Positions 1 through 64,000 of a stretch of 64,000 nucleotides of DNA are shown here, one piece after another; the first letter of the stretch is position 1; every line of letters begins with the position of its first letter. Under the pieces are notes generated by a model that saw only the letters and a program-made list of their open reading frames with translations, ran no database searches and was not told where the DNA came from. The stretch spans positions 1,426,001 to 1,490,000 of the forward strand of contig JAEBUN010000007.1 of assembly GCA_023014365.1 (NCBI GenBank), in the 5' to 3' direction. The position numbers were made by a program, and so were the translations under genes. The DNA comes from Lepiota brunneoincarnata (Eukaryota > Basidiomycota > Agaricomycetes > Agaricales > Agaricaceae).

Positions 1-474
1 GATGTCATCTCCAGCGGCTCTAGGGAGAGATAAACATATACACTCATAGACAGCCCAAGCTCCCCACGTCTTCCGGCCGATTGTAAATGTTTGTCTAGCC
101 ACCTGAGCCAATGCGATGATAGGGTAAGGCTCGGGATCTAATTCGATCTCCGTTACATCGTGAAGACGAAGGTGATAAGAGACTGGTGTAGGTGTGACAC
201 CCATGCGAGCATTTAAATCATGTTTGGGTGTTTCTGCTTTGGAGCAGAGCCAGATCAATAATTTCCGTTCATCTACCGCCAGGGCTAATCTTGGTGCGTG
301 GGCAACGGTCGCACATAAGCAGTCGTAGTGCCGCACGGTGCTTCCGACGCGAAGACCAGAGTGATGACTTCCGACATCATGGCGGCTAGAGAGAAGAAGC
401 CCCATAAACTTGTTACCGCTCCTGGATGGTCTGTCTGCCACTAGACGAAAGAGCCAGAGCGTCGTGTTGTTCTG
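1..474 (-). CDS. partial unknown protein running off left edge
   Basis: On the minus strand one frame stays open from a TGA at 478-480 to the window edge, about 158 codons. The first in-frame ATG is at 405. The CAG at 472-474, followed by open frame, looks like an intron acceptor, so this may be an internal exon with the true start upstream. I recognise no family. Short hydrophobic stretches such as MGLLLSS and a segment DERKLLIWLC are visible, but no motif. The gene is divergent from the EF-G gene starting at 580, so the two probably share the short region between them. It could be a chance open frame, but the length and ordinary codon use favour a real exon. Confidence 0.5.
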
Positions 475-579
475 CGATCAAAACGATGGGTCAATGAACG
501 CGTCGCCGGGTATCGCTGACTAAGCAATGACGCGCCAAAATTTCGAGTGATCATCCCGACCAGCTCAACACCGGCCACC

Positions 580-3500
580 ATGCTTGTGGGTCGTCTGTGG
601 GCATACACGCGTTGTGCGCAGCGATCACACCTTCCTTTTATTCTCCTTTCGGGTGCTAGGGCGGCGTGCTGCCTCGGCTGCGGCAGCTGTCAGGTCTACC
701 AATAGCACACCAGACGTTTCGCAGGCACCCTATTACCTTCTTACGGACAAGGACCACAAGCGGCTCAACTTCCAAAGAAATATTGGCGTCTCGGCTCACA
801 TTGACTCGGGGAAAACTACGCTAACGGAACGCATATTGTACTATACGGGACGAATCAAGGATATCCACGAGGTAGGTCTCTCCTCTGTGATCATCTGGAG
901 ATAATGTACTGTGCTGGAGCAACATCCAGTAGCATATATCCCTTTCCCAGAATCTTTGGAACCCCTGCTTACGCCTTTGATATAACCTAGGTGCGAGGAA
1001 AAGATGCAGTCGGTGCAAAGATGGACAGCATGGACTTGGAACGCGAAAAAGGCATTACGATACAGAGTGCTGCCACCTTCTGTGACTGGGAAACTACCGA
1101 TCCTATAACCAGCGACAAGCAGAAATATGCAATCAATATCATCGACACACCCGGTATGAAATTCACTGAGGGGCCGCCGTCCCGTGGCTGACTATATCAA
1201 CACCAGGACACGTCGATTTTACCATTGAGGTTGAACGTGCGTTGCGCGTATTGGATGGGGCGGTGTTGGTTTTATGTGCTGTTGCCGGTGTCCAGGTTCG
1301 TACCTTTTACCTCTAAAGCCATAACTCCAACTCCCCTACCACCCAGAGCCAAACAACAACCGTGGATCGGCAAATGCGTCGTTATAACGTTCCCCGTATA
1401 TCTTTCGTCAACAAGATGGACAGGTGGGCATCACGTGCACTTCCTATCTGTGTTTTTTTGTCTTATCAATCCAGACCTGGTGCAAACCCTTGGAGAATTG
1501 TCAACCAGATTCGGACTAAGCTCTGCATACCAGCAGCTGCAGTGCAAGTGCCAATTGGTGTGGAGGACGAATTTAAGGGTGTCGTTGATCTTGTCCATTG
1601 GCGGGCCATCTACAACCAAGGTTATAAGGGGTATGTTAGCCTCGTCCTATACCTGGTCGTATGCTCACGTATTGTTCAGTGACGAGGTAGTGGTTTCTGA
1701 GGAGATACCAGCTCCTGTCATGGACTTGGCCAGGGAAAAACGTCAAGAGCTCATCGAGCAGTTAGCTGAAGTGGACGACGAGATGGGCGAAATATTCCTG
1801 AACGACGAGGTCCCGACTAATGAACAAATTGCTGCTGCGATTCTCCGGGCAACTGTTGGTCTCAAGTTCTCACCTGTGTTCCTCGGCTCTGCGATCAAGA
1901 ACACTGCAGTCCAGCCTCTCTTGGACGGAGTCTGCGCATACCTTCCCAATCCGTCGCAATCTGAGGTCTTGGCCCACGATACAAATGCACCAGCTGGATC
2001 ACCGCAGGTTGCACTTGTCCCTGCGGCTGAAGCTCCTCTTGTTGGGCTAGCATTCAAACTTGAAGAGGGACGCTTCGGGCAGCTCACGTATATGAGGGTT
2101 TATCAGGGTACCCTGAAGAAATCCATGCAGATTTATAACGCGCGTACGGGTAAGAAGGTTAAGGTACCTCGGCTTGTTCGTATGCACAGCAATGAAATGG
2201 AGGTATGACTCCATCAGCTAATCTGTCTATCATCCTGAGCCAACCCGTCCTGCCCAGGATATTGAATCAATCGGACCTGGAGAAATTTGTGCCATCTTCG
2301 GCGTCGAATGCTCTTCTGGCGATACCTTCACGGATGGTGGTACCAGTTACTCTATGGTATGTGAATTGCGCCCGACAACGTGATTGAGCTCACCTTTCTT
2401 CTCCTAGTCATCCATGTTTGTTCCTGAACCGGTCATTTCTCTGGCTATCAAACCCAAGGGTCAAGAAACACCCAACTTTTCACGTGCACTCAACCGTTTC
2501 CAAAAGGAGGATCCCACGTTTAGGGTTCATATCGATCACGAAAGCAAGGAGGTAAAGGGGCCATGCTCGTCTGTCTCCAGGGTTCTTACTTCTTTATCAT
2601 CAGACCATCATTTCCGGAATGGGCGAATTACACCTAGAAATTTATGTCGAACGCATGAAACGGGAATACAATACAGAATGCACCACTGGAAAACCCCGAG
2701 TAGCTTTTCGGGAGACCATCACACAGCGCGCTAACTTTGACTACACGCACAAGAAGCAGACTGGTGGTGCTGGCCAATATGCCAAGGTTATCGGATATAT
2801 CGAACCCATGGAACCCGACCCCGAGACTGGAAAAGACACTGCCTTCGAAAGTGTTGTTATGGGTGGTAATGTTCCCTCTAACTTTATCCCCGCAGTCGAC
2901 AAAGTACGTCATATTTTCGTCAGATCCAGCTTTCTGGCGCCTAATGGCTACAACTTCTCCGGTTATGTAGGGATTTTATGAAGCCCTGGAGAAAGGCACT
3001 CTTTCAGGGAACCCCATTTCAGGGTGTCGTCTCGTGCTCCAGGATGGTGCTTTCCACGTGGTGGACTCATCCGAGCTAGCTTTCAGGCTGGCTACGATAG
3101 GCGCGTTCAGGGAAGCCTTCAAACAGGCCAAAGCCGTCATTCTTGAGCCCATCATGACTGTTGAAGTCGTGGCACCATCTGAGTTCCAGAGTGAGTAATT
3201 CCAAACCCACAACACCCTACCCAGAATTTATATGCCCTCTTTTCCAGGTCAAGTGATTGGTGGTTTGAATTCTCGGCGTGGTACAATCGTGGATAGTGAG
3301 GTCCGAGATGAAGAATTTACATTGCATTGCGGAGGTGCCGCTCAACGAGATGTTCGGGTATTCAAACCAACTCCGTGGATCGACTCAGGGGAAAGGTAGA
3401 CAATTTCTGGGTCCTCTCTACCATTACTGACTATATGTGTATTTTATAGGTGAATTCAGTATGGAATACAAGGTAAGAGCATCCTACACCATGCCACCTA

Positions 3501-3616
3501 CAGATTACCGACCGTTTTGTTTCCCTTTCCCCCAGACCCATCTTCCTGTTCTGCCAAACCTGCAGAAGGAGCTCGAAGAAGCTTACCGCAAGACGCTCCC
3601 TCAAGCTAAAAAGTAA
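580..3616 (+). CDS. MEF1: mitochondrial elongation factor G (translocase), 13 exons, two apparent frameshifts
   Basis: This GTPase moves tRNA and mRNA on the mitochondrial ribosome. Visible motifs are the G1 P-loop AHIDSGKTT (about 785-815), the switch region with [11 protein letters not shown] (1036-1068), G3 DTPG split by an intron at 1154-1206 before HVDF, and NKMD (1411-1421). Domains II-V continue to the end QAKK-stop. Introns are 872-990, 1154-1206, 1296-1346, 1424-1474, 1631-1679, 2203-2257, 2357-2407, 2552-2603, 2904-2970, 3191-3247, 3396-3449 and 3473-3535, all GT-AG. ATG 580 sits in a CCACC context and starts an Arg-rich, acid-poor leader typical of mitochondrial import. That frame must shift by one base before about 700 to reach the G domain. 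A second extra base near 3322 shifts the frame between DEEFT and [13 protein letters not shown]. It is therefore a pseudogene, an allele with lesions, or a region with sequencing errors. Confidence 0.93.
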
Positions 3617-3840
3617 CTTCTAGACTTTAGATGACACCTGCCAAACTCTTTATTACCATCTCCCTGCTCGCACATATTACTCATCTTTATATATACTAAG
3701 GGCTTATCGTAGGGTTGGAGTATGGCCTAATGTAATCCCATACGATCTTCAAAGCAAACGAAAGCATGACTGAAAGCGGGGAACAAAACTGAAAGCAAAA
3801 CGAAAGCAAACAGACAACAGTGGAGCATCAAAACTACAAA
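3617..3840. other. tail-to-tail intergenic spacer
   Basis: This short gap lies between the convergent EF-G and kinase genes. It holds a run of near repeats of the type AAAGCAAACGAAAGCA around 3750-3815 but no open frame. It must contain both 3' ends; no clear terminator is visible. Confidence 0.5.
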
Positions 3841-4980
3841 CTAGAGCCAGCATGCACCCCCAGAACTATCTATGCACGACCTTCCGCTGAGGGTCTCGAA
3901 TGCCTCGTGGATGACAGGACGCTCATGACAGTCATCATGCCAGCATCTATCCATAAGGTGCCATTGGTGATCGGTGATATTTTGTGGATAACATTCTCGA
4001 CGGGGGCGTTCCTTCTTGAAGCAGATTTCCTTGATCCAAGTAAACCTTGCAGTCTCATTCGCACTGATATGGTTATATGGAAAAGATGAATCTGGAGACC
4101 CTGGGTGGGCAAGAACCTACAATTCATATCAGCATAGGTCCCTCCCCTGAAGTGTAAGCTGAGAGGTCCAGCCAATCCTGGAACAACCAACCTGCAACAT
4201 ACACATCCCAAACATGTACACATCCGCTTTGAGAGTCGGCCGCTTTCTTTGCTTGTCCTCGCCCATCATTATCTCCGGGGCTGTCCAGCGCGAGGATAGA
4301 CCGTCGTATGCAGTGGTAGTAAAACCCGTAACTTGGCAAATTTTGGAGAAGCCGAAATCGATGATTTTGACGGTGTCATCACGGTCGACCCGTATATTTT
4401 CCTAATGGGTGATATATATGAGTTCTGACTTAAATATGCCGTAGATAGCAACGAGAAAACAATTACAGGCCGAAGATCTCCGTGGATCACATATTTATGG
4501 TGAAGGTAAGTCAAGCCACGAGCGATGTCGATAACCTTTTTAGCGCCAAGACGGTGGTTCAGGAACTAACGGGATATCGGTAAACAAAGTTTAACTCACG
4601 CATCGCTCGCGTAGATTTGGGTAGTGAAGCACAAAATCCAAGATCCCCCCTGGGAGGTAGGGGGAGATTAGCCCGGGGACATGGAGTGGGGGCTGACCGG
4701 CCGCTGGAAGTTGATCGGAGGTTTGTAGTGCGATGAGCTGCTCGACGTTGGACTCGGAGAAATCCAAGCCATAAAAATAAGCGACGTTTTGGTGATCAAG
4801 AGACTTCCACACGAGGGTTTCGCGAAGGAGGCGCTGAATTGATAAGTTGAGTGATTAGGTTCGGATAGGCGGGGTCGCGCGACAAACAACACCCCTTCGA
4901 AGATGGAATCTCACCGTGATAAGTTTGCGGGGTCCTGCTCCTCCAGGAGAAAGTTGACTGCGGATAACCTTGATGACGAC
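3841..4980 (-). CDS. serine/threonine (TKL-like) protein kinase, N-terminus unresolved
   Basis: Five exons read on the minus strand: 4980-4915, 4833-4600, 4565-4467, 4401-4192 and 4116-3841, with GT-AG introns of 33-75 bp. The order of kinase motifs is clear. VVIKVI carries the ATP-binding lysine. GLTYLHHKYVIHGDLRP is the catalytic loop, with the His-Gly-Asp-Leu form common in fungal kinases rather than HRDLK. VKIIDFGFSK is the DFG region, RWTAPEIM is the APE motif and KADVYMFGM is subdomain IX. The end has CWHDDCHERP, the usual C-lobe arginine motif, then a stop at 3841-3843. Asp is kept in HGD and DFG, so activity is plausible. The glycine-rich loop should lie in an exon upstream of 4980 that I could not place. 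No partner domain is visible, so substrate and pathway are unknown. Confidence 0.88.
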
Positions 4981-5164
4981 CTGTATTGATGATGGTCAAA
5001 ATACGGGGGGTATTTACGGTAATGGTGGAATAGCGGAAACAAACGTCGGTTGGTTGGTCGCGAACGGAGGCCTTCCCACGGAAAACAAAACTACACGCGC
5101 CCTCAGCGATTGGTCTGAAAGGCTGTCCTTTGTCGAGCAGAGTAATAGACTAGGGGGCGCATGT

Positions 5165-5425
5165 TTAGTCTGGGCCAATCGCACGGAAGTGGAAGCCTAC
5201 GTAGCGTCGGTGCGCCTCGTGGATGTTGAGCATGTCGCGAACGACCCGGGCGAGGGTTGTTGGGGAGGTCATTGAAAACAGGTCTCGTAGAGCTTGGACT
5301 AGCGAGGAGGAGATTGTCATGTCGAGGACAACGATCTTATTTTTATACCTTTCCACAGCCATCCATCCTACCATTGGGCCGGGGGAGAACATGTATTCGT
5401 TCCAATCTGAAGATACTAAGATCAT
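5165..5425 (-). CDS. small unassigned ORF, possible 5' exon of the kinase
   Basis: An 86-codon minus-strand frame starts at ATG 5425 and contains the helix-like stretch SSLVQALRDLFSMTSP followed by ARVVRDMLNIHEAHRR. It lies about 185 bp upstream of the first certain kinase exon on the same strand. A GTAGGC donor about 45 bases before its stop could splice it to the next exon. I do not recognise the sequence. It may be the N-terminal part of the kinase gene or an independent small ORF. Confidence 0.3.
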   Translation of the reverse strand: MILVSSDWNEYMFSPGPMVGWMAVERYKNKIVVLDMTISSSLVQALRDLFSMTSPTTLARVVRDMLNIHEAHRRYVGFHFRAIGPD

Positions 5426-6074
5426 TTGTTTTCATTTAGACATTTCAAGTACCGTGTCTCAGCACAAAGAGTCCAAGTTTAGATGTTTGCGACTGCTGGT
5501 GCCCGAGACATCGCCTCTTATTCTCTTATATCTACCAAAAGATATACGTTAACACAAACCATTAAACCTGAGCGACCCTGAAGGATCGGCTTATTTGGAA
5601 GAAGCCGTGCCATTTGAGGAAGGTGAGATCCTAAGCGATGAATGTTCGACTGTCAGCTGATGCGACTTCGGGACGCTAGGCGTTGCACCCGATGATTGGT
5701 GTATCTAACTGATGACCCAAGTCCAACCCCTCGTGTCCGCAGCTTTTGTGTGGGGCCAAACAGAGGAGATCACCGTGATGTGGACCGGAGCTTCAGGTTC
5801 GGGCGTTGATCTACAGCTTTTAAGGCACGTTATCCTGTTCATAGGTCTTGTTCTTTCGTGAATATAGGTGGTACAGAAGGAGAAAAAAAATAGAAAATTC
5901 TCTGTCAGATATCCGTATTATAACCTACGGCTCCGTCAAAAATGCCGTTATGAGAAATTCAAGTTGCGCAACAGTCGTACAGGGGCGTCTAGTCATCCAA
6001 ATATATCACAGTCGAAGTCCGAGCTTATCGTGCGATATAATAAAATAATGAAGAGTCTTGCAAGGCAAGTGGTC
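5426..6074. other. intergenic region, no gene supported
   Basis: There is no long open frame with family features. A plus-strand stretch near 5570-5660 reads as an acidic peptide (SDPEGSAYLEEAVPFEEGE) before a stop. It could be a relic exon, but nothing around it supports a gene. Confidence 0.4.
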
Positions 6075-8002
6075 TCAACAGGAAAGTGTGTACAGGGTGG
6101 CAGAAATCATGATAACAAAAATACGCATGAAGGGTGAGTGGCTGGTTGCAGCATTATGTTCGGGCGCCGATGGTCCAGTGGGTCCGTCTGTTCGTGAAGT
6201 GTTCGCTTGCGTTGCTCCAGAGTTCGGATTGGCCATTGTCACGCCGCTAATATCTAAGCGACGCAGAAGTTCCATCAGATCGTGGTTGAAGGGCGTCTTG
6301 GAATGACCTACACTGCTCGAACGTCGGCATGGAGTAGTTCGTCTCCACATATGGCTGTGTTTTGTTCATTGCCACAGCAATAGGAACGATGTGCTGGAAA
6401 GCGCTTTAGTTATATCTGGAAGTATCAAAGCATACCGCGCAGGAGTACCTTAAACGCAGTACCCAAGCGATCGAGAAACTCTACTGCTTCCTGCATGGTG
6501 AAGTTATTGAGTTCATGTGTAAGAATAATAGCGCCGCCCTATGTTTCAGGGTCGCATTTTTGAAATGAATGTCGTGCTTCTTCGGTATGGCCTCCAGCAC
6601 GCACCGATGAGAATGTTCCGCTTGCTGCCCTATCGATCAACTTCTGATAGTTGGTGTCGATTTGTGCTTTAGTCACGCCCCCTGAACCAAACTGCCAATC
6701 ATTCGAGTCGAACTTCCACAGAATCGTACGAAGGCCCAGGGCATTGGCGATGGCGCGTATGCGGTCGTCAACATCACCATAAGGCGGCTATAAGTCCCGG
6801 ATCAACATGCCTTTCCCACCTGAGACGAATTCGAAATACTTTCCCGCCAGCAAGTTGGCGTCGCACCGGTGACTGTTTTAATAAGTTGCATCTATGTCCT
6901 CAGTTAATCTTGGGTAAATGTTTCAAATCTAGAACTGCTTGCAGCTTCGGAACGGGGTCGTCAGCATCGGCCCGAATACTTGGACGAACAACGCACTATA
7001 ATAAAGTTCGGCAAATGCATCTGGACTGGAGAGAGAGGTCACTAGCACACATGTTATTGTTAGCCGGATCATAAAGATTTCCCTAGAAGTCTCTCACTAG
7101 GGGCATGAGACCATGTGTCTGATAAGTTTGTGGGTTAGATGGATGTCTCCACATATCAGGACGCGTCCACTTACGGACGCAAATTTCATGTCCTGTTCGA
7201 AATCTGTTAGCCTGATATATCCGCATTCTCAAGAGAAAACCCACCATCAGTTAGAGCTCTTTGCGTTTCTAGCGGCCAGTCTAGGATGTTGCTGCCAATA
7301 AAAAACATTGCTACGCTATTAGTGGGCAAACCATTCGCCGAGAGAATGGTGCCGAGCAACGTACTAGCTTTCTGGTTCTTGCTCGCCAGATAATCATAGA
7401 ATGCATTGTGAGAGCAATTCGGGCCGTCATCAAACCCATATCCCAGCGTCTGGGGCTATTTCTCGATTAGGTTAGTCGTAACGAGGTGGGATGATCCTGT
7501 TCACCTCAGGGACGTCCGCGATGTCAGGAGGGAGTCCTGACAGCTTCGGCGTGGTGCATTGACTTCGAGTCCACCAGCAGTCCTTGTCCTCAGCGCCATA
7601 GTGAAAGTTCGCAGCATTAGAACTACCGGGGGCAGGCTGCGTAAACGTGGGTTATGATCCATACGACAAACATGAGGTGATGTGAACTCGGACCTTGACA
7701 GGGAGGTTAGGGATGCTAGACACGATGCTTTGCCAGCGCTGCTGAGCCGCAGTGTCATTGGGCAAGATTCTTGCTGGTTTCCAGCTGGTCGGAAATGAAG
7801 AGCGCTGTGTGGAGAGAGGTGGGTAGCTATAAGGAGTGCATTCAACAATAGGGTCTGTATCGTCGCGGTCGTCAGAGGAAGGCCCGGTAGAGAATGCCAC
7901 CTTTCAGGTACCTTTGATTGTGGCTTCCCCTGCTTCCGTCCCTCGGTCTTGAGCCCATACGCCAAGCGAAATAAACATAAGAATCGTTTTCAGGGCCTTC
8001 AT
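6075..8002 (-). CDS. GPI-anchored chitin/polysaccharide deacetylase (CE4, NodB fold)
   Basis: This secreted enzyme removes acetyl groups from chitin at the cell surface. It has many exons on the minus strand. A signal peptide starts MKALKTILMF at 8002. Next come CWWTRSQCTTPKL, then GYGFDDGPNCSHNAFYDYL with the catalytic Asp pair. MFFIGSN lies beyond an intron. HEICVHTWSH, the metal-binding H-x3-H region, is also split by an intron. Then come PPYGDVDDRIRAIA and DSNDW, and ILTHELNNFTMQEAV carries the late catalytic His. After an intron the tail is Ser/Thr-rich and ends in a hydrophobic segment (MRIFVIMISATLYTLSC, stop at 6075), as expected for a GPI signal. A 60-bp intron in the signal-peptide region removes an in-frame TGA at 7904-7906. 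The donor after CWR at 6843-6842 reads GA instead of GT, and another intron appears to be GC-AG, so the gene may be starting to decay. Confidence 0.87.
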
Positions 8003-8927
8003 GAGGTTGGATATACGAGGGATAAGAAGGTTATGAGTCTATGGTAACAAGAGAAGAGCGAGACGCCGTAAAGAGTAGAGCGCAAGATCCTTCGGCATTA
8101 AATACAATGGCCCTGTGCCGGACTTAGCTCACCGAGCTATGTTTATGCCTTGAAGTTGAGGAGGCATGATTCAAAGTGTCTGCAGCAATTATTGCAATCG
8201 TGAGTCTTAAATGATCTTCTCGCCTACTCCTCATTGTCGTACGGAATTGGTATTCTCACCCCTCGAGGCCATAGTCGATGAAAACCGTCTTGCGCGCGAT
8301 ATAAAAGAATGCTGTTATTATGTCGGGATGAAGGGTAGGTAGGATTCCGACACATCAAGAAGTTGTGATTATTTTCATCACTTAAGCGGCACATAAGCCG
8401 ACCTATAATTTTGAGGGGAGCATGGCTTTCGGACGTACCGAACCAATCAATCACCGATCAATAGCCCAATGGTACTAAGTCTCCTTGCCGGCCGCATTAT
8501 GAAGGGTTCACCTTGTGATCAGGAGCTGGGTCCGCCGGTGAAAACGTGCTTCTAGACCACATAGGGGGTGTTCTGGCGTCGATGAAGCTCAGAGCCTGGT
8601 GAACAGCCGTGGGTGCTGTTGGCCTGGAAGTGGATTTGGGGGGGGGCCAGAGGGAGTTTATAGGGGGCGCTATCCCGTCATGGTTGGTTGCTACAGCCGT
8701 GGGTGATTATGGCAGTATCTATCTCTGGCTTGAGGTTCGGACAAGACGGGTGTTTAAAGGGAACTTGGAGGAGTGGCGTGTGGGAATTTACCTCTGAATT
8801 CGGATAGAGTCGGCGCTTAGCGAGGCGATCATCCACGCCGTGCTGTAGAGCGCCTACCGTGAAGACTGAACAGCACACTCGAGGTTGCCGTTAACTATCG
8901 TACCCATTTATACGTCTCCAGCATATA
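8003..8927. other. divergent intergenic region (chitin deacetylase / HET-like gene)
   Basis: This is presumably the promoter region for both flanking genes. A run of nine G residues sits near 8639-8647. Short frames at 8224-8454 and 8609-8797 show no family features. I see no RNA gene. Confidence 0.4.
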
Positions 8928-11075
8928 ATGCAGGGTCCACCACCTCGTTCTGCTACTAAAAGTCTGTCCTCGGTTCGCCCGCTGAAAACACGTTCATCCT
9001 CCGGACCTCAGATGGATTTCGACTTTACCTCCACAAGCCTTCTGCAAAATGGTGACTTTCCGCCGTTCCCAGGGACGCCCCCTACCCCGGGGCCCCCTTC
9101 ACAAGTTCCTCTGAGCTCGACGACGGTCCTCCGCTTAGTCCGCTGGGGAATGTTCCTTTATGTCGTGTACGGCTGCTTTAGAGCTCCTGTTGTTTTGAAA
9201 TCGGTTCGAGTTGTCCTTGGCAACATGAAACTCAAACGCCTATGGCGCGAGGAGAGGGGCGTAGAGGGCTGTGGGTTATTTTCCAGAAAGAGGGAAAATA
9301 TTCTTCATGTCCTTGGAAACGGAATTCGACTACTATCTATCCCGTTTGTAGCGCCGATTTTTATGCTGCATCCTTTCCTCATGGATGTGTTGGATCTTCT
9401 GAATGCTGCCTGGTTCCAAGAAAGAGCCCGGTCATACAAATCCATCCTGTCGGATTCACCAGGGAACCATCTCCTCGCTCGTTACAGTCCCACGGGCTAC
9501 CAACCACAGTTTGTCCTTGAAGTGACGCTCAGACCTGACGGCACGCACAAGTTGCAACAAGTTCCTTATACCAACAATACCAGTACTTACACTGCTATCA
9601 GCTACCCTATTGAGGGCGCTTACGACTTGTTCGAAACCACTGGCGGACAGCTCCGGGACCCGACTCCCTTCACGAGGACTCGACGCTTTAGTCTCCGCGA
9701 TCGCAAGAGTATCGCAATACGACTATTAGAGGTCTACCTCCAAACTCTCTATCACCACTCCGGCCCCCCAAGTGGCAGGGGAACGACTCTCTATATTTGG
9801 TTAGATGAACTATGTCTTTCAGACGACAACCCTGTGAGTGGTATCAATGACGAGACCATTGAGATTGCCCGCAGGAGAGAGCTAGGTCGCCTCGCAGACA
9901 TTTTTGCAGGCGCTCTTAATGTCATTGTGTTTTGCAATACAGCCGAATGTGACCATATCTCCTTGGACCGTTGTCCCTGGAGCGCTCGCCTTTTCACCCT
10001 CCCAGAGATTTTGAACGTTGCAAATGTCACTTCCATGGTTCAATTGGAACCAGGCCATTTCCGACTTGACAACCATCCTGGCCATCTCTTCCGACGCGCC
10101 ATTCAAAACAATGCAGAAACGCAGGGTGAATCGTTGCACCTCCACGCTCTCATGAAGCATGCTCCAAATGCTGGTGCATTTACCTTACAATCCGTCATCC
10201 ACTCTCTGATAGTCGAAGCGATCAGGAGGGACAACCGAAGCGGGTATACCAGACACAGCCAGCTTGGCCGGGCTCTGAATGGTTTACTGTTTCGCCGCGC
10301 AGAACTCGATGACCTTCGCGGCCAGGATGGTTGGTCAGATCTCTGCTGGGTCTTGGAGTTGAACCAAGGCCATTACAACGCCGCTAGCTTGGCAGCGGTA
10401 TGTGGATTAGATAGCGGCTCGGCAAGCACCCAGACGCCAGGAGTGGCAAATGCGAATCCAGAAAGCTCCTCCAGTTCCAATATCCTCCCTCGTCATCCTT
10501 GGCTTGGGAATCCCGTCCTGCCGTTCCCCGGCACCGAGCGACTTGAACCTCTAGTAACGGCAATCCCAGTTACAAATCCCGTCGGACCTCCAGAAATGTC
10601 GTCCGCACTCAATATCGTCGGTCCGAAGATCATTGGGGTTGCACCAGTTCTACGACGTGATTCACATGCTCTGTACCGCAACGATGACATGAAAGGCCTA
10701 CGTCTTCTTAACAGTATCGTATTCTGGCTCCTCAACTGGTACAACTTGGAATATTTTATCCTCGGCGGGCAGACTCTGGAGCGGGTTGCGGGTTTGCTCT
10801 GGCTTACCTGCTTCATCTCTTGTATCCCGAAACTTGCTGCGGAATCGATGTCCTTGGTCCGAGAAGGTTGGGTACATATGGATGAGGAAACATGGGGGCC
10901 AGATCCGCATCAACGCCTTGGCGAACTTGATTATCGCCTTTCTACCCTTTCAGAATGGGGTAATATCGAGCAGCAGCCCGTCCCAGAATGGGATACTACC
11001 TGGAAAACGAAGGCCGGTCTCGTCGATCTTCGAAATGGGCTAGTGACTCGGGCTCGTACCCTACTGGTCACCTAA
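8928..11075 (+). CDS. HET-domain-like membrane protein, 715 aa
   Basis: A single exon of 715 codons. The middle resembles the heterokaryon-incompatibility (HET) fold in motif order: YTAISYP near residue 223, LYIWLDELCLSDDN near 285 (compare W-I-D-x-L-C-I-x-Q), RRELGRLADIFAGALNVIVF near 315, and CPWSARLFTLPEIL near 350 (compare the W-x-x-R-x-W-T-x-Q-E block). The canonical Trp and Gln positions are only partly kept, so this is a divergent relative at best. Hydrophobic segments lie near residues 66-90, 130-155, 590-605 and 615-635, so it is probably membrane-anchored. HET proteins act in fungal self/non-self recognition; whether this one does is inference. The start ATG 8928 gives a Ser/Pro-rich N-terminus. 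A second frame at 11080 may be its shifted C-terminus. Confidence 0.7.
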   Translation: MQGPPPRSATKSLSSVRPLKTRSSSGPQMDFDFTSTSLLQNGDFPPFPGTPPTPGPPSQVPLSSTTVLRLVRWGMFLYVVYGCFRAPVVLKSVRVVLGNMKLKRLWREERGVEGCGLFSRKRENILHVLGNGIRLLSIPFVAPIFMLHPFLMDVLDLLNAAWFQERARSYKSILSDSPGNHLLARYSPTGYQPQFVLEVTLRPDGTHKLQQVPYTNNTSTYTAISYPIEGAYDLFETTGGQLRDPTPFTRTRRFSLRDRKSIAIRLLEVYLQTLYHHSGPPSGRGTTLYIWLDELCLSDDNPVSGINDETIEIARRRELGRLADIFAGALNVIVFCNTAECDHISLDRCPWSARLFTLPEILNVANVTSMVQLEPGHFRLDNHPGHLFRRAIQNNAETQGESLHLHALMKHAPNAGAFTLQSVIHSLIVEAIRRDNRSGYTRHSQLGRALNGLLFRRAELDDLRGQDGWSDLCWVLELNQGHYNAASLAAVCGLDSGSASTQTPGVANANPESSSSSNILPRHPWLGNPVLPFPGTERLEPLVTAIPVTNPVGPPEMSSALNIVGPKIIGVAPVLRRDSHALYRNDDMKGLRLLNSIVFWLLNWYNLEYFILGGQTLERVAGLLWLTCFISCIPKLAAESMSLVREGWVHMDEETWGPDPHQRLGELDYRLSTLSEWGNIEQQPVPEWDTTWKTKAGLVDLRNGLVTRARTLLVT

Positions 11076-11079
11076 CGCT

Positions 11080-11292
11080 ATGGTGCCTCTTGCCGTCCAT
11101 GGAAGTGGCATAACATGCATGCTTCTTGATCGTGCGGAAGATGCTACGCTTGTATCTGAGCGGGTTGGAATGGCCAATTTGCCGCCTTACGTCCTCGCTC
11201 AGGCAAAGCGGGCTGCAAGTGTGATTGTAGGAAACAGAGCGGATGAGAATGTCAGGGAGGCTTTAGCGGCGGGTGTCTCCCCTGAGGCCTGA
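11080..11292 (+). CDS. 70-aa ORF, possible frame-shifted C-terminus of the HET-like protein
   Basis: This frame starts 4 bases after the stop of the preceding gene and is one frame away. It is also open upstream of its ATG, overlapping the end of the previous gene back to about 11050. Its protein has Ser/Val-rich and Ala/Val-rich segments (SVIVGNRADEN) and ends SPEA. I recognise no domain. Either it is a small separate ORF or the terminal part of the 715-residue protein cut off by a one-base shift. Confidence 0.4.
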   Translation: MVPLAVHGSGITCMLLDRAEDATLVSERVGMANLPPYVLAQAKRAASVIVGNRADENVREALAAGVSPEA

Positions 11293-11726
11293 GCTGTTGC
11301 GATGGATCAACTGACTGTACGGCGAGTTTCCCTCTTTCTCTTTTCTTCATTACGTAGCTAGAGGGACCTAATATGTCCCTCTACGGCTCCTAACAATGGG
11401 GGACGGGGATCGGCAATTAATGTTGTGACGTCGCCCCAAATATTTTCGTTATTCTGTTGTAGTTTCGTACTTGGCTACGGCGCAACTTGTCTCGTGTGTA
11501 TGGTCGTGTATCGCTTTCACGTATTTCTATGGACTTGGTATGCTGTATGTTTTTGGTGGTTAGAGGGTCGGATGTCAGATCTGGATCCCAAAATGGCTTT
11601 ACCTCAAGCTGACAAATAACATCAAATGCAGATGGCAACCGAGAAAGGCTGAGGCCCTCTACCCCTCACCCCTCTGACCCCCGCCCGGCCTCAGATTACT
11701 TGGCCTCCCTAGCGTAGCAGATTTGA
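11293..11726. other. intergenic region
   Basis: This stretch lies between two plus-strand genes. CT-rich tracts at 11328-11347 and 11655-11690 are typical of fungal UTR or promoter DNA. No supported gene. Confidence 0.4.
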
Positions 11727-13424
11727 ATGGCTCGCCGGGATACGAAGTTCCTGGCCCTCCGCGAACTCAATGACCACAGTCCTATCAACCGATTACCTTC
11801 CGAGCTTTTGCTCCGGATATTCTATCTTAACGCCTATCGATCCTATCGCCACGATTATTGTAGTCTGGAAATGGGGTGCCTGACGGATATTCTGCCGTCT
11901 CAACTTCGCGATGTTATTAATGCATCATCAGTGTGCCATCGCTGGCGAAGTGTCGTTAATTCCGCCCCGGAGCTATGGTGCCATCTTGTCGACCCTCTCC
12001 ATCCACGTGGAGAGTGGAGGAATCTGGTACTGGAGCGATCCAAACCACTAGGTATTAGTTATGTACCAGGCAAACGGGAATTGACCCTGCGGGGAGGAAT
12101 ATCGAAGGGAACGGAACAAAACAAGAGGCTTACTCACTACCGCTTCCAAATCACCCCGAAGGAGCGCATCGGCTGGCCTACAGGCCCAAACTCGTGGCCG
12201 GAGTTGGAGTTTTTATGTGTTTACATGCGGGTGCCTGTCGACTGGAACAACATGGCAGAAGATCATATGGGAACATTACCCCTCGAATTTCCGGGCGCCT
12301 CAACCCCCAGACTAAAGCAGCTTCATCTCCACCATTGTATCTTTCGAACCGCAGCCCACTTAGCGCACCTCTCCAAGACCCTTACACACCTCCATGTCTT
12401 AAACCCACCACTTTCCGCCGCACCTTCAATTCGCCTCTGGTTTGGCATCATCCAAAGCCTTCCTCTCCTGAGCAGTCTCGTTCTCGACAGAGCTGTGGGC
12501 CAGGTCCACAACCAGAGCTTAATGGAGAGACAGAACATCGAATTGAATCTCGAAGCATTCACCCTCAGAGATAGCACGCGAAATTGTGCGCAAATGCTCT
12601 CACAAATCACTTTCGCCCGACCCTGTCGCTTTTTTTCCTTGGGTTTGGAAATCTCGTATCCCGACTCGGACCTAAATTTTATATTGGAACACCTTCTCCC
12701 CGTCGTTCACAGCATGTCTTACAGCCCCTCCTTTACGAGGTGCGCCCTTGAGATGGAGACTCTCGAATTCAACTGCCTGGGACTCAGGGAGGGATTCCAG
12801 GGTGACAAGATGTCACCTTTTTGTCTTCAACCCCACCTCCGCGCTGAGTATCTCGCTGGGAGCGCTCGCATAGCACTCTTCTACAAACCACAACAGAATC
12901 CGCCCTTCACTCACCAAAAATTCATCTTCGAGTCATTATATCAACTGTTCAAACCCTTCCTCCCCGACGTTGAATATTTCCAACCCCCAGGGGATTTGGA
13001 CCAACGTCTCCGTGAATCCATGTTTGATCTCCTGGCACAATGCCAGAGCCTATACAGGCTCGAGCTCCTGACGCGAGCTATCTGGGCTGTTGTCTACCAC
13101 TCTGTCTTCAGGAGATCACGTCTGGCAGTCGGGAATCCAGATGGTCACCCGGTCTTCCTTCCCTCCCTGCGGGAAATCCAGTTTCTTATCACCGAATATC
13201 CAGGGGATGATGAGGACTATCCCCACCATAACGAGCTTGTTTCTTTCTGCATGCGCAGAAGAGAAAGTCGGTGTGCAATGCGTAGGATTTACAATCCTAC
13301 GTACTTCTTTCCATCTACTGGTGAGGACCCTGAAGGTGGTCGCGCCCTCAATCAGTTGAGAGCTCGATTGGGTGCTCTCGACGTCCAGACAGTGTTTCGC
13401 TGGACACCGGAACAGGAGGATTGA
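11727..13424 (+). CDS. F-box protein, 565 aa
   Basis: A single exon. The F-box is at residues ~18-87: INRLPSELLLRIF, then a loop, then VCHRWRSVVNSAPELWCHL, the standard Leu-Pro start and C-x-x-W-R ending. F-box proteins bind SKP1 and bring substrates to an SCF ubiquitin ligase. The remaining ~480 residues have irregular leucine-rich spacing (LKQLHLHHCIF, LTHLHVLNPPL, LLSSLVLDRAV), as in the degenerate leucine-rich repeats of the large mushroom F-box families. The substrate cannot be told from sequence. The gene is intact and is the last host gene before the transposon nest. Repeat-derived DNA starts within about 60 bp of its stop. Confidence 0.85.
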   Translation: MARRDTKFLALRELNDHSPINRLPSELLLRIFYLNAYRSYRHDYCSLEMGCLTDILPSQLRDVINASSVCHRWRSVVNSAPELWCHLVDPLHPRGEWRNLVLERSKPLGISYVPGKRELTLRGGISKGTEQNKRLTHYRFQITPKERIGWPTGPNSWPELEFLCVYMRVPVDWNNMAEDHMGTLPLEFPGASTPRLKQLHLHHCIFRTAAHLAHLSKTLTHLHVLNPPLSAAPSIRLWFGIIQSLPLLSSLVLDRAVGQVHNQSLMERQNIELNLEAFTLRDSTRNCAQMLSQITFARPCRFFSLGLEISYPDSDLNFILEHLLPVVHSMSYSPSFTRCALEMETLEFNCLGLREGFQGDKMSPFCLQPHLRAEYLAGSARIALFYKPQQNPPFTHQKFIFESLYQLFKPFLPDVEYFQPPGDLDQRLRESMFDLLAQCQSLYRLELLTRAIWAVVYHSVFRRSRLAVGNPDGHPVFLPSLREIQFLITEYPGDDEDYPHHNELVSFCMRRRESRCAMRRIYNPTYFFPSTGEDPEGGRALNQLRARLGALDVQTVFRWTPEQED

Positions 13425-13479
13425 GTTTGTGTAGTACTTTTATAATGCAAGTTGATATTATGCTGCGTTTGGTCTCTCG

Positions 13480-13950
13480 TGCAGATTCATCCTTTGGTAG
13501 CCCGAATGAATATTGGTGATATATTTTACTACTAGTGCTGATTCTGTAATAGCTATCCTTTGTAGCACAGTAAAGAAAGATGGTTTGTATCTCCTGAGAT
13601 AGGGTTTCATACTCCCTAACTTAATTTTAGGGTGATCCATAAATGTTCAATGGGATTAAGGTCTGAAGACTGTGGGGGCTACACCATGACATCTATTCCA
13701 GCTGTTTTGAAATATTTTTGGGCCTTGGTGTACCTATATTTGGGATCATTATCTTGTTGAAAAACAATATCCTCCATTTTTTTGTCATACTACTCCAGAC
13801 TCCCCTTGAGTTTATCCTCCGAAATGCTGACAAATAGGTTACCATCATCTTACCATCAATCTTGGCTACCGACTCTGGATCCTCACATAGCATACAGCCC
13901 CATATCATGATAGAACCTCCTCCAAACTTTGTGTTTCTTGCAACCACCTA
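13480..13950 (-). pseudogene. C-terminal half of Tc1-like transposase B
   Basis: Reading down from 13950, FGGGSIMIWGCM is the conserved stretch before the second catalytic Asp. Further on, in shifted frames, a DNDPKY-like block and a DLNPIEHLW-like block appear. These are the usual Tc1 landmarks around the second and third acidic residues. Several stops and frame changes are present, so the copy is dead. Its 5' half is at 46510-46909. Confidence 0.8.
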
Positions 13951-14165
13951 CAGTGGGTCAAAAAACTGTCCCAATGTTTTCACTGTTTGGAAAGATCAGC
14001 TAATAGTGGACCAAGGTAATTATGTAGATACTTTGGAAAATAGACAATGATAATATAGCATATTGAAATCCTGAATCTGTTTAAATCACGTGATTTGTCC
14101 AAGAAGTAATAGATCAATTAACCATTTAAAATATTAACTCATTGGGACAGTTTTTTGACCCTCTG
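13951..14165 (+). repeat. left long terminal inverted repeat of element A
   Basis: This ~215-bp end unit matches 46292-46507 in inverted orientation. It is itself bounded by a 26-bp inverted pair: CAGTGGGTCAAAAAACTGTC at 13951-13976 and the reverse at 14140-14165. Seen alone it would look like a MITE. The same unit at 50101-50316 keeps the same inner flank, which shows it is one end of a longer element. Confidence 0.8.
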
Positions 14166-14969
14166 TCATTTCCCTAAAATCTAGTTTTGGATAAGCCAAA
14201 TCAATACCAAATCAAGTGTGGGGATAACAAACACTGTTATGTGACCTCTTCTATATCACATGATCATATTGAAATCACTTCAACAATCTTTTCTTCTTAT
14301 CATTGCATCATCAAGGCTGTTATAGTGATGCTGGTTTTAATGCTCACAAGTGCAACTGGTGTTGAGTGTATCATTAACTTATTTAGTCAACAATCACTCA
14401 AGAGACTCTATGTGAGCTCTTAAGGTTGTACCTCAATGTAGACTTAATGATTAGGACCTTAGAGGATGACTTACATAAGAGAGCTAGAGGATATAGGAGT
14501 AAATCTCTACTAGATCACCAAGTAGAAACTTGGGAGCTTCACTTGGTAAACTAGAGGTCTTATATATTATTCAAATATTACTATTAATACATTTTGTAAA
14601 AGTATGAGAAGCATGAGAAGCAAGAGACTTCTTAAGAAACTATGAGAAGCATAAGAAGTAAGGGTGCTTCTCAAAGATCAATGAAAATTTTGAGATAACC
14701 AAACTATGTTTAACTACACAAGAATAACTATCTATATATAGTTATCTAAGAATAGTTAACAGTTTGTAAAACAGGATACAACAAAGATAATATTATGTAA
14801 CAAATCAATCATGTGAAAGGTTATATAATAAACAAGAAAATCAAAGACAAAAGAAAAGATGACTAAAGAAAATGATATAATGCTTTAGTATATACAACTA
14901 AAGACTGTTGGTGTAATAAGTCCAAGTGTAAGTCAAAAAAATTATAACAGAAGCTATATCTTCTACTTA

Positions 14970-15226
14970 GTGCTCTCAAGTCATTTTTCTACTTCAGAAT
15001 GGCTATTCCCTGCAACAAACTCAGTCCAAACTGGTCTAGACAATAATGCTATTGAGCAGATCATGAAAGAAGTTGATCAAGATGAGGAAAACAATAAAGG
15101 AGGACAACCCTCTATACTATCTTCTCAGGATAAACAATCAATAATTTACTAAATCACCACTGGGAAGCTAGACAATGCTGTTTAAGCTACCCAATTCATC
15201 CACTCTATCCTCCCTACTCCTGTCAC
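14970..15226 (+). pseudogene. 5' part of Tc1-like transposase A
   Basis: A decayed N-terminal coding region lies before the gypsy insertion. A continuous frame of 60 codons ends at 15152, after which the similarity to copy C (50500-50745) continues. The frame then resumes after the gypsy element at 45159. Stops are frequent. Confidence 0.55.
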
Positions 15227-15887
15227 TGTCATATCCATGCCAACTCAGAGTCTAATCATTTAAACTTCGGCTTCTCGACTCCACGTGTGTTCCACACAAC
15301 AACCCTCTGCCCTCTGACTCGGCCCCGACCTGCTCCGACTGCAACCCACTGCCCCAATCACACGACCACCTCCACACGTGCCATGGTCGCCTGACCCTCA
15401 GTGTCTCATACCCCCATCTCCATTTCCCGTCCGTAGTCAAGATATGTTATTAGTCTCCATACCTGTACCCGTTTCCATTCCATTCATAATCCGTTCATAA
15501 TCCGTTTGTAACTAGATCGGTCTCCGCTTCGCTCCACACATAGTCAGTACGAGTCATAGTTTGTAAGGCCAGTAGTATATATACTGTAGGTACTTGGCTT
15601 GTACTCCTCAGTCTGATAATCGAATTGAGCAGTGGACCAGCTCCCTGTTCTCTACCCTCTACTCTCTTCTGCCTTGCTCCGCTTCGGCCCCAACTTCCTG
15701 AAATATGGACTAGGGCAGTAGGAGGGCACAGCACATACGTTGAGGCCACAAGTCCAAACCCCCGCCCGACATACTCCGCCTCGGTCCTGAAGTCTACGTA
15801 CTGACTTCGCCCTGTCCCCCGGTTACCTTATATCAAGGATACCACCCTGACCCTCCGCTTCGGTCCCGACCCGCACCGGCTCTAACA
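15227..15887 (+). repeat. 5' LTR of element 1 (661 bp)
   Basis: It runs from TGTCATATCC to TCTAACA and matches 22407-23049 joined to 45136-45153. Promoter and polyadenylation signals should lie here; none is obvious by eye. Confidence 0.9.
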
Positions 15888-15940
15888 GTATTATCAGACT
15901 CACACTCCTCCTGTCCACCACACTCTGAATCTTTCTAACC

Positions 15941-17341
15941 ATGGTCTCTCGAACAGTTACCCGTACTCGCACTCTGGTAACTCCAGCCGCTCGCCGTAGC
16001 AAACGCATAACTCGACAACCTCCTTCTGAGGAACTGCAACCCGGCTCCCTGAGGGCTTCTTGCTCTCGCCGACAACTGGTCGCGCCCTCGACTCCAGACC
16101 GTTTTTCTGAAGATATACAACCTTCATTATTCCGGACTCCTGACAGCCCCGACGACGGCCCCGACCCCAATCCTGATCCCAGCAACCCTGGTGATCCCGA
16201 TGACTATCCTGACAACAGGGACGGGCCCCCAGGCAACAACGAACCATCAGACAACAGCGACAACAACAACAACATTCCACCTGGCAACACCCGAGACGAC
16301 CATGATAGACTCATACTCCGAGTTTTCCAATGCATAGCCAATTAAATGGACAGCCATGGGAACTCTCAAGCTCCACAGCCTCCTCAAACTCCCCGTACCA
16401 AAGCTTGTGAACCTGACATCTTTACAGGTTCTGACCCCACCAAACTCAAACCCTTCCTCTTCCAATGCCGACTCTATTTCTGTACCAACCCAGCCCAGTT
16501 TGCTATCCCCGCCACCAAGGTCAACTTCGCATTGACATACCTCACAGGTGTGGCACAGCAACATTTCGAAATCGGCCTTGACAAGTCCGACAACCACGGA
16601 ATAATGCACAACTGGATCGAGGACTGGGACCAGTTCACCCTGGAACTGCAGACCAATTTCGGTCCCGTGGATCTGACCGGAGAAGCTGCTGAGCAGCTTG
16701 ACTCCCTCCAAATGCGCTACGACGAGAAGATCGCCATCTACAACATCGACTTTCTCCGCCTAGCTGGCCAACTCCGCTGGGGTGACAAAGTATTTTGTCA
16801 CCGCTACTACAAAGGCCTCCCCAACCGCATCCAGGACATTCTGTCCAACCGGCCCGACGGCAAGCCCGACACCTTCATCGAAATGCGAGCAGCAGCAATG
16901 AAGATCGACGCTCGCTACTGGGAACGCCAACGCAAGAAGGCCTGCGCCAAAGCTGCTTCGGACCCGACCACCTCTAGGAAACCTGGAGGTAACCCATCCC
17001 CTTCCACCTCGACCAACCCGCAACCTGCCGCCAAGCCTGCCAATAATAACAGAGGCAGCACGCCCAACACCAGCTTCAAGGGCAATCCACCCAACCCGTC
17101 CGCCAGTCAGAAATCAGCCCCGCCCAAATCCGACCTTACTAGTAAACTTGGTAAGGACGGTAAATTAACCCCTGAGGAATGTCAACGACGTTTCGACAAT
17201 AACCTCTGCCTTGTCTGCGCAGATCCCAATCACAGGGCTGCCAACTGCGACAAGAAGAAATTCCCTGATGCCAAGGCTAAAGGCCAACAGGCTCAACTCC
17301 CTGAGACAGACACGCCAGCTCTCCTGAGCTCGGAAAAATAG
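15941..17341 (+). pseudogene. gag of element 1, one in-frame stop
   Basis: One frame from ATG 15941 to TAG 17341 is broken only by TAA at 16343-16345, likely CAA changed to TAA. The first ~135 residues are Arg/Pro/Asp-rich. The rest has the retrotransposon gag core (FTGSDPTKLKPFLFQC, ending in a helical region) and one zinc knuckle CLVCADPNHRAANC (C-x2-C-x4-H-x4-C) near 17203. The frame ends at a slippery site, see 17332-17338. Confidence 0.85.
17332..17338 (+). promoter_or_regulatory. probable -1 frameshift site, gag to pol, element 1
   Basis: In the gag frame the codons are TCG GAA AAA TAG, giving the heptamer G GAA AAA directly before the stop. The pol frame is -1 and is open through this point, so slippage would fuse gag to pol. 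Confidence 0.6.
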
Positions 17342-20300
17342 TCGGCGGTCCTCAAGCCTCTGCACAGACTGAGGATCGCATTGAACTCTGCTGTGCTCCA
17401 GAGAGTTTCCGTCTCAATGCGTCCACTCTTTCCGACCTGAACTCTTTTCATATTACATTAACTTCTCCTTTAGTTACTTTTTTATCTTCTGTTTCCGCTT
17501 CCGTACTCTCTGCTTCGGACCCGCTTTCTACAACGGACAATGTAGTTAGTTCTGATTTCTCTTCTCTTTCTCCTTTCAAAGCTCTTGTTGATAGTGGTTC
17601 TACTCACTGTTTTGTGGACTCATCTTTTGTTCGTTCTCATAGTATTCCAACCTCGTCCATCCCGGCTATTGAACTTCGGTTATTTGATGGGACCTCAAAT
17701 GCCTACATTACGGAGCTTGCGCAACTGCCTGTATCTTTCCCCTCTGGTGAATCTATTATCTTGGACACTTATGTCACCCGGCTCGACTCTTCCTGTTCTG
17801 TGGTCTTAGGACACAACTGGCTCACCCGCTACAATCCGTTGATTGACTGGGCTTTGGGCAGTATTACTTTCCGGCCATCCCTACTTGAGAATCCTGCTTC
17901 CATCTTTACCTGCGTCGCACCTGCATCAGCCCCGCCTATGGCCACCCCTGACTCTCCTGACCTAGGTTCACCACCCTTGTCCGGGACCTCGTCCCAACCT
18001 GTCCCCATTGCGAAACCGCATATCTCCCTGATAAATGCTCCTGCCTTTATCCGCGCTGCCAAGCTCCCTGGCTCCCAACAATTCCGAATCAACCTCTCCA
18101 CCGCCTCCGCATCAGCCACGTCTTCTTCCGTCTCCGAAGACCCAGCTGACCTCTCGTCCATCCCCAAGGAATACCATGAGTTTGCCGATGTTTTCAGTAA
18201 ATCACGTGCTGACACACTCGCTCCACACCGCCCTTACGACCTCCAGATTAACCTAGAGGATGGCGGTCAGCCTCCGGTCGGTACCATTTACTCCCTTTCA
18301 CAATCAGAGCTTGGAGCTCTACATGATTTCATTGACGAACATTTATCTATTGGCTTCATTCGCCCCTCCACTTCTCCTCATGGAGCCCCGGTCCTCTTCG
18401 TAAAGAAAAAGGACGGCTCCCTCCGTTTATGTGTTGATTTTAGAGGTCTCAACCGTATTACCAAGAAGGACCGCTACCCCCTTCCGCTCATCTCCGACCT
18501 CTTAGACTCCCCTCACAAAGCCCACGTATATACCAAAATCAACCTCCGTCACACATACCATCTAGTCCACGTTGCTGATGGCGACGAATGGAAGACCGCC
18601 TTTCGGACCCGCTACGGCTCCTTCGAATGGATGGTCATGCCTTTCGGCCTCACCAACGCCCCCGCCACCTTCCAGCGGTTCATGAATGACATATTCAAGG
18701 ATATGCTTGACGTCTGCGTTACCATCTATCTTGATGACATTCTGATATACTCCGATAATCATGGTATCCATCGTGACCAAGTCAAGGAGGTCCTCAAGCG
18801 GCTCCGACAACATGGTCTATACGCCCGCCCCGACAAATGCCAGTTCCACTCTGACACGGTGGAATACCTCGGCTACATTCTTTCCCCCGACAGTCTCCAA
18901 ATGGACCAATCTAAGGTCAAGACCATCCAGGAGTGGCCGGAACCCAAGAAAGTCAAGGACATCCAGTCCTTCTTAGGTTTCGCCAATTTCTACTGTCGCT
19001 TCATTCACGGTTACTCCAACATCGTCGTTCTGCTCACTCACCTCACCCGCAAAGATGTGAAATGGAATTTCACTGACAAATGCCGCAAAGCCTTCAGTTC
19101 CCTGAAAGAAGCATTCATATCCGCCCCCATCCTCACTCCTTGGGCCCCTGATGCTCAGATCATTGTCGAGACCGACGCCTCCGACTACGCCCTTGCGGCT
19201 ATCCTCTCTATCATCACTGATGATGGGGGGGTCCATCCCGTTGCATTCCATTCCCGCACCTTTAACACGGCCGAACTTAATTATGACACACACGACCAGG
19301 AACTCCTGGCGATATTCGAGGCTTTTTGTATCTGGCGGCACTATCTTGAGGGTGCCCCTCTTACTATTGATGTAGTCACCGACCACAAGAACCTCAAATA
19401 CTTCTGCACCACCAAAATCCTTACTCGCCGCCAAGCTTATTGGTCCAAGTTCCTGTCCCAATTCCACCTCATCATCCGGTTCTGACCCGGCCACCTTGGC
19501 ACCAAGCCTGACACCCTAACTAGACGATGGGACGTCTACCCTAAAGGGGGGAATAGTGACTATGCATCAGTCAACCCGCACAACTTCCGGCCTGTGTTCA
19601 CCCACGAACAGCTTGCGGCCTCCGTCCGCGCCACCACTCTTTACGCCCCTTCCCTTCGTGCAGCTGTAGTCATGGATCTCGACCAGCTACACTGCGATAT
19701 CCTCGCCGCTCTACCAGCGGATCTGACCGCCTCCACCCATCTTGCTAGCCCAGAAGGCCGTTGGTCAGTTAATGATAAAGGTTTCCTCCTCCTAGATGAC
19801 AGAATCTACGTCCCTGACGCCAACAATCTCCGACTTCGGGTCCTCCAGTACAAGCACGATCATGTCCTAGCCAGCCACTTCGGTCAGAACAAAATGCTGG
19901 AACTCATCCGGTGCGAATACACCTGGCCTAGTGTCCGCACCTTCGTCAAGGATTTCTGTAAGTCTTGTGTCACCTGTATGAGGTCTAAACCCCAGCGCCA
20001 CCATCCCTACGGTCTCCTCAAACAACTCCCCATTCCCGAATGCCCTTGGAATTCAATCTCCATGGACTTCATTGAAAAACTCCCCGCCTCCTCCGGCTAC
20101 GACGCCATCCTAGTAATCGTTGACAGACTCACCAAGCAATCCCTCTTCATCCCGACTTATGATACCGTCACCTCCTCTGACCTTGCCCACCTATTCGTCC
20201 TCCACATCTTCTCCAAGCACGGTGTACCCGAACATGTTACCTCCGACCGCGGCTCCAAATTCGTCTCCCACTTCTTCCGCTCATTGGGACAAGCCCTTGA

Positions 20301-21141
20301 TATGAAGTTACATTTCACTTCGGGCTACCATCCAGAAGGCGATGGACAGACGGAATGCACCAACCAGACCCTCGAACAATATCTTCGGGTCTACTGTAAC
20401 TACCAACAGGACAATTGGTCCGAATTACTACCACTAGCCAAGTTCGCTTACAACAATGCTCCTAGTGCCACCACCGGTATCTCCCCGTTCTTCGCCAATA
20501 AAGGATACCATCCGAACATCACAGTTCATTCCGAACGCGATCTTGCCTCTGCTCGGGCCCGCCATTTCGCTGTTGATCTCAACGACCTACATACCACCTT
20601 GAAGTCTGAAATAACATTAGCCCAGCAACGCTATCAGGCCTCCGCCAACGTCCGCCGACTTCCCGCCCTGGACTTCAAGGTTGGACAAAAGGTATTCATA
20701 AAAGCCCAATTCTTCTGCACCACCCGTCCTTCCAAAAAACTCTCCAAAAAGTTCCTTGGGCCTTATGACATCATTGCACAAGCAGGTACCCATTCCTTTA
20801 CACTCCGACTTCCTGACTCCATGCGTGGAGTACACCCCATCTTCCATGTTTCTATGCTTGAACCGGCCACACCTAATACCATACCTGCCCAATCGGACCC
20901 GCCACCTGCACCAGTTTCTATCAACGGCAAACCAGAATACAAGATCGCTCGCATTGTTGACTCAAAGATTGATTGGCGCTGCGCATGCAAACTCCTCTAC
21001 AAAGTCATTTGGTTAGGTTATGAAGACACCGAAGAAGAGTCTTCGTGGTTACTGGCTACCGAGCTTGAACATGCCATAGATTTAGTAGAGGCTTTCCATT
21101 CCTCTTACCCCGATAAGCCTGGCCCCCTCCATTCACTCTGA
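17338..21141 (+). pseudogene. pol of element 1: protease, RT, RNase H, integrase, chromodomain; one stop
   Basis: In order: the aspartic protease site ALVDSGSTHCFVD (17581); reverse transcriptase with DFRGLNRITKKDRYPLP and YLDDILIYS (18731); RNase H with ETDASDYALAAIL; integrase with its H-H-C-C zinc finger (HVLASHFG, CKSCVTC) and DDE core (SMDFIEKLP, TSDRGSKF); and a C-terminal chromodomain-like segment (YKVIWLGYEDTEEESSW, near 21000). TGA at 19483-19485 interrupts the RNase H-integrase join; CGA to TGA by a CpG transition is the simplest cause. Otherwise the frame is intact. Confidence 0.9.
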
Positions 21142-21199
21142 GTTTTCCACTGATCACCCACCACACCAAGAAACAAAAATTTTATTGGACAAGTACAAA

Positions 21200-22271
21200 C
21201 TACCTGTCCGTGTCGTTCCCAGAGGTGCGGGGCGGCACCACTGCATCCTCCATCATACCTCGCACCTCCTCTTCCGAAATGCCTCTGATGCTCTCTGACT
21301 CCTCCAACTCCTCCATCTCCTCTGTCTCCGTAATACCCCTACTCGACCAGTTACCATCCACCTGCGCCTCCCAACACCGCAACTGTTCATAGCGGCCAGC
21401 CGTCAGCTCAACCTTGTCCACCCTCTCCCCCAATCGAGTGATGGCCTGTGCAAGCCGCACCTCCATGATATTGACCCGCTTGAGGGTCTTCTGGTGCCCC
21501 TCCTCGATAAGTCGCTTCAGCTCTACGGGATCATTTGGTCAGCAAACCTTGCAGTCAGAAACTCCTCACTCACCTTCAAATTGTTGGCCCGACATCCCCC
21601 TGGCCCTGCTCGGCTCTGTCTCCTCTTGACCCCCGCACCGTTTTTTCATTTTGCTGCACTGATGGCAACTCCTGGTGTTACTAAAAAAAACTATCAGTAT
21701 GTAGCCTGGAAACCCTCAAAATGACTTACCCACCGGCAACCTCACACGGGACCTCGTCTCGCTGGCACCTCCAGCAGGGGTTCTCGCCCCCGAATACGTT
21801 CGCATGGCCCCGTCGCGGGGCCGCCCTCGCCTTTGCCTTCCCCTTACCCTTATCCCCTGAATCCCCAGAGGCCTCCTCCTCCTCCTCCTCCTCCTCATCT
21901 CTTGCCTCGTCCCTATCCGTGTATTTGGAATCCGACTCCTCCGTATCTACCTGCATCGGTTCTTCCGACGGACGGCTTGACAAGGCCCCCGTAGTCGTTG
22001 CGACGAGTTGGGCCTTAATCGCCCGACGCTCTGCCTCGGCAGCCTCATCTTGTTGCCGCCTGATGTCTTCCGCCATACGCTCTCTTGCCCGCTCCTCCAC
22101 TTGTCGCTGGCGCAGCGCTATCATCCGCTGCCACTCCTCCTCCTCTCGTTGTTCCTCCTCCTCCAGCCTCTCGATTTCCAGCCGCTCTCACTCCTCTCGC
22201 TCTGCCTTCTCCCTCAACAATTGTGCCTTGTGCTCCGCAGCAGTCGGTTGTCAGGAGGGTTGTCTGCTCAT
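21200..22271 (-). pseudogene. antisense spliced gene with Zn2Cys6-type cysteine cluster, element 1
   Basis: This gene runs opposite to gag-pol, between pol and the 3' LTR. ATG at 22271. The N-terminal half is a Glu/Arg-rich coiled coil (ERLEEEEQREEEEWQRM), followed by an acidic run and a Lys/Arg/Gly patch. The cysteine cluster CWRCQRDEVPC ... CHQCSKMKKRC is joined across an intron (donor GTAAGT at 21726, acceptor in a T-run near 21680). The spacing C-x2-C-x6-C-x9-C-x2-C-x6-C fits fungal Zn(II)2Cys6 binuclear clusters. A second intron leads to an exon with EERVDKVEL-type heptads and an acidic tail. Two in-frame TGA codons near the start probably come from CGA. Such clusters usually bind DNA; the target here is unknown. 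Confidence 0.65.
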
Positions 22272-22406
22272 GGGAGTAAGAGGTCAAGTTGTGTTTTTTT
22301 TTTGGAATCGAACCAGTTCACCGTTTTTATACCCTGCCAGAACTTTCCGATGGGCCCCAGCCTAGACCACCTTGGGCCTCGAGGCTCGGCCCTAAAGGGG
22401 GGGCAC

Positions 22407-23049
22407 TGTCATATCCATGCCAACTCAGAGTCTAATCATTTAAACTTTGGCTTCTCAACTCCACGTGTGTTCCACACAACAACCCTCTGCCCTCTGACTC
22501 GGCCCCAACCTGCTCCGACCACAACCCACTGCCCCAATCACACGACCACCTCCACATGTGCCGTGGTCGCCTGATCCTCAGTGTCTCATACCCCCATCTC
22601 CATTTCCCATCTGTAGTCAAGATATGTTATTAGTCTCCATACCTGTACCCGTTTCCATTCCATTCATAATCTGTTTGTAATCTGTTTGTAACTAGATCAG
22701 TCTCCGCTTTGCTCCGCACGTAGTCAGTACGAGTCATAGTTCGTAAGGCCAGTAGTATATATACCATAGGTACTTGGCTTGTACTCCTCAGTCTGATAAT
22801 CGAATTGAGCAGTGGACCAGCTCCCTGTTCTCTACCCTCTACTCTCTTCTGCCTTGCTCCGCTTTGGCCCCGACTTCCTGAAATATGGACTAGGGCAGTA
22901 GGAGGGCACAGCACATATGCTGAGGCTGCAAGTCCAAACCCCCGCCCGACATACTCTGCCTCGGTCCCGAAGTCTACGTACTGACTTCGCCCTGTCCCCC
23001 GGTTACCTTATATCAAGGATGCCACCCCGACCCTCCGCTTCGGTCCCGA
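22407..23049 (+). repeat. 3' LTR of element 1, left part
   Basis: It starts TGTCATATCC and is cut at TCCCGA by element 2. The last 18 bp resume at 45136-45153 after the duplicated CCGA (45132-45135). Confidence 0.9.
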
Positions 23050-23305
23050 TGAAAAGGTAGAAACGTTCGTATGTTTTAATATGGATAGTGGGCTTGTTTT
23101 CACTAAGCTTAGCCGAAATTCGATAAGCTTAAGCTAATACAAGTGGAATGAGATAGATAAGGAACAGTTTCGTCTTTTAGGGTGTTCTGGGGGTGCGTTC
23201 TGACAGCGAAATTCAAGAGAGTAGTGTTTTAGAGGTTAACGAACAGCCGTTGAAGTTATCTTAGCCGTACGGTGCAACAATGAAAGGACAATCCCTGTCA
23301 ATTCA

Positions 23306-23411
23306 AAGCGCGGGGTCTCTAGTCTCTGGTCTCTGGTCTCTGTCTCTGTCTCTGTCTCTAGCACTCTGGAACTCTAAACTCTGAACTCTGGTCTCTGTCT
23401 CTGTCTCTGGG
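23306..23411. repeat. TCTCTG-type simple repeat inside the LTR
   Basis: Runs of GGTCTCTG/TCTCTG units with the spacer GAACTCTAAACTCTGAACTC. The tract is present in all three LTR copies, at about 44103-44208 and in reverse at about 60773-60882, with different unit arrangement in the older copy. Confidence 0.8.
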
Positions 23412-23450
23412 TTGGTCGACGACCGAAGAATTCACACTTAACGACGCACA

Positions 23451-23735
23451 CTAAATAGCCCTCTGAAACCGTTCTTGATCACGGCTCGCAGACTTGCGTG
23501 TGGAAGCAGGGGTGAGACCTCTTGCTTCTCCACGAACAAGTGCGACCGTATTTATATTGTTTAGATACATACGAGAGATAGTAAATATGAAATAGAAAAC
23601 AATAAGCTTAATTGTTACAGGCACTGTAGAACATTTTGGAAGGTTCGGCAGCATTTCTACCTTGCCCTGGGTTATGGGTTTTTCTCTGATTAACGAATGG
23701 CAATCCAGCCAGACGTGTTTCGTGCTCGTCTGCAT
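23451..23735 (-). CDS. 94-aa ORF within element 2 LTR (second)
   Basis: Starts MQTSTKHVWLDCHSLIREKP and includes a hydrophobic stretch IKLIVFYFIFTI. It is open in all three LTR copies (44532-44248 and 60447-60731 are the others). No family recognised. Confidence 0.35.
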   Translation of the reverse strand: MQTSTKHVWLDCHSLIREKPITQGKVEMLPNLPKCSTVPVTIKLIVFYFIFTISRMYLNNINTVALVRGEARGLTPASTRKSASRDQERFQRAI

Positions 23736-24024
23736 TATTCTGCGTCCACGCGAGCGCGTTAAGACTCCGGATCAATTATGATCGGAATGTATAGCGGATG
23801 GACAGTCCCTTGATCCGTTGTAATTAATCTCAGATAAGCAATAGGCCGAGGTGCCGGGACCCACAAAGCACTCGTTAATTAGGAGTCTTTGATATTTCTA
23901 GGGTTTTGGGCATCGGGTGTCGCCTCCCGAACGTTGAACGTTCCGTTCCGTGGTCCGGTCATCATTATTGGGCTCGCTTTCGACGTAATACTCCTGCGAC
24001 AGCCGCTAGGTACATTCTTTATAT

Positions 24025-24309
24025 TCAAACGCATCCGGGTTCATCAGAAAACTGCTCGTAAGGTCCCTTGATGCGACCGGAGTATACTCGATAGACTATG
24101 TAGAGTCCTGAATCCCTCTGGAAAGCGTTCCGATAGTTTGGTTCACTAAGCTTAGTGATAATGAACTGGTTTGAACACTTCCAAGGCTCGAATATCCTCA
24201 ATTCGGTCGAACTGGCTACTACGGGACATAGTACCAATCCTCTATAGAGTTCTTTAATGATATAGCCAATGATTCTATGTAGAGAATCGTTCCGGAGTAC
24301 GGAATTCAT
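24025..24309 (-). CDS. 94-aa ORF within element 2 LTR (first)
   Basis: An open frame in the sense direction of the LTR, starting MNSVLRNDSLHRIIGYIIKE. It is also open in the 5' LTR (45106-44822) and in the diverged solo LTR (59872-60156). No known domain. It may be chance, but staying open in the old copy is notable. Confidence 0.35.
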   Translation of the reverse strand: MNSVLRNDSLHRIIGYIIKELYRGLVLCPVVASSTELRIFEPWKCSNQFIITKLSEPNYRNAFQRDSGLYIVYRVYSGRIKGPYEQFSDEPGCV

Positions 24310-24334
24310 GTATAGGCGTGAAATCGGCGTATCA

Positions 24335-24343
24335 TCTCCCCCT
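24335..24343 (-). other. polypurine tract of element 2
   Basis: On the minus strand AGGGGGAGA lies immediately before the LTR start TGATACGCC. It primes plus-strand DNA synthesis and fixes the element's direction. Confidence 0.8.
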
Positions 24344-24660
24344 AACCAATTGCTGACTGTCCTCAGTCATTATCTCCTTCAAATTCGCAGTATCTGAGTC
24401 TCTCTGACGCGCTCTATGGTCTAGAACGTTCACCAGCTTCGAGGGTAGCGCACTTTCGCTAAGCTTATTCCAAATGATGTCATGTCACCGAGTTTAAATG
24501 TATAGATCAACTGTTTGTTGCTATAGCTTAAATTTTTATCTCTTTATTGGGTCTTTTAAATGTCCCAAGGTCTCGTTTCCTCTCTTTCGTTCTCCCTCTC
24601 ACTCTTTATCCGTTTTATCCTGCTCGCAGATCACTCCTTAACGCCCACTTCTATCAACAA

Positions 24661-26698
24661 TGGACAGAAACACGCGCAGCAGCAAACGTGCCCGATACGA
24701 AGTAGACACGGACTCCTCCTCTGGTGAGTAGAGTTCGTGTTACAATCATCTTTGTTTTTCCTCACACTGTCCTCAGACTACGCTGGGCCTAGCACTGCCC
24801 CTCCGGCCTCTCAGGACGCACCCTCTTCGTCGATTGCGCAACGTAAGTCTCTTTTCTCTCGCTCTCGTTGTTTTCCTCATGCTTTCTTTGTCCTTAGGTC
24901 TCACTATTCGCCTCCCGGCGCGTCGCAACCTCCTTCCTCAATGGGAACCACCAGCACCACGTGTTAGGAGAGCTAGAGGAGGGCGAGTGGGACGAGGAGC
25001 TTGCGGAAATCGCCAGGGAGGTGTGGATAGGACCCCTCCCCCACCGTACTCGCCGCCCCGCGAACCAACCCCTCGGCCGGCCACTCCCCTGTCCACTCCT
25101 GTGCCGCGACGCGTCATCTCGATCGCGTCACTGTGCAATCCAACTGACGAGAGTTCTGCCGGATTGTCCGCAGAACTTTTGTCAGGTATTCCTGTCGGCG
25201 GGCCCTCTGGTGGATTATCCACAGAGGCTCCGCCCAGTTCAATGTTGCTGCCTCCTCTCGCCGTCTCTCTGCGCACCCTGGACGGTGAAGGCTCGCTGGT
25301 GCTCCCTCCCCTGTGTATTGCGTCAGGTTCAGAGGTGCCGGGCCCTTCAACAAACCGCCCCTCCTCTCCTGTAGCCTCTTCGGCTACTTCTACGCGTAAG
25401 CTTAAGCCTTTTTCTGCTTATTTCTCCGCTCCTGCTAATAGTGTGCCTCATAGCTCGTATCCCTGCCGCTCTCAAAGGCAAGCAACGTGCACAGTCATCT
25501 GCGCCGCCCCCGTCGCCTCTGTTCCTGGCGAGTTCAAATTCGCCATCGCATTCTCCGGTCCCAGAGGTCTCCCAAGAAGACCTCTTCAAAATTTTTAACT
25601 GGTCCTCTACCCTGGTCGAGCGGAACGCATTGGCCTCTCCCAGGTGTCCTACGCCCTCGCTTCCTCACTTGGCTTCTGCTTCAGTCGAGTCTCTCCCAAG
25701 TCCCGCGGAGGCTTCGCCTTCTCCAGATTTGGAGCTCCTCTTGGAGCCTTCGCCTGTTCCCCAGGAGCCGGCGTTCGTTTTTCAAGACTCATTCTTAGCT
25801 TCTCCAACCCCCGTCCCCTCTCGTTTGCCGAGCCCGGTGGTCCCAGACACATCCCAGTCCTTGCCTCCCCAAGCCGGACCTTCAGGGTCGCGTCGCGCAC
25901 GCGTAACCCTACCGAAGAAAAGCTCTAACACGCGCCCAAAGAAATATACTCCCCGGGCGCGCATCCGACGTTCTGAAGCCGAAATAATCCGGGATCATGG
26001 ATACCGGCACCCAGTCCCGCTCTTTTGTGAGGACTTTTCTAGGCTGCTGGCAGCTAGCCAGCTTTCGGTACGTTCTCCAAGTTTTTCTCGTGTTTCCTTA
26101 TTAACTGTTTTGCCCCTTCCCTAGTACGTGCCGCCTCGGTCTCGGTGCACTACTTGCGCCGCTCGTAAATTGGAGTGCGAGCCTCTGGGCAAGGGTAAGA
26201 AGTGTCGCAGCTGCGACCTGTACAACTACCCCTGTACCTTCGCAGACCATCCGCGAGTCTCGGCTGGCGTTGCGAACGCCCTGGTCACGTCCTCACTGAC
26301 CAGTGAATACCGTAAGTTTCTCTGTTCACTGTTTTTCCCATTTATTTACTTTTTATTTCCCAGATCTTGCTGCCTTCGCACGGGTTGCGTCCTCCAGCTT
26401 GGTCAGTCTGGAGGCCAATCGTGTTGCCTACGAGGCATCGGCCTTCCACCACCGCCGTGTAATCTACCAGTTCGTCCAGGAGATGCAAGCTACCAGGACG
26501 GCCTTGGACGGTAACGACGTGGCGTTCGTGGAGATGGGTATGGCCGAGTCCCTCGAAGACGTCCAGGCGTTCTTCGAGTTTGCTGACAACTTTCCGGGGG
26601 TCCCGACATACGAAGAATTTGAGGAGCTCAAATTGCTCCTCTTCCTCGCTTTCCCGATGACTCAGGATCCGGAGTCTGTCTTGGAGGACTTGAACTAG
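24661..26698 (+). CDS. gene A of element 2: spliced protein with Zn2Cys6-type cluster
   Basis: This plus-strand gene is antisense to gag-pol. ATG 24661 follows a CT-rich tract. Introns read as 24724-24776, 24843-24897, 25396 to 25441 (or 25453), 26068-26124 and 26312-26363, all GT-AG; the third has the donor GTAAGCTTAAG. The N-terminal ~400 residues are Ser/Pro-rich and disordered, ending in a basic patch (TRPKKYTPRARIRR). The cluster CTTCAARKLEC ... CRSCDLYNYPC at 26146-26235 has spacing C-x2-C-x6-C-x8-C-x2-C-x6-C, which fits fungal Zn(II)2Cys6 domains. A mostly helical acidic region follows and ends VLEDLN-stop. Such domains usually contact DNA. Here it could regulate the element or the host, or act as a chaperone; that part is inference. 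Confidence 0.7.
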
Positions 26699-26809
26699 TG
26701 CCTGCTTCCCTTTCCTCTCTTGAATGTAATATATCCTCTTGTCCTGTATATAGTTACATTTCGCTTAACAATTCTTGTCTCTTGGTATCTTTCTGAGTTA
26801 AGCTTAAGG

Positions 26810-27196
26810 TGTTATCAGAAACCACATCAGAAGGACAGTTAATTTTAGCTCATATTCCCATGTCACTATGAAACTATCAGTAGTGTACATCAGAAGGACT
26901 ATTCTTAGTATATGCCTCATGTTTTCTTATCTCTGACTCATAGTTACCCCGGTCTGGACTATTATAGTAGGAGCATAGCCACACTTAGAAGTATATAAGG
27001 ATACAGTACAATACCTTGTATCCTTATCTTAGTGTTATACAGTTCTTGCCTCCTATACCTCTTTGCCCTTAAAACCGGCTGGACTATAGTGCTCCGTCGT
27101 CTCTAAGTCACGCCTAGTAGGACAAGACCAAGTCTGTATAGACATCTTGCCTCGAACGCCGTGCTACTCAAGAGCGAACCCCTAACCCGGGTAACA
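26810..27196 (+). repeat. 5' LTR of element 3 (387 bp)
   Basis: TGTTATCAGAAACC to CCGGGTAACA. A TATATAAGG box lies about 26995. Solo relatives are at 45519-45904 and 61321-61730. Confidence 0.92.
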
Positions 27197-27567
27197 AAAC
27201 ACTAAGATACTCTGCTGCTTATCTCTTGCTCGCCCTCTACTCTGCTCTGCTTTACCGACGTACTGAACGCGTCGAGGTACCCTGGTCGTTCAAAACGACG
27301 TGCGAAAGAAAACCGCCTCTCTGTGTAGCCATCGCTACGTCCCTCAACCTCTCCCCGCCAGAAGACCTGGCTTACCTACTCATTTTCGTTTTCACCTCTA
27401 CCGCCACCCTCATCGCCTATCGAATCATCACCCTAGAACTCGAACGCATCACGTGCCCCTGTCACTGCTGTGTCGTCAGATCGTGGAATCTATACTCAGG
27501 GATATCCATAATCGCCACCCAATTCTTCATACTTCTAGCGATAATCGATCGCTAGACAAATATCACC

Positions 27568-29367
27568 ATGCCTCCAAAGAAATTCTCGGCCCGAGAATCC
27601 CCATCACCCCCACCTCCCAAATCGAGAGCTAGAATCTCAGGATCAGGAACCAAAAACCCAGATCCCAGAAGAAACCCTATTCCCACGCAGACACCATCCC
27701 CATTCTATCCCCCATCTCCATTCGACTCACCCACTCCAAGCACATCAACACGTACAAGAACCAGTTTTGCTGACGAACTAGCAGAACGACAAAGACTACA
27801 ACACGAAAAAGAACTACAAGAACATTACGAACGAGAAGAAGAAAAACGCAAACAAGCCGAAGAATACCGTGCCAAAGTAGACCCATTAAACGACTACGAA
27901 CTCCAAAGACTCAAAAACGCCCTCAAACAACCCAGAGGACTTTCCGCATCAGAAGAAAACTTACTCGCACGCCACGAATACGCCGTAAATCAAGGAAAAC
28001 CCCAAGAAGACAACGACTCCGACGTCTATATAACAGACGACAATAAATCAGACCCCGATCCACAACCACCCGCATTACCCGCACCAACCATACCCTTAAC
28101 CCTACCGGCTCCACCTTTCCGACCAACACATCCTCCATCACCACCACCGCCGCCGCCACCCAGACAACTACAAATAATGGCCGCCGCAGCCACCCCAAAG
28201 GAGTTAGGACTCCTCAAACCCATCGCCTTCGATGGAACTAGAAGATTATTCGAAGATTGGATCTTCCAATGTGAAGTTTATGTGCTCGCCAATGCGACCA
28301 CTTACAACACCGACCTCGCTAGGACCTTATTCGTCCTTTCGACAATGCAATCAGGAGATGCCCGAGCCTGGGCTAGACAATACCTCCACGAGAGAAATGC
28401 CCAAACTCCACAAGGACAACCCATAGTCATGGAATCATGGGACAACTTCACCGCTCGACTGAGAGCCGACTTCACCCCAGCAGACGAGCATGCATATGCG
28501 CACACCAGGCTTCAAACCCTGCACCAAGCAGGCAAACCAATGACCGAGTTTAACGCTCAGTTCAAAGAACTCGTCCGACAATCCGGATTAAACGAAGATC
28601 GCACTCTGATCGATCTATACCGCAAGGCAATCGATCGCCGCATTGCCATGAAAATCGATGAATCAGAAAACCCTCCGACAACGATCACCGCTTGGTACAC
28701 CCGAGCAAACAAACTCGACGACAATTTCCGCTGAATTAACGCCCTGTACGGCACCCCCAGAAACACGTTTCCCCAAAGAAACCAATACCAACCCAATCGA
28801 GGACCAAGTCGCCCGAACAATAACGTGCCCTACGCACAATTCTACCAAAGGAGCAACGCTCCACGATTCACCCCACGCGACCCACATGCCATGGAAGTAG
28901 ACCATGTCACTATAGAAGAAGGGTTCGAAGACCCTTATCCCGAAATCCCACAACCGGAATACACCGAAGAAAACTCCGCACAGGAACCATTGGAGTTAGA
29001 TGCCGTTGTCACCGGACAACAAATGAAATCATACCAAAACCAGGAATGCTTCCGATGTGGAGCCAAAGATCATTGGGTCAGTAAATGCCCCCAACCACCG
29101 CCAGCTAGACGCTTCCCAGGAATGCGCACTAATCCCCCTCGCCCTGCAAGAAACCCCAACCGTCCCTTCCCTGGACAACAAAACACTCGTCCCGGATTCC
29201 CAAACCGGAACGCCCAACAATCACCGCAACGCAAGTACTCCCTTGCCGTCGCAGAAGTTGCATCTCAGATGCGCCAAATGGTCGATGACCTCGATCCAGA
29301 ACTCCAACAAGAACTCCACTCCGCGCTAGCCGAGGACCCGGAGATGCGTCCATTCCAGGATTTTTAA
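27568..29367 (+). pseudogene. gag of element 3, one in-frame TGA
   Basis: One frame from ATG 27568 to TAA 29367 is broken only by TGA at 28732-28734. It has a Pro-rich and charged N-terminus with a helical stretch (RLQHEKELQEHYEREEEK), a gag core (KPIAFDGTRRLFEDWIFQCE) and a zinc knuckle CFRCGAKDHWVSKC (29049-29090). CGA to TGA is a simple CpG change, but the LTRs are identical, so a programmed stop cannot be excluded. It ends GAT TTT TAA. Confidence 0.85.
29358..29364 (+). promoter_or_regulatory. probable -1 frameshift site, gag to pol, element 3
   Basis: Gag codons CAG GAT TTT TAA give G GAT TTT, close to the G GAU UUA type known from MMTV pro-pol. The pol frame is -1 and open from here. 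Confidence 0.6.
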
Positions 29368-32300
29368 AAAGGAACGCTGTCGACAGATGTGCCCCTGCAC
29401 GTTCCAGAACTCAGAAGGACATTTCGTACTCTCACTCCCAGAAGGACATTTTCTCGATAAACTCTGTACAATTACGACTATCCCCGAATAAACGATCCCT
29501 TTTTCTACCCATCGAGATTTGGAGTGAACGGACATCAAAACCCGTGGCCATCACCGCCCTGATAGACTCAGGAGCCCAAGGGAACTTTATCTCCCACAAA
29601 GTCGTTGAACGACATGGTTATCAAACCAAACGGCTGGACCAACCAATTCCACTCAGTAACGTTGATGGAACTGACAATCAACATGGCAAGATCCATGAAT
29701 ACATCAAAATCAGAACCATCATTGATGGAAGAGATTGCACGCTAGAAGCGTACGTCACAAACACTGGTGAGAAAGACCTCATCATCGGATTTCCCTGGTT
29801 GGAACAATACAATCCCGACATCAACTGGAAGACCAAGACATTCTCTTGGAAACCACAAATCGACCACCAGGATTTCTCGAAACTCCTCAGAACCCTACGA
29901 CGACCTGTCGAACTTAACTCCATCGCCATGGACATAATGGCTGGAAAAACCTCTCAACCCGAGGAAAACCCCGAGGAATACGTCAACCTGTCAAATGTTG
30001 ACCTCGACACCTTCTCTCTAGAAAGAGAAATGAACCCCATGCTTCTAACCCCATTAGAAGTAAACGCTAAAGCGACACACGCCACAACGCTCCACAATGA
30101 GCAGCATAATCCGACAAGATCGGCAAACCAAAAAGGAAAACAACCGGAATCAAACAAGGAAACACCCGAAATCCCTCGGAGATTCGCCCGATGGGCTAAA
30201 ATATTCAACAAGAAAGCCTCCGAACGATTCCCACCATCAAGAACGTTTGATCACAAAATCGAACTAAAACCGACATTCGAAGCGAAATCAATGAAACCTT
30301 ATCAAGTGGCACCTGCCGAAGAAAAAGCGTTGAAGGAATTCATAGACGAAAACCTCCGAAAAGGCTACATCCGCCCCTCAAAATCCCCTATGGCATCACC
30401 CTTCTTCTTCGTTGCCAAGAAAGGAGGAGACCTCCGACCCTGCCAAGACTATCGTTATCTAAACGACCACACTGTCAAAAATGCCTACCCAATTCCCATG
30501 ATTTCCTCTATCATGGACAAACTCAAAGGAGCTAAGTATTTCACCAAGCTCGACGTCCGCCTGGGATACAATAACGTCAGAATCAAAGATGGCGACCAAT
30601 GGAAAGCAGCGTTCAAGACTCCCATGGGTCTTTTCGAACCAACTGTCATGTTTTTCGGACTTTGCAACAGTCCCGCGACGTTCCAACATATGATGGACAC
30701 ATTATTCTCCGAAATAATGGAGAAAGGAGGAATCATCATCTACATGGATGATATTCTAATCTATGGTAAAACCAAGGAAGAAACCGACCGACTTACAGAG
30801 AAAGTACTGCAAATCCTGCAGGAAAACGACCTCTACCTTAAAACGGAGAAATGTGAGTTCAACAAACAACGACTCGAATACCTCGGCATGATCATCACGC
30901 CAGACGAGATCAAAATGGATCCAGGAAAGCTCAAAGGAATAGAAGACTGGCCAATACCAAAAACTGTCCGACATGTTCGGAAATTCATCGGATTTTGTAA
31001 CTTCTACCAGAAGTTCATCCGCAACTACTCCCACCACACCAAACCCCTGAACCAACTCCTTTCCAAATCAAACAAATTCGAATGGAAAGAAGAACAACAG
31101 AAAGCGTTCGAAACACTCAAGAACGAATTCTTAAAGGAACCGGTACTCCTCATGCCCGACTCCACAAAACCCTTCGAAATAGAAGCCGATGCTTCTAAAT
31201 TCGCATCAGGAGCTGTCCTATATCAATACGACATCAACGGAATACGGAAACCCGTATCATTCTATTCAAAGACGTTCGGACCAGCGGAACGCAATTACGA
31301 CATCTACGACAGGGAACTCCTCGCTATTATCCGAGCCCTCGAAGAGTGGCGCCACTACCTCCTTGGCAGCCCCCATACGGTCCGTATCAGAACGGATCAC
31401 CAAAACCTAACCTACTGGCGTAAACCCCAGAAAATCAACCGCCGACAAGCACGATGGGTACAGACCCTCGCGGATTACAACTTCAAACTAGAACACGTTC
31501 CAGGATCAAAGATCCCCGCACCAGACGCACTGTCAAGACGTCCAGACCACATCCCTGATGAGGATAACGATAACGAAGATGTCACCATACTTCCAAAGAA
31601 CCTCTTTGTCGCCACCGCCGACATAGAAGATCAAAACCTGATCACAATATTCCCAGAACATCTCTTTATCGCCACCGTCGATATGGAACTCCAAGAAAGA
31701 ATCACAGAATCACCAAAATACGACGCTAGAACCACCGAAGCGTTCAAACTCCTAAAAGAAGCCCACCCCAACGCCGCCGATAAAGACTTCGGAACAGTCC
31801 CAATCTCAAACGGTTCACTCCTCACGTTCCAGGAGCGTGTCATTATACCAGAAGACCTTCAACTCAGACGCGATGTCATCGCAAGGTACCATGACCACCC
31901 CACACGTGGCCATCCTGGAGAACAGGAAACCTACCGCCTCGCCAAGAAAGAAGTGTATTGGCCAGGAATGTCAACGTTCATAAAGAACTATGTCAAAGGC
32001 TGTCCAGAGTGTCAGCAACATAAAATTATACGCAGACCGGATCGCACACCAACTCAACCAATCCCTCCACCAACATCTAAACGCCCGTTTGCTCAGATCT
32101 CATGGGATCTTATCACCGGTCTACCGCCTAGCGCCGGTCATAATGCGATATTGTCCGTGGTGGACCACGGCCTTACGAAGGGGGTAATTTTCATCCCAAC
32201 CTCAGACCGATCAAACGCCGATGACATCGGACGACTATTAATAGAAAAGGTCTTTACCAGATTCGGACTACCCAACAAAATCATATCAGATCGAGACCCC

Positions 32301-33203
32301 AGATTCGCCGCCAACTCCCTCCGACAACTAGCCAAACGCCTTAATATCCAACAGGCATTTTCAACCGCATACCATCCCCAGACAGATGGTTCCACAGAAC
32401 GATACAATCAAGAAATCGAGACCTATCTCGCCATATATTGCACCAGGAATCCCCTTGACTGGTCAGAAACCCTCCCTATTGCCGAATTCGCACACAACTC
32501 CAAAATACATGCCTCGAGGCAAAAATCCCCATTTGAACTAATCATGGGATACAACCCCCCACCGATACCCACGGTAATGGAAACATCGAACTTTCCATCA
32601 GTAGACGAACGCATCAGACTCCTTGATGATGCCAGAAAAGAAGCACACGCGGCACATCAACTCTCCGCCGACATTATGAAACAAAGAACCAGAAGAACTG
32701 TCAAACCCCTTGAAACACGTCAAAAAGTATGGCTAGAAGCCAAGAACCTCAAACTCCCCTTCATCTCCAACAAAATATCCCCAAAACGACTAGGACCCTT
32801 CCTTATCACAGAAGTCCTATCACCACTCACCTACAAACTAAAACTTCCGATCAAATGGAAGATACATCCAATATTCCACAGAAATCTTCTAACCCCATAT
32901 ACCGAAACAGAAGCATACGGATCTCATCCGACCCCACCACCACCAGACATCATCAATGAAGAAGAAGAATACGAAATAGAAGCCATTCTAAACCACCGAC
33001 AACATCGTGGAAAACTCCAATACTACGTCAAATGGAAAGGATACTCCCACACAGAGAACGAATGGATCACCGACGAAACACTTCATGAAAACGCCAAAGA
33101 ATACTTGACCGAGTATAAAGAAGCTCATGGAATTCCCCAGAAAGAACAGGAACCCACCAGAACCAGCCAAAGACAACTTCGCTCCCACAACAAACATACT
33201 TAA
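29364..33203 (+). CDS. pol of element 3: protease, RT, RNase H, integrase, chromodomain; intact
   Basis: The frame is continuous from the slippery site. Domains in order are protease ALIDSGAQGNFIS (29559); RT with [19 protein letters not shown] and YMDDILIYG (30740); RNase H EADASKFASGAVL and TDHQNLTYW; integrase with HDHPTRGHPG and CPECQQHK, and a DDE core around SWDLITGLPPS, ISDRDPRF and GSTERYNQEIE; and a chromodomain EEYEIEAILNHR ... YYVKWKGYSHTENEW near 32970-33060. All catalytic motifs look complete. This is the best-preserved pol in the window, and with the identical LTRs it suggests very recent activity. Confidence 0.95.
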   Translation, partial: LKRNAVDRCAPARSRTQKDISYSHSQKDIFSINSVQLRLSPNKRSLFLPIEIWSERTSKPVAITALIDSGAQGNFISHKVVERHGYQTKRLDQPIPLSNVDGTDNQHGKIHEYIKIRTIIDGRDCTLEAYVTNTGEKDLIIGFPWLEQYNPDINWKTKTFSWKPQIDHQDFSKLLRTLRRPVELNSIAMDIMAGKTSQPEENPEEYVNLSNVDLDTFSLEREMNPMLLTPLEVNAKATHATTLHNEQHNPTRSANQKGKQPESNKETPEIPRRFARWAKIFNKKASERFPPSRTFDHKIELKPTFEAKSMKPYQVAPAEEKALKEFIDENLRKGYIRPSKSPMASPFFFVAKKGGDLRPCQDYRYLNDHTVKNAYPIPMISSIMDKLKGAKYFTKLDVRLGYNNVRIKDGDQWKAAFKTPMGLFEPTVMFFGLCNSPATFQHMMDTLFSEIMEKGGIIIYMDDILIYGKTKEETDRLTEKVLQILQENDLYLKTEKCEFNKQRLEYLGMIITPDEIKMDPGKLKGIEDWPIPKTVRHVRKFIGFCNFYQKFIRNYSHHTKPLNQLLSKSNKFEWKEEQQKAFETLKNEFLKEPVLLMPDSTKPFEIEADASKFASGAVLYQYDINGIRKPVSFYSKTFGPAERNYDIYDRELLAIIRALEEWRHYLLGSPHTVRIRTDHQNLTYWRKPQKINRRQARWVQTLADYNFKLEHVPGSKIPAPDALSRRPDHIPDEDNDNEDVTILPKNLFVATADIEDQNLITIFPEHLFIATVDMELQERITESPKYDARTTEAFKLLKEAHPNAADKDFGTVPISNGSLLTFQERVIIPEDLQLRRDVIARYHDHPTRGHPGEQETYRLAKKEVYWPGMSTFIKNYVKGCPECQQHKIIRRPDRTPTQPIPPPTSKRPFAQISWDLITGLPPSAGHNAILSVVDHGLTKGVIFIPTSDRSNADDIGRLLIEKVFTRFGLPNKIISDRDPRFAANSLRQLAKRLNIQQAFSTAYHPQTDGSTERYNQEIETYLAIYCTRNPLDWSETLPIAEFAHNSKIHASRQKSPFELIMGYNPPPIPTVMETSNFPSVDERIRLLDDARKEAHAAHQLSADIMKQRTRRTVKPLETRQKVWLEAKNLKLPFISNKISPKRLGPFLITEVLSPLTYKLKLPIKWKIHPIFHRNLLTPYTETEAYGSHPTPPPPDIINEEEEYEIEAILNHRQHRGKLQYYVKWKGYSHTENEWITDETLHENAKEYLTEYKEAHGIPQKEQEPTRTSQRQLRSHNKHT

Positions 33204-33206
33204 AAG

Positions 33207-34331
33207 ATGCCCATGAACCTCGACCTCACTCGCCCCCAAACTACCCCCCCTTTTTCAACAACACCTTCGCCAACCTCCTCATCATCCTCCGTCGTTATCA
33301 TAAACAATGCAAGCGTCGAACATACAACACTTCAAACAACTCCCGTTCCGGCCCCGTCTCCCTACACCCCCTCTCACACCTTCGCCGCAACATACGCCTC
33401 CCCCAGGGACGAGACCCCCGACCCCAATGACACCCCAGAACCAACAGCCGCCCCAGCTGCCTCCCTTAGATACCATACAGCTGGAGTACGATCATATGGA
33501 CCAGATCACCCTTCTGACGGAGATCTGCGCGAGGCTGCCACCGACGGAGCCTTTACGATTAAATTGGAACACACTCCAATTTCAGAATACGACCGACAAC
33601 TCTGGTACGACTATACCCACCACGTACGACAGACTAAGGCTCTCGCTACTGCGTACAATATGCAACGTGCCTGGGCAGAATCACTCGAGCGACTTCTCCG
33701 CTCAAGATCGGGCCTCATGTCCGAGGTGTCGAAGAACCTACCCAAACGAAATGAGGTACATACCTCGCAGCCCCCCACCACAACCATCCCCACCACTACC
33801 ACGACGACCACTGCCGCTATCATCACCACCGCCCCCAGCAAGGGAAGAAAGCCCACCAGTATCAGAAATCCCTTCAGACTTCTCACCCCCACCAAAGACA
33901 CCACCCACACCGTCACCAGTAACAACGTCCCGATTCGCAACTCCCCCAATCCCGTTCACCAGCGAACCAACCCCCGAACCACCGACAGATCAGTCTGCAT
34001 CCAATGCAGACACACAGGACACTGGGCCATGGATTGCCCCCAATTTGCCTGTCTCGGATGTAAACAATACACCCCAGGACACTACTCATATGATTGCATC
34101 AAATACAGATGCCCCCATTGCGCCGTCTTCCAACCGCGCCATAAACGGACCGAATGCCCAAGTCGAAAGACTCGACACGCCCCCTACTCCAGAAATCCTA
34201 CAACCCGTCCCTCGACCACTCCCACAACTCACCATCGATACATCGACCTCACCCACGACGATTATTACGAGGAATGCTACGATGACGTGGCCGAATCAAA
34301 CATCACAGGAGAACCATGTGGTTCCTTCTGA
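33207..34331 (+). CDS. element 3 ORF downstream of pol: zinc-knuckle protein, 374 aa
   Basis: It begins 4 bases after the pol stop. The N-terminal ~190 residues are Thr/Pro/Ser-rich with a helical region (YDRQLWYDYTHHVRQTKALA). Three cysteine clusters follow near 33997-34160: CIQCRHTGHWAMDC (C-x2-C-x4-H-x4-C), CLGCKQYTPGHYSYDC and CPHCAVFQPRHKRTEC. Such knuckles bind single-stranded nucleic acid. It ends SNITGEPCGSF-stop. The same ending, SNITGEPVGLY-stop, is readable in element 4. Function unknown; it occupies the position of env in retroviruses but has no signal peptide or membrane segment. Confidence 0.7.
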   Translation: MPMNLDLTRPQTTPPFSTTPSPTSSSSSVVIINNASVEHTTLQTTPVPAPSPYTPSHTFAATYASPRDETPDPNDTPEPTAAPAASLRYHTAGVRSYGPDHPSDGDLREAATDGAFTIKLEHTPISEYDRQLWYDYTHHVRQTKALATAYNMQRAWAESLERLLRSRSGLMSEVSKNLPKRNEVHTSQPPTTTIPTTTTTTTAAIITTAPSKGRKPTSIRNPFRLLTPTKDTTHTVTSNNVPIRNSPNPVHQRTNPRTTDRSVCIQCRHTGHWAMDCPQFACLGCKQYTPGHYSYDCIKYRCPHCAVFQPRHKRTECPSRKTRHAPYSRNPTTRPSTTPTTHHRYIDLTHDDYYEECYDDVAESNITGEPCGSF

Positions 34332-34575
34332 AACGAACCAACTCACCCCACCAGAAGAAAGAATCGAAAGTCCCCACTTCAGACGCCTTCTCTATGATAT
34401 CTTTTACCCAGGACAGTCCCCATCCCCAGAAACCGCCACCGCACTCGATCTTCACAGAACTCCCACTCCTACCTTCTCCCCCGTCATTCCCCCCAGACCA
34501 GACTCCACCGATTTACCCCAGATCGATTACTACGAACCAAACTACTTAGCCGAATACCCGGAAGAAGGAAACTAA
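33307..34575 (+). CDS. element 3 overlapping ORF in the +1 frame, 422 aa, Pro-rich
   Basis: It is open for 422 codons over almost the whole preceding ORF and ends 37 bases before the 3' LTR. The protein is very Pro/Thr-rich with a short CPRCRRTYP motif in the middle and an acidic end (DYYEPNYLAEYPEEGN). The shared segment NQTSQE also appears in an element 4 ORF. The AC-rich composition lowers stop frequency, so chance openness is a real alternative. Sequence conservation with element 4 argues for coding. Confidence 0.5.
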   Translation: MQASNIQHFKQLPFRPRLPTPPLTPSPQHTPPPGTRPPTPMTPQNQQPPQLPPLDTIQLEYDHMDQITLLTEICARLPPTEPLRLNWNTLQFQNTTDNSGTTIPTTYDRLRLSLLRTICNVPGQNHSSDFSAQDRASCPRCRRTYPNEMRYIPRSPPPQPSPPLPRRPLPLSSPPPPAREESPPVSEIPSDFSPPPKTPPTPSPVTTSRFATPPIPFTSEPTPEPPTDQSASNADTQDTGPWIAPNLPVSDVNNTPQDTTHMIASNTDAPIAPSSNRAINGPNAQVERLDTPPTPEILQPVPRPLPQLTIDTSTSPTTIITRNATMTWPNQTSQENHVVPSETNQLTPPEERIESPHFRRLLYDIFYPGQSPSPETATALDLHRTPTPTFSPVIPPRPDSTDLPQIDYYEPNYLAEYPEEGN

Positions 34576-34612
34576 CGAGTTGTATGGAAAACAACTCTAG
34601 AAACGGACCTAA

Positions 34613-34999
34613 TGTTATCAGAAACCACATCAGAAGGACAGTTAATTTTAGCTCATATTCCCATGTCACTATGAAACTATCAGTAGTGTACATCAGAAGG
34701 ACTATTCTTAGTATATGCCTCATGTTTTCTTATCTCTGACTCATAGTTACCCCGGTCTGGACTATTATAGTAGGAGCATAGCCACACTTAGAAGTATATA
34801 AGGATACAGTACAATACCTTGTATCCTTATCTTAGTGTTATACAGTTCTTGCCTCCTATACCTCTTTGCCCTTAAAACCGGCTGGACTATAGTGCTCCGT
34901 CGTCTCTAAGTCACGCCTAGTAGGACAAGACCAAGTCTGTATAGACATCTTGCCTCGAACGCCGTGCTACTCAAGAGCGAACCCCTAACCCGGGTAACA
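34613..34999 (+). repeat. 3' LTR of element 3 (387 bp)
   Basis: Identical by eye to 26810-27196. Confidence 0.92.
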
Positions 35000-35004
35000 T
35001 AAGG

Positions 35005-35513
35005 CCCTTCTGGAATATCCCAAGCTAAGCTAAGGCTTCCAGCCGCTTATACGCTCATCAGATATTTCTCTGATACTTCTGCTATGTTTATTGACATCTC
35101 AGCGCGCCACGATTCGCCATGTGTAGTGAACCGGTCATCCGTTCCGGCTTCATTTACAAGCCCGAACCCGAACCAGCCTGTACACGGGGTTTGACGCGCC
35201 ATTTGCGCCACTTGGGGCCTGTCTCCCCCTAGCCAAATTGAAATCGGTGCCCTCACCGTTCCATCCGAATCCCTGTGCACACTGATAACCGCGAGACCCT
35301 GGTGACCTGTTACCCAATAAGGCAACTGTAGTTCAGCTAGTCTGTCGAAGGCTGGCTACTCAAGATTACAGGTTTCCTAGGCCTCTCAGGTCATAAGCTT
35401 AGGGTGGAGGGTGCTCTTTATCCACTCGTCATGATTCGTCATCACTGCCGACAGCCTTTTCTTATAAAAGCGAGGGAGCGACGTCTCATTCTAGCAGACA
35501 CTCTTCGTAAGAA
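35005..35513 (+). other. internal non-coding part of element 2 before gene B
   Basis: Element 2 sequence resumes after the TAAGG duplication (35000-35004). No supported ORF. It contains a TAAGCTTA at 35394 and probably the promoter and leader of gene B. Confidence 0.5.
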
Positions 35514-36862
35514 AATGGCTTCTTCGATCCCCAACCTTCAAGTCGAGCTCGACGATCTCATCAGCAACACCAAAGGTCGTCTTCAGCGCCTGCAAAACGG
35601 TCAAGTCGCTCGTCCCCTCGTCGAGAAGGCTCTCCTCGCATTCGACGCCCCTGGGGTATGTCTATTCTTTTCATGCTTCTCTCGCTGTTCCTCAATCATT
35701 TCTAGTCTGCTTATATTGAAGCATTATCGGAGGATAATGAAGCTATCAAGCTTCATGTCAACCAAGACTACGTCTTCCGTATTTGCAAGCTCTACGAAAT
35801 TTACCAAAACAACTACCATTCGTCTTATGAGATGCCCGCGATCTATAAGGCGCTCTCTGAATGCTGTAGCCGCATTAATCGCGTCCGCTCTGAAGAATCC
35901 CACAAAACCCGTACCGAAGAGGCTCAGAACCCGTCGTCCACGACTGGCTCTACTTCCTCCAACGTTGCCGAAGGCTCTGCTGTCCCCAAACGCGTAAGCT
36001 TAGCGTTCTTTTGGCTTCAAATCGTCTTCTCATGCATAAGCTTAGCCTCGCAAGGGTCGCAAGGCCCCTATCTCTGCTGCTGTTGTGGTAGACACCGATA
36101 CCGAGCCTGCGGAGAGTATGAATAGTGCCTCCAACTCCCGAGCAACTGGTGCTGACACGGTAATCTAGCTGCTTCTCAACCTATTACATTGGCTGAGATC
36201 ATCGCTCGCCTTCAGGACATGATGGTCGACAAGGAGGTCTCTCAAGCTATCGTTGAAGAGGTTCGTGTAGTTCCGCCTTATCGCAAGCGTCGTTTGTCTA
36301 CCTCCGATGTGGTGCACCAGCTCCACTCCCCCCAACCACTGATTCTGACTTCCTCTCTCTCTAGGAGACTGTCAAAAAGTCCTCATCGTCTAAAGGCTCT
36401 GTCCGTCTTCTTCCCTATAGTCAAGTTCCCAATATGAACACTAAACACTGCTGTTATGTCTGGGCTGAACAGGTTCTAGCCAAAGCCAGCGCCAATACTG
36501 CCAAATGCGCCCGTACCGAGTCTGCTTCTGATGAGCGCACCTTCGCAGGCTTATCCGGTGGGCAATTTCTCACTTCTGTTCGTTAAGCTTAGCGGTTCTG
36601 ACACTTTTCCCGGGCAGCTCGTTTGCTCCAGGAACTCCAAAACCTCCTGTCTCACTCTCGCGACGAGTACGAGTCTGAATCTCGCAGTGACGACGCTCGG
36701 TCTGTCAAATGCGACCTCAATTCGCTCAGCCGGGACTTCATCGAGGCTATTCCCTCGCTCGAAGCTAACTTAAAGAGGTTCCAATTCCTCATTCAAGAGC
36801 GCATCCGTCTCAAAAGTCTTTTGCGCAACCTCTCCGACTTGGACAAGCCCCTCCCCACTTAA
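35514..36862 (+). CDS. gene B of element 2: spliced coiled-coil protein of unknown function
   Basis: This plus-strand gene is antisense to gag-pol. ATG 35514 follows AAGAAA. Exons begin MASSIPNLQVELDDLISN. The intron from about 35656 has a TTTCTAG acceptor. The next, at 35994-36045, has TAAGCTTA at both its donor (GTAAGCTTAG) and its acceptor (ATAAGCTTAG). A further 53-bp intron begins GTATGA and contains a GCTGAC branch-like site. Later introns precede GAGACTGTC (about 36364) and CTCGTTTGC (about 36617). The protein is about 300 residues with a helical N-terminal half, a basic linker (PPYRKRRLST) and a helical C-terminal half (RLLQELQNLLSHSRDEYESE). Its stop TAA overlaps a TAAGCTTA. No known domain. 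A mutated copy lies at 62617-63483. Confidence 0.6.
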
Positions 36863-36943
36863 GCTTAACGCTTTTACAGTCCCTAGGATAGTTTTCCGTC
36901 GATAAGTAGATAGTTCTGTCCACAATATCAGGTTTTTTTTTTT

Positions 36944-39900
36944 CTATCCTTCCAACTCTTCCGGCTCCCATCTGTCACTAGGCTCATCCTCAGTAGTCTC
37001 CTCCAGGGTCTTCAGTCCCTCTGGCGACAGATCTATCAACTCTTGTAATTCCGGCGGCAACAGTATATGTTTCCTGGCTAAGTAGGGAATTACTCTGAAC
37101 GCTGCCACTTTATTCTGCCATACCGAACCGTCCAACTCTGCCAGGATATAAGATCCTCCCTTTGATCTAGATATGACCACCATGGGTCCTAGATACCTGG
37201 GTTTCATCTTCCTGTCTGCTGAGCTCTCTATAGCCGTATTTCTCACTAATACTAAATCTCCCGCGCCGAAGCGATAGTCTTTTATCTTATGCGCTGCTTG
37301 CCGTTCCATTTCCCAAGCCTTGCTAAGCTTAGTGTCTGAAACACGCTGACGCATCTCCTCAACATGCCAAACATGTTTTGCCAAAGCCTGAGCTCGATAT
37401 CCTATCAACTCGGCCGTGGTCAAGTACTTATTCGGTAGCTGCACCAGCCAAGTGGCCTCTTTGACATCCAAAGGTAGCGTCGGGTGCGCTCCGGTTACCA
37501 AAAAGTACGGGGAACACCCCATTCCTTTTCTAATGGTGATCCGATCTGCCCACATAACGTGCGGTAGGTGCCAATACCACTTTTTGACGTCTCCATCTGT
37601 AGCTTTGTACAACATTTGTCGCACATCCCAGTGGGGTCGCTCAATAATCCCGTTCGCTTTGGAATTGTAAGGAGATATCGTTACTCCCTTTATCCCATAT
37701 TTTTCTTCCAGCCATCGAACAGCTTTCTTAAATGGAGAACCGTTGTCCGTGACAATCTTCACTATACAGCCCCATCGGCAAATGATATCTTCGAATAACC
37801 ACTGCGCGATCGAACTGGCGTTCTCTTTTCTCAATGCCTTTGCCTCCATCCAAGATGACAGTCCACACCTTCCATGCACAATATAACTACACCCATTAGA
37901 ACTTGGCGTCATATGTAGTGTGTCCACATGTAGCACTTGGAATATCGACGGCGTGGGCGTTACTATTGGCGGCGTCTCGATGATCACCTTTTGCCGTTGC
38001 TGGCATAGATGGCACGATTGCACATACCAAGCTACGTCTCCTTCAACTTCCGGCCACCAGAACCTCTGCGTTATAAGCTTAGTGGTTGCGTATATTCCTC
38101 TGTGCCCTAGGAAGTCGTGGCTGGCTCGCAACATATACATACGTTGCTCCTTATCCACTACTAGCTGATGCTGACCGCTAGGACTCGTCCTATACAGCCT
38201 CCCCTCTTTATCCAAGAAGAAATGCTCTACCATATGCTTAAGCTTACGCAGATCTGGCTCATCCAAGCCTTCAGCTGCGCTACTGCCCCCTGTTTTCAGG
38301 TATTCCCTGACTTTGGGTATCCTTTCATCTTGTATTCGCGCTGTATCTGTCCTGCGCGACTCATCATATGTTTCCTCTATCTCGGCCGACTTTTCCTCTT
38401 CGAAATCTGGCACTAGCCTGACATCCGTCATTAAGCTTAGTACTTGTCGATGGTTTTCTGGACAGGCTGGGTCTTCTATAACCCTAAGCTTAGCCTGTTG
38501 TTCATCCAAGTACTCTTCCCGGGCTTGATCCAGCTCATACTCAAAATCATACACATCACGCGCCAGACCCTGGTTGAAGCCAGAGCGACTGTCGATCTCA
38601 TCGCAGAAGGCTTCCAAGGGTAAAGGATCTGCGGCCCCTGGATCTTCTTTGATCAGTTCGAACTCCTCTCCTTCATCCTCGGATCCATCGTCGAAGCGAC
38701 GGGCTGTCTCATCACCGGGATAGTAGCGTCGCCTGGACAGTCCGTCCGGTCCAAAGTTCTTCCCTTCTTTGTGTACTAGCGTGAAGTGGAACGACCTAAT
38801 GAAGTCCACCCAGTGGTTTACTGTGGCGTTCGGGAGCTTCCCTGGGTTGTTTAACATCCCGAAGAGAAACTTCGCATCCGTCTCCACCACTAAGTTTCTT
38901 GATCCCCACAGTAAATATTTCTCTTGTTCCAGCACCATTCTTAAGCCGCATAGCTCTCGCTTGGGCTGAGAGTATCTCTGCTGTCTTTCATCCAATAATA
39001 TTGACCCAAACTTCACATAATGTATAAGCTTAGCGTCTTCTCCATCTCTCTGATATATGTAGTATCCCACCGCCCTCCATGAGGTATCCACGGCTACTAC
39101 TATGGGTTGTTTACTCGGAAATTCGGGGTTCCTGGTCGGGAAACAGCGCTGAATCGCATCTTTCAGCTCCTGCTGCGCTTTCCGTTCGTTTTCTCCCCAC
39201 TCAAACTCTTGCCCCTTTTTAAGCTTTTCGTACAGAGGTGCCGCTATGGCTATGAACTTTGGGATATGATTCCTGCAGCGCGTAGCTGTTCCTAGAAAAC
39301 CCCTTAGCTCGGAGACATTCTCTCAATCCCCCCATCTTAATATCTTCCCAATGGTGTCTGTAGCAGGCAACCGTCCTTTATATGAGCATTCAAAACCCAC
39401 CACGGTGATTTCATCAGCGCAGATAGTCGTCTTGGGCCCAGAGAAGGTCCCTCCTACGTATTTCATCCTCTGTAGAATCCTATTGACGGTCTGCATGTGT
39501 TCCCATACAAATCTTCGGATCCCTGGGTTCTCTTTCAACGTCTCTTCCGTGCCATCTGGCAACTCATATCTAGTTTTCGGCCCTCTGATAGGTACATCAT
39601 CTATGTACGGCATCGTGTATTCTGGTATCTCACTGGCTAGGATCGCTGTTACATCCTCATGGAATATAGGCACTGAGTTGGTCCATCCCATGGGTAATGT
39701 CACTAAGCGTAGCGCTCCAAAAGGCGTCTGGAACGTTGTTAAGTCCCGAGACAACTCAGCTAACAGTCGCTCGTCATAGCCAACATATAGATCCAGAATG
39801 CCTCCGCAAGCTCTGCCTGCGAAGTGCATCGCCAAATCTTCCGTTGCTGGCGGCAGTCCTGAATGCGCTATCGTCACTCTGTTCAGCGGCTCCAAGCTGT

Positions 39901-40728
39901 GTACCAGTCTCAAACTTTTCCCATCTTTCTTCACCACACAGAACCATCGGGATCTATAGGATGAGTTCGACGGCTCGTATACACCAGCACTAATCTTTCT
40001 CTTTATAATGGCACAGACTTCATCATAGATCGCTGGTGGAATCGGAATGGGCTTCTCCACCCACGGAGTATGTTCTACCGTCGGTATCTCGATCGGCGGG
40101 AAGAAGTCTTCCCTAAAACATCCCCTCTCCTCATCTGTCCATGCGAATGCCCTTTCCTGAAGCATCATGACTTGGTGCATCAGCTTTCTTTCTTCTGGCC
40201 ACAAGAGATCCCCTGCATGGGCTTCATCCAGCTTAAGCTTGCGCTCCTCCGTATATCTGCCTGTCGGGACAAACTCTGGAGGATGCATACTAAGCTTAGG
40301 CATTTCTGCCAGCGGATCCCCTTTTATTTCTCGTTTTATCCTGAATTTCTCCGGTAAATCACCTAACACTGGCCTCACTTTTAAAGCGACTGGTTTATAT
40401 TTCTTCCCAGCCAGGCATTGTACAATATCTTCGTCATCCCCTTCAGTTTCGAAGACAGTCATTCCCTGACCCTCCGTATCCTGTGCGTTGGCGATGCGCC
40501 CTAGGCATGATAACGCCGTTGCTCTATCTTCCTGTGGGCAGTCCTCATCGCGTATGACTCGGTCAATGAACATTAGCTGTAGCTCGGCCTCTGAGAAGCT
40601 TCCTTTTGCTAAGCTTAGTGTTTGTGCGACGACAGGGCCCTTCTCATCATCATAGTCTATTATACAAGCCACCTCTCCTTGTCCCTCAGTCAACTCATCG
40701 AGGTTTCTTGAAAATTTTGACTGTTTTC
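36944..40728 (-). pseudogene. pol of element 2: RT, RNase H, integrase; one in-frame stop
   Basis: The frame is open upstream of 40693 and in -1 relative to protease. The RT part includes WFCVVKKDGKSLRLVHSLEP and MPYIDDVPIRGP (Y-x-D-D) near 39607. TGA at 39323-39325 interrupts the end of RT. The same frame then continues with RNase H ([28 protein letters not shown]) and integrase ([10 protein letters not shown] and CHLCQQRQ zinc finger; DTLHMTP, TDNGSPF and [10 protein letters not shown] for the DDE core). It ends at 36944. It is shorter than element 1 at the end and I see no chromodomain. With one stop and nearly identical LTRs, the element looks freshly disabled, or the TGA is read through. 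Confidence 0.88.
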
Positions 40729-41823
40729 CCTAAGCTTAGGAGGATTACACTCTCCTCGAGCATAAGTTGGTAACACAGCCCGTTCTCTGGTATTTGGGTC
40801 CGTAATAACCAAGGTTTGCTCGCCACTGGCGCTATTCCTGACTTCGCTAGCCGTCATTACATCAAAGGGTCGTCCCAAGAGTACTCGATACGCGGGGTTA
40901 CGAACGATGTGAACTTGCAAATAGATTGTGACTCCCCCGCAGGTAAAGCCTACGTTCTTTGCCAGTCCACAAGTCTTTTCAACCTGCCCATTCGCACTCT
41001 GCAAATTTATCGTAGTATCTGGATCCCAAGAAACTTGACATGCAATCGCCGCTTCCTGACTCATGGAGACGATCTGTGACCCGCTATCTAGCAAGGCCTC
41101 TTCCTGCCGAATCCCATTTATCAGAGTTGGCACTACTCTCAACGGCTCGCATTCTTTCGCAATAAACACTTGCCGTCCCCTGTCTCTTTGAGGAAGTGAC
41201 TCCAAGTACTGCATGATTGGATCCTGCGCTACCCAGGCTTGGGTTGCCGAGCCTTCTCGGAGCACTGTATCATACTTCCGAGTGCCGTCTGCTAGCTCCG
41301 TTATCATGACTTGTACTGGCCCACTATTAATCTCTATATCTTCTGTATCATCGTCCCAGGGCCCTACTCCTGCTATTAAGCTTTGACTCGTGGGTACCCG
41401 TTTTCTCATAATGCGCTCCCTATAAGCGTTCCTGTATATCGGTGACAATGCCAAGAGTTCTCCATGCGATACTGAGGCTTCTCGCTTCAATACCCTGCTG
41501 AGTACTTCCTCCACATCGACACTCCTCTCTATAGGGGCCTGGTGCTTATACGCAGGCTCCTTCTTAGATGGTTCCATCCTTCTGACAGGCAACGGTGGCA
41601 CCTCAATGACCGGGCGCAGTGGTTTCACATTTCTATATGGTAATTCCCCTGCTGCGGCACGCACTGGTTCCTCCGTTGTCTGCCCTATTTCCTCATTTTC
41701 TGATTCTTCTGATCGCTCGGAATCCGACGCGTCCTCAGGAGTCTGTCCTCTGGCGAAGGCGACCTTCTTCTTCAGAGCCGGCTCCTTCCTCGAACCCTTT
41801 AGAAACCCGACTCCGAGTTCCAA
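40690..41823 (-). CDS. protease-region ORF of element 2
   Basis: The 377-codon frame overlaps the gag end in -1. It has a charged N-terminal part, then the retropepsin-like site EALLDSGSQIVSMSQEAA (near 41070), the flap-like region and RVLLGRPFDVM. It ends NFQETSMS-stop just inside the RT frame. Protease in its own frame between gag and pol, with two frame changes, is the MMTV-type layout rather than the common gypsy one. Confidence 0.8.
   Translation of the reverse strand: MELGVGFLKGSRKEPALKKKVAFARGQTPEDASDSERSEESENEEIGQTTEEPVRAAAGELPYRNVKPLRPVIEVPPLPVRRMEPSKKEPAYKHQAPIERSVDVEEVLSRVLKREASVSHGELLALSPIYRNAYRERIMRKRVPTSQSLIAGVGPWDDDTEDIEINSGPVQVMITELADGTRKYDTVLREGSATQAWVAQDPIMQYLESLPQRDRGRQVFIAKECEPLRVVPTLINGIRQEEALLDSGSQIVSMSQEAAIACQVSWDPDTTINLQSANGQVEKTCGLAKNVGFTCGGVTIYLQVHIVRNPAYRVLLGRPFDVMTASEVRNSASGEQTLVITDPNTRERAVLPTYARGECNPPKLRENSQNFQETSMS
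40711..40717 (-). promoter_or_regulatory. possible -1 frameshift site, protease to RT, element 2
   Basis: In the protease frame the codons CAA AAT TTT give the heptamer A AAT TTT. The RT frame is -1 and open here, and the protease stop lies eight codons downstream. Confidence 0.45.
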
Positions 41824-43541
41824 GTCTTCGCGCCACTCCTGGTGTCCAAATACTGGCTTGCCGAGGGCGTACCATCCGTCAGACCACTAAGCTTAGCCTG
41901 TATCTGGGCCAATTGCTCGGCCAAAGACTGTATCTCGACGTTATCATCCTTTCTTGTCATAAGCTTAACCTTTGGGGTACTCCCAGCGTGGATGGCAGCT
42001 GTCTCCAACATTTCCATGCGCTGCTTCAGACGGCGGATTTCTTCTTCCGCTGGCGACCTTTGGTTTTCTGACCTCGGGAACGCTCTCTGTGCAAACACTG
42101 CTGACGTTGGTACTTGCGGTAACTCAGGCTCAACCTCCGGCAGTTCTGGTATCTGAACGAAGAGTTGTCCCTTTGTCGCATAGTACTTTGCCACTTTCTC
42201 TTTAATAGGCCCTTCTCCTCGAGGGATACTCGAGCCGTCTCCCATATATATTTTGTTCCCTTCGACTCTAATTCGGCCGGCTTGTTTATCCGCCTCCATG
42301 TCCGGGCAGAATAACCAACTATGCCCTAATAACCAGCAGTAGAAACACTTGCGATCGGAAAGCGACCCTGCCGGCCCACTTCCGGTATTCCTCTGGGCGT
42401 GATTATAACCGGCATGATTATGTCCGTCTTTCGCCGAGCTCTCTAAATATGTTTTTAAGGTATGCCCCTGGATATTCATGAGGTCCTTAAGCTCAGCGAG
42501 GCCACCTGCCATCTGCGAGACTTCATCCTGAAATTTCTGCTTTAAGCTTTGCAGTTCTCGCTTTACCACCGGGTCATAAGTCCCTGTTCCGGACGTCGCA
42601 GGTGGATGGCTCATCGATGCCGAGTTTACCGGCCTCAAATCCTGATGAAGGGATCGCATAAGTGTTTTGCCAATCGAAATTTCGACAGCTTTATCCACGA
42701 CAATCCTCCAATCATAGGGGTCCTCTTCGCGTAAATCCTTCGCAGTCAGTGCCGACCCATCACTTGCGGTTCTACGCGCCCCGGTGATTGCTAATCTCGC
42801 ATTGAGCACATCCTGGAACACCGAGTCCAGTGCGCTCGTAAATAACTCGACTAGCTCTCGGTTCGAGACTACCGCCGGCGACTTTAGACACTTCTCTGCT
42901 TCGAGAATGAATCGCCTTTTAAAGTCCAAGACTTTATGCTCCTCATTCATCGCAATGCCTCTACTCTCTGCGCAGAGTTCCCTCAAGCGTCGCACTGAGC
43001 CCTGCTTGGCTGCCACAGCCTCGGGATACTCTTTCTTTAATCTCTCTACGAAGCCTGTCCAGCTTCCTGCTAAGAACTCCGCAAAACTCATCCACTCTTC
43101 ACGGATATCCTGGTCCACATATGACACCGCCCAATTTATTCTTTCTGCCTCGTCCGTCGTCTTCGTTATCGTGAAGAGACGTTCCAGCGTCCAGAGATAA
43201 TTTCTCAATGTCTGTGGTTTTGATGCATCCCACCTGGGAGCATTATTGCTAAAGGGAATTGGCATACGCTCGTGTCCCATTTTTCTAGCTGTAGTCGTCG
43301 TCGACGGCGTAGTTTGGTTTGTCTGTACAGTCGGAGTTGACTGTGATATCTGTGGTACCGTGGGGGCACCAAAAGGGTTCGTATGAAACGAGTTTTGGTT
43401 TGGTAACGCTAAGCTTAGCGTAGGAACGGTCTGACCGTCCTGGTTTTCGGTGTGCAGAATATGCGCTATGTTGCGAGCTGAGGCTGGCAGCCTTATAGTA
43501 ATTCTGGGAGCAGTAGAGATCGGCGGTACGGCTTCTCTCAA
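41799..43541 (-). CDS. gag of element 2
   Basis: An intact 580-codon frame. It contains a gag core (RWDASKPQTLRNYLWTLERL, then VSYVDQDIREEW) and a zinc knuckle CFYCWLLGHSWLFC (C-x2-C-x4-H-x4-C) near 42340. A coiled-coil stretch (AEEEIRRLKQRMEMLE) lies near 42050. It ends SESGF-stop at the slippery heptamer. ATG 43541 is the first in-frame start about 300 bases inside the 5' LTR. Confidence 0.85.
   Translation of the reverse strand: MREAVPPISTAPRITIRLPASARNIAHILHTENQDGQTVPTLSLALPNQNSFHTNPFGAPTVPQISQSTPTVQTNQTTPSTTTTARKMGHERMPIPFSNNAPRWDASKPQTLRNYLWTLERLFTITKTTDEAERINWAVSYVDQDIREEWMSFAEFLAGSWTGFVERLKKEYPEAVAAKQGSVRRLRELCAESRGIAMNEEHKVLDFKRRFILEAEKCLKSPAVVSNRELVELFTSALDSVFQDVLNARLAITGARRTASDGSALTAKDLREEDPYDWRIVVDKAVEISIGKTLMRSLHQDLRPVNSASMSHPPATSGTGTYDPVVKRELQSLKQKFQDEVSQMAGGLAELKDLMNIQGHTLKTYLESSAKDGHNHAGYNHAQRNTGSGPAGSLSDRKCFYCWLLGHSWLFCPDMEADKQAGRIRVEGNKIYMGDGSSIPRGEGPIKEKVAKYYATKGQLFVQIPELPEVEPELPQVPTSAVFAQRAFPRSENQRSPAEEEIRRLKQRMEMLETAAIHAGSTPKVKLMTRKDDNVEIQSLAEQLAQIQAKLSGLTDGTPSASQYLDTRSGAKTWNSESGF
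41802..41808 (-). promoter_or_regulatory. probable -1 frameshift site, gag to protease, element 2
   Basis: Gag codons TCG GGT TTC TAA give G GGT TTC, a canonical X-XXY-YYZ heptamer directly before the stop. The protease frame is -1 and open through it. Confidence 0.7.
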
Positions 43542-43826
43542 AGCTGCAACTGCTGAACCACTCGCTGTGTTCGCAGCTAAAGCGCTAACGGGATCTTTTC
43601 GCTTTCGAGAGGTACTAGCGGCGATGAGGCCTTCAGAACCTTCTGGACGATTGGAGTTCCGAGTAGTTCTCTGTTTTGGTAGGTCGACCTTCCTGAGACT
43701 GCTCTCGAAGGACGTTTTGGGTGACTTTACGGTCTTTGCTTGAACCTTTTTCTGCTTTGCAGGTGAAAGGTGGGCCAGTGTCCAAGTCTTTTGGTGTTTT
43801 GTCTCGTGAAATTCAACTGAAAACCC

Positions 43827-43844
43827 CCCTCGCGGTGGGCTCCA
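43827..43844 (-). other. primer binding site of element 2
   Basis: On the minus strand TGGAGCCCACCGCGAGGG begins two bases after the LTR end. It is complementary to a tRNA 3' end in ...GGGCTCCA. I did not assign the tRNA. Confidence 0.75.
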
Positions 43845-43846
43845 GA

Positions 43847-45131
43847 TGAAAAGGTAGAAACGTTCGTATGTTTTAATATGGATAGTGGGCTTGTTTTCAC
43901 TAAGCTTAGCCGAAATTCGATAAGCTTAAGCTAATACAAGTGGAATGAGATAGATAAGGAACAGTTTCGTCTTTTAGGGTGTTCTGGGGGTGCGTTCTGA
44001 CAGCGAAATTCAAGAGAGTAGTGTTTTAGAGGTTAACGAACAGCCGTTGAAGTTATCTTAGCCGTACGGTGCAACAATGAAAGGACAATCCCTGTCAATT
44101 CAAAGCGCGGGGTCTCTAGTCTCTGGTCTCTGGTCTCTGTCTCTGTCTCTGTCTCTAGCACTCTGGAACTCTAAACTCTGAACTCTGGTCTCTGTCTCTG
44201 TCTCTGGGTTGGTCGACGACCGAAGAATTCACACTTAACGACGCACACTAAATAGCCCTCTGAAACCGTTCTTGATCACGGCTCGCAGACTTGTGTGTGG
44301 AAGCGGGGGTGAGACCTCTTGCTTCTCCACGAACAAGTGCGACCGTATTTATATTGTTTAGATACATACAAGAGATAGTAAATATGAAATAGAAAACAAT
44401 AAGCTTAATTGTTACAGGCACTGTAGAACATTTTGGAAGGTTCGGCAGCATTTCTACCTTGCCCTGGGTTATGGGTTTTTCTCTGATTAACGAATGGCAA
44501 TCCAGCCAGACGTGTTTCGTGCTCGTCTGCATTATTCTGCGTCCACGCGAGCGCGTTAAGACTCCGGATCAATTATGATCGGAATGTATAGCGGATGGAC
44601 AGTCCCTTGATCCGTTGTAATTAATCTCAGATAAGCAATAGGCCGAGGTGCCGGGACCCACAAAGCACTCGTTAATTAGGAGTCTTTGATATTTCTAGGG
44701 TTTTGGGCATCGGGTGTCGCCTCCCGAACGTTGAACGTTCCGTTCCGTGGTCCGGTCATCATTATTGGGCTCGCTTTCGACGTAATACTCCTGCGACAGC
44801 CGCTAGGTACATTCTTTATATTCAAACGCATCCGGGTTCATCAGAAAACTGCTCGTAAGGTCCCTTGATGCGACCGGAGTATACTCGATAGACTATGTAG
44901 AGTCCTGAATCCCTCTGGAAAGCGTTCCGATAGTTTGGTTCACTAAGCTTAGTGATAATGAACTGGTTTGAACACTTCCAAGGCTCGAATATCCTCAATT
45001 CGGTCGAACTGGCTACTACGGGACATAGTACCAATCCTCTATAGAGTTCTTTAATGATATAGCCAATGATTCTATGTAGAGAATCGTTCCGGAGTACGGA
45101 ATTCATGTATAGGCGTGAAATCGGCGTATCA
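43847..45131 (-). repeat. 5' LTR of element 2 (1,285 bp)
   Basis: The same length and layout as 23050-24334. It is upstream of gag on the minus strand and should contain its promoter. Confidence 0.93.
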
Positions 45132-45158
45132 CCGACCCGCACCGGCTCTAACAGTCAC

Positions 45159-46279
45159 ACTTCAAACAACCTGAAATATGCTCAAGCAGAACAATTTCTG
45201 GTCTGTTGTTAAGACCAAATAACTTCTTCTTAAGAAGCAACACTGAACTACTCACTTCAAATTGCCTACAAGTACAAGGATTGGACAGTGGAAGATTGGA
45301 AATAGATATTATGGATAGACAAAACAAAAATCAACAAGCTTGGATCATATGGGAAGATGTATAAGGGGGGATGGACTCTCAGACAAGACTATTGTTCCTA
45401 CTATTAAGCATGAAGATGGTGGTAACATCATAGTATGTATGGCAGGCTATGGGGTGGAAAGGAGTAGGGAATGCTAGTGGAGGTTGAGAGGATCATAGAT
45501 GTAGAGCAGTACTGTGAGTGTTATCAGAAATCCATATCAGAAGGACAGTTATATTTAGCTTAAATTCCCATGTCACTATGAAATGATCAGTAGTGTACAT
45601 CAGAAGGACTATACTTAGCTTATGACTCATTTCTTATCTCTGACTCATAATTACTTGGGTCCAGACACTTATAGTAGGAGCACAGCCACACTCAGTAGTA
45701 TATAAGAATATAGTACATCTCTATGTATCCTTATCTTAGTGTTATACAGTTCTTGCCTCCTATACCTCTTTGCCCATAAACCAGCTGGACTTATAGTGCT
45801 CCAGTCATCTCCAAGTCATGCCTAGTAGGATAAGACCAAGTCTGTATAGACATCTTGCCTCAAATGCCATGCTACTCAAGAGTGAACCCCTAACCTGGGT
45901 AACAGTGAGATTTTGGAGTATGAGATGGTGAATAGCTTTGAAACTTTGGAGATAGAGGAGGAGTGGATATTCCAGGTAGGACAATGATCCAAAATACAAG
46001 TATAAAAGGGTAACAGAGTGGTTTCAAGATAACAATATGCAAGTTTTACTATGGCTAGCACAATCCCCTGACTTCAATTCCATTGAACACCTTTGGATAT
46101 ACCTGAAGAACCCATTGAAGGGATATAAGAAACCACCTGAGGGAATACATGAATTATGGGACAGGTTGGTAGTAAAGTGGAATAGGATTGCTGCAAAAAT
46201 GTATCAAAAGCTTATAGAAAGCATAACTAGAAGGCTCAAGGCAGTTATTAAGGTAAAAGGAGGCAATTCAAAGTATTAA
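45159..46279 (+). pseudogene. DDE part of Tc1-like transposase A, split by a solo LTR
   Basis: Shifted frames give KDWTVEDWK near 45275, a WTDETKIN-like first catalytic block, then QQDNDPKYKSK-like and QSPDFNSIEHLWIYLKN blocks (46050-46110), and end SKY-stop at 46279. The DDE order matches Tc1 transposases. A 386-bp solo LTR interrupts it at 45519. Many stops are present. Confidence 0.8.
45519..45904 (+). mobile_element. solo LTR of the element 3 family inside transposase A
   Basis: TGTTATCAGAAATCC to CTGGGTAACA, 386 bp, flanked by GTGAG (45514-45518 and 45905-45909). Copy C has the empty site GTACTGTGAGATTTTGG near 51090. It is diverged from 26810-27196. Confidence 0.9.
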
Positions 46280-46291
46280 TTAAGTAGATAA

Positions 46292-46507
46292 TAGAGGATC
46301 AAAAAACTGTCCCAATGAGTTAATATTTCAAATAATTAATTAATCCATTATTTCTTGGATGAATCACATAGTTTAAACAGATTCGGAATTCTAATATGGT
46401 ATAATTACCATACTCTATTTTTCCAAATATTTACATAATCACCTTAGTCCACTGTTGGCTGATCTTTCCAAATAGTGAATACATTGGGACAGTTTTTTGA
46501 TCCACTG
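46292..46507 (-). repeat. right long terminal inverted repeat of element A
   Basis: This is the reverse complement of the 13951-14165 unit with scattered changes. The outer 26-bp end is at 46482-46507 and the inner inverted copy at about 46292-46317. It is followed by TA and then by transposase B sequence. Confidence 0.8.
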
Positions 46508-46509
46508 TA

Positions 46510-46909
46510 TCACTAAGCCTCTCCCCTACCCTTTTCCACACCCAAACCCTAGGCAATTTATTTTAATCTCACCTGACCAAATAACCCTTTTCCAGTCCTC
46601 CATTGTCCACTCTGCATGTACTTCTGCCCACTCTAGCCTTTTTCTCTTGTATATAACAGAAGGTTTAGGCCTTTTCTGCTTGACTACAGCTTTCATTCCA
46701 ACCTTTCTAATTGCTCTACAAACTGTTTTGGAGGATAGAGATTGGTCAATAACAGTACAAAAAGTTCTTTTGGAGGATAGAGATTGGTCAATAACAGTAC
46801 AAAAAGTTCTTGTGATTTGGAAGGCATTTTTGACCTTGTGGAATATAATAAGATAGGTAGCATATGTTATGAACAGTCCAGACAAAGAGGAGCTGGAACA
46901 GATATACAA
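46510..46909 (-). pseudogene. N-terminal half of Tc1-like transposase B
   Basis: Minus-strand frame with RTFCTVIDQSLSSKTVCRAI (helix-turn-helix region), KRLEWAEVHAEWTMEDWKRV and IWSGEIKIN, where the first catalytic Asp appears as Gly. It continues at 13950 after element A. It contains a 42-bp tandem duplication. Confidence 0.8.
46728..46811. repeat. 42-bp tandem duplication in transposase B
   Basis: TTGGAGGATAGAGATTGGTC and the following 22 bases occur twice in tandem (46728-46769 and 46770-46811). The frame is kept because 42 is divisible by three. Confidence 0.85.
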
Positions 46910-47543
46910 TTATATGAGATGGGTACAGGAATATAAAGATGAAGAGGAAGAGTATTATAATACCATGCAGGACTTGGCAAGAGATGCAGGGATGAAGATA
47001 ATGCTAGAAGATATTCTGGAATCCCTAAGGAGGAAGGAGACAGTTATAGATTGACAGATCCAACCTTTGACATAGATGGAGATACTGAGAGAATGGAGAG
47101 CAAGAATGGAGAAAAAGCTATAGAGATAGGATCAGGAGAAGGAGAATATGAGTCAGAGGAAAATGATGGAACATTGCACAGCAGTGGAATGGAGAACAAG
47201 GACAGTGACTCATTGTAAGATAAGTATAGTAGCAGGATGCCATCAGCTAGGATGCACATCATGGTCAAGGCTATGTAAGACAAGTAGAAATAGCCCTATA
47301 ACCTATAACAAGTACATATATAGCACCTCATAGATATATAAAGGCTTGTATAAATAGAGATTAAAGCTCTAAGTTAACAGCAGTCATTAACCACTCTCTA
47401 GCCTTAACTTGGTATGTTCTCTCATTATCTCATTGAGTGCAATTCACTAAGCTTTGCAAGGCCAACTGTCTCAGACACCTTGTAAAGTGATTGAAGGCTT
47501 TCTCCAGTTATCTTTGGATACAGAAGGAGCAAGGATTATAACA
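46868..47543 (+). mobile_element. inverted 3' fragment of the element 4 family (ORF tail plus LTR)
   Basis: The plus strand reads MNSPDKEELEQIYNY and NTMQDLARDAGMKI, matching the element 4 ORF at 52352-51747, then an LTR from about 47214 to 47543 ending GGATTATAACA. It is truncated on its left by transposase B. Confidence 0.75.
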
Positions 47544-50100
47544 GCATATTTGGTATTACCAACAGAAAGCTTGGTTGGATGGCTACCAAGTGACTTTGAA
47601 AATGTTAAATGATGTTAGGAGTGAAGGCAAGGTATAGTGCTGAGGCCAAGACCAGTGGTAGAAACAATATGGGTAGCAGAGTGAACTTTATCCAAAAGGG
47701 ACAGAAGTATGATTGTATTAGGTCATACAGAGAGATTGCAAGTTAGCAAAATGAAGTTGGGGGAGTGGTGTGAGCTATGGGAGTGAGCAGCTGTATTTAT
47801 ACATTATTCCAATCAGTCACATGTTATTTATTTGCACTTATTTGGCTGTAATAAGCAAAATCATGTAATTAGAGTAGAGATGGATAAAACCCTTCTAATG
47901 ATCTTAAATGATTGTTTAATTCACCAACTTCCTAAATTGGTATATGACATAATGACATTTTGCAGGATAGTATATGAGCCACATGGGTATTCCCAATTAA
48001 AATATGAAGGTTTCAGCTTTAGTAGGTAGACAGTTATTAACATATTTGTTGAAGTATAAAAAACATTGAAAGAGTTTTGTCCCTTACTGTATATGCATAT
48101 ATCCTACCTACAATGTAGCCATCACAAGGCAGTCAGGTGACCCAGGAATTGGCATTTGATCAGTTTGCCAAAATTACCAATTCCTACAGAAGTTACATTG
48201 CTAAAATATCTACATTTGCAGGAAAACATATCTTACTGACTATGGTTACCATAACTATGTACCTTGGCTATAATAAAGATAAAAAATATGTCCACCAACC
48301 TGAAGCCTGCTGGAACCAGCTTCAGGTTGGTCATCACTATTGCCACTGACAGGATAAACATGGTCATAACCATCACCCCTATTGTAGCTATCCTTAGTCC
48401 TATAACTATGAGAGGGGTGACCATAATTACTACTATGATAACTGTTATCACTACCATTTCCCCCATTTTCACTACTTCTACCACCACTACTGCTGCTATA
48501 ACCTATAACTATGATCACAAGTACTACCTACTACTACTGCTATTACCACTATTTCCCCCATTTCCACTGCTACTACCATTACCACCTATTGCTACTAAGT
48601 GGAGTAATTTGGGTCAATTATCTGGACTAAAGCATCACTTAGTACAAGATAGATGCTGCAGTATCCATAATGATTACTTGTCACAGGACTATTAAGCAGT
48701 TTGTATTAGATGCTGATTATATTTTGATTTTAACACTGTTGAAGGACCCCCTTCTTCTTGTATCCATAGATACAGTATATTATATCTAGTATAAAAGGTT
48801 AGCATGTGTGTGAGAGGGAAGAGGAAAGCTGAAGCATATATTGGTTGAGTAATAATGGTATAAGCAGAATAGCTCAGGATTGATAGGTGGAGATATATAG
48901 ATCTAGTTTACTCTTGGTAGTTTTAAGTACTACATGCAAGACTCTGATATCTCAGCTTAGTTGGTGTCAACACAGCTGATATCAATCTCCAAGGCAAGTG
49001 CTTCAGTAAAGACCATTGTAGAAAAGTATTGTGATTGTAATAATACTCAGTTATTTTTTGTCCATATCCAATGACCCCACTTTCACTGTCTTAAGTACCC
49101 TTCAGACCCTCAACATTATATATAAATCTATCTTTTACTTGGCACTGCCCTTGCTGTTATAATCCTTGATTCCTTATAGTATGCATGATAGCAACTAGAG
49201 AAGGCTTTCAATTACTCTACAAAGTGTCTGAGACAGTTAGCCTTATAAAGCTTAGTAAACTAAGATAGATATTATCAGAATTCTCTATCAGAAAGACTAT
49301 ACTACATTTAAATAGAAGATTTGTCATAGTAAAAAAGCTATCAAGTGTCATATCACTCTGAAACAATCAGAAGTGCATATCAGAACAAGTCTATAGATAG
49401 ATATGACTTACTATGACTTGGTATAACTCACTTTACCTAGGTCTAGTTATATATAGCACTATGAGACTAAATATGTAGTAATTTATAGTCAGAAATCATC
49501 AAAAAGTAAGAATCGCACTATATAAGTATCATTTTTAGGAGGGTATGTAATAATGATGTACATAAGAATCCCAACAGATAGTGTTATTTTTTCAAAAAAA
49601 AGAGTCATAATTCTTTAATAATTCAATTAGAATTCCAACAACTTCTGATATAATTTTCCACACATCTGGTCTTATAGTATAGTAGGAGCACAGCCTTACT
49701 TAGTAGTATAGTAGTATATAAGAACATGGCTCTCTATTACAATTTCTTATCCCTCTTATCTCTTTACCTTCATCAGCTGGACTAAGAAGCATTCACTGTT
49801 ATCAGAATTCCTTATCAGAAGGACTATACTATAGATCTATCAAAGTAGACAGTTATCAGGTGTTATATTACTCTGAAACAATCAGAAATGTAGTCTATAC
49901 TTAGATATAACTCACCATGACTCACTCACTGTGAAGACCCTAGGAAGTTGTAAAATGTGATATTAAAGAGTGAAGTGTGTAAATAGTTATGGATAGTGTT
50001 GTTTCTCAAGATGTAGGAAAAAACAACATTTTTGGTAAGGTCATTTTCAGTGGTAAGTCTAGATATTTATGCCAGATAATGTCATGGGTATAATGATGTA
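47544..50100. other. AT-rich repeat graveyard
   Basis: No intact gene. An LTR fragment related to element 4 lies near 49155-49265 (TGTTATAATCC ... GCCTTATAAAGCTTAG). Diverged element 3 LTR starts lie near 49270 and 49798 (TTATCAGAATTC). Low-complexity ACY-rich DNA lies at 48360-48590, reading as a Gly/Ser/Asn-rich stretch on the minus strand. A small unassigned frame lies at 47832-48029. Confidence 0.55.
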
Positions 50101-51418
50101 CAGTAGGTCAAAAAACTGTCCCAATGTTTTCACCATTTGGAAAGATCAGTGAATAGTGGACCAATGTGATTACGTAAATACTTGGGAAAATAGACAATGA
50201 TAATATAGCATATTGGGAATCCAGAATCCGTTTAAACCACGTGATTTATCTAAGGAGTAATGGATCAATTAATCATTTAAAATATTAACTCATTGGGACA
50301 GTTTTTTGACCCTCTGTCATTTTCCTAAAATCTGGTGTTGGACAGGCCAAATCAATACCAAATCAAGTGTGAGGATAATGAAAATTGTCATGTGACCTCT
50401 TCTATATCACATGATCATATTTAAATCACTTCAACCATCTTTTCATCTTACCATTATATTATAAAAACTATATCTTTTACCCAGTGCTCTCAAGTCATTT
50501 TTCTTCTTCAGAATGGCTATTCCCTGCAACAAACTCAGTTCAAACTGGTCTAAGCAAGAGTACTATTGAGCACATTATGAAAGAAGTTGATCATGATGAG
50601 GAAAACAATAAAGGAAGATAATCCTCCATGCTATCTTCTCAGAATAAATAATCAATAATTGACTAAATCACCCCTGGGAAGCTAGACAATGCTGTTCAAG
50701 CCTACTCAATTCATCAATCCTATCTTTTCTACTCCTGTCACACTTCAAACAATCTGAAATATGCTCAAGAAGAACAATTTCTGGTTTGTTGTTATGACTA
50801 AATGACCTCTTCTTAAGAAGCAATACTGAATTGCTCACTTCAAATTCACTACAAGCACAAGGATTGGACAGTGGAAGATTGAAAAAGGATATTATGGACA
50901 GATGAAACAAAAATCAACAAGCTTGGGTCATATGAGAAGATGTATAAGGGGGGAAGGACTCACAGATAAGACTATTATTCCTACTGTTAAGCATAAAGGT
51001 GGTAGTAACATTATGGTATGGCAGGCTATGGGATAGGAAAGGAGTAGGAATGCTAGTGGAGATTGAAGGGATTATAGATGTAGAGCAGTACTGTGAGATT
51101 TTGGAGTATAGGATAGTGAACAGCTTTAAAACTTTGGAGATAGAGGAGAAGGAGTAGGTATCCCAGTAGGACAATGACCCAAAATACAAGTCTAAAAGTG
51201 CAACAGAGTGGTTTGAAGATAACAATATGCAAATTCTACTATAGCCTGCACAATCCCCTGACCCCAATTCCATTGGACACCTCTGGATATACCCAAAGGA
51301 CTGGTTGAAGGGGTATGAGAAACCATCTGAGGGAATACATGAATTATGGGACAGGTTGGTGGTAAAGTGGAATGGGGATGCTGCAGAAAGGTGTCAAAAA
51401 CTTATAGAAAGCATGACC
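50101..51418 (+). mobile_element. Tc1-like element C, truncated copy of element A family
   Basis: It starts with CAGTAGGTCAAAAAACTG after TA. The inner inverted end is at 50291-50316. Transposase relics lie from about 50500, including DWTVEDWK-like, QNDPKYKSK-like and QSPDPNSIGHLWIY-like blocks near 51170-51290. It is cut at 51418 by the 3' LTR of element 4. It preserves the empty sites for element 1 (near 50737) and the 45519 solo LTR (near 51090). Confidence 0.8.
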
Positions 51419-51751
51419 TGTTATGATCCATGCTCCTTCTGTATCCGAGGATAACTAGAGATGGCCTTCAATCACTCTACAAGGTGTCCAAGACAGTTGG
51501 CCTTGCAGAGCTTAGTGGATCACACTCAATGAGATAATGAGGGAACATGCCAAGTTAAGGCAGAGAGGGTTAACGACCGCTGTTAACAAGATTAAAGCTT
51601 AAGGCTTTAATCTCTACTTGTATAGGCCTTATATACCTATGAGATACCATATACTTGTTATAGGTTATTGGGCTGTTCTACTTGTCCTGTACAGTCTTGA
51701 CCATGATGTGCATCCTGGCTGATGGCATCCTACTGTTATTTATATATTACA
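51419..51751 (-). repeat. 3' LTR of element 4 (~333 bp)
   Basis: On the minus strand TGTAATATATAAATAACAG to GGATCATAACA. The upstream ORF stop lies within its first bases, and no clear PPT precedes it, so the LTR start is less certain than its end. Confidence 0.65.
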
Positions 51752-52352
51752 ATGAGTCAGTGTCCTCATTTTCCATTCCACTGCTGTGCGATGTTCCATC
51801 GCTTTCCTCTGACTCATAATTCTCTTCTCCCAATTCTATCTCCATGGATTCTCCTCCATTCTCGGTCTCTACTCTCTCAGTGCTTCCATCCATATCGGAG
51901 GTTGGATCGGTTGATCCATGGCTATCTTCTTCATCCTCGGGGTATTCCAGAATATCCTCCAGAGTTATTTCCATTCCTGCGTCTCTTGCCAAGTCCTGCA
52001 TGGCGTTGTAGTATTCCCCTTCTTCGTCTTCATATTCCTGTGCTTGCAACTGGTCTGTGGTCTCCTGTACCCATCTTGTAAAGTTGAATAATTGTTCTTG
52101 TTCCTCTCGATCAGGACTGTTCATAACATTATCCCCTTTGTAAGGTCTGATGTCCTCATCAGACATATCCTCAGTATAATCCAACAGGCTCTCCTGTGAT
52201 GTTTGATTTGGTGATGGGGTCCCAGTTGTAGTAGGGTTGGGTTCTGGAGAGTTGCTTTGATAACTTGGTAGCCTGGGGATGGTGGGTCTTGGGTAAGGTC
52301 GATGATGAGGGGTTCTCTGGAGCGAGTGGTGATGGGTGTGTTGAAGGACCAA
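51747..52352 (-). CDS. element 4 third downstream ORF, 201 aa, acidic
   Basis: His/Pro-rich N-terminus, then NQTSQESLLDYTEDMSDEDI, a helical middle (DREEQEQLFNFTRWVQETTD) and an acidic tail ending DTDSL-stop. NQTSQE is shared with the overlapping ORF of element 3. No known domain. It overlaps the previous ORF by 232 bases. Confidence 0.5.
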   Translation of the reverse strand: MVLQHTHHHSLQRTPHHRPYPRPTIPRLPSYQSNSPEPNPTTTGTPSPNQTSQESLLDYTEDMSDEDIRPYKGDNVMNSPDREEQEQLFNFTRWVQETTDQLQAQEYEDEEGEYYNAMQDLARDAGMEITLEDILEYPEDEEDSHGSTDPTSDMDGSTERVETENGGESMEIELGEENYESEESDGTSHSSGMENEDTDSL

Positions 52353-52885
52353 TTCAGAAAGTCGGTGGCTTCTGCCAGTAAATGTGGTGGTGGCATTGGT
52401 GGCTGGAATGACAATGGGGGCACCTTGAATTCAGGTGCAGAGGGGTCTGGCTGAGGTGGGGCGCTGCTTGGTGTTTGCAATAGTGTGTCAAATATTGTTG
52501 TTTGTGGTTTCATGTGTAAGGGATCAAGCTCTGCTTGGTATTCCTTGTGGGCAGCAATACAAGCTAGGTACCATACTTGCAGGTTGATGTTGGTAAGGGT
52601 TTCTTTTGCAGTGCTTCTTGTAATGGCTGGGGGCAATCTTTCGACAATATTGATATTGGTAGTGCAGGTATCCTGCCTTGATATGGCCAAATCGACAGCA
52701 GCAATTGCAGCAAGTTCTGGTGTTGGATAAGTGATTGGTGGTAGTCCCAGTGGGGGCATCATTAGAAGCAGATATAGCTTGTATAGCACTTGGTGGTTAG
52801 TTATTTGTATCCACCATGGGAGGGTTGGAAGGTTGGGTGGTAGTCCCGATAGGTAGGACAGGGCGGTCCTGACTTCCGCCTCCAT
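52121..52885 (-). CDS. element 4 second downstream ORF, 254 aa
   Basis: Contains helical segments (TLTNINLQVWYLACIAAHKE) and REPLIIDLTQDPPSP, comparable with YIDLTHDDYYEE in the zinc-knuckle ORF of element 3. Cysteine knuckles are not visible, so it may be shifted relative to its ancestor. It overlaps both neighbours. Confidence 0.45.
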   Translation of the reverse strand: MEAEVRTALSYLSGLPPNLPTLPWWIQITNHQVLYKLYLLLMMPPLGLPPITYPTPELAAIAAVDLAISRQDTCTTNINIVERLPPAITRSTAKETLTNINLQVWYLACIAAHKEYQAELDPLHMKPQTTIFDTLLQTPSSAPPQPDPSAPEFKVPPLSFQPPMPPPHLLAEATDFLNWSFNTPITTRSREPLIIDLTQDPPSPGYQVIKATLQNPTLLQLGPHHQIKHHRRACWIILRICLMRTSDLTKGIML

Positions 52886-53384
52886 TGCTCAGGCTTGGGA
52901 TTGGACTCTTGAATGGGAATTTGGTGAGAGTGGTTGATAACATGGCAGAAATGGTAGCACGGTCCTGTTCCTCTGTTGTGCTAGAAAGAATAGTGGTGCA
53001 TAGTTCTTGGAATTCTGTTGTTTGGTTGTAGATGAGGCGCTTGTGATACAGAAGAGCAGTAAATGTCTTCCAGCAGGTATCGACCAGGGTTACCATTGCT
53101 GGACTGCATTTAAGACAGGTTCCAGTAATATGAAAGGGAACTTCATGTAGAAGGATGGATCGTATTTCGGATTGATTGGAGGAAAGGAAGGTATGCCAGA
53201 TGATATAAGGACTGTTGGTCCTGTCTGGTTGGTTGTCAATGGTATTGGCAGCAGGGCCAGGTTGGCTATTTCCTGCAATGTGGTTTGCCAGGGATATGAT
53301 TCTTTCCCAGATGAGAAGGTGTCCATTGTTGTCTGGCTCTGGGAGGTCTGGGGTGGTTGCTTGAGTGTTGGGTGGTTGGGTCAT
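52797..53384 (-). CDS. element 4 first downstream ORF, 195 aa
   Basis: Overlaps the chromodomain end of pol in another frame. Contains YIIWHTFLSSNQSEIRSILL and CLKCSPAMVTLVDTCWKTF. No known domain. It may be the start of the same downstream coding region as in element 3. Confidence 0.4.
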   Translation of the reverse strand: MTQPPNTQATTPDLPEPDNNGHLLIWERIISLANHIAGNSQPGPAANTIDNQPDRTNSPYIIWHTFLSSNQSEIRSILLHEVPFHITGTCLKCSPAMVTLVDTCWKTFTALLYHKRLIYNQTTEFQELCTTILSSTTEEQDRATISAMLSTTLTKFPFKSPIPSLSNGGGSQDRPVLPIGTTTQPSNPPMVDTNN

Positions 53385-55076
53385 TGGTGGGGCTGTCTAG
53401 TTTGTGAGCCTTTTTATATTTTTCAATGACTTCCTTGGTGTTCTCCAGGTTTGCTTCTGGCTCCCAGGAGTCCTTGGTGGGAAGGTATCCTTTCCATCTG
53501 ACTAGGAATTGATACTTGTTCCAGAATCTTCTGTGGTGCAGTATTGACTCAACCTTGTATTCTTCTTCTCCATTGACAAGGTCAGGAGGTGGGGCTGTGT
53601 TGTATTCCCCATGTGTGTCATTTTCTTCTGCAGGCATTAGGAGGCTTGCATGAAACTTGTTGTGGATCTTCCATTTGATGGGTAATTTTAGTTCATAGGT
53701 AACAGGTCTGAGTTTTTTTGTTATGGTGAAGGGACCTTCTCGGCATTGGGCCAGTTTCTTTGAGGTGTACTGAATTGGGAGGTTGCAGTTGTCTAGCCAA
53801 ACCTTTTGTCCAACTTTTAGATTGATATCTGGCCAGTTATATCTTGCAGCCATTTTTAGTCTGGCTTGTTCATGCACAGCTTGAGCTTCTTGGTGTATCT
53901 TGGCGAGATGTTTAAACTTCTCTCCTATTGCTAGAATGTTCGTTGGCTCCTCAGAGGTTGGAAATCCTTTGGGGGTTGATCCATAGAGGAGTTCAAATGG
54001 GGTATGTTGGCGTTCAGCATGTGTTTTTGAGTTGTGAACATATTCTAGGAGTGGGAGTGCTTTTGCCCATTTGTTTGGGTTTGATGAGCAATAGATGCCA
54101 AGGTATAGTTCTATTTCCTGGTTGAATCGCTCTGTTTGTCCATCTGTCTGCGGGTGGTAGGTGGTAGAGAGTGCTTGTTCAATTCCAAGTTGTTTGTAGA
54201 ATTCTTTCATGGATTTGGTGGCAAATCTGGGGTCATGATCGCTGAGAACCTTTTCAGGAAGGCCAAATCTAGAGAATAGCCGTTTGATAAGAATTTCAGT
54301 GATCTTGTCTATGTTGGCAGTTTTCACAGTAGGTTCTAGAATTATCTCCTTCGTAAGCTGGTTGACCATGACCAGTATAGAATCATGGGGTCCATCTGGG
54401 GGTAGGTCTGTGATAAGATCCATCAAGATATTTGAGAATGGATGGGTAGAATGGGGTCCAGGGATAGGTTGAAGTAGTGGCTTCAGGGGGTGGTGATTGA
54501 TCTTGTATTGTTGGCAAGCACCACATCCTCGGATGTAGTTCTTGACAAATGATCACATCCCAGGCCAATAAGTGTACTCCTGGAGTTTTCTAGTGGTTTC
54601 TGCGATTCCAGGGTGTCCTGTGGTTGGTGAGTCATGTACTCTTTGCAGTAGGCGGCATCTGAGATGTAGATCTTGAGGTATAAATAGCTTTCCATGAACA
54701 CGTAGGTGTCCTGAGTCATCTTCTTGGGTGATGTTGGTTTGTTTCTTCTTCTTCCACAGCTCCTTTATTTCATGCTTGGTAGTTTCATCAATAATATGGA
54801 TGTGCTGTGATTGTTCTGGAGTGAAGAATTTATCGGGTAGGGCAACAATCTGTTTGTTGTCCTTCATCTTGGGTTCATGGTTGGGTTGTCTTGAGAGAGC
54901 ATCCGCTGGTCCATTTTTCTTTCCAGGGATGTGCTGGATTTTGATGTCAAATCATTGCATGTAGGCAATCCATCAAGCTTGTCTTCTACTGAGATCCTTG
55001 GGTTTTCTTCAGCGGTGAAGGTTATCATGATCTGACCATACAATGGTCTTGTGAGATGATCCTTCTATGTGGTGGC

Positions 55077-55417
55077 TGTAAGGGGACTGGCGTCACACTC
55101 TGCATTACGCCCCCCCTTATGCAAGGTATGTCTAGGGACTTGCGGTTGGATGTCCGGGCTCAGCCTCCTTAGCCAATACCCAATGCCCAAGCCCAGTCTC
55201 GGCCTTCAGCCACCCCCATCCCCAAGCCTGATCTGTGGACAACTTCACCATCTTGTAGTTGTTTGTATATTGTTTGTGCATATTATTTCTGGTAGCTACT
55301 GTAGTGTTTAGTTGCCCAGTCTGTGCACAGACTGCTATGTATATATGTAGCATGGGTGGCGATTGTAATCGCCACCTGAATATCAATTTGGTTCCGGTGC
55401 CCTTTACTCCCCTAACA
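55077..55417 (+). repeat. 5' LTR of the KH element
   Basis: 341 bp, TGTAAGGGGACTGG to CCCTAACA. It differs from the 3' LTR at scattered, mainly C/T and G/A, positions. Confidence 0.88.
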
Positions 55418-55551
55418 GAATATTCAGGTCTCTATGCAGACCTGCTGCCCTAGCCCTCTGCACCCCATCTATCCCTGGTTACAGCTCTACTGCCAGTATG
55501 CCTCGCTGAAAGTCCTTAGGCAAGCAGAAAGCAACTGCGCCTGCCCTACTG

Positions 55552-56648
55552 ATGACAGCCCCTGCCTTGGCAGGACCCTCGTGTTCTGGTGAAGACATGC
55601 AGGCCCTTTTGGCCAGGATTGGCAAGCTTAACTGTGTGATTGGTTCTCTCTTGTCCCGCCTACGCACCCTTGAGGATTGCACCTCGATGGCTGCTGCTGG
55701 TCCTTCCCCAGCTGTCATCCAGGCAGCCACCACCCAGAAGGGTTGCTCGCAGACTTCCACAGGTGCCCCACACACTCCTAGCCACCTGGCCCCACTCACC
55801 CTGCAGTCAAAGGCACCATTACCGCCCTCCCGCTCTCGGCTCACTACCCGCAGAAAGACCAGGCCGATTGCTACCAGGCCACTCTTGTCATCGCCAACAA
55901 CTTGAGTGGTCATGTGATTGGTTGTGGCAGATGCAGCCTCAAACAGGTCACCGACATCAGCGGCGCTCACCTCCATGTCTACTCTGTGGCCACGGATGGT
56001 GCCAACGAGCGCCATGTCTCTATCAGGGGGACCAAGCAGCAACTCAGTGATGCCCTTGTGGTATTAGGTAAGCAGATTGTGCGCAAGTGCATCCACCTTC
56101 CCAAGACAAAGAAGGAGAAGACAACAGCAGCTTCTGGCCCTGCCCTGGTGGCCCCTGGGTCATCTGCTCCTGGAGTGTCCCAGGCTCCCGCTCCACCCTG
56201 TGCGGACCCCGCTACCCCTGGCTCTGCTACCCCGGTCCCTGACTGGGCGCATCTGGGTGCACGGTCCTCCTCACAGGCACCTTCCGTTGCACCCACTCCC
56301 CCCAATATCTCTACCCTGGCTGGCATTCCATTGACAACTATGTGCACAGCTGCATCTACTCCCACTCCTATTTGTTCACCCATGGTTTCTCAGCAACCAT
56401 CACGCGGCTCCCCTATGCCCATCTCTACCCCCTCCGGCATGTCTACTCCCGGAGTCCCATCTGTCCAGATGGGAAGTGTTACCCCTACCCCGGCCTTGAC
56501 CCCGATGGAGGTCAACAGCGTCCTCTCAACCTGGGGCTGCGGAGTTATGCCCATAACCCCCGCTGACCGTCTCAATACAGCCTGTTCCCTCATCGAGGAT
56601 GGGTCTATCATTTGGTTAGCGGACGGCTGTTGGGCTCGCACTGTTTAG
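55552..56648 (+). pseudogene. KH-domain-like gag-type protein, one frame change
   Basis: The first frame (55552-55905) has a coiled-coil-like part (MQALLARIGKLNCVIGSLLS). The second frame, open from about 55860, reads ATLVIANNLSGHVIGCGRC, then SLKQVTDISGAHLHVYSV and ERHVSIRGTKQQLSDALVVL. That order (hydrophobic strand, V-I-G-x-x-G loop, I-x-x-x-S-G-A, R-x-V-x-I-x-G, helix) is the type I KH fold. The GxxG loop reads GCGR, a degenerate form. A long Pro/Thr/Ser tail follows to 56648. KH domains bind single-stranded RNA or DNA, so it may package the element's RNA; that role is inference. Confidence 0.65.
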
Positions 56649-56696
56649 GATGAAGGAACCAGGTCGCTGGGTCGTCAACTCTTGAGAGGGGGCTGG

Positions 56697-57037
56697 TGTA
56701 AGGGGACTGGCATTGCACTCCATGTTACGCCCCCCCTTACGCAAGGTACATCTAGGGACTTGCGGTTGGACACCTGGGCTCAGCCTCCTTAGCCAATGCC
56801 CAATGCCCAAGCCTGGTCTCAGCCTTCAACCACCCCCATCCCTGAGTCCGATCTGCGGATGACTTCACCATCTTGTAGTTGTTTGTATATTGTTTGTGCA
56901 TATTATTTCTGGTAGCTACTGTAGTGTTTAGTTGCCCAGTCTGTGTGCAGACCGCTATGTATATATGTAGCATGGGTGGCAATTGTAATTGCCACCTGAA
57001 TATTAATTTGGTTCCAGTGCCCTTTACTCCCCTAACA
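56697..57037 (+). repeat. 3' LTR of the KH element
   Basis: 341 bp, the same ends as the 5' copy, followed by the GTGGC duplication. Confidence 0.88.
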
Positions 57038-58887
57038 GTGGCACCATTCCTTGAGTGCTTGGATTATGACAAAGAGTTCTTGTTCAGAGCAATGATAGTT
57101 GTATTTGGCTGGTGAGAATCCTTTTGAGAAGTATGCGACTGGGTGTTTAACTCCATTATTATCGCGTTGAAGGAGGACTGCTCCTGATGCAAATAGTGAT
57201 GTGTTGCATTTGATTTCGAAGGGTTTGTCTTGGTCTGGTACCATTAGTACTGGTTTGCTTTGAAATTTTCTCTTGAGGGTATCGAAGGTATTTTGGCATT
57301 CTTCTGTCCATTCAAATTTCTTGGTTTTGGACATTAAGGCATTGAGGGGTTTGGCCCATGTGGCATATTGATGTATAAAATTCTGGTAGAAGTTGCAAAA
57401 TCCTATGAATTTGCATACATCGTATGGGGTAGTTGGTGTTGGCCATTCAGCAATACCTTTGAGCTTTGCTGGGTCCATTGAGACTGAGTCTGGAGTGATG
57501 ATAACTCCTAGATATTCAAATTGTTGGCGTTCAAATTTGCATTTCTCAGTCTTGAGGTATAGATTGTTGTCTTTAAGTATCTTGAGTACTTCTCTTGTAA
57601 GATGTTGGAGTTCTTGTTTTGTTTTTGCGTGAATGAGGATGTTGTCCATGTAAATGATTACTCCTCCATTATCGATGAGTTTTCAGAATAGTGAGTCCAT
57701 CATGGTTTGGAAGGTTGCTGGCAAGTTGCACATTCCGAAAAACATGACCATAGGTTCGAATAATCCTCGGGGTGTTCTGAAGGCTCCTTTCCATTCATCT
57801 CCTTTGCATATATGGATGTTGTTGTATCCTGCTTGTATGTCAAGTTTGGTAAAATATTGTGATCCTCGGAGTTTGTCAAGAATGTGTGAGATGAGGGGAA
57901 GGTTGTATGCGTTCTTGACAGTGTGTTCATTGAGGTACCTGTAATCTTGACAGGGGCGTAGCTTTCCATCTTTCTTTCCTACAAAGAAGAAAGGTGAGGC
58001 CATTGGTGACTTGGATGGTCGAATGTATCCTTTCTGAAGATTTTCCTCAAGAAACATGTCGAGTTCCTTTTCTTCATTAAGGGAGAGTTGGTAGGATTTC
58101 ATGGCAATTGGTTTGAATGATTCCTTGAGTTCAATCTTGTGATCCCATGGTCATTGTAGGGGGAATTGTTCAGCTTGTTTCTTGCTGAATACTGGGAGGT
58201 ATTTGTGGAATTCTGCAAATATGACTTTTCTTGGGTTGTCGTTCTTCTTTTCTCCATGTTGTACAGCAAGGAATTGTGATGCTGAGGCTTTGAAGTTGAT
58301 TTCTTCGAAGCTAGTAGGCTCGAGGGTGGAGATGTGGTTGAGTTAGTCATTGTAGATCCAATCAGGTTCCATAGATTGGATGAGTTCTTGGAAGATAGTG
58401 TTGTCCCAACATTCATTTCTCCAGCATAATTGTTTGGTATCCCAGTCAATGTCTGGGTTGTGTTCTGCGAGCCAAGGGAATCCAAGGATGAGTCTTGGGC
58501 TTCCAAGGGAGACTACTTTTGGTTTGATCTCCATATCCTTTCCATTAACCGTTAGGTTGAGGGTTGTATAATGGGTGGCTGTCCCATTTTTGTTAATGGA
58601 TCCATTGGCATTTCGTACTTCGATGGGTCAATCGAGGGGTACTGTCTTGAATGAGTGTTGTCTGACCATTCCAGGGTTGATGAAATTTCCTGCTGCTCCT
58701 GAGTCAAGTAGGGTGAGTAGTTCCATGCTTTCAGGTCCTTCCTTAGTGATTTTGTGTTTTTGGATTTGGCAGGGTAGATGTATTACGCGTGCTGACAATT
58801 CCTGTAGTTTTACAACATTAATATCATTGTGTGGATAGTGAAAGGAAGGGAGTCTTTGTGGAGGGCTAGGCATGGTGGCTAGTCTCC

Positions 58888-61317
58888 TTAGGCAAAATCC
58901 TTAACCAGAGGGGCATCTGGGTGGTTGGATTTGTTCGCAAAGTGTTCATAAATGTCCTTGACTTCTTTGTTGGTTGCATCTTCTAGTATGTTGTATAGGG
59001 AGTTCTTCTTCCTATAACTTGCTTGTCTTCTTCTGGATATCACATTTGACCAGTTTCTGGCATCCAAATTGCAGGGTAATTTGGATCGGCGATATATTGT
59101 CTTCTTGGTGGGGCATTCATGGGCGAAGTGTCCAGTCTTGTGGCAGTTGAAGCATCTCTTCTCCTTGAGATCCCTTCTCTGGGCATCTGTGAGGATTGCA
59201 TTGAGGGCTTCACGGGTGCGCTCCTGTACCAACTGGTGGAGTCTGTCTTCTTTGGTCTCCTTGTCTTCATCAGCTTCCTCAGTGAGTAGATCTGGCTCTT
59301 CCTCAAAGTCGAGGTTGTAGACTGCTTTGGCGAGTTGGTCAATATCCATTGCGTTAGGGTCTGTTGCTTGATAGGGGAGTGGGACATGGCACGTAAAAGC
59401 ATTTCTTTTCCCTTTAAATGAGCGAGGGCGTGAAGTTGTTGGAAACGAGGGAGCTCCTTGAGTTTGCATATAGTCGCGTTGAGTTTGTAATATTTGATAT
59501 GCTGTTCAAGCTTGTTTGAACCAGTCGTTGAGTTTGTTTCCTGGATTGAGGCTAATTGTCTTGATTGCAACAGGGCAATCCAGCCCATTCTTGAAATAGT
59601 TGACCACCACCACTCCATCTCCAAGGTTGGCCTGATAGGCAAGTATCTGGAACTGGGATATGTAATCGTCAATATATTGTCTGTTCTGTTTGAGGTGGTG
59701 GATTCTGTCCATTGTGTCTGTGGAAACATTGTTTGGGGCAAAGGATGTGTCGAGTCCTTCCAGGAATTTCTTCCATGTTGGAAGGTTCTGGCTTCCATCA
59801 AGTTCCTTGTTTGATTCCAAGAATGCTCCTCTCCATGTTGCAGCAGTGATACGCCGATTTCATGCCTATACATGAATTCCATACTCTGGAATGATTCTCT
59901 ACATAGAATCATTGGCTATATCATTAAAGAACTTTATAGAGGATTGGTACTATATCCCGTAGTAGCCAGTTCGACCGAACTGAGGATATTCGAGCCTCGG
60001 AAGTGTTCAAACCAGCTCATTATCACTAAGCTTAGTGAACCAAGCTATCAGAACGCTCTCCGGAGGGATTCAGGACTCTACATAGCCTATCGAGTATACC
60101 CCAGTCGCATCAAGGGACCTTACGAGCAGTTTTCTGATGAACCCGAATGCGTTTGAACATAAAAGAATGTACCTAGCGGCTGTCACAGGCGTATTACGTC
60201 TATAGCAAGTTCAATAATGATGACTGGACCACAGAATGGAACGTCCAACATTTGGGAGGCAATACCCGATGCCCAAAACCCTAGAAATATCAAAGACTCC
60301 TAATTAACAAGTGCTTTGTGGGTCCCGGCACTTTGGCATACTGCTTAACTGAGATTAATTACAACGGATCAAGGGATTGTCCATCCGCTATACATTCCAA
60401 TCATAATTGATCTGGAAACTTAACGTGCTCGTGTGGACGCAGAATAATGCAGACAAGCATGGAACACGTCTGGCTGGATTGCCATTTGTTAATCAGAGAA
60501 AAACCCATAACCCAGGGTGAGGTAGAAATGCTGCTGAACCTTCCAAAATGTTCTACAGTGCCTGTAACAATTAAGCTTATTGTTTTCTATTTCATATTTA
60601 CTATCTCTCGTATGTATCTAAACAATATAAATACGGTCACACTTGTTCATGGAGAAGCAGGAGGTCTCACCCCCGCTTCCACATGCAAGTCTGCGAGCTG
60701 TGATCAAGAACGGTTTCAGAGGGCTATTTAGTGTGTGTCGTTAAGTGTGATTTCTTTGGTCATCGACCAACCCAGAGACAGAGACAGAGACCAGAGTTCA
60801 GAGTTTAGAGTTCCAGAGTGCTAGAGACAGAGACAGAGACAGAGACCAGAGTTCAGAGACCAGAGACCAGAGACCAGAGACCCAGCGCTTTGAATTGACA
60901 GGGATTGTCCTTTCATTGTTGCACTGTATGGCTAAGATAACTTCAATGGCTGTTTGTTAACCTCTAAAAACACTACTCTCTTGAATTTCACTGTCAGAAC
61001 ACACCCCCAGAACACCCTAAAAGACGAAACTGTTCTTTATCTATCTCATTCCACTTGTATTAGCTTAAGCTTATCGAATTGCGGCTAAGCTTAGTGAAAA
61101 CAAGCCCACTATCTATATTAAAACCTATGAAAGTTTCTACCTTTTCAGCGGGGCTGGTGGACATGTATGAAAGGGCAAATTGTATCTTGGTCTTGTCATT
61201 GGAAAAGGCACTGGGCTTTGCATCGATGTATGATTGTACTGCGTCCTTCCAGAGGCAGTAGTAGTCAGTCTCTCCATTAAAGGTTGGGGGTGTATTGATC
61301 TTTGCAGAGGAGGCCAT
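58888..61317 (-). pseudogene. gag of element 4, split by a solo LTR
   Basis: It starts MASSAKINTPPTFNGETDYY at 61317 and continues from 59846 after the inserted LTR. TGA near 59506 breaks the frame. Zinc knuckle CFNCHKTGHFAHEC lies near 59145. The end KDFA-stop follows the heptamer G GAT TTT (58900-58894), with pol in -1. Confidence 0.8.
59847..61147 (+). mobile_element. solo LTR of the element 2 family, opposite orientation
   Basis: TGATACGCCGATTTCATG to CTACCTTTTCA, 1,301 bp. The flanks GCAG and GCGG may be a mutated 4-bp duplication. Compared with 43847-45131 it shows many CG to TG/CA changes. Both LTR ORFs remain open. Confidence 0.9.
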
Positions 61318-61320
61318 ATC

Positions 61321-61730
61321 TGTTACCTGGGTTAGGGGTTTGCTCTTGAGTAGCACGGAGTTCAACACAGGATGTCTATACAGACTTGGTCCTGTCCTAC
61401 TAAGCATGACTTGGTCCTATCCTACTAAGCATGACTTGGAGACGACGGAGCACTATAAGTCCAGCTGGTTTATGGCAAAGAGGTATAGGAGGCAAGAACT
61501 TTATAACACTAAGATAAGGATACAAGGTATTGTACTGTATCCTTATATACTCCTAAGTGTGGCTGTACTCCTACTATAATAGTCCAGACCAAGGTAACTA
61601 TGAGTCAGAGATAAGAAACATGAGGCATGTGGTAATAATAGTCCTTCTGATGTACACTACTGATGGTTTCATAGTGACATGGGAAATATAGCTAAGAATA
61701 ACTGTCCTTCTGATAAGATTTCTGATAACA
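61321..61730 (-). mobile_element. solo LTR of the element 3 family
   Basis: TGTTACCTGGG to TTTCTGATAACA on the plus strand, i.e. reversed. An internal ~27-bp duplication (ACTTGGTCCT..CCTACTAAGC) explains its 410-bp length. No matching target duplication is seen; it abuts the element 4 gag start. Confidence 0.85.
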
Positions 61731-62016
61731 TGTATGGTCGATTAGGATAGGAATATAAAGCAATTTTACGTGATTTTCTTCGGTCATAAGACCACCAGAG
61801 ACTTAAAGAGTTATACTCTTTAAAACCAGACCCTGTGAAACAATTGAGATATTGACAGACCCTTCTGCTTGACTTGAGAACTGAATATGAGTTGCTACAC
61901 CTCTTCTGTTCTTAAGTAGAAAGTTCACTAACTTCCATTTCTTTGGGTTCCTCTTAGAGGCCTTGCCTCAGAAGTATACCATTGAATTGTAGAGCTGTTT
62001 AATTGAGAAGCGAACA
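61731..62016. other. unassigned sequence
   Basis: AT-rich, no open frame with family features. It does not match the missing half of Tc1 copy C. Confidence 0.4.
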
Positions 62017-62400
62017 TAGTACACTAGGGCCCATTGAAAATGCTGTCCACTAGGTCTATCTAGTCTAAAGATACTTACTGCAGGAGCTCACTAGAAGCCT
62101 GTCTCGCTGAGTAGTATAAAAGTTTTATTGCCTTGTTCAGAAGCTGTAGTGTGCTAGGGTCCATTAGATAACACCATCCACTAGGCCTACTAGCTTAAAG
62201 ACACTTACTGCAGGAGCTTGTCAAAAGCCTGTCTTGCTGGGTAGTGTAAATTTACAGTATTGTCAAGAGAAAAGGACGTAGTATGCTAGGGCCCATTAGA
62301 ACACATTGTCTGCTAGGTCTATGGAGGTTCACTGATTGCAAAAGCTTGCATTTGGCCTGACTTATCGAATCGTGAAGATATTAGTTAACATATTATATAG
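62017..62400. repeat. three diverged ~130-bp tandem units
   Basis: Units start at 62017, 62147 and 62279 with TAGTRYRCTAGGGYCCATT. The first two share ACTTACTGCAGGAGCT and AGCCTGTCTYGCTG. No ORF. Confidence 0.65.
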
Positions 62401-62616
62401 TAACGACCGTCAAAGTTCCCATTGTATTCAGATAGAACAACTGTCTGTCTAGTTGGAGACTAAGAGAATAACGTACCAAAACCCCAAAAACACTAGAATT
62501 GAATATATTTCTGGAGATCTGTGACAACCTCTCCCCCACAAACTTATAAAGTCGGAATTAGCAAACCTGTTAATGAACTTCGTTTTCAATCTCGTAAAGT
62601 AATCTGTATTTGAGCG

Positions 62617-63483
62617 TAAGCTTAGCATTCTTTTGGTTCCAATTGTCTTCTCATGTATAAGCTTAGCCTTGCAAAGGTTGCAAGGCCCCTGTCTCTGCTG
62701 CTGTTGTGGTAGACACCAATACCAAGCTTGCTGAGAGTATGAACAGTGCCTCCAACTCCCAAGCAACTGGTGCTGACATGGTAATCTAGTTGCTTCTCAA
62801 CCCATAACATTGGCTGAGATCATTGCTTGCCTTCAGGACATGATGGTTGACGAGGAGGTTTCTCAAGCTATCATTGAAGAGGTTCATGTAGTTTTGCCTC
62901 ATTGCAAGCATCATTTGTCTACCTCCGATGTGGTGCACCAGTTCCACTCCCCCTAACCACTGATTCTGACTCCCTCCCTCTTTAGGAGACTGTCAAAAAG
63001 TCCTTGTTGTCTAAAGGCACCATCTGTCTTCTTCCCTATTGTCAAGTTCCCAATATGAACACTAAACACTGCTGTTATGCCCAGGCTGAACAGGTTCTAG
63101 CCAAAGCCAACGCCAATACTGCCAAGCGTGCCCATACCAAGTCTGTTTCTGATGAGTGCACCTTTGCAGGCTTATCTGGTGGGCAATTTCTCACTTTTAT
63201 TTGCTAAGCTTAACAGTTCTGACACTTATCCCAGGCAGCTCGTTTGCTCCAGGAACTCCAAAACCTCCTGTCTCACTCTCACAACAAGTACAAGTCTGAA
63301 TCTTGTGGTGATGATGCTTGGTCAGTCAAATGTGACCTCAGTTTGCTCAGCCGGGACTTCATCAAGGCTATTCCCTTGCTCAAAGCCAACTTAAAGAGGT
63401 TCCAATTCCTCATTCAAGAGTGCATCCGTCTCAAAAGCCTTTTGCACAACCTTTCCAACTTGGACAAGTCCTCCCCCACTTAA
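62617..63483 (+). pseudogene. mutated copy of gene B (3' part)
   Basis: The exon order of 35994-36862 is retained, including TAAGCTTA at 62618 and 62659 around the intron. The last exon stays open and ends SSPT-stop. Confidence 0.75.
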
Positions 63484-63559
63484 GCTTAACACTTTTACAG
63501 TCCCCAGGATAGTTTTCCTTCAATAAGTAGATAGTTCTGTCCACAATATCAGGTTTTTT

Positions 63560-63862
63560 CTATCCCTCCAACTCTTCTGGCTCCCATCTGTCACTAGGCT
63601 CATCCTCAGTAGTCTCCTCCAGGGTCTTCAGTCCCTCTGGTGACAGATCTAACAACTCTTGTAACTCCGGTGGCAACGGCATATGTTTTCTGGCTAAGTA
63701 GGGAATTACTCTGAACACCACCACTTTATTCTGCCATACAGAACCATCCAATTCTGCCAGGATATAAGACCCTCCCTTTGATCTAGATATGACCACCATG
63801 GGTCTTAGATACCTGGGTTTCATCTTTCTGTCTGCTGAGCTCTCTATAGCTGTATTTCTCAC
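63560..63862 (-). pseudogene. integrase C-terminus of the second element 2 copy
   Basis: The frame reads [20 protein letters not shown] and ends EPEELEG-stop, matching the end of pol at 36944-37246. It continues, mutated, to the window edge. Confidence 0.8.
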
Positions 63863-64000
63863 TAATACTAAATCTCCTGGGCCGAAGCAATAATCTTTTA
63901 TCTTATGCGCTGCTTGTCATTCCATCTCCCAAGCCTTGCTAAGCTTAGTGTCTGAAACATGCTGATGCACCTCCTCAACATACCGAACATGTTTTGCCAA

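Follow-up and report, generated by a model that had tools for sequence, protein, structure and literature searches.

How transposons withstand silencing has been worked out in detail in only a few systems. VANDAL elements are plant DNA transposons, and the Drosophila gypsy element uses a host protein, Su(Hw), at insulator sites that are clustered in one stretch. Self-encoded, sequence-specific anti-silencing has been described for the VANDALs of Arabidopsis, with VANC21 as the transposon-encoded binder of VANDAL21 (PMC5735166). In the part of that account considered here, the VANDAL word YAGTATTAY is enriched in its family, its density gives specificity, and sites also occur in accessory-gene introns, the motifs being mainly non-coding, non-palindromic, in one orientation and often in tandem repeats (PMC5735166). 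In the plant LTR retrotransposons Retand, Grande, and RIRE2, the stretch from pol to the 3′ LTR contains additional ORFs in antisense orientation; one such ORF of Retand has predicted DNA-binding residues (TRP28), and tandem repeat arrays occur there in about half of the Retand elements studied (PMC11963269, PMC7264820).

The element described here is a 13.9-kb Ty3/gypsy-type retrotransposon at positions 23050-45131 of the window (the whole 64,000-nt stretch of DNA analysed), with an 8.2-kb element nested within it. It is populated by an exact palindrome, TAAGCTTA, for which we see about an even chance that it is a self-recognition word bound by a dimeric protein, likeliest an element-encoded one, for anti-silencing or transcription control. 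Repeated putative sites in an LTR element recall the gypsy insulator, whose Su(Hw) is a zinc-finger protein; unlike that single cluster with its host binder, the sites here run along the whole element. With VANDAL/VANC the element shares a family-specific short word at high density and sites in accessory-gene introns, which here are predicted (PMC5735166). Unlike the VANDAL motifs, the word is an exact palindrome and dispersed, with unrelated flanks, half of its sites in gag-pol frames and traced gains that are point changes; and whereas VANDALs are Mutator-type with VANC/VANB/VANA proteins, this is an LTR retrotransposon with a putative binder. A dispersed word covering the whole element is absent from the parts of the Retand, Grande, and RIRE2 descriptions considered (PMC11963269, PMC7264820), and unlike theirs, the antisense genes here have several predicted introns and one zinc-cluster-like exon. 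Among the papers listed for TAAGCTTA none has a transposon link by title, and among those listed on fungal elements with additional antisense genes or self-binding words, none describes such a system in its title or the start of its abstract.

Organization of the element

The element lies on the minus strand. Its 3′ LTR (1285 bp, 23050-24334) carries four TAAGCTTA sites at 23104, 23124, 23603, and 24147, and its 5′ LTR (43847-45131) four at 43901, 43921, 44400, and 44944. The pair is 99.7% identical in BLAST (23044-24334 and 43841-45131); as read from the sequence, the LTRs end in TG..CA and a 4-bp CCGA repeat stands at 23046-23049 and 45132-45135. A gag-like open frame, named so by position (41799-43925, minus strand), has no Pfam match, continues into the LTR and holds sites 41888, 41960, and 43410, the last upstream of its first in-frame ATG (43280). 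It is followed on the same strand by an aspartic protease region (40690-41886; gag-asp_proteas, 2.7e-8; site 40731), a reverse transcriptase (39323-40729; RVT_1, 6.5e-5, under the curated cut-off; sites 40291 and 40610) and an RNase H and integrase frame (36944-39322; RT_RNaseH, 1.2e-11; Integrase_H2C2, 7e-17) with six sites (37324, 38074, 38239, 38432, 38485, and 39025). The LTRs and the Pfam order protease, reverse transcriptase, RNase H, integrase, with RVT_1 below cut-off, are those of a Ty3/gypsy (Metaviridae-type) element. The nested element (26810-34999, plus strand) is an unrelated LTR element with LTRs of about 390 bp; it contains no TAAGCTTA and stands outside the array, although its target duplication TAAGG overlaps site 26799.

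Enrichment of the palindrome

The first-pass annotation had named 28 exact TAAGCTTA positions in the element, and a string search re-found each of them; nine further sites at 60027-63947 had been missed. The whole window holds 37, against a mean of 0.70 and a maximum of 3 in 100 dinucleotide shuffles. With the nested element removed and one LTR counted, 24 sites remain in 12.6 kb; over 200 dinucleotide shuffles the mean was 0.195 and no shuffle exceeded 2, in agreement with the earlier estimate that well below one is expected by chance. Codon bias, which that annotation had offered as a null model able to overturn its reading, is ruled out as the source of the array: the four gag-pol open frames contain 13 sites, against a mean of 0.11 and a maximum of 3 in 300 synonymous-codon shuffles. 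Twelve of these 13 belong to the 24 as gag-pol sites outside the LTR, and the thirteenth (43901) is inside the 5′ LTR.

The sites occur at about one per 500 bp in LTRs, introns, intergenic stretches and gag-pol codons alike. Words with one mismatch number nine, against 4.6 expected (shuffle range 0-10), which gives the word sharp edges. A comparison of the flanks of the element's sites found no extended palindrome, and since these flanks are unrelated to one another, a larger repeated unit or mini-insert is ruled out. Many copies had been said to be extended to CTAAGCTTAG, and 11 such copies were counted in 23050-45131. Genome-wide, the counts are 5370 for TAAGCTTA and 842 for ATTCGAAT, and 2011 for CTAAGCTTAG compared with 39 for its reversed control. 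Among the CTAAGCTTAG matches listed, all on one contig, many are paired at LTR-like spacing, which suggests that the genome excess of the extended word belongs to this Ty3/gypsy family.

The antisense genes

Two genes antisense to gag-pol, A and B, both with introns that are predicted from splice models, sit between pol and the 3′ LTR. Gene B (24660-26698, plus strand) is a 579-aa model with exons at 24660-24701, 24777-24828, 24898-25395, 25442-26067, 26125-26311, and 26364-26698, its first exons being uncertain (80 open combinations). Gene A (35515-36862, plus strand) is a 358-aa six-exon model, one of eight open models, with exons at 35515-35655, 35706-35993, 36046-36115, 36169-36308, 36365-36557, and 36618-36862. 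Over the last three exons of gene B, dN/dS was 0.09-0.18 in seven copies, an eighth giving no estimate; over four exons of gene A it was 0.10-0.38 in seven copies, the second copy in the window standing higher at 0.71. Judged from these ratios, both genes are under purifying selection. Genome searches returned 133 match rows for gene B and 150 for gene A, some rows being pieces of one copy; seven of the gene A matches are distant. Public proteins yielded no homologue at E up to 1e-3 among 2081 candidates for gene B and 4171 for gene A, so that protein families give no functional hint; no exon of either gene matches a Pfam family above cut-off, and the gene A protein has no confident domain.

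Sites surround and interrupt both genes. One lies between the 3′ LTR and gene B (24460-24467), one downstream of gene B (26799-26806), one upstream of gene A (35394-35401), and one within a predicted gene A intron (36584-36591). At 25397-25404 a site coincides with a predicted 5′ splice donor of gene B (C/GTAAGCTTA, the slash marking the junction), and the predicted gene A intron 35994-36045 (plus strand) has the palindrome in both its donor (C/GTAAGCTTAG, site 35995) and its acceptor (TAAGCTTAG/, site 36037). By the splice models, the exons of both genes are free of TAAGCTTA, except that the site at 36860-36867 overlaps the TAA stop codon of gene A.

One exon of gene B encodes a C-x2-C-x6-C-x8-C-x2-C-x6-C cluster (26125-26310, plus strand). 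Zn2Cys6 clusters have the cysteine spacing x2, x6, x5-12, x2, x6-8, and proteins with this domain usually read CGG half-sites. The spacing in gene B satisfies this pattern (PF00172), and basic residues lie between the second and third cysteines as in fungal Gal4-type factors. Unlike such factors, gene B is antisense in a retrotransposon, its putative target TAAGCTTA is without CGG, and its profile score is sub-threshold: Pfam Zn_clus matched the exon at E 0.0017 with 18.9 bits, and this and two further scores of 15.8 and 15.5 bits are below the curated cut-off of 21. A 17-residue match to zf-ChsH2 scored higher than Zn_clus, at 22.6 bits, also under its own cut-off (23.2). All six cysteines are invariant in 11 of 11 aligned gene B loci; four decayed copies were left out of this alignment, two of which (L066 and L069) have lost cysteines while L068 and L070 keep six. 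A single-sequence AlphaFold model of the exon reached a pLDDT of 57, too poor for a structure search, and a PDB profile search found no solved zinc cluster homologous by sequence, its short, mostly haemoglobin matches being taken as chance.

Conservation of the sites

Two further pieces of the family lie in the window and keep all of their sites: an inverted LTR (59846-61152, plus strand, 92.8% identical) four of four (60027, 60572, 61066, and 61086), and part of another internal region with the ends of gene A and pol (62614-64000, minus strand, 90.5% identical) five of five (62617, 62658, 63205, 63481, and 63940). The first-pass annotation had asked whether the sites resist CpG decay. In five aligned copies (79-92% identical), 47 of the 57 covered sites are intact, against 1174 of 2464 (48%) control 8-mers without CG, TG, or CA, that is, beyond the reach of CpG decay; CpG or RIP-like decay as the source of the apparent conservation is thereby controlled for. 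Because the copies share ancestry, the pooled P of 7e-8 overstates the significance. Two copies count against the reading as a recognition word: the truncated copy L068, where no more than 5 of 9 sites survive (P 0.33), and L066, with 5 of 8 (P 0.063). Third codon positions are unchanged at 62 of 62 places within sites and at 1807 of 2059 (88%) elsewhere; outside codons, 287 of 296 motif bases and 9473 of 10942 other bases are unchanged. This excess over background, in sites and third positions alike, points to selection acting on the DNA word itself.

Gains and losses can also be traced. Site 26799 reads TAAGCTAA in five of six aligned loci of a second sub-family and was probably gained by the single change from TAAGCTAA to TAAGCTTA; position 40234 is TAAGCTTA in two copies and TAAGCTTG in this element, again a single-base step. 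Protein constraint on K-L was considered and rejected as an explanation. The RNase H-integrase frame has 522 relatives at E up to 1e-3 among 7992 proteins scored, the best 120 being listed, with Agaricomycetes among their sources. The residues at four of the six integrase sites are matched in at most one of nine close relatives; site 38074 is the sole one whose residues occur in most of them (6 of 9). Taken alone, the pooled test is non-significant, giving 11 of 45 where 20 were expected (fraction 0.16).

Discussion

The sharp-edged 8-bp palindrome, its CpG-proof conservation, the single-base gains and losses and the Zn2Cys6-like gene fit best with a candidate array for a dimeric protein, perhaps encoded by the element, as the first-pass annotation had suggested; its alternatives of a packaging mark and a host silencing mark have become less likely, the latter because the sites are kept. 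We infer that TAAGCTTA would serve this Ty3/gypsy family as a DNA recognition word, maintained by selection. That the palindrome is exact suggests a protein binding as a dimer, perhaps cooperatively across the sites, which would confine recognition to members of the family. The likeliest binder would be an element product, either gene B with its Zn2Cys6-like cluster or gene A, and its likeliest job would be anti-silencing, by holding the element's chromatin in an active state, or else transcriptional control. Autoregulation would be possible too, given the four sites in each LTR and those around genes A and B.

Against this reading count the sub-threshold Zn_clus score, the higher zf-ChsH2 match, the missing CGG and two loci that carry a gene B homologue (60-62% identical in the zinc exon) but lack any site over 8 kb as well as a gag-pol match. 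The missing CGG also lends weight to the view that a host dimeric DNA-binding protein (an activator, insulator or nuclear-organisation factor) reads the array and the element exploits it, much as gypsy does with Su(Hw), and conservation and palindromy would suit any dimeric binder. We nevertheless regard a host reader as rather unlikely: a host activator would need no more than a cluster of sites in a regulatory region, yet 12 of the 24 sites lie in gag-pol frames outside the LTR; the element itself contributes two genes, both under purifying selection; and the LTR-like pairing of the listed CTAAGCTTAG matches makes the excess seem family-bound.

Action of the word in RNA or cDNA, by kissing-palindrome dimerisation or packaging or as template-switch points, appears improbable. 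The palindrome could self-pair and sites cover the genomic RNA, but known dimerisation signals need one or a few copies, no flanking stem surrounds the sites, and their predicted accessibility is below that of control 8-mers (0.466 versus 0.557 at 21 sites; 0.436 versus 0.605 at seven). A mutational or copying process that writes a functionless word (gene conversion, homing cleavage, local duplication) is very improbable; nothing speaks for it directly beyond the overlap of the nested element's target duplication with one site, whereas the unrelated flanks indicate that no larger unit was copied, the traced gains resemble single-base steps and third codon positions are better kept in sites than elsewhere. 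Service in antisense-gene splicing, through GTAAG donors and CTTAG acceptors, has the least to commend it, being mostly refuted by position: the two ends of one predicted gene A intron and one predicted gene B donor account for 3 of the 24 sites at modelled junctions, while four belong to the LTR and 12 to gag-pol frames.

Returning to the self-recognition word, its most specific form is tentative, and we hold it with less than even confidence: an LTR retrotransposon would be self-tagged from end to end, in its coding DNA as well, the palindrome would be read by a zinc-cluster protein that the element itself encodes antisense, protein sequence would be partly bent to hold the word, and the anti-silencing would have arisen independently of VANDAL/VANC. 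If true, this would be a second such system, independent of the first and belonging to a fungal retrotransposon, and a short dispersed DNA word could serve as a parasite's identity tag. Because a single genome contains the word together with two candidate binders and numerous copies that differ in age, the proposal is directly testable. If a host protein reads the word instead, the array could be used directly to probe for a fungal chromatin factor not yet known.

The palindromic array and its element

The window (G000:C69:1426001-1490000 in the 55.6 Mb genome) contains a Ty3/gypsy-type element at 23050-45131, flanked by LTRs of 1285 bp that are 99.7% identical. A gag-like frame, protease, reverse transcriptase (RT), RNase H and integrase are found on its minus strand (the best 120 integrase-frame relatives listed include P0007, from Agaricus bisporus var. 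burnettii), while gene A and gene B, both with predicted introns, lie on the plus strand between pol and the 3' LTR, antisense to gag-pol. A second, unrelated LTR element sits inside this one at 26810-34999; its target duplication, TAAGG, overlaps a site of the 8-bp palindrome TAAGCTTA (26799-26809), which may be a chance coincidence.

The array of this word is a real feature, strongly enriched and conserved. All 28 sites reported in the first-pass annotation are exact, and 9 additional ones occur at 60027-63947 in other copies of the family. With one LTR counted and the nested element excluded, the element has 24 sites, whereas shuffled sequences average 0.195. In the gag-pol open frames there are 13, compared with a mean of 0.11 when synonymous codons are shuffled, so the array goes beyond codon bias. 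These 13, which include one where the gag frame extends into the LTR (43901) and one upstream of that frame's first in-frame ATG (43410), are read as xxT-AAG-CTT-A (K-L) in ten cases and as xTA-AGC-TTA (L-S-L) in three. A G directly follows the word in 16/24 sites and a C directly precedes it in 10/24; no symmetric signal was found farther out around the sites. Since the nine one-mismatch words in the element (4.6 expected) stay inside the shuffle range of 0-10, the enrichment is specific to the exact 8-mer. Genome-wide, TAAGCTTA occurs 5370 times versus 842 for its control, and CTAAGCTTAG 2011 times versus 39 for the reversed control.

Conservation and turnover of sites

Conservation was scored in five diverged copies, namely the family pieces within the window (59846..61152 and 62614..64000) and the genomic loci L066, L068, L069 and L070; L065 and L067 were excluded for having neither a gag-pol match nor a site. 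The background comprised 8-mers without CG, TG or CA, edges counted too, and is thus immune to CpG decay. Sites survive better than this background: 47/57 are intact versus 1174/2464 background words (27.7 of 57 expected; P 7e-8 assuming independence, which related copies do not meet). By copy, 9/9 sites are kept in the window pieces (P 0.019), 15/16 in L069 (9e-5) and 13/15 in L070 (0.0096); P is not below 0.05 in L066 (5/8, 0.063) or L068 (5/9, 0.33). Site 25397, scored as lost in L066 and L064 through alignment gaps, is actually present, and eight of the other nine changed sites in the five copies are off by one base. Third codon positions within sites are kept in 62/62 cases versus 1807/2059 elsewhere, and motif bases outside codons in 287/296 versus 9473/10942; the gag sites are covered by none of these old copies. 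A second sub-family, represented by 12 gene B loci, retains 21/25 sites versus 897/2714 words. All sites are kept in 18 close gene B loci (69/69) and in 30 LTR loci (155/155; the best of 40 scored, from 699 candidates). In both sets the background, too, is close to 1, and 3 of the 48 loci belong to the element in the window itself.

As judged from the alignments, point mutation creates and removes at least some sites. The position of site 26799 reads TAAGCTAA in 5/6 aligned second-sub-family loci and in L066 as well, so the site was probably gained by one change within the window element's sub-family. At element position 40234, L069 and L070 carry a site where the window has TAAGCTTG, and L066 has one at a predicted gene B intron donor where the window has none. 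This turnover differs from the growth by tandem repeats described for VANDAL21 (PMC5735166).

Residues at integrase sites 39025, 38485 and 38432 are each common to 0 of 9 close relatives, those at 38239 to one, at 37324 to four and at 38074 to six. The word codes for 5/7 K-L pairs of the RNase H-integrase frame. The comparison suggests that the residues were dictated by the word, but a pooled dipeptide test was not significant (11/45 versus 20 expected, fraction 0.16).

The antisense genes

Gene B encodes 579 aa in the model used (one of 80 open combinations), with the cluster C-x2-C-x6-C-x8-C-x2-C-x6-C in one exon, where the matches to Pfam Zn_clus (18.9 bits vs 21) and, over 17 residues, zf-ChsH2 (22.6 vs 23.2 needed) fall below threshold. 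The six cysteines are unchanged in 11/11 aligned loci, an alignment omitting four decayed copies; two of these, L066 and L069, lack some of the cysteines. A simple Nei-Gojobori count puts dN/dS at 0.09-0.18 over the last three exons of gene B (seven copies, with no estimate obtained for an eighth, L065) and at 0.14-0.20 over RT plus integrase (four copies). Zinc exons of the old copies L068, L069 and L070 carry substitutions of R by W, C, H and Q, such as CpG or RIP-like decay would produce, while the CpG-free word persists. In these three copies, the ones having both regions, synonymous divergence is 1.02, 1.18 and 0.48 for gene B (25444-26695) and 0.28, 0.35 and 0.30 for RT plus integrase, an excess that looks as if this gene B segment had passed between sub-families. 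The near-identical L065 (3063-3637) and L067 carry, near contig ends, an open zinc exon of a gene B homologue (60-62% identical) with neither gag-pol match nor TAAGCTTA site found around it; this homologue could be a domesticated copy, a gene of the host or part of another element.

In the model used, one of 8 that stay open, gene A encodes 358 aa with no confident domain. Over four exons its dN/dS is 0.10-0.38 in seven copies, against 0.71 in the second copy within the window. One of its predicted introns, 35994-36045, carries the palindrome at donor and acceptor. Seven distant relatives (29-33% identity across about 70 aa, with E from 4e-8 to 4e-6; C36:17109, C25:2296809, C50:2993, C74:23002, C17:783565, C5:899822 and C9:1066583 of G000) suggest that another element family carries a gene A of its own. 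Genome match rows number 150 for gene A and 133 for gene B, some being fragments of a single copy; public-protein searches (E up to 1e-3) returned no homologue among 4171 and 2081 candidates, respectively.

Possible function of the array

The palindrome ends sharply at 8 bp and is preserved both in third codon positions and in non-coding stretches; the best explanation is that it is the target of a putative dimeric DNA-binding protein. Products of the element's own genes would be candidate binders. CGG is the usual Zn2Cys6 half-site and is absent from the word, which disfavours gene B as the reader and counts in favour of a serious rival, that a host protein reads the array. The function we infer as likeliest for the array would be anti-silencing or transcriptional control, given the analogy with VANC (PMC5735166) and the regulatory DNA-binding role suggested for Retand antisense ORFs (PMC11963269). 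None of the papers listed by literature searches on such transposon arrays and on the word describes this feature.
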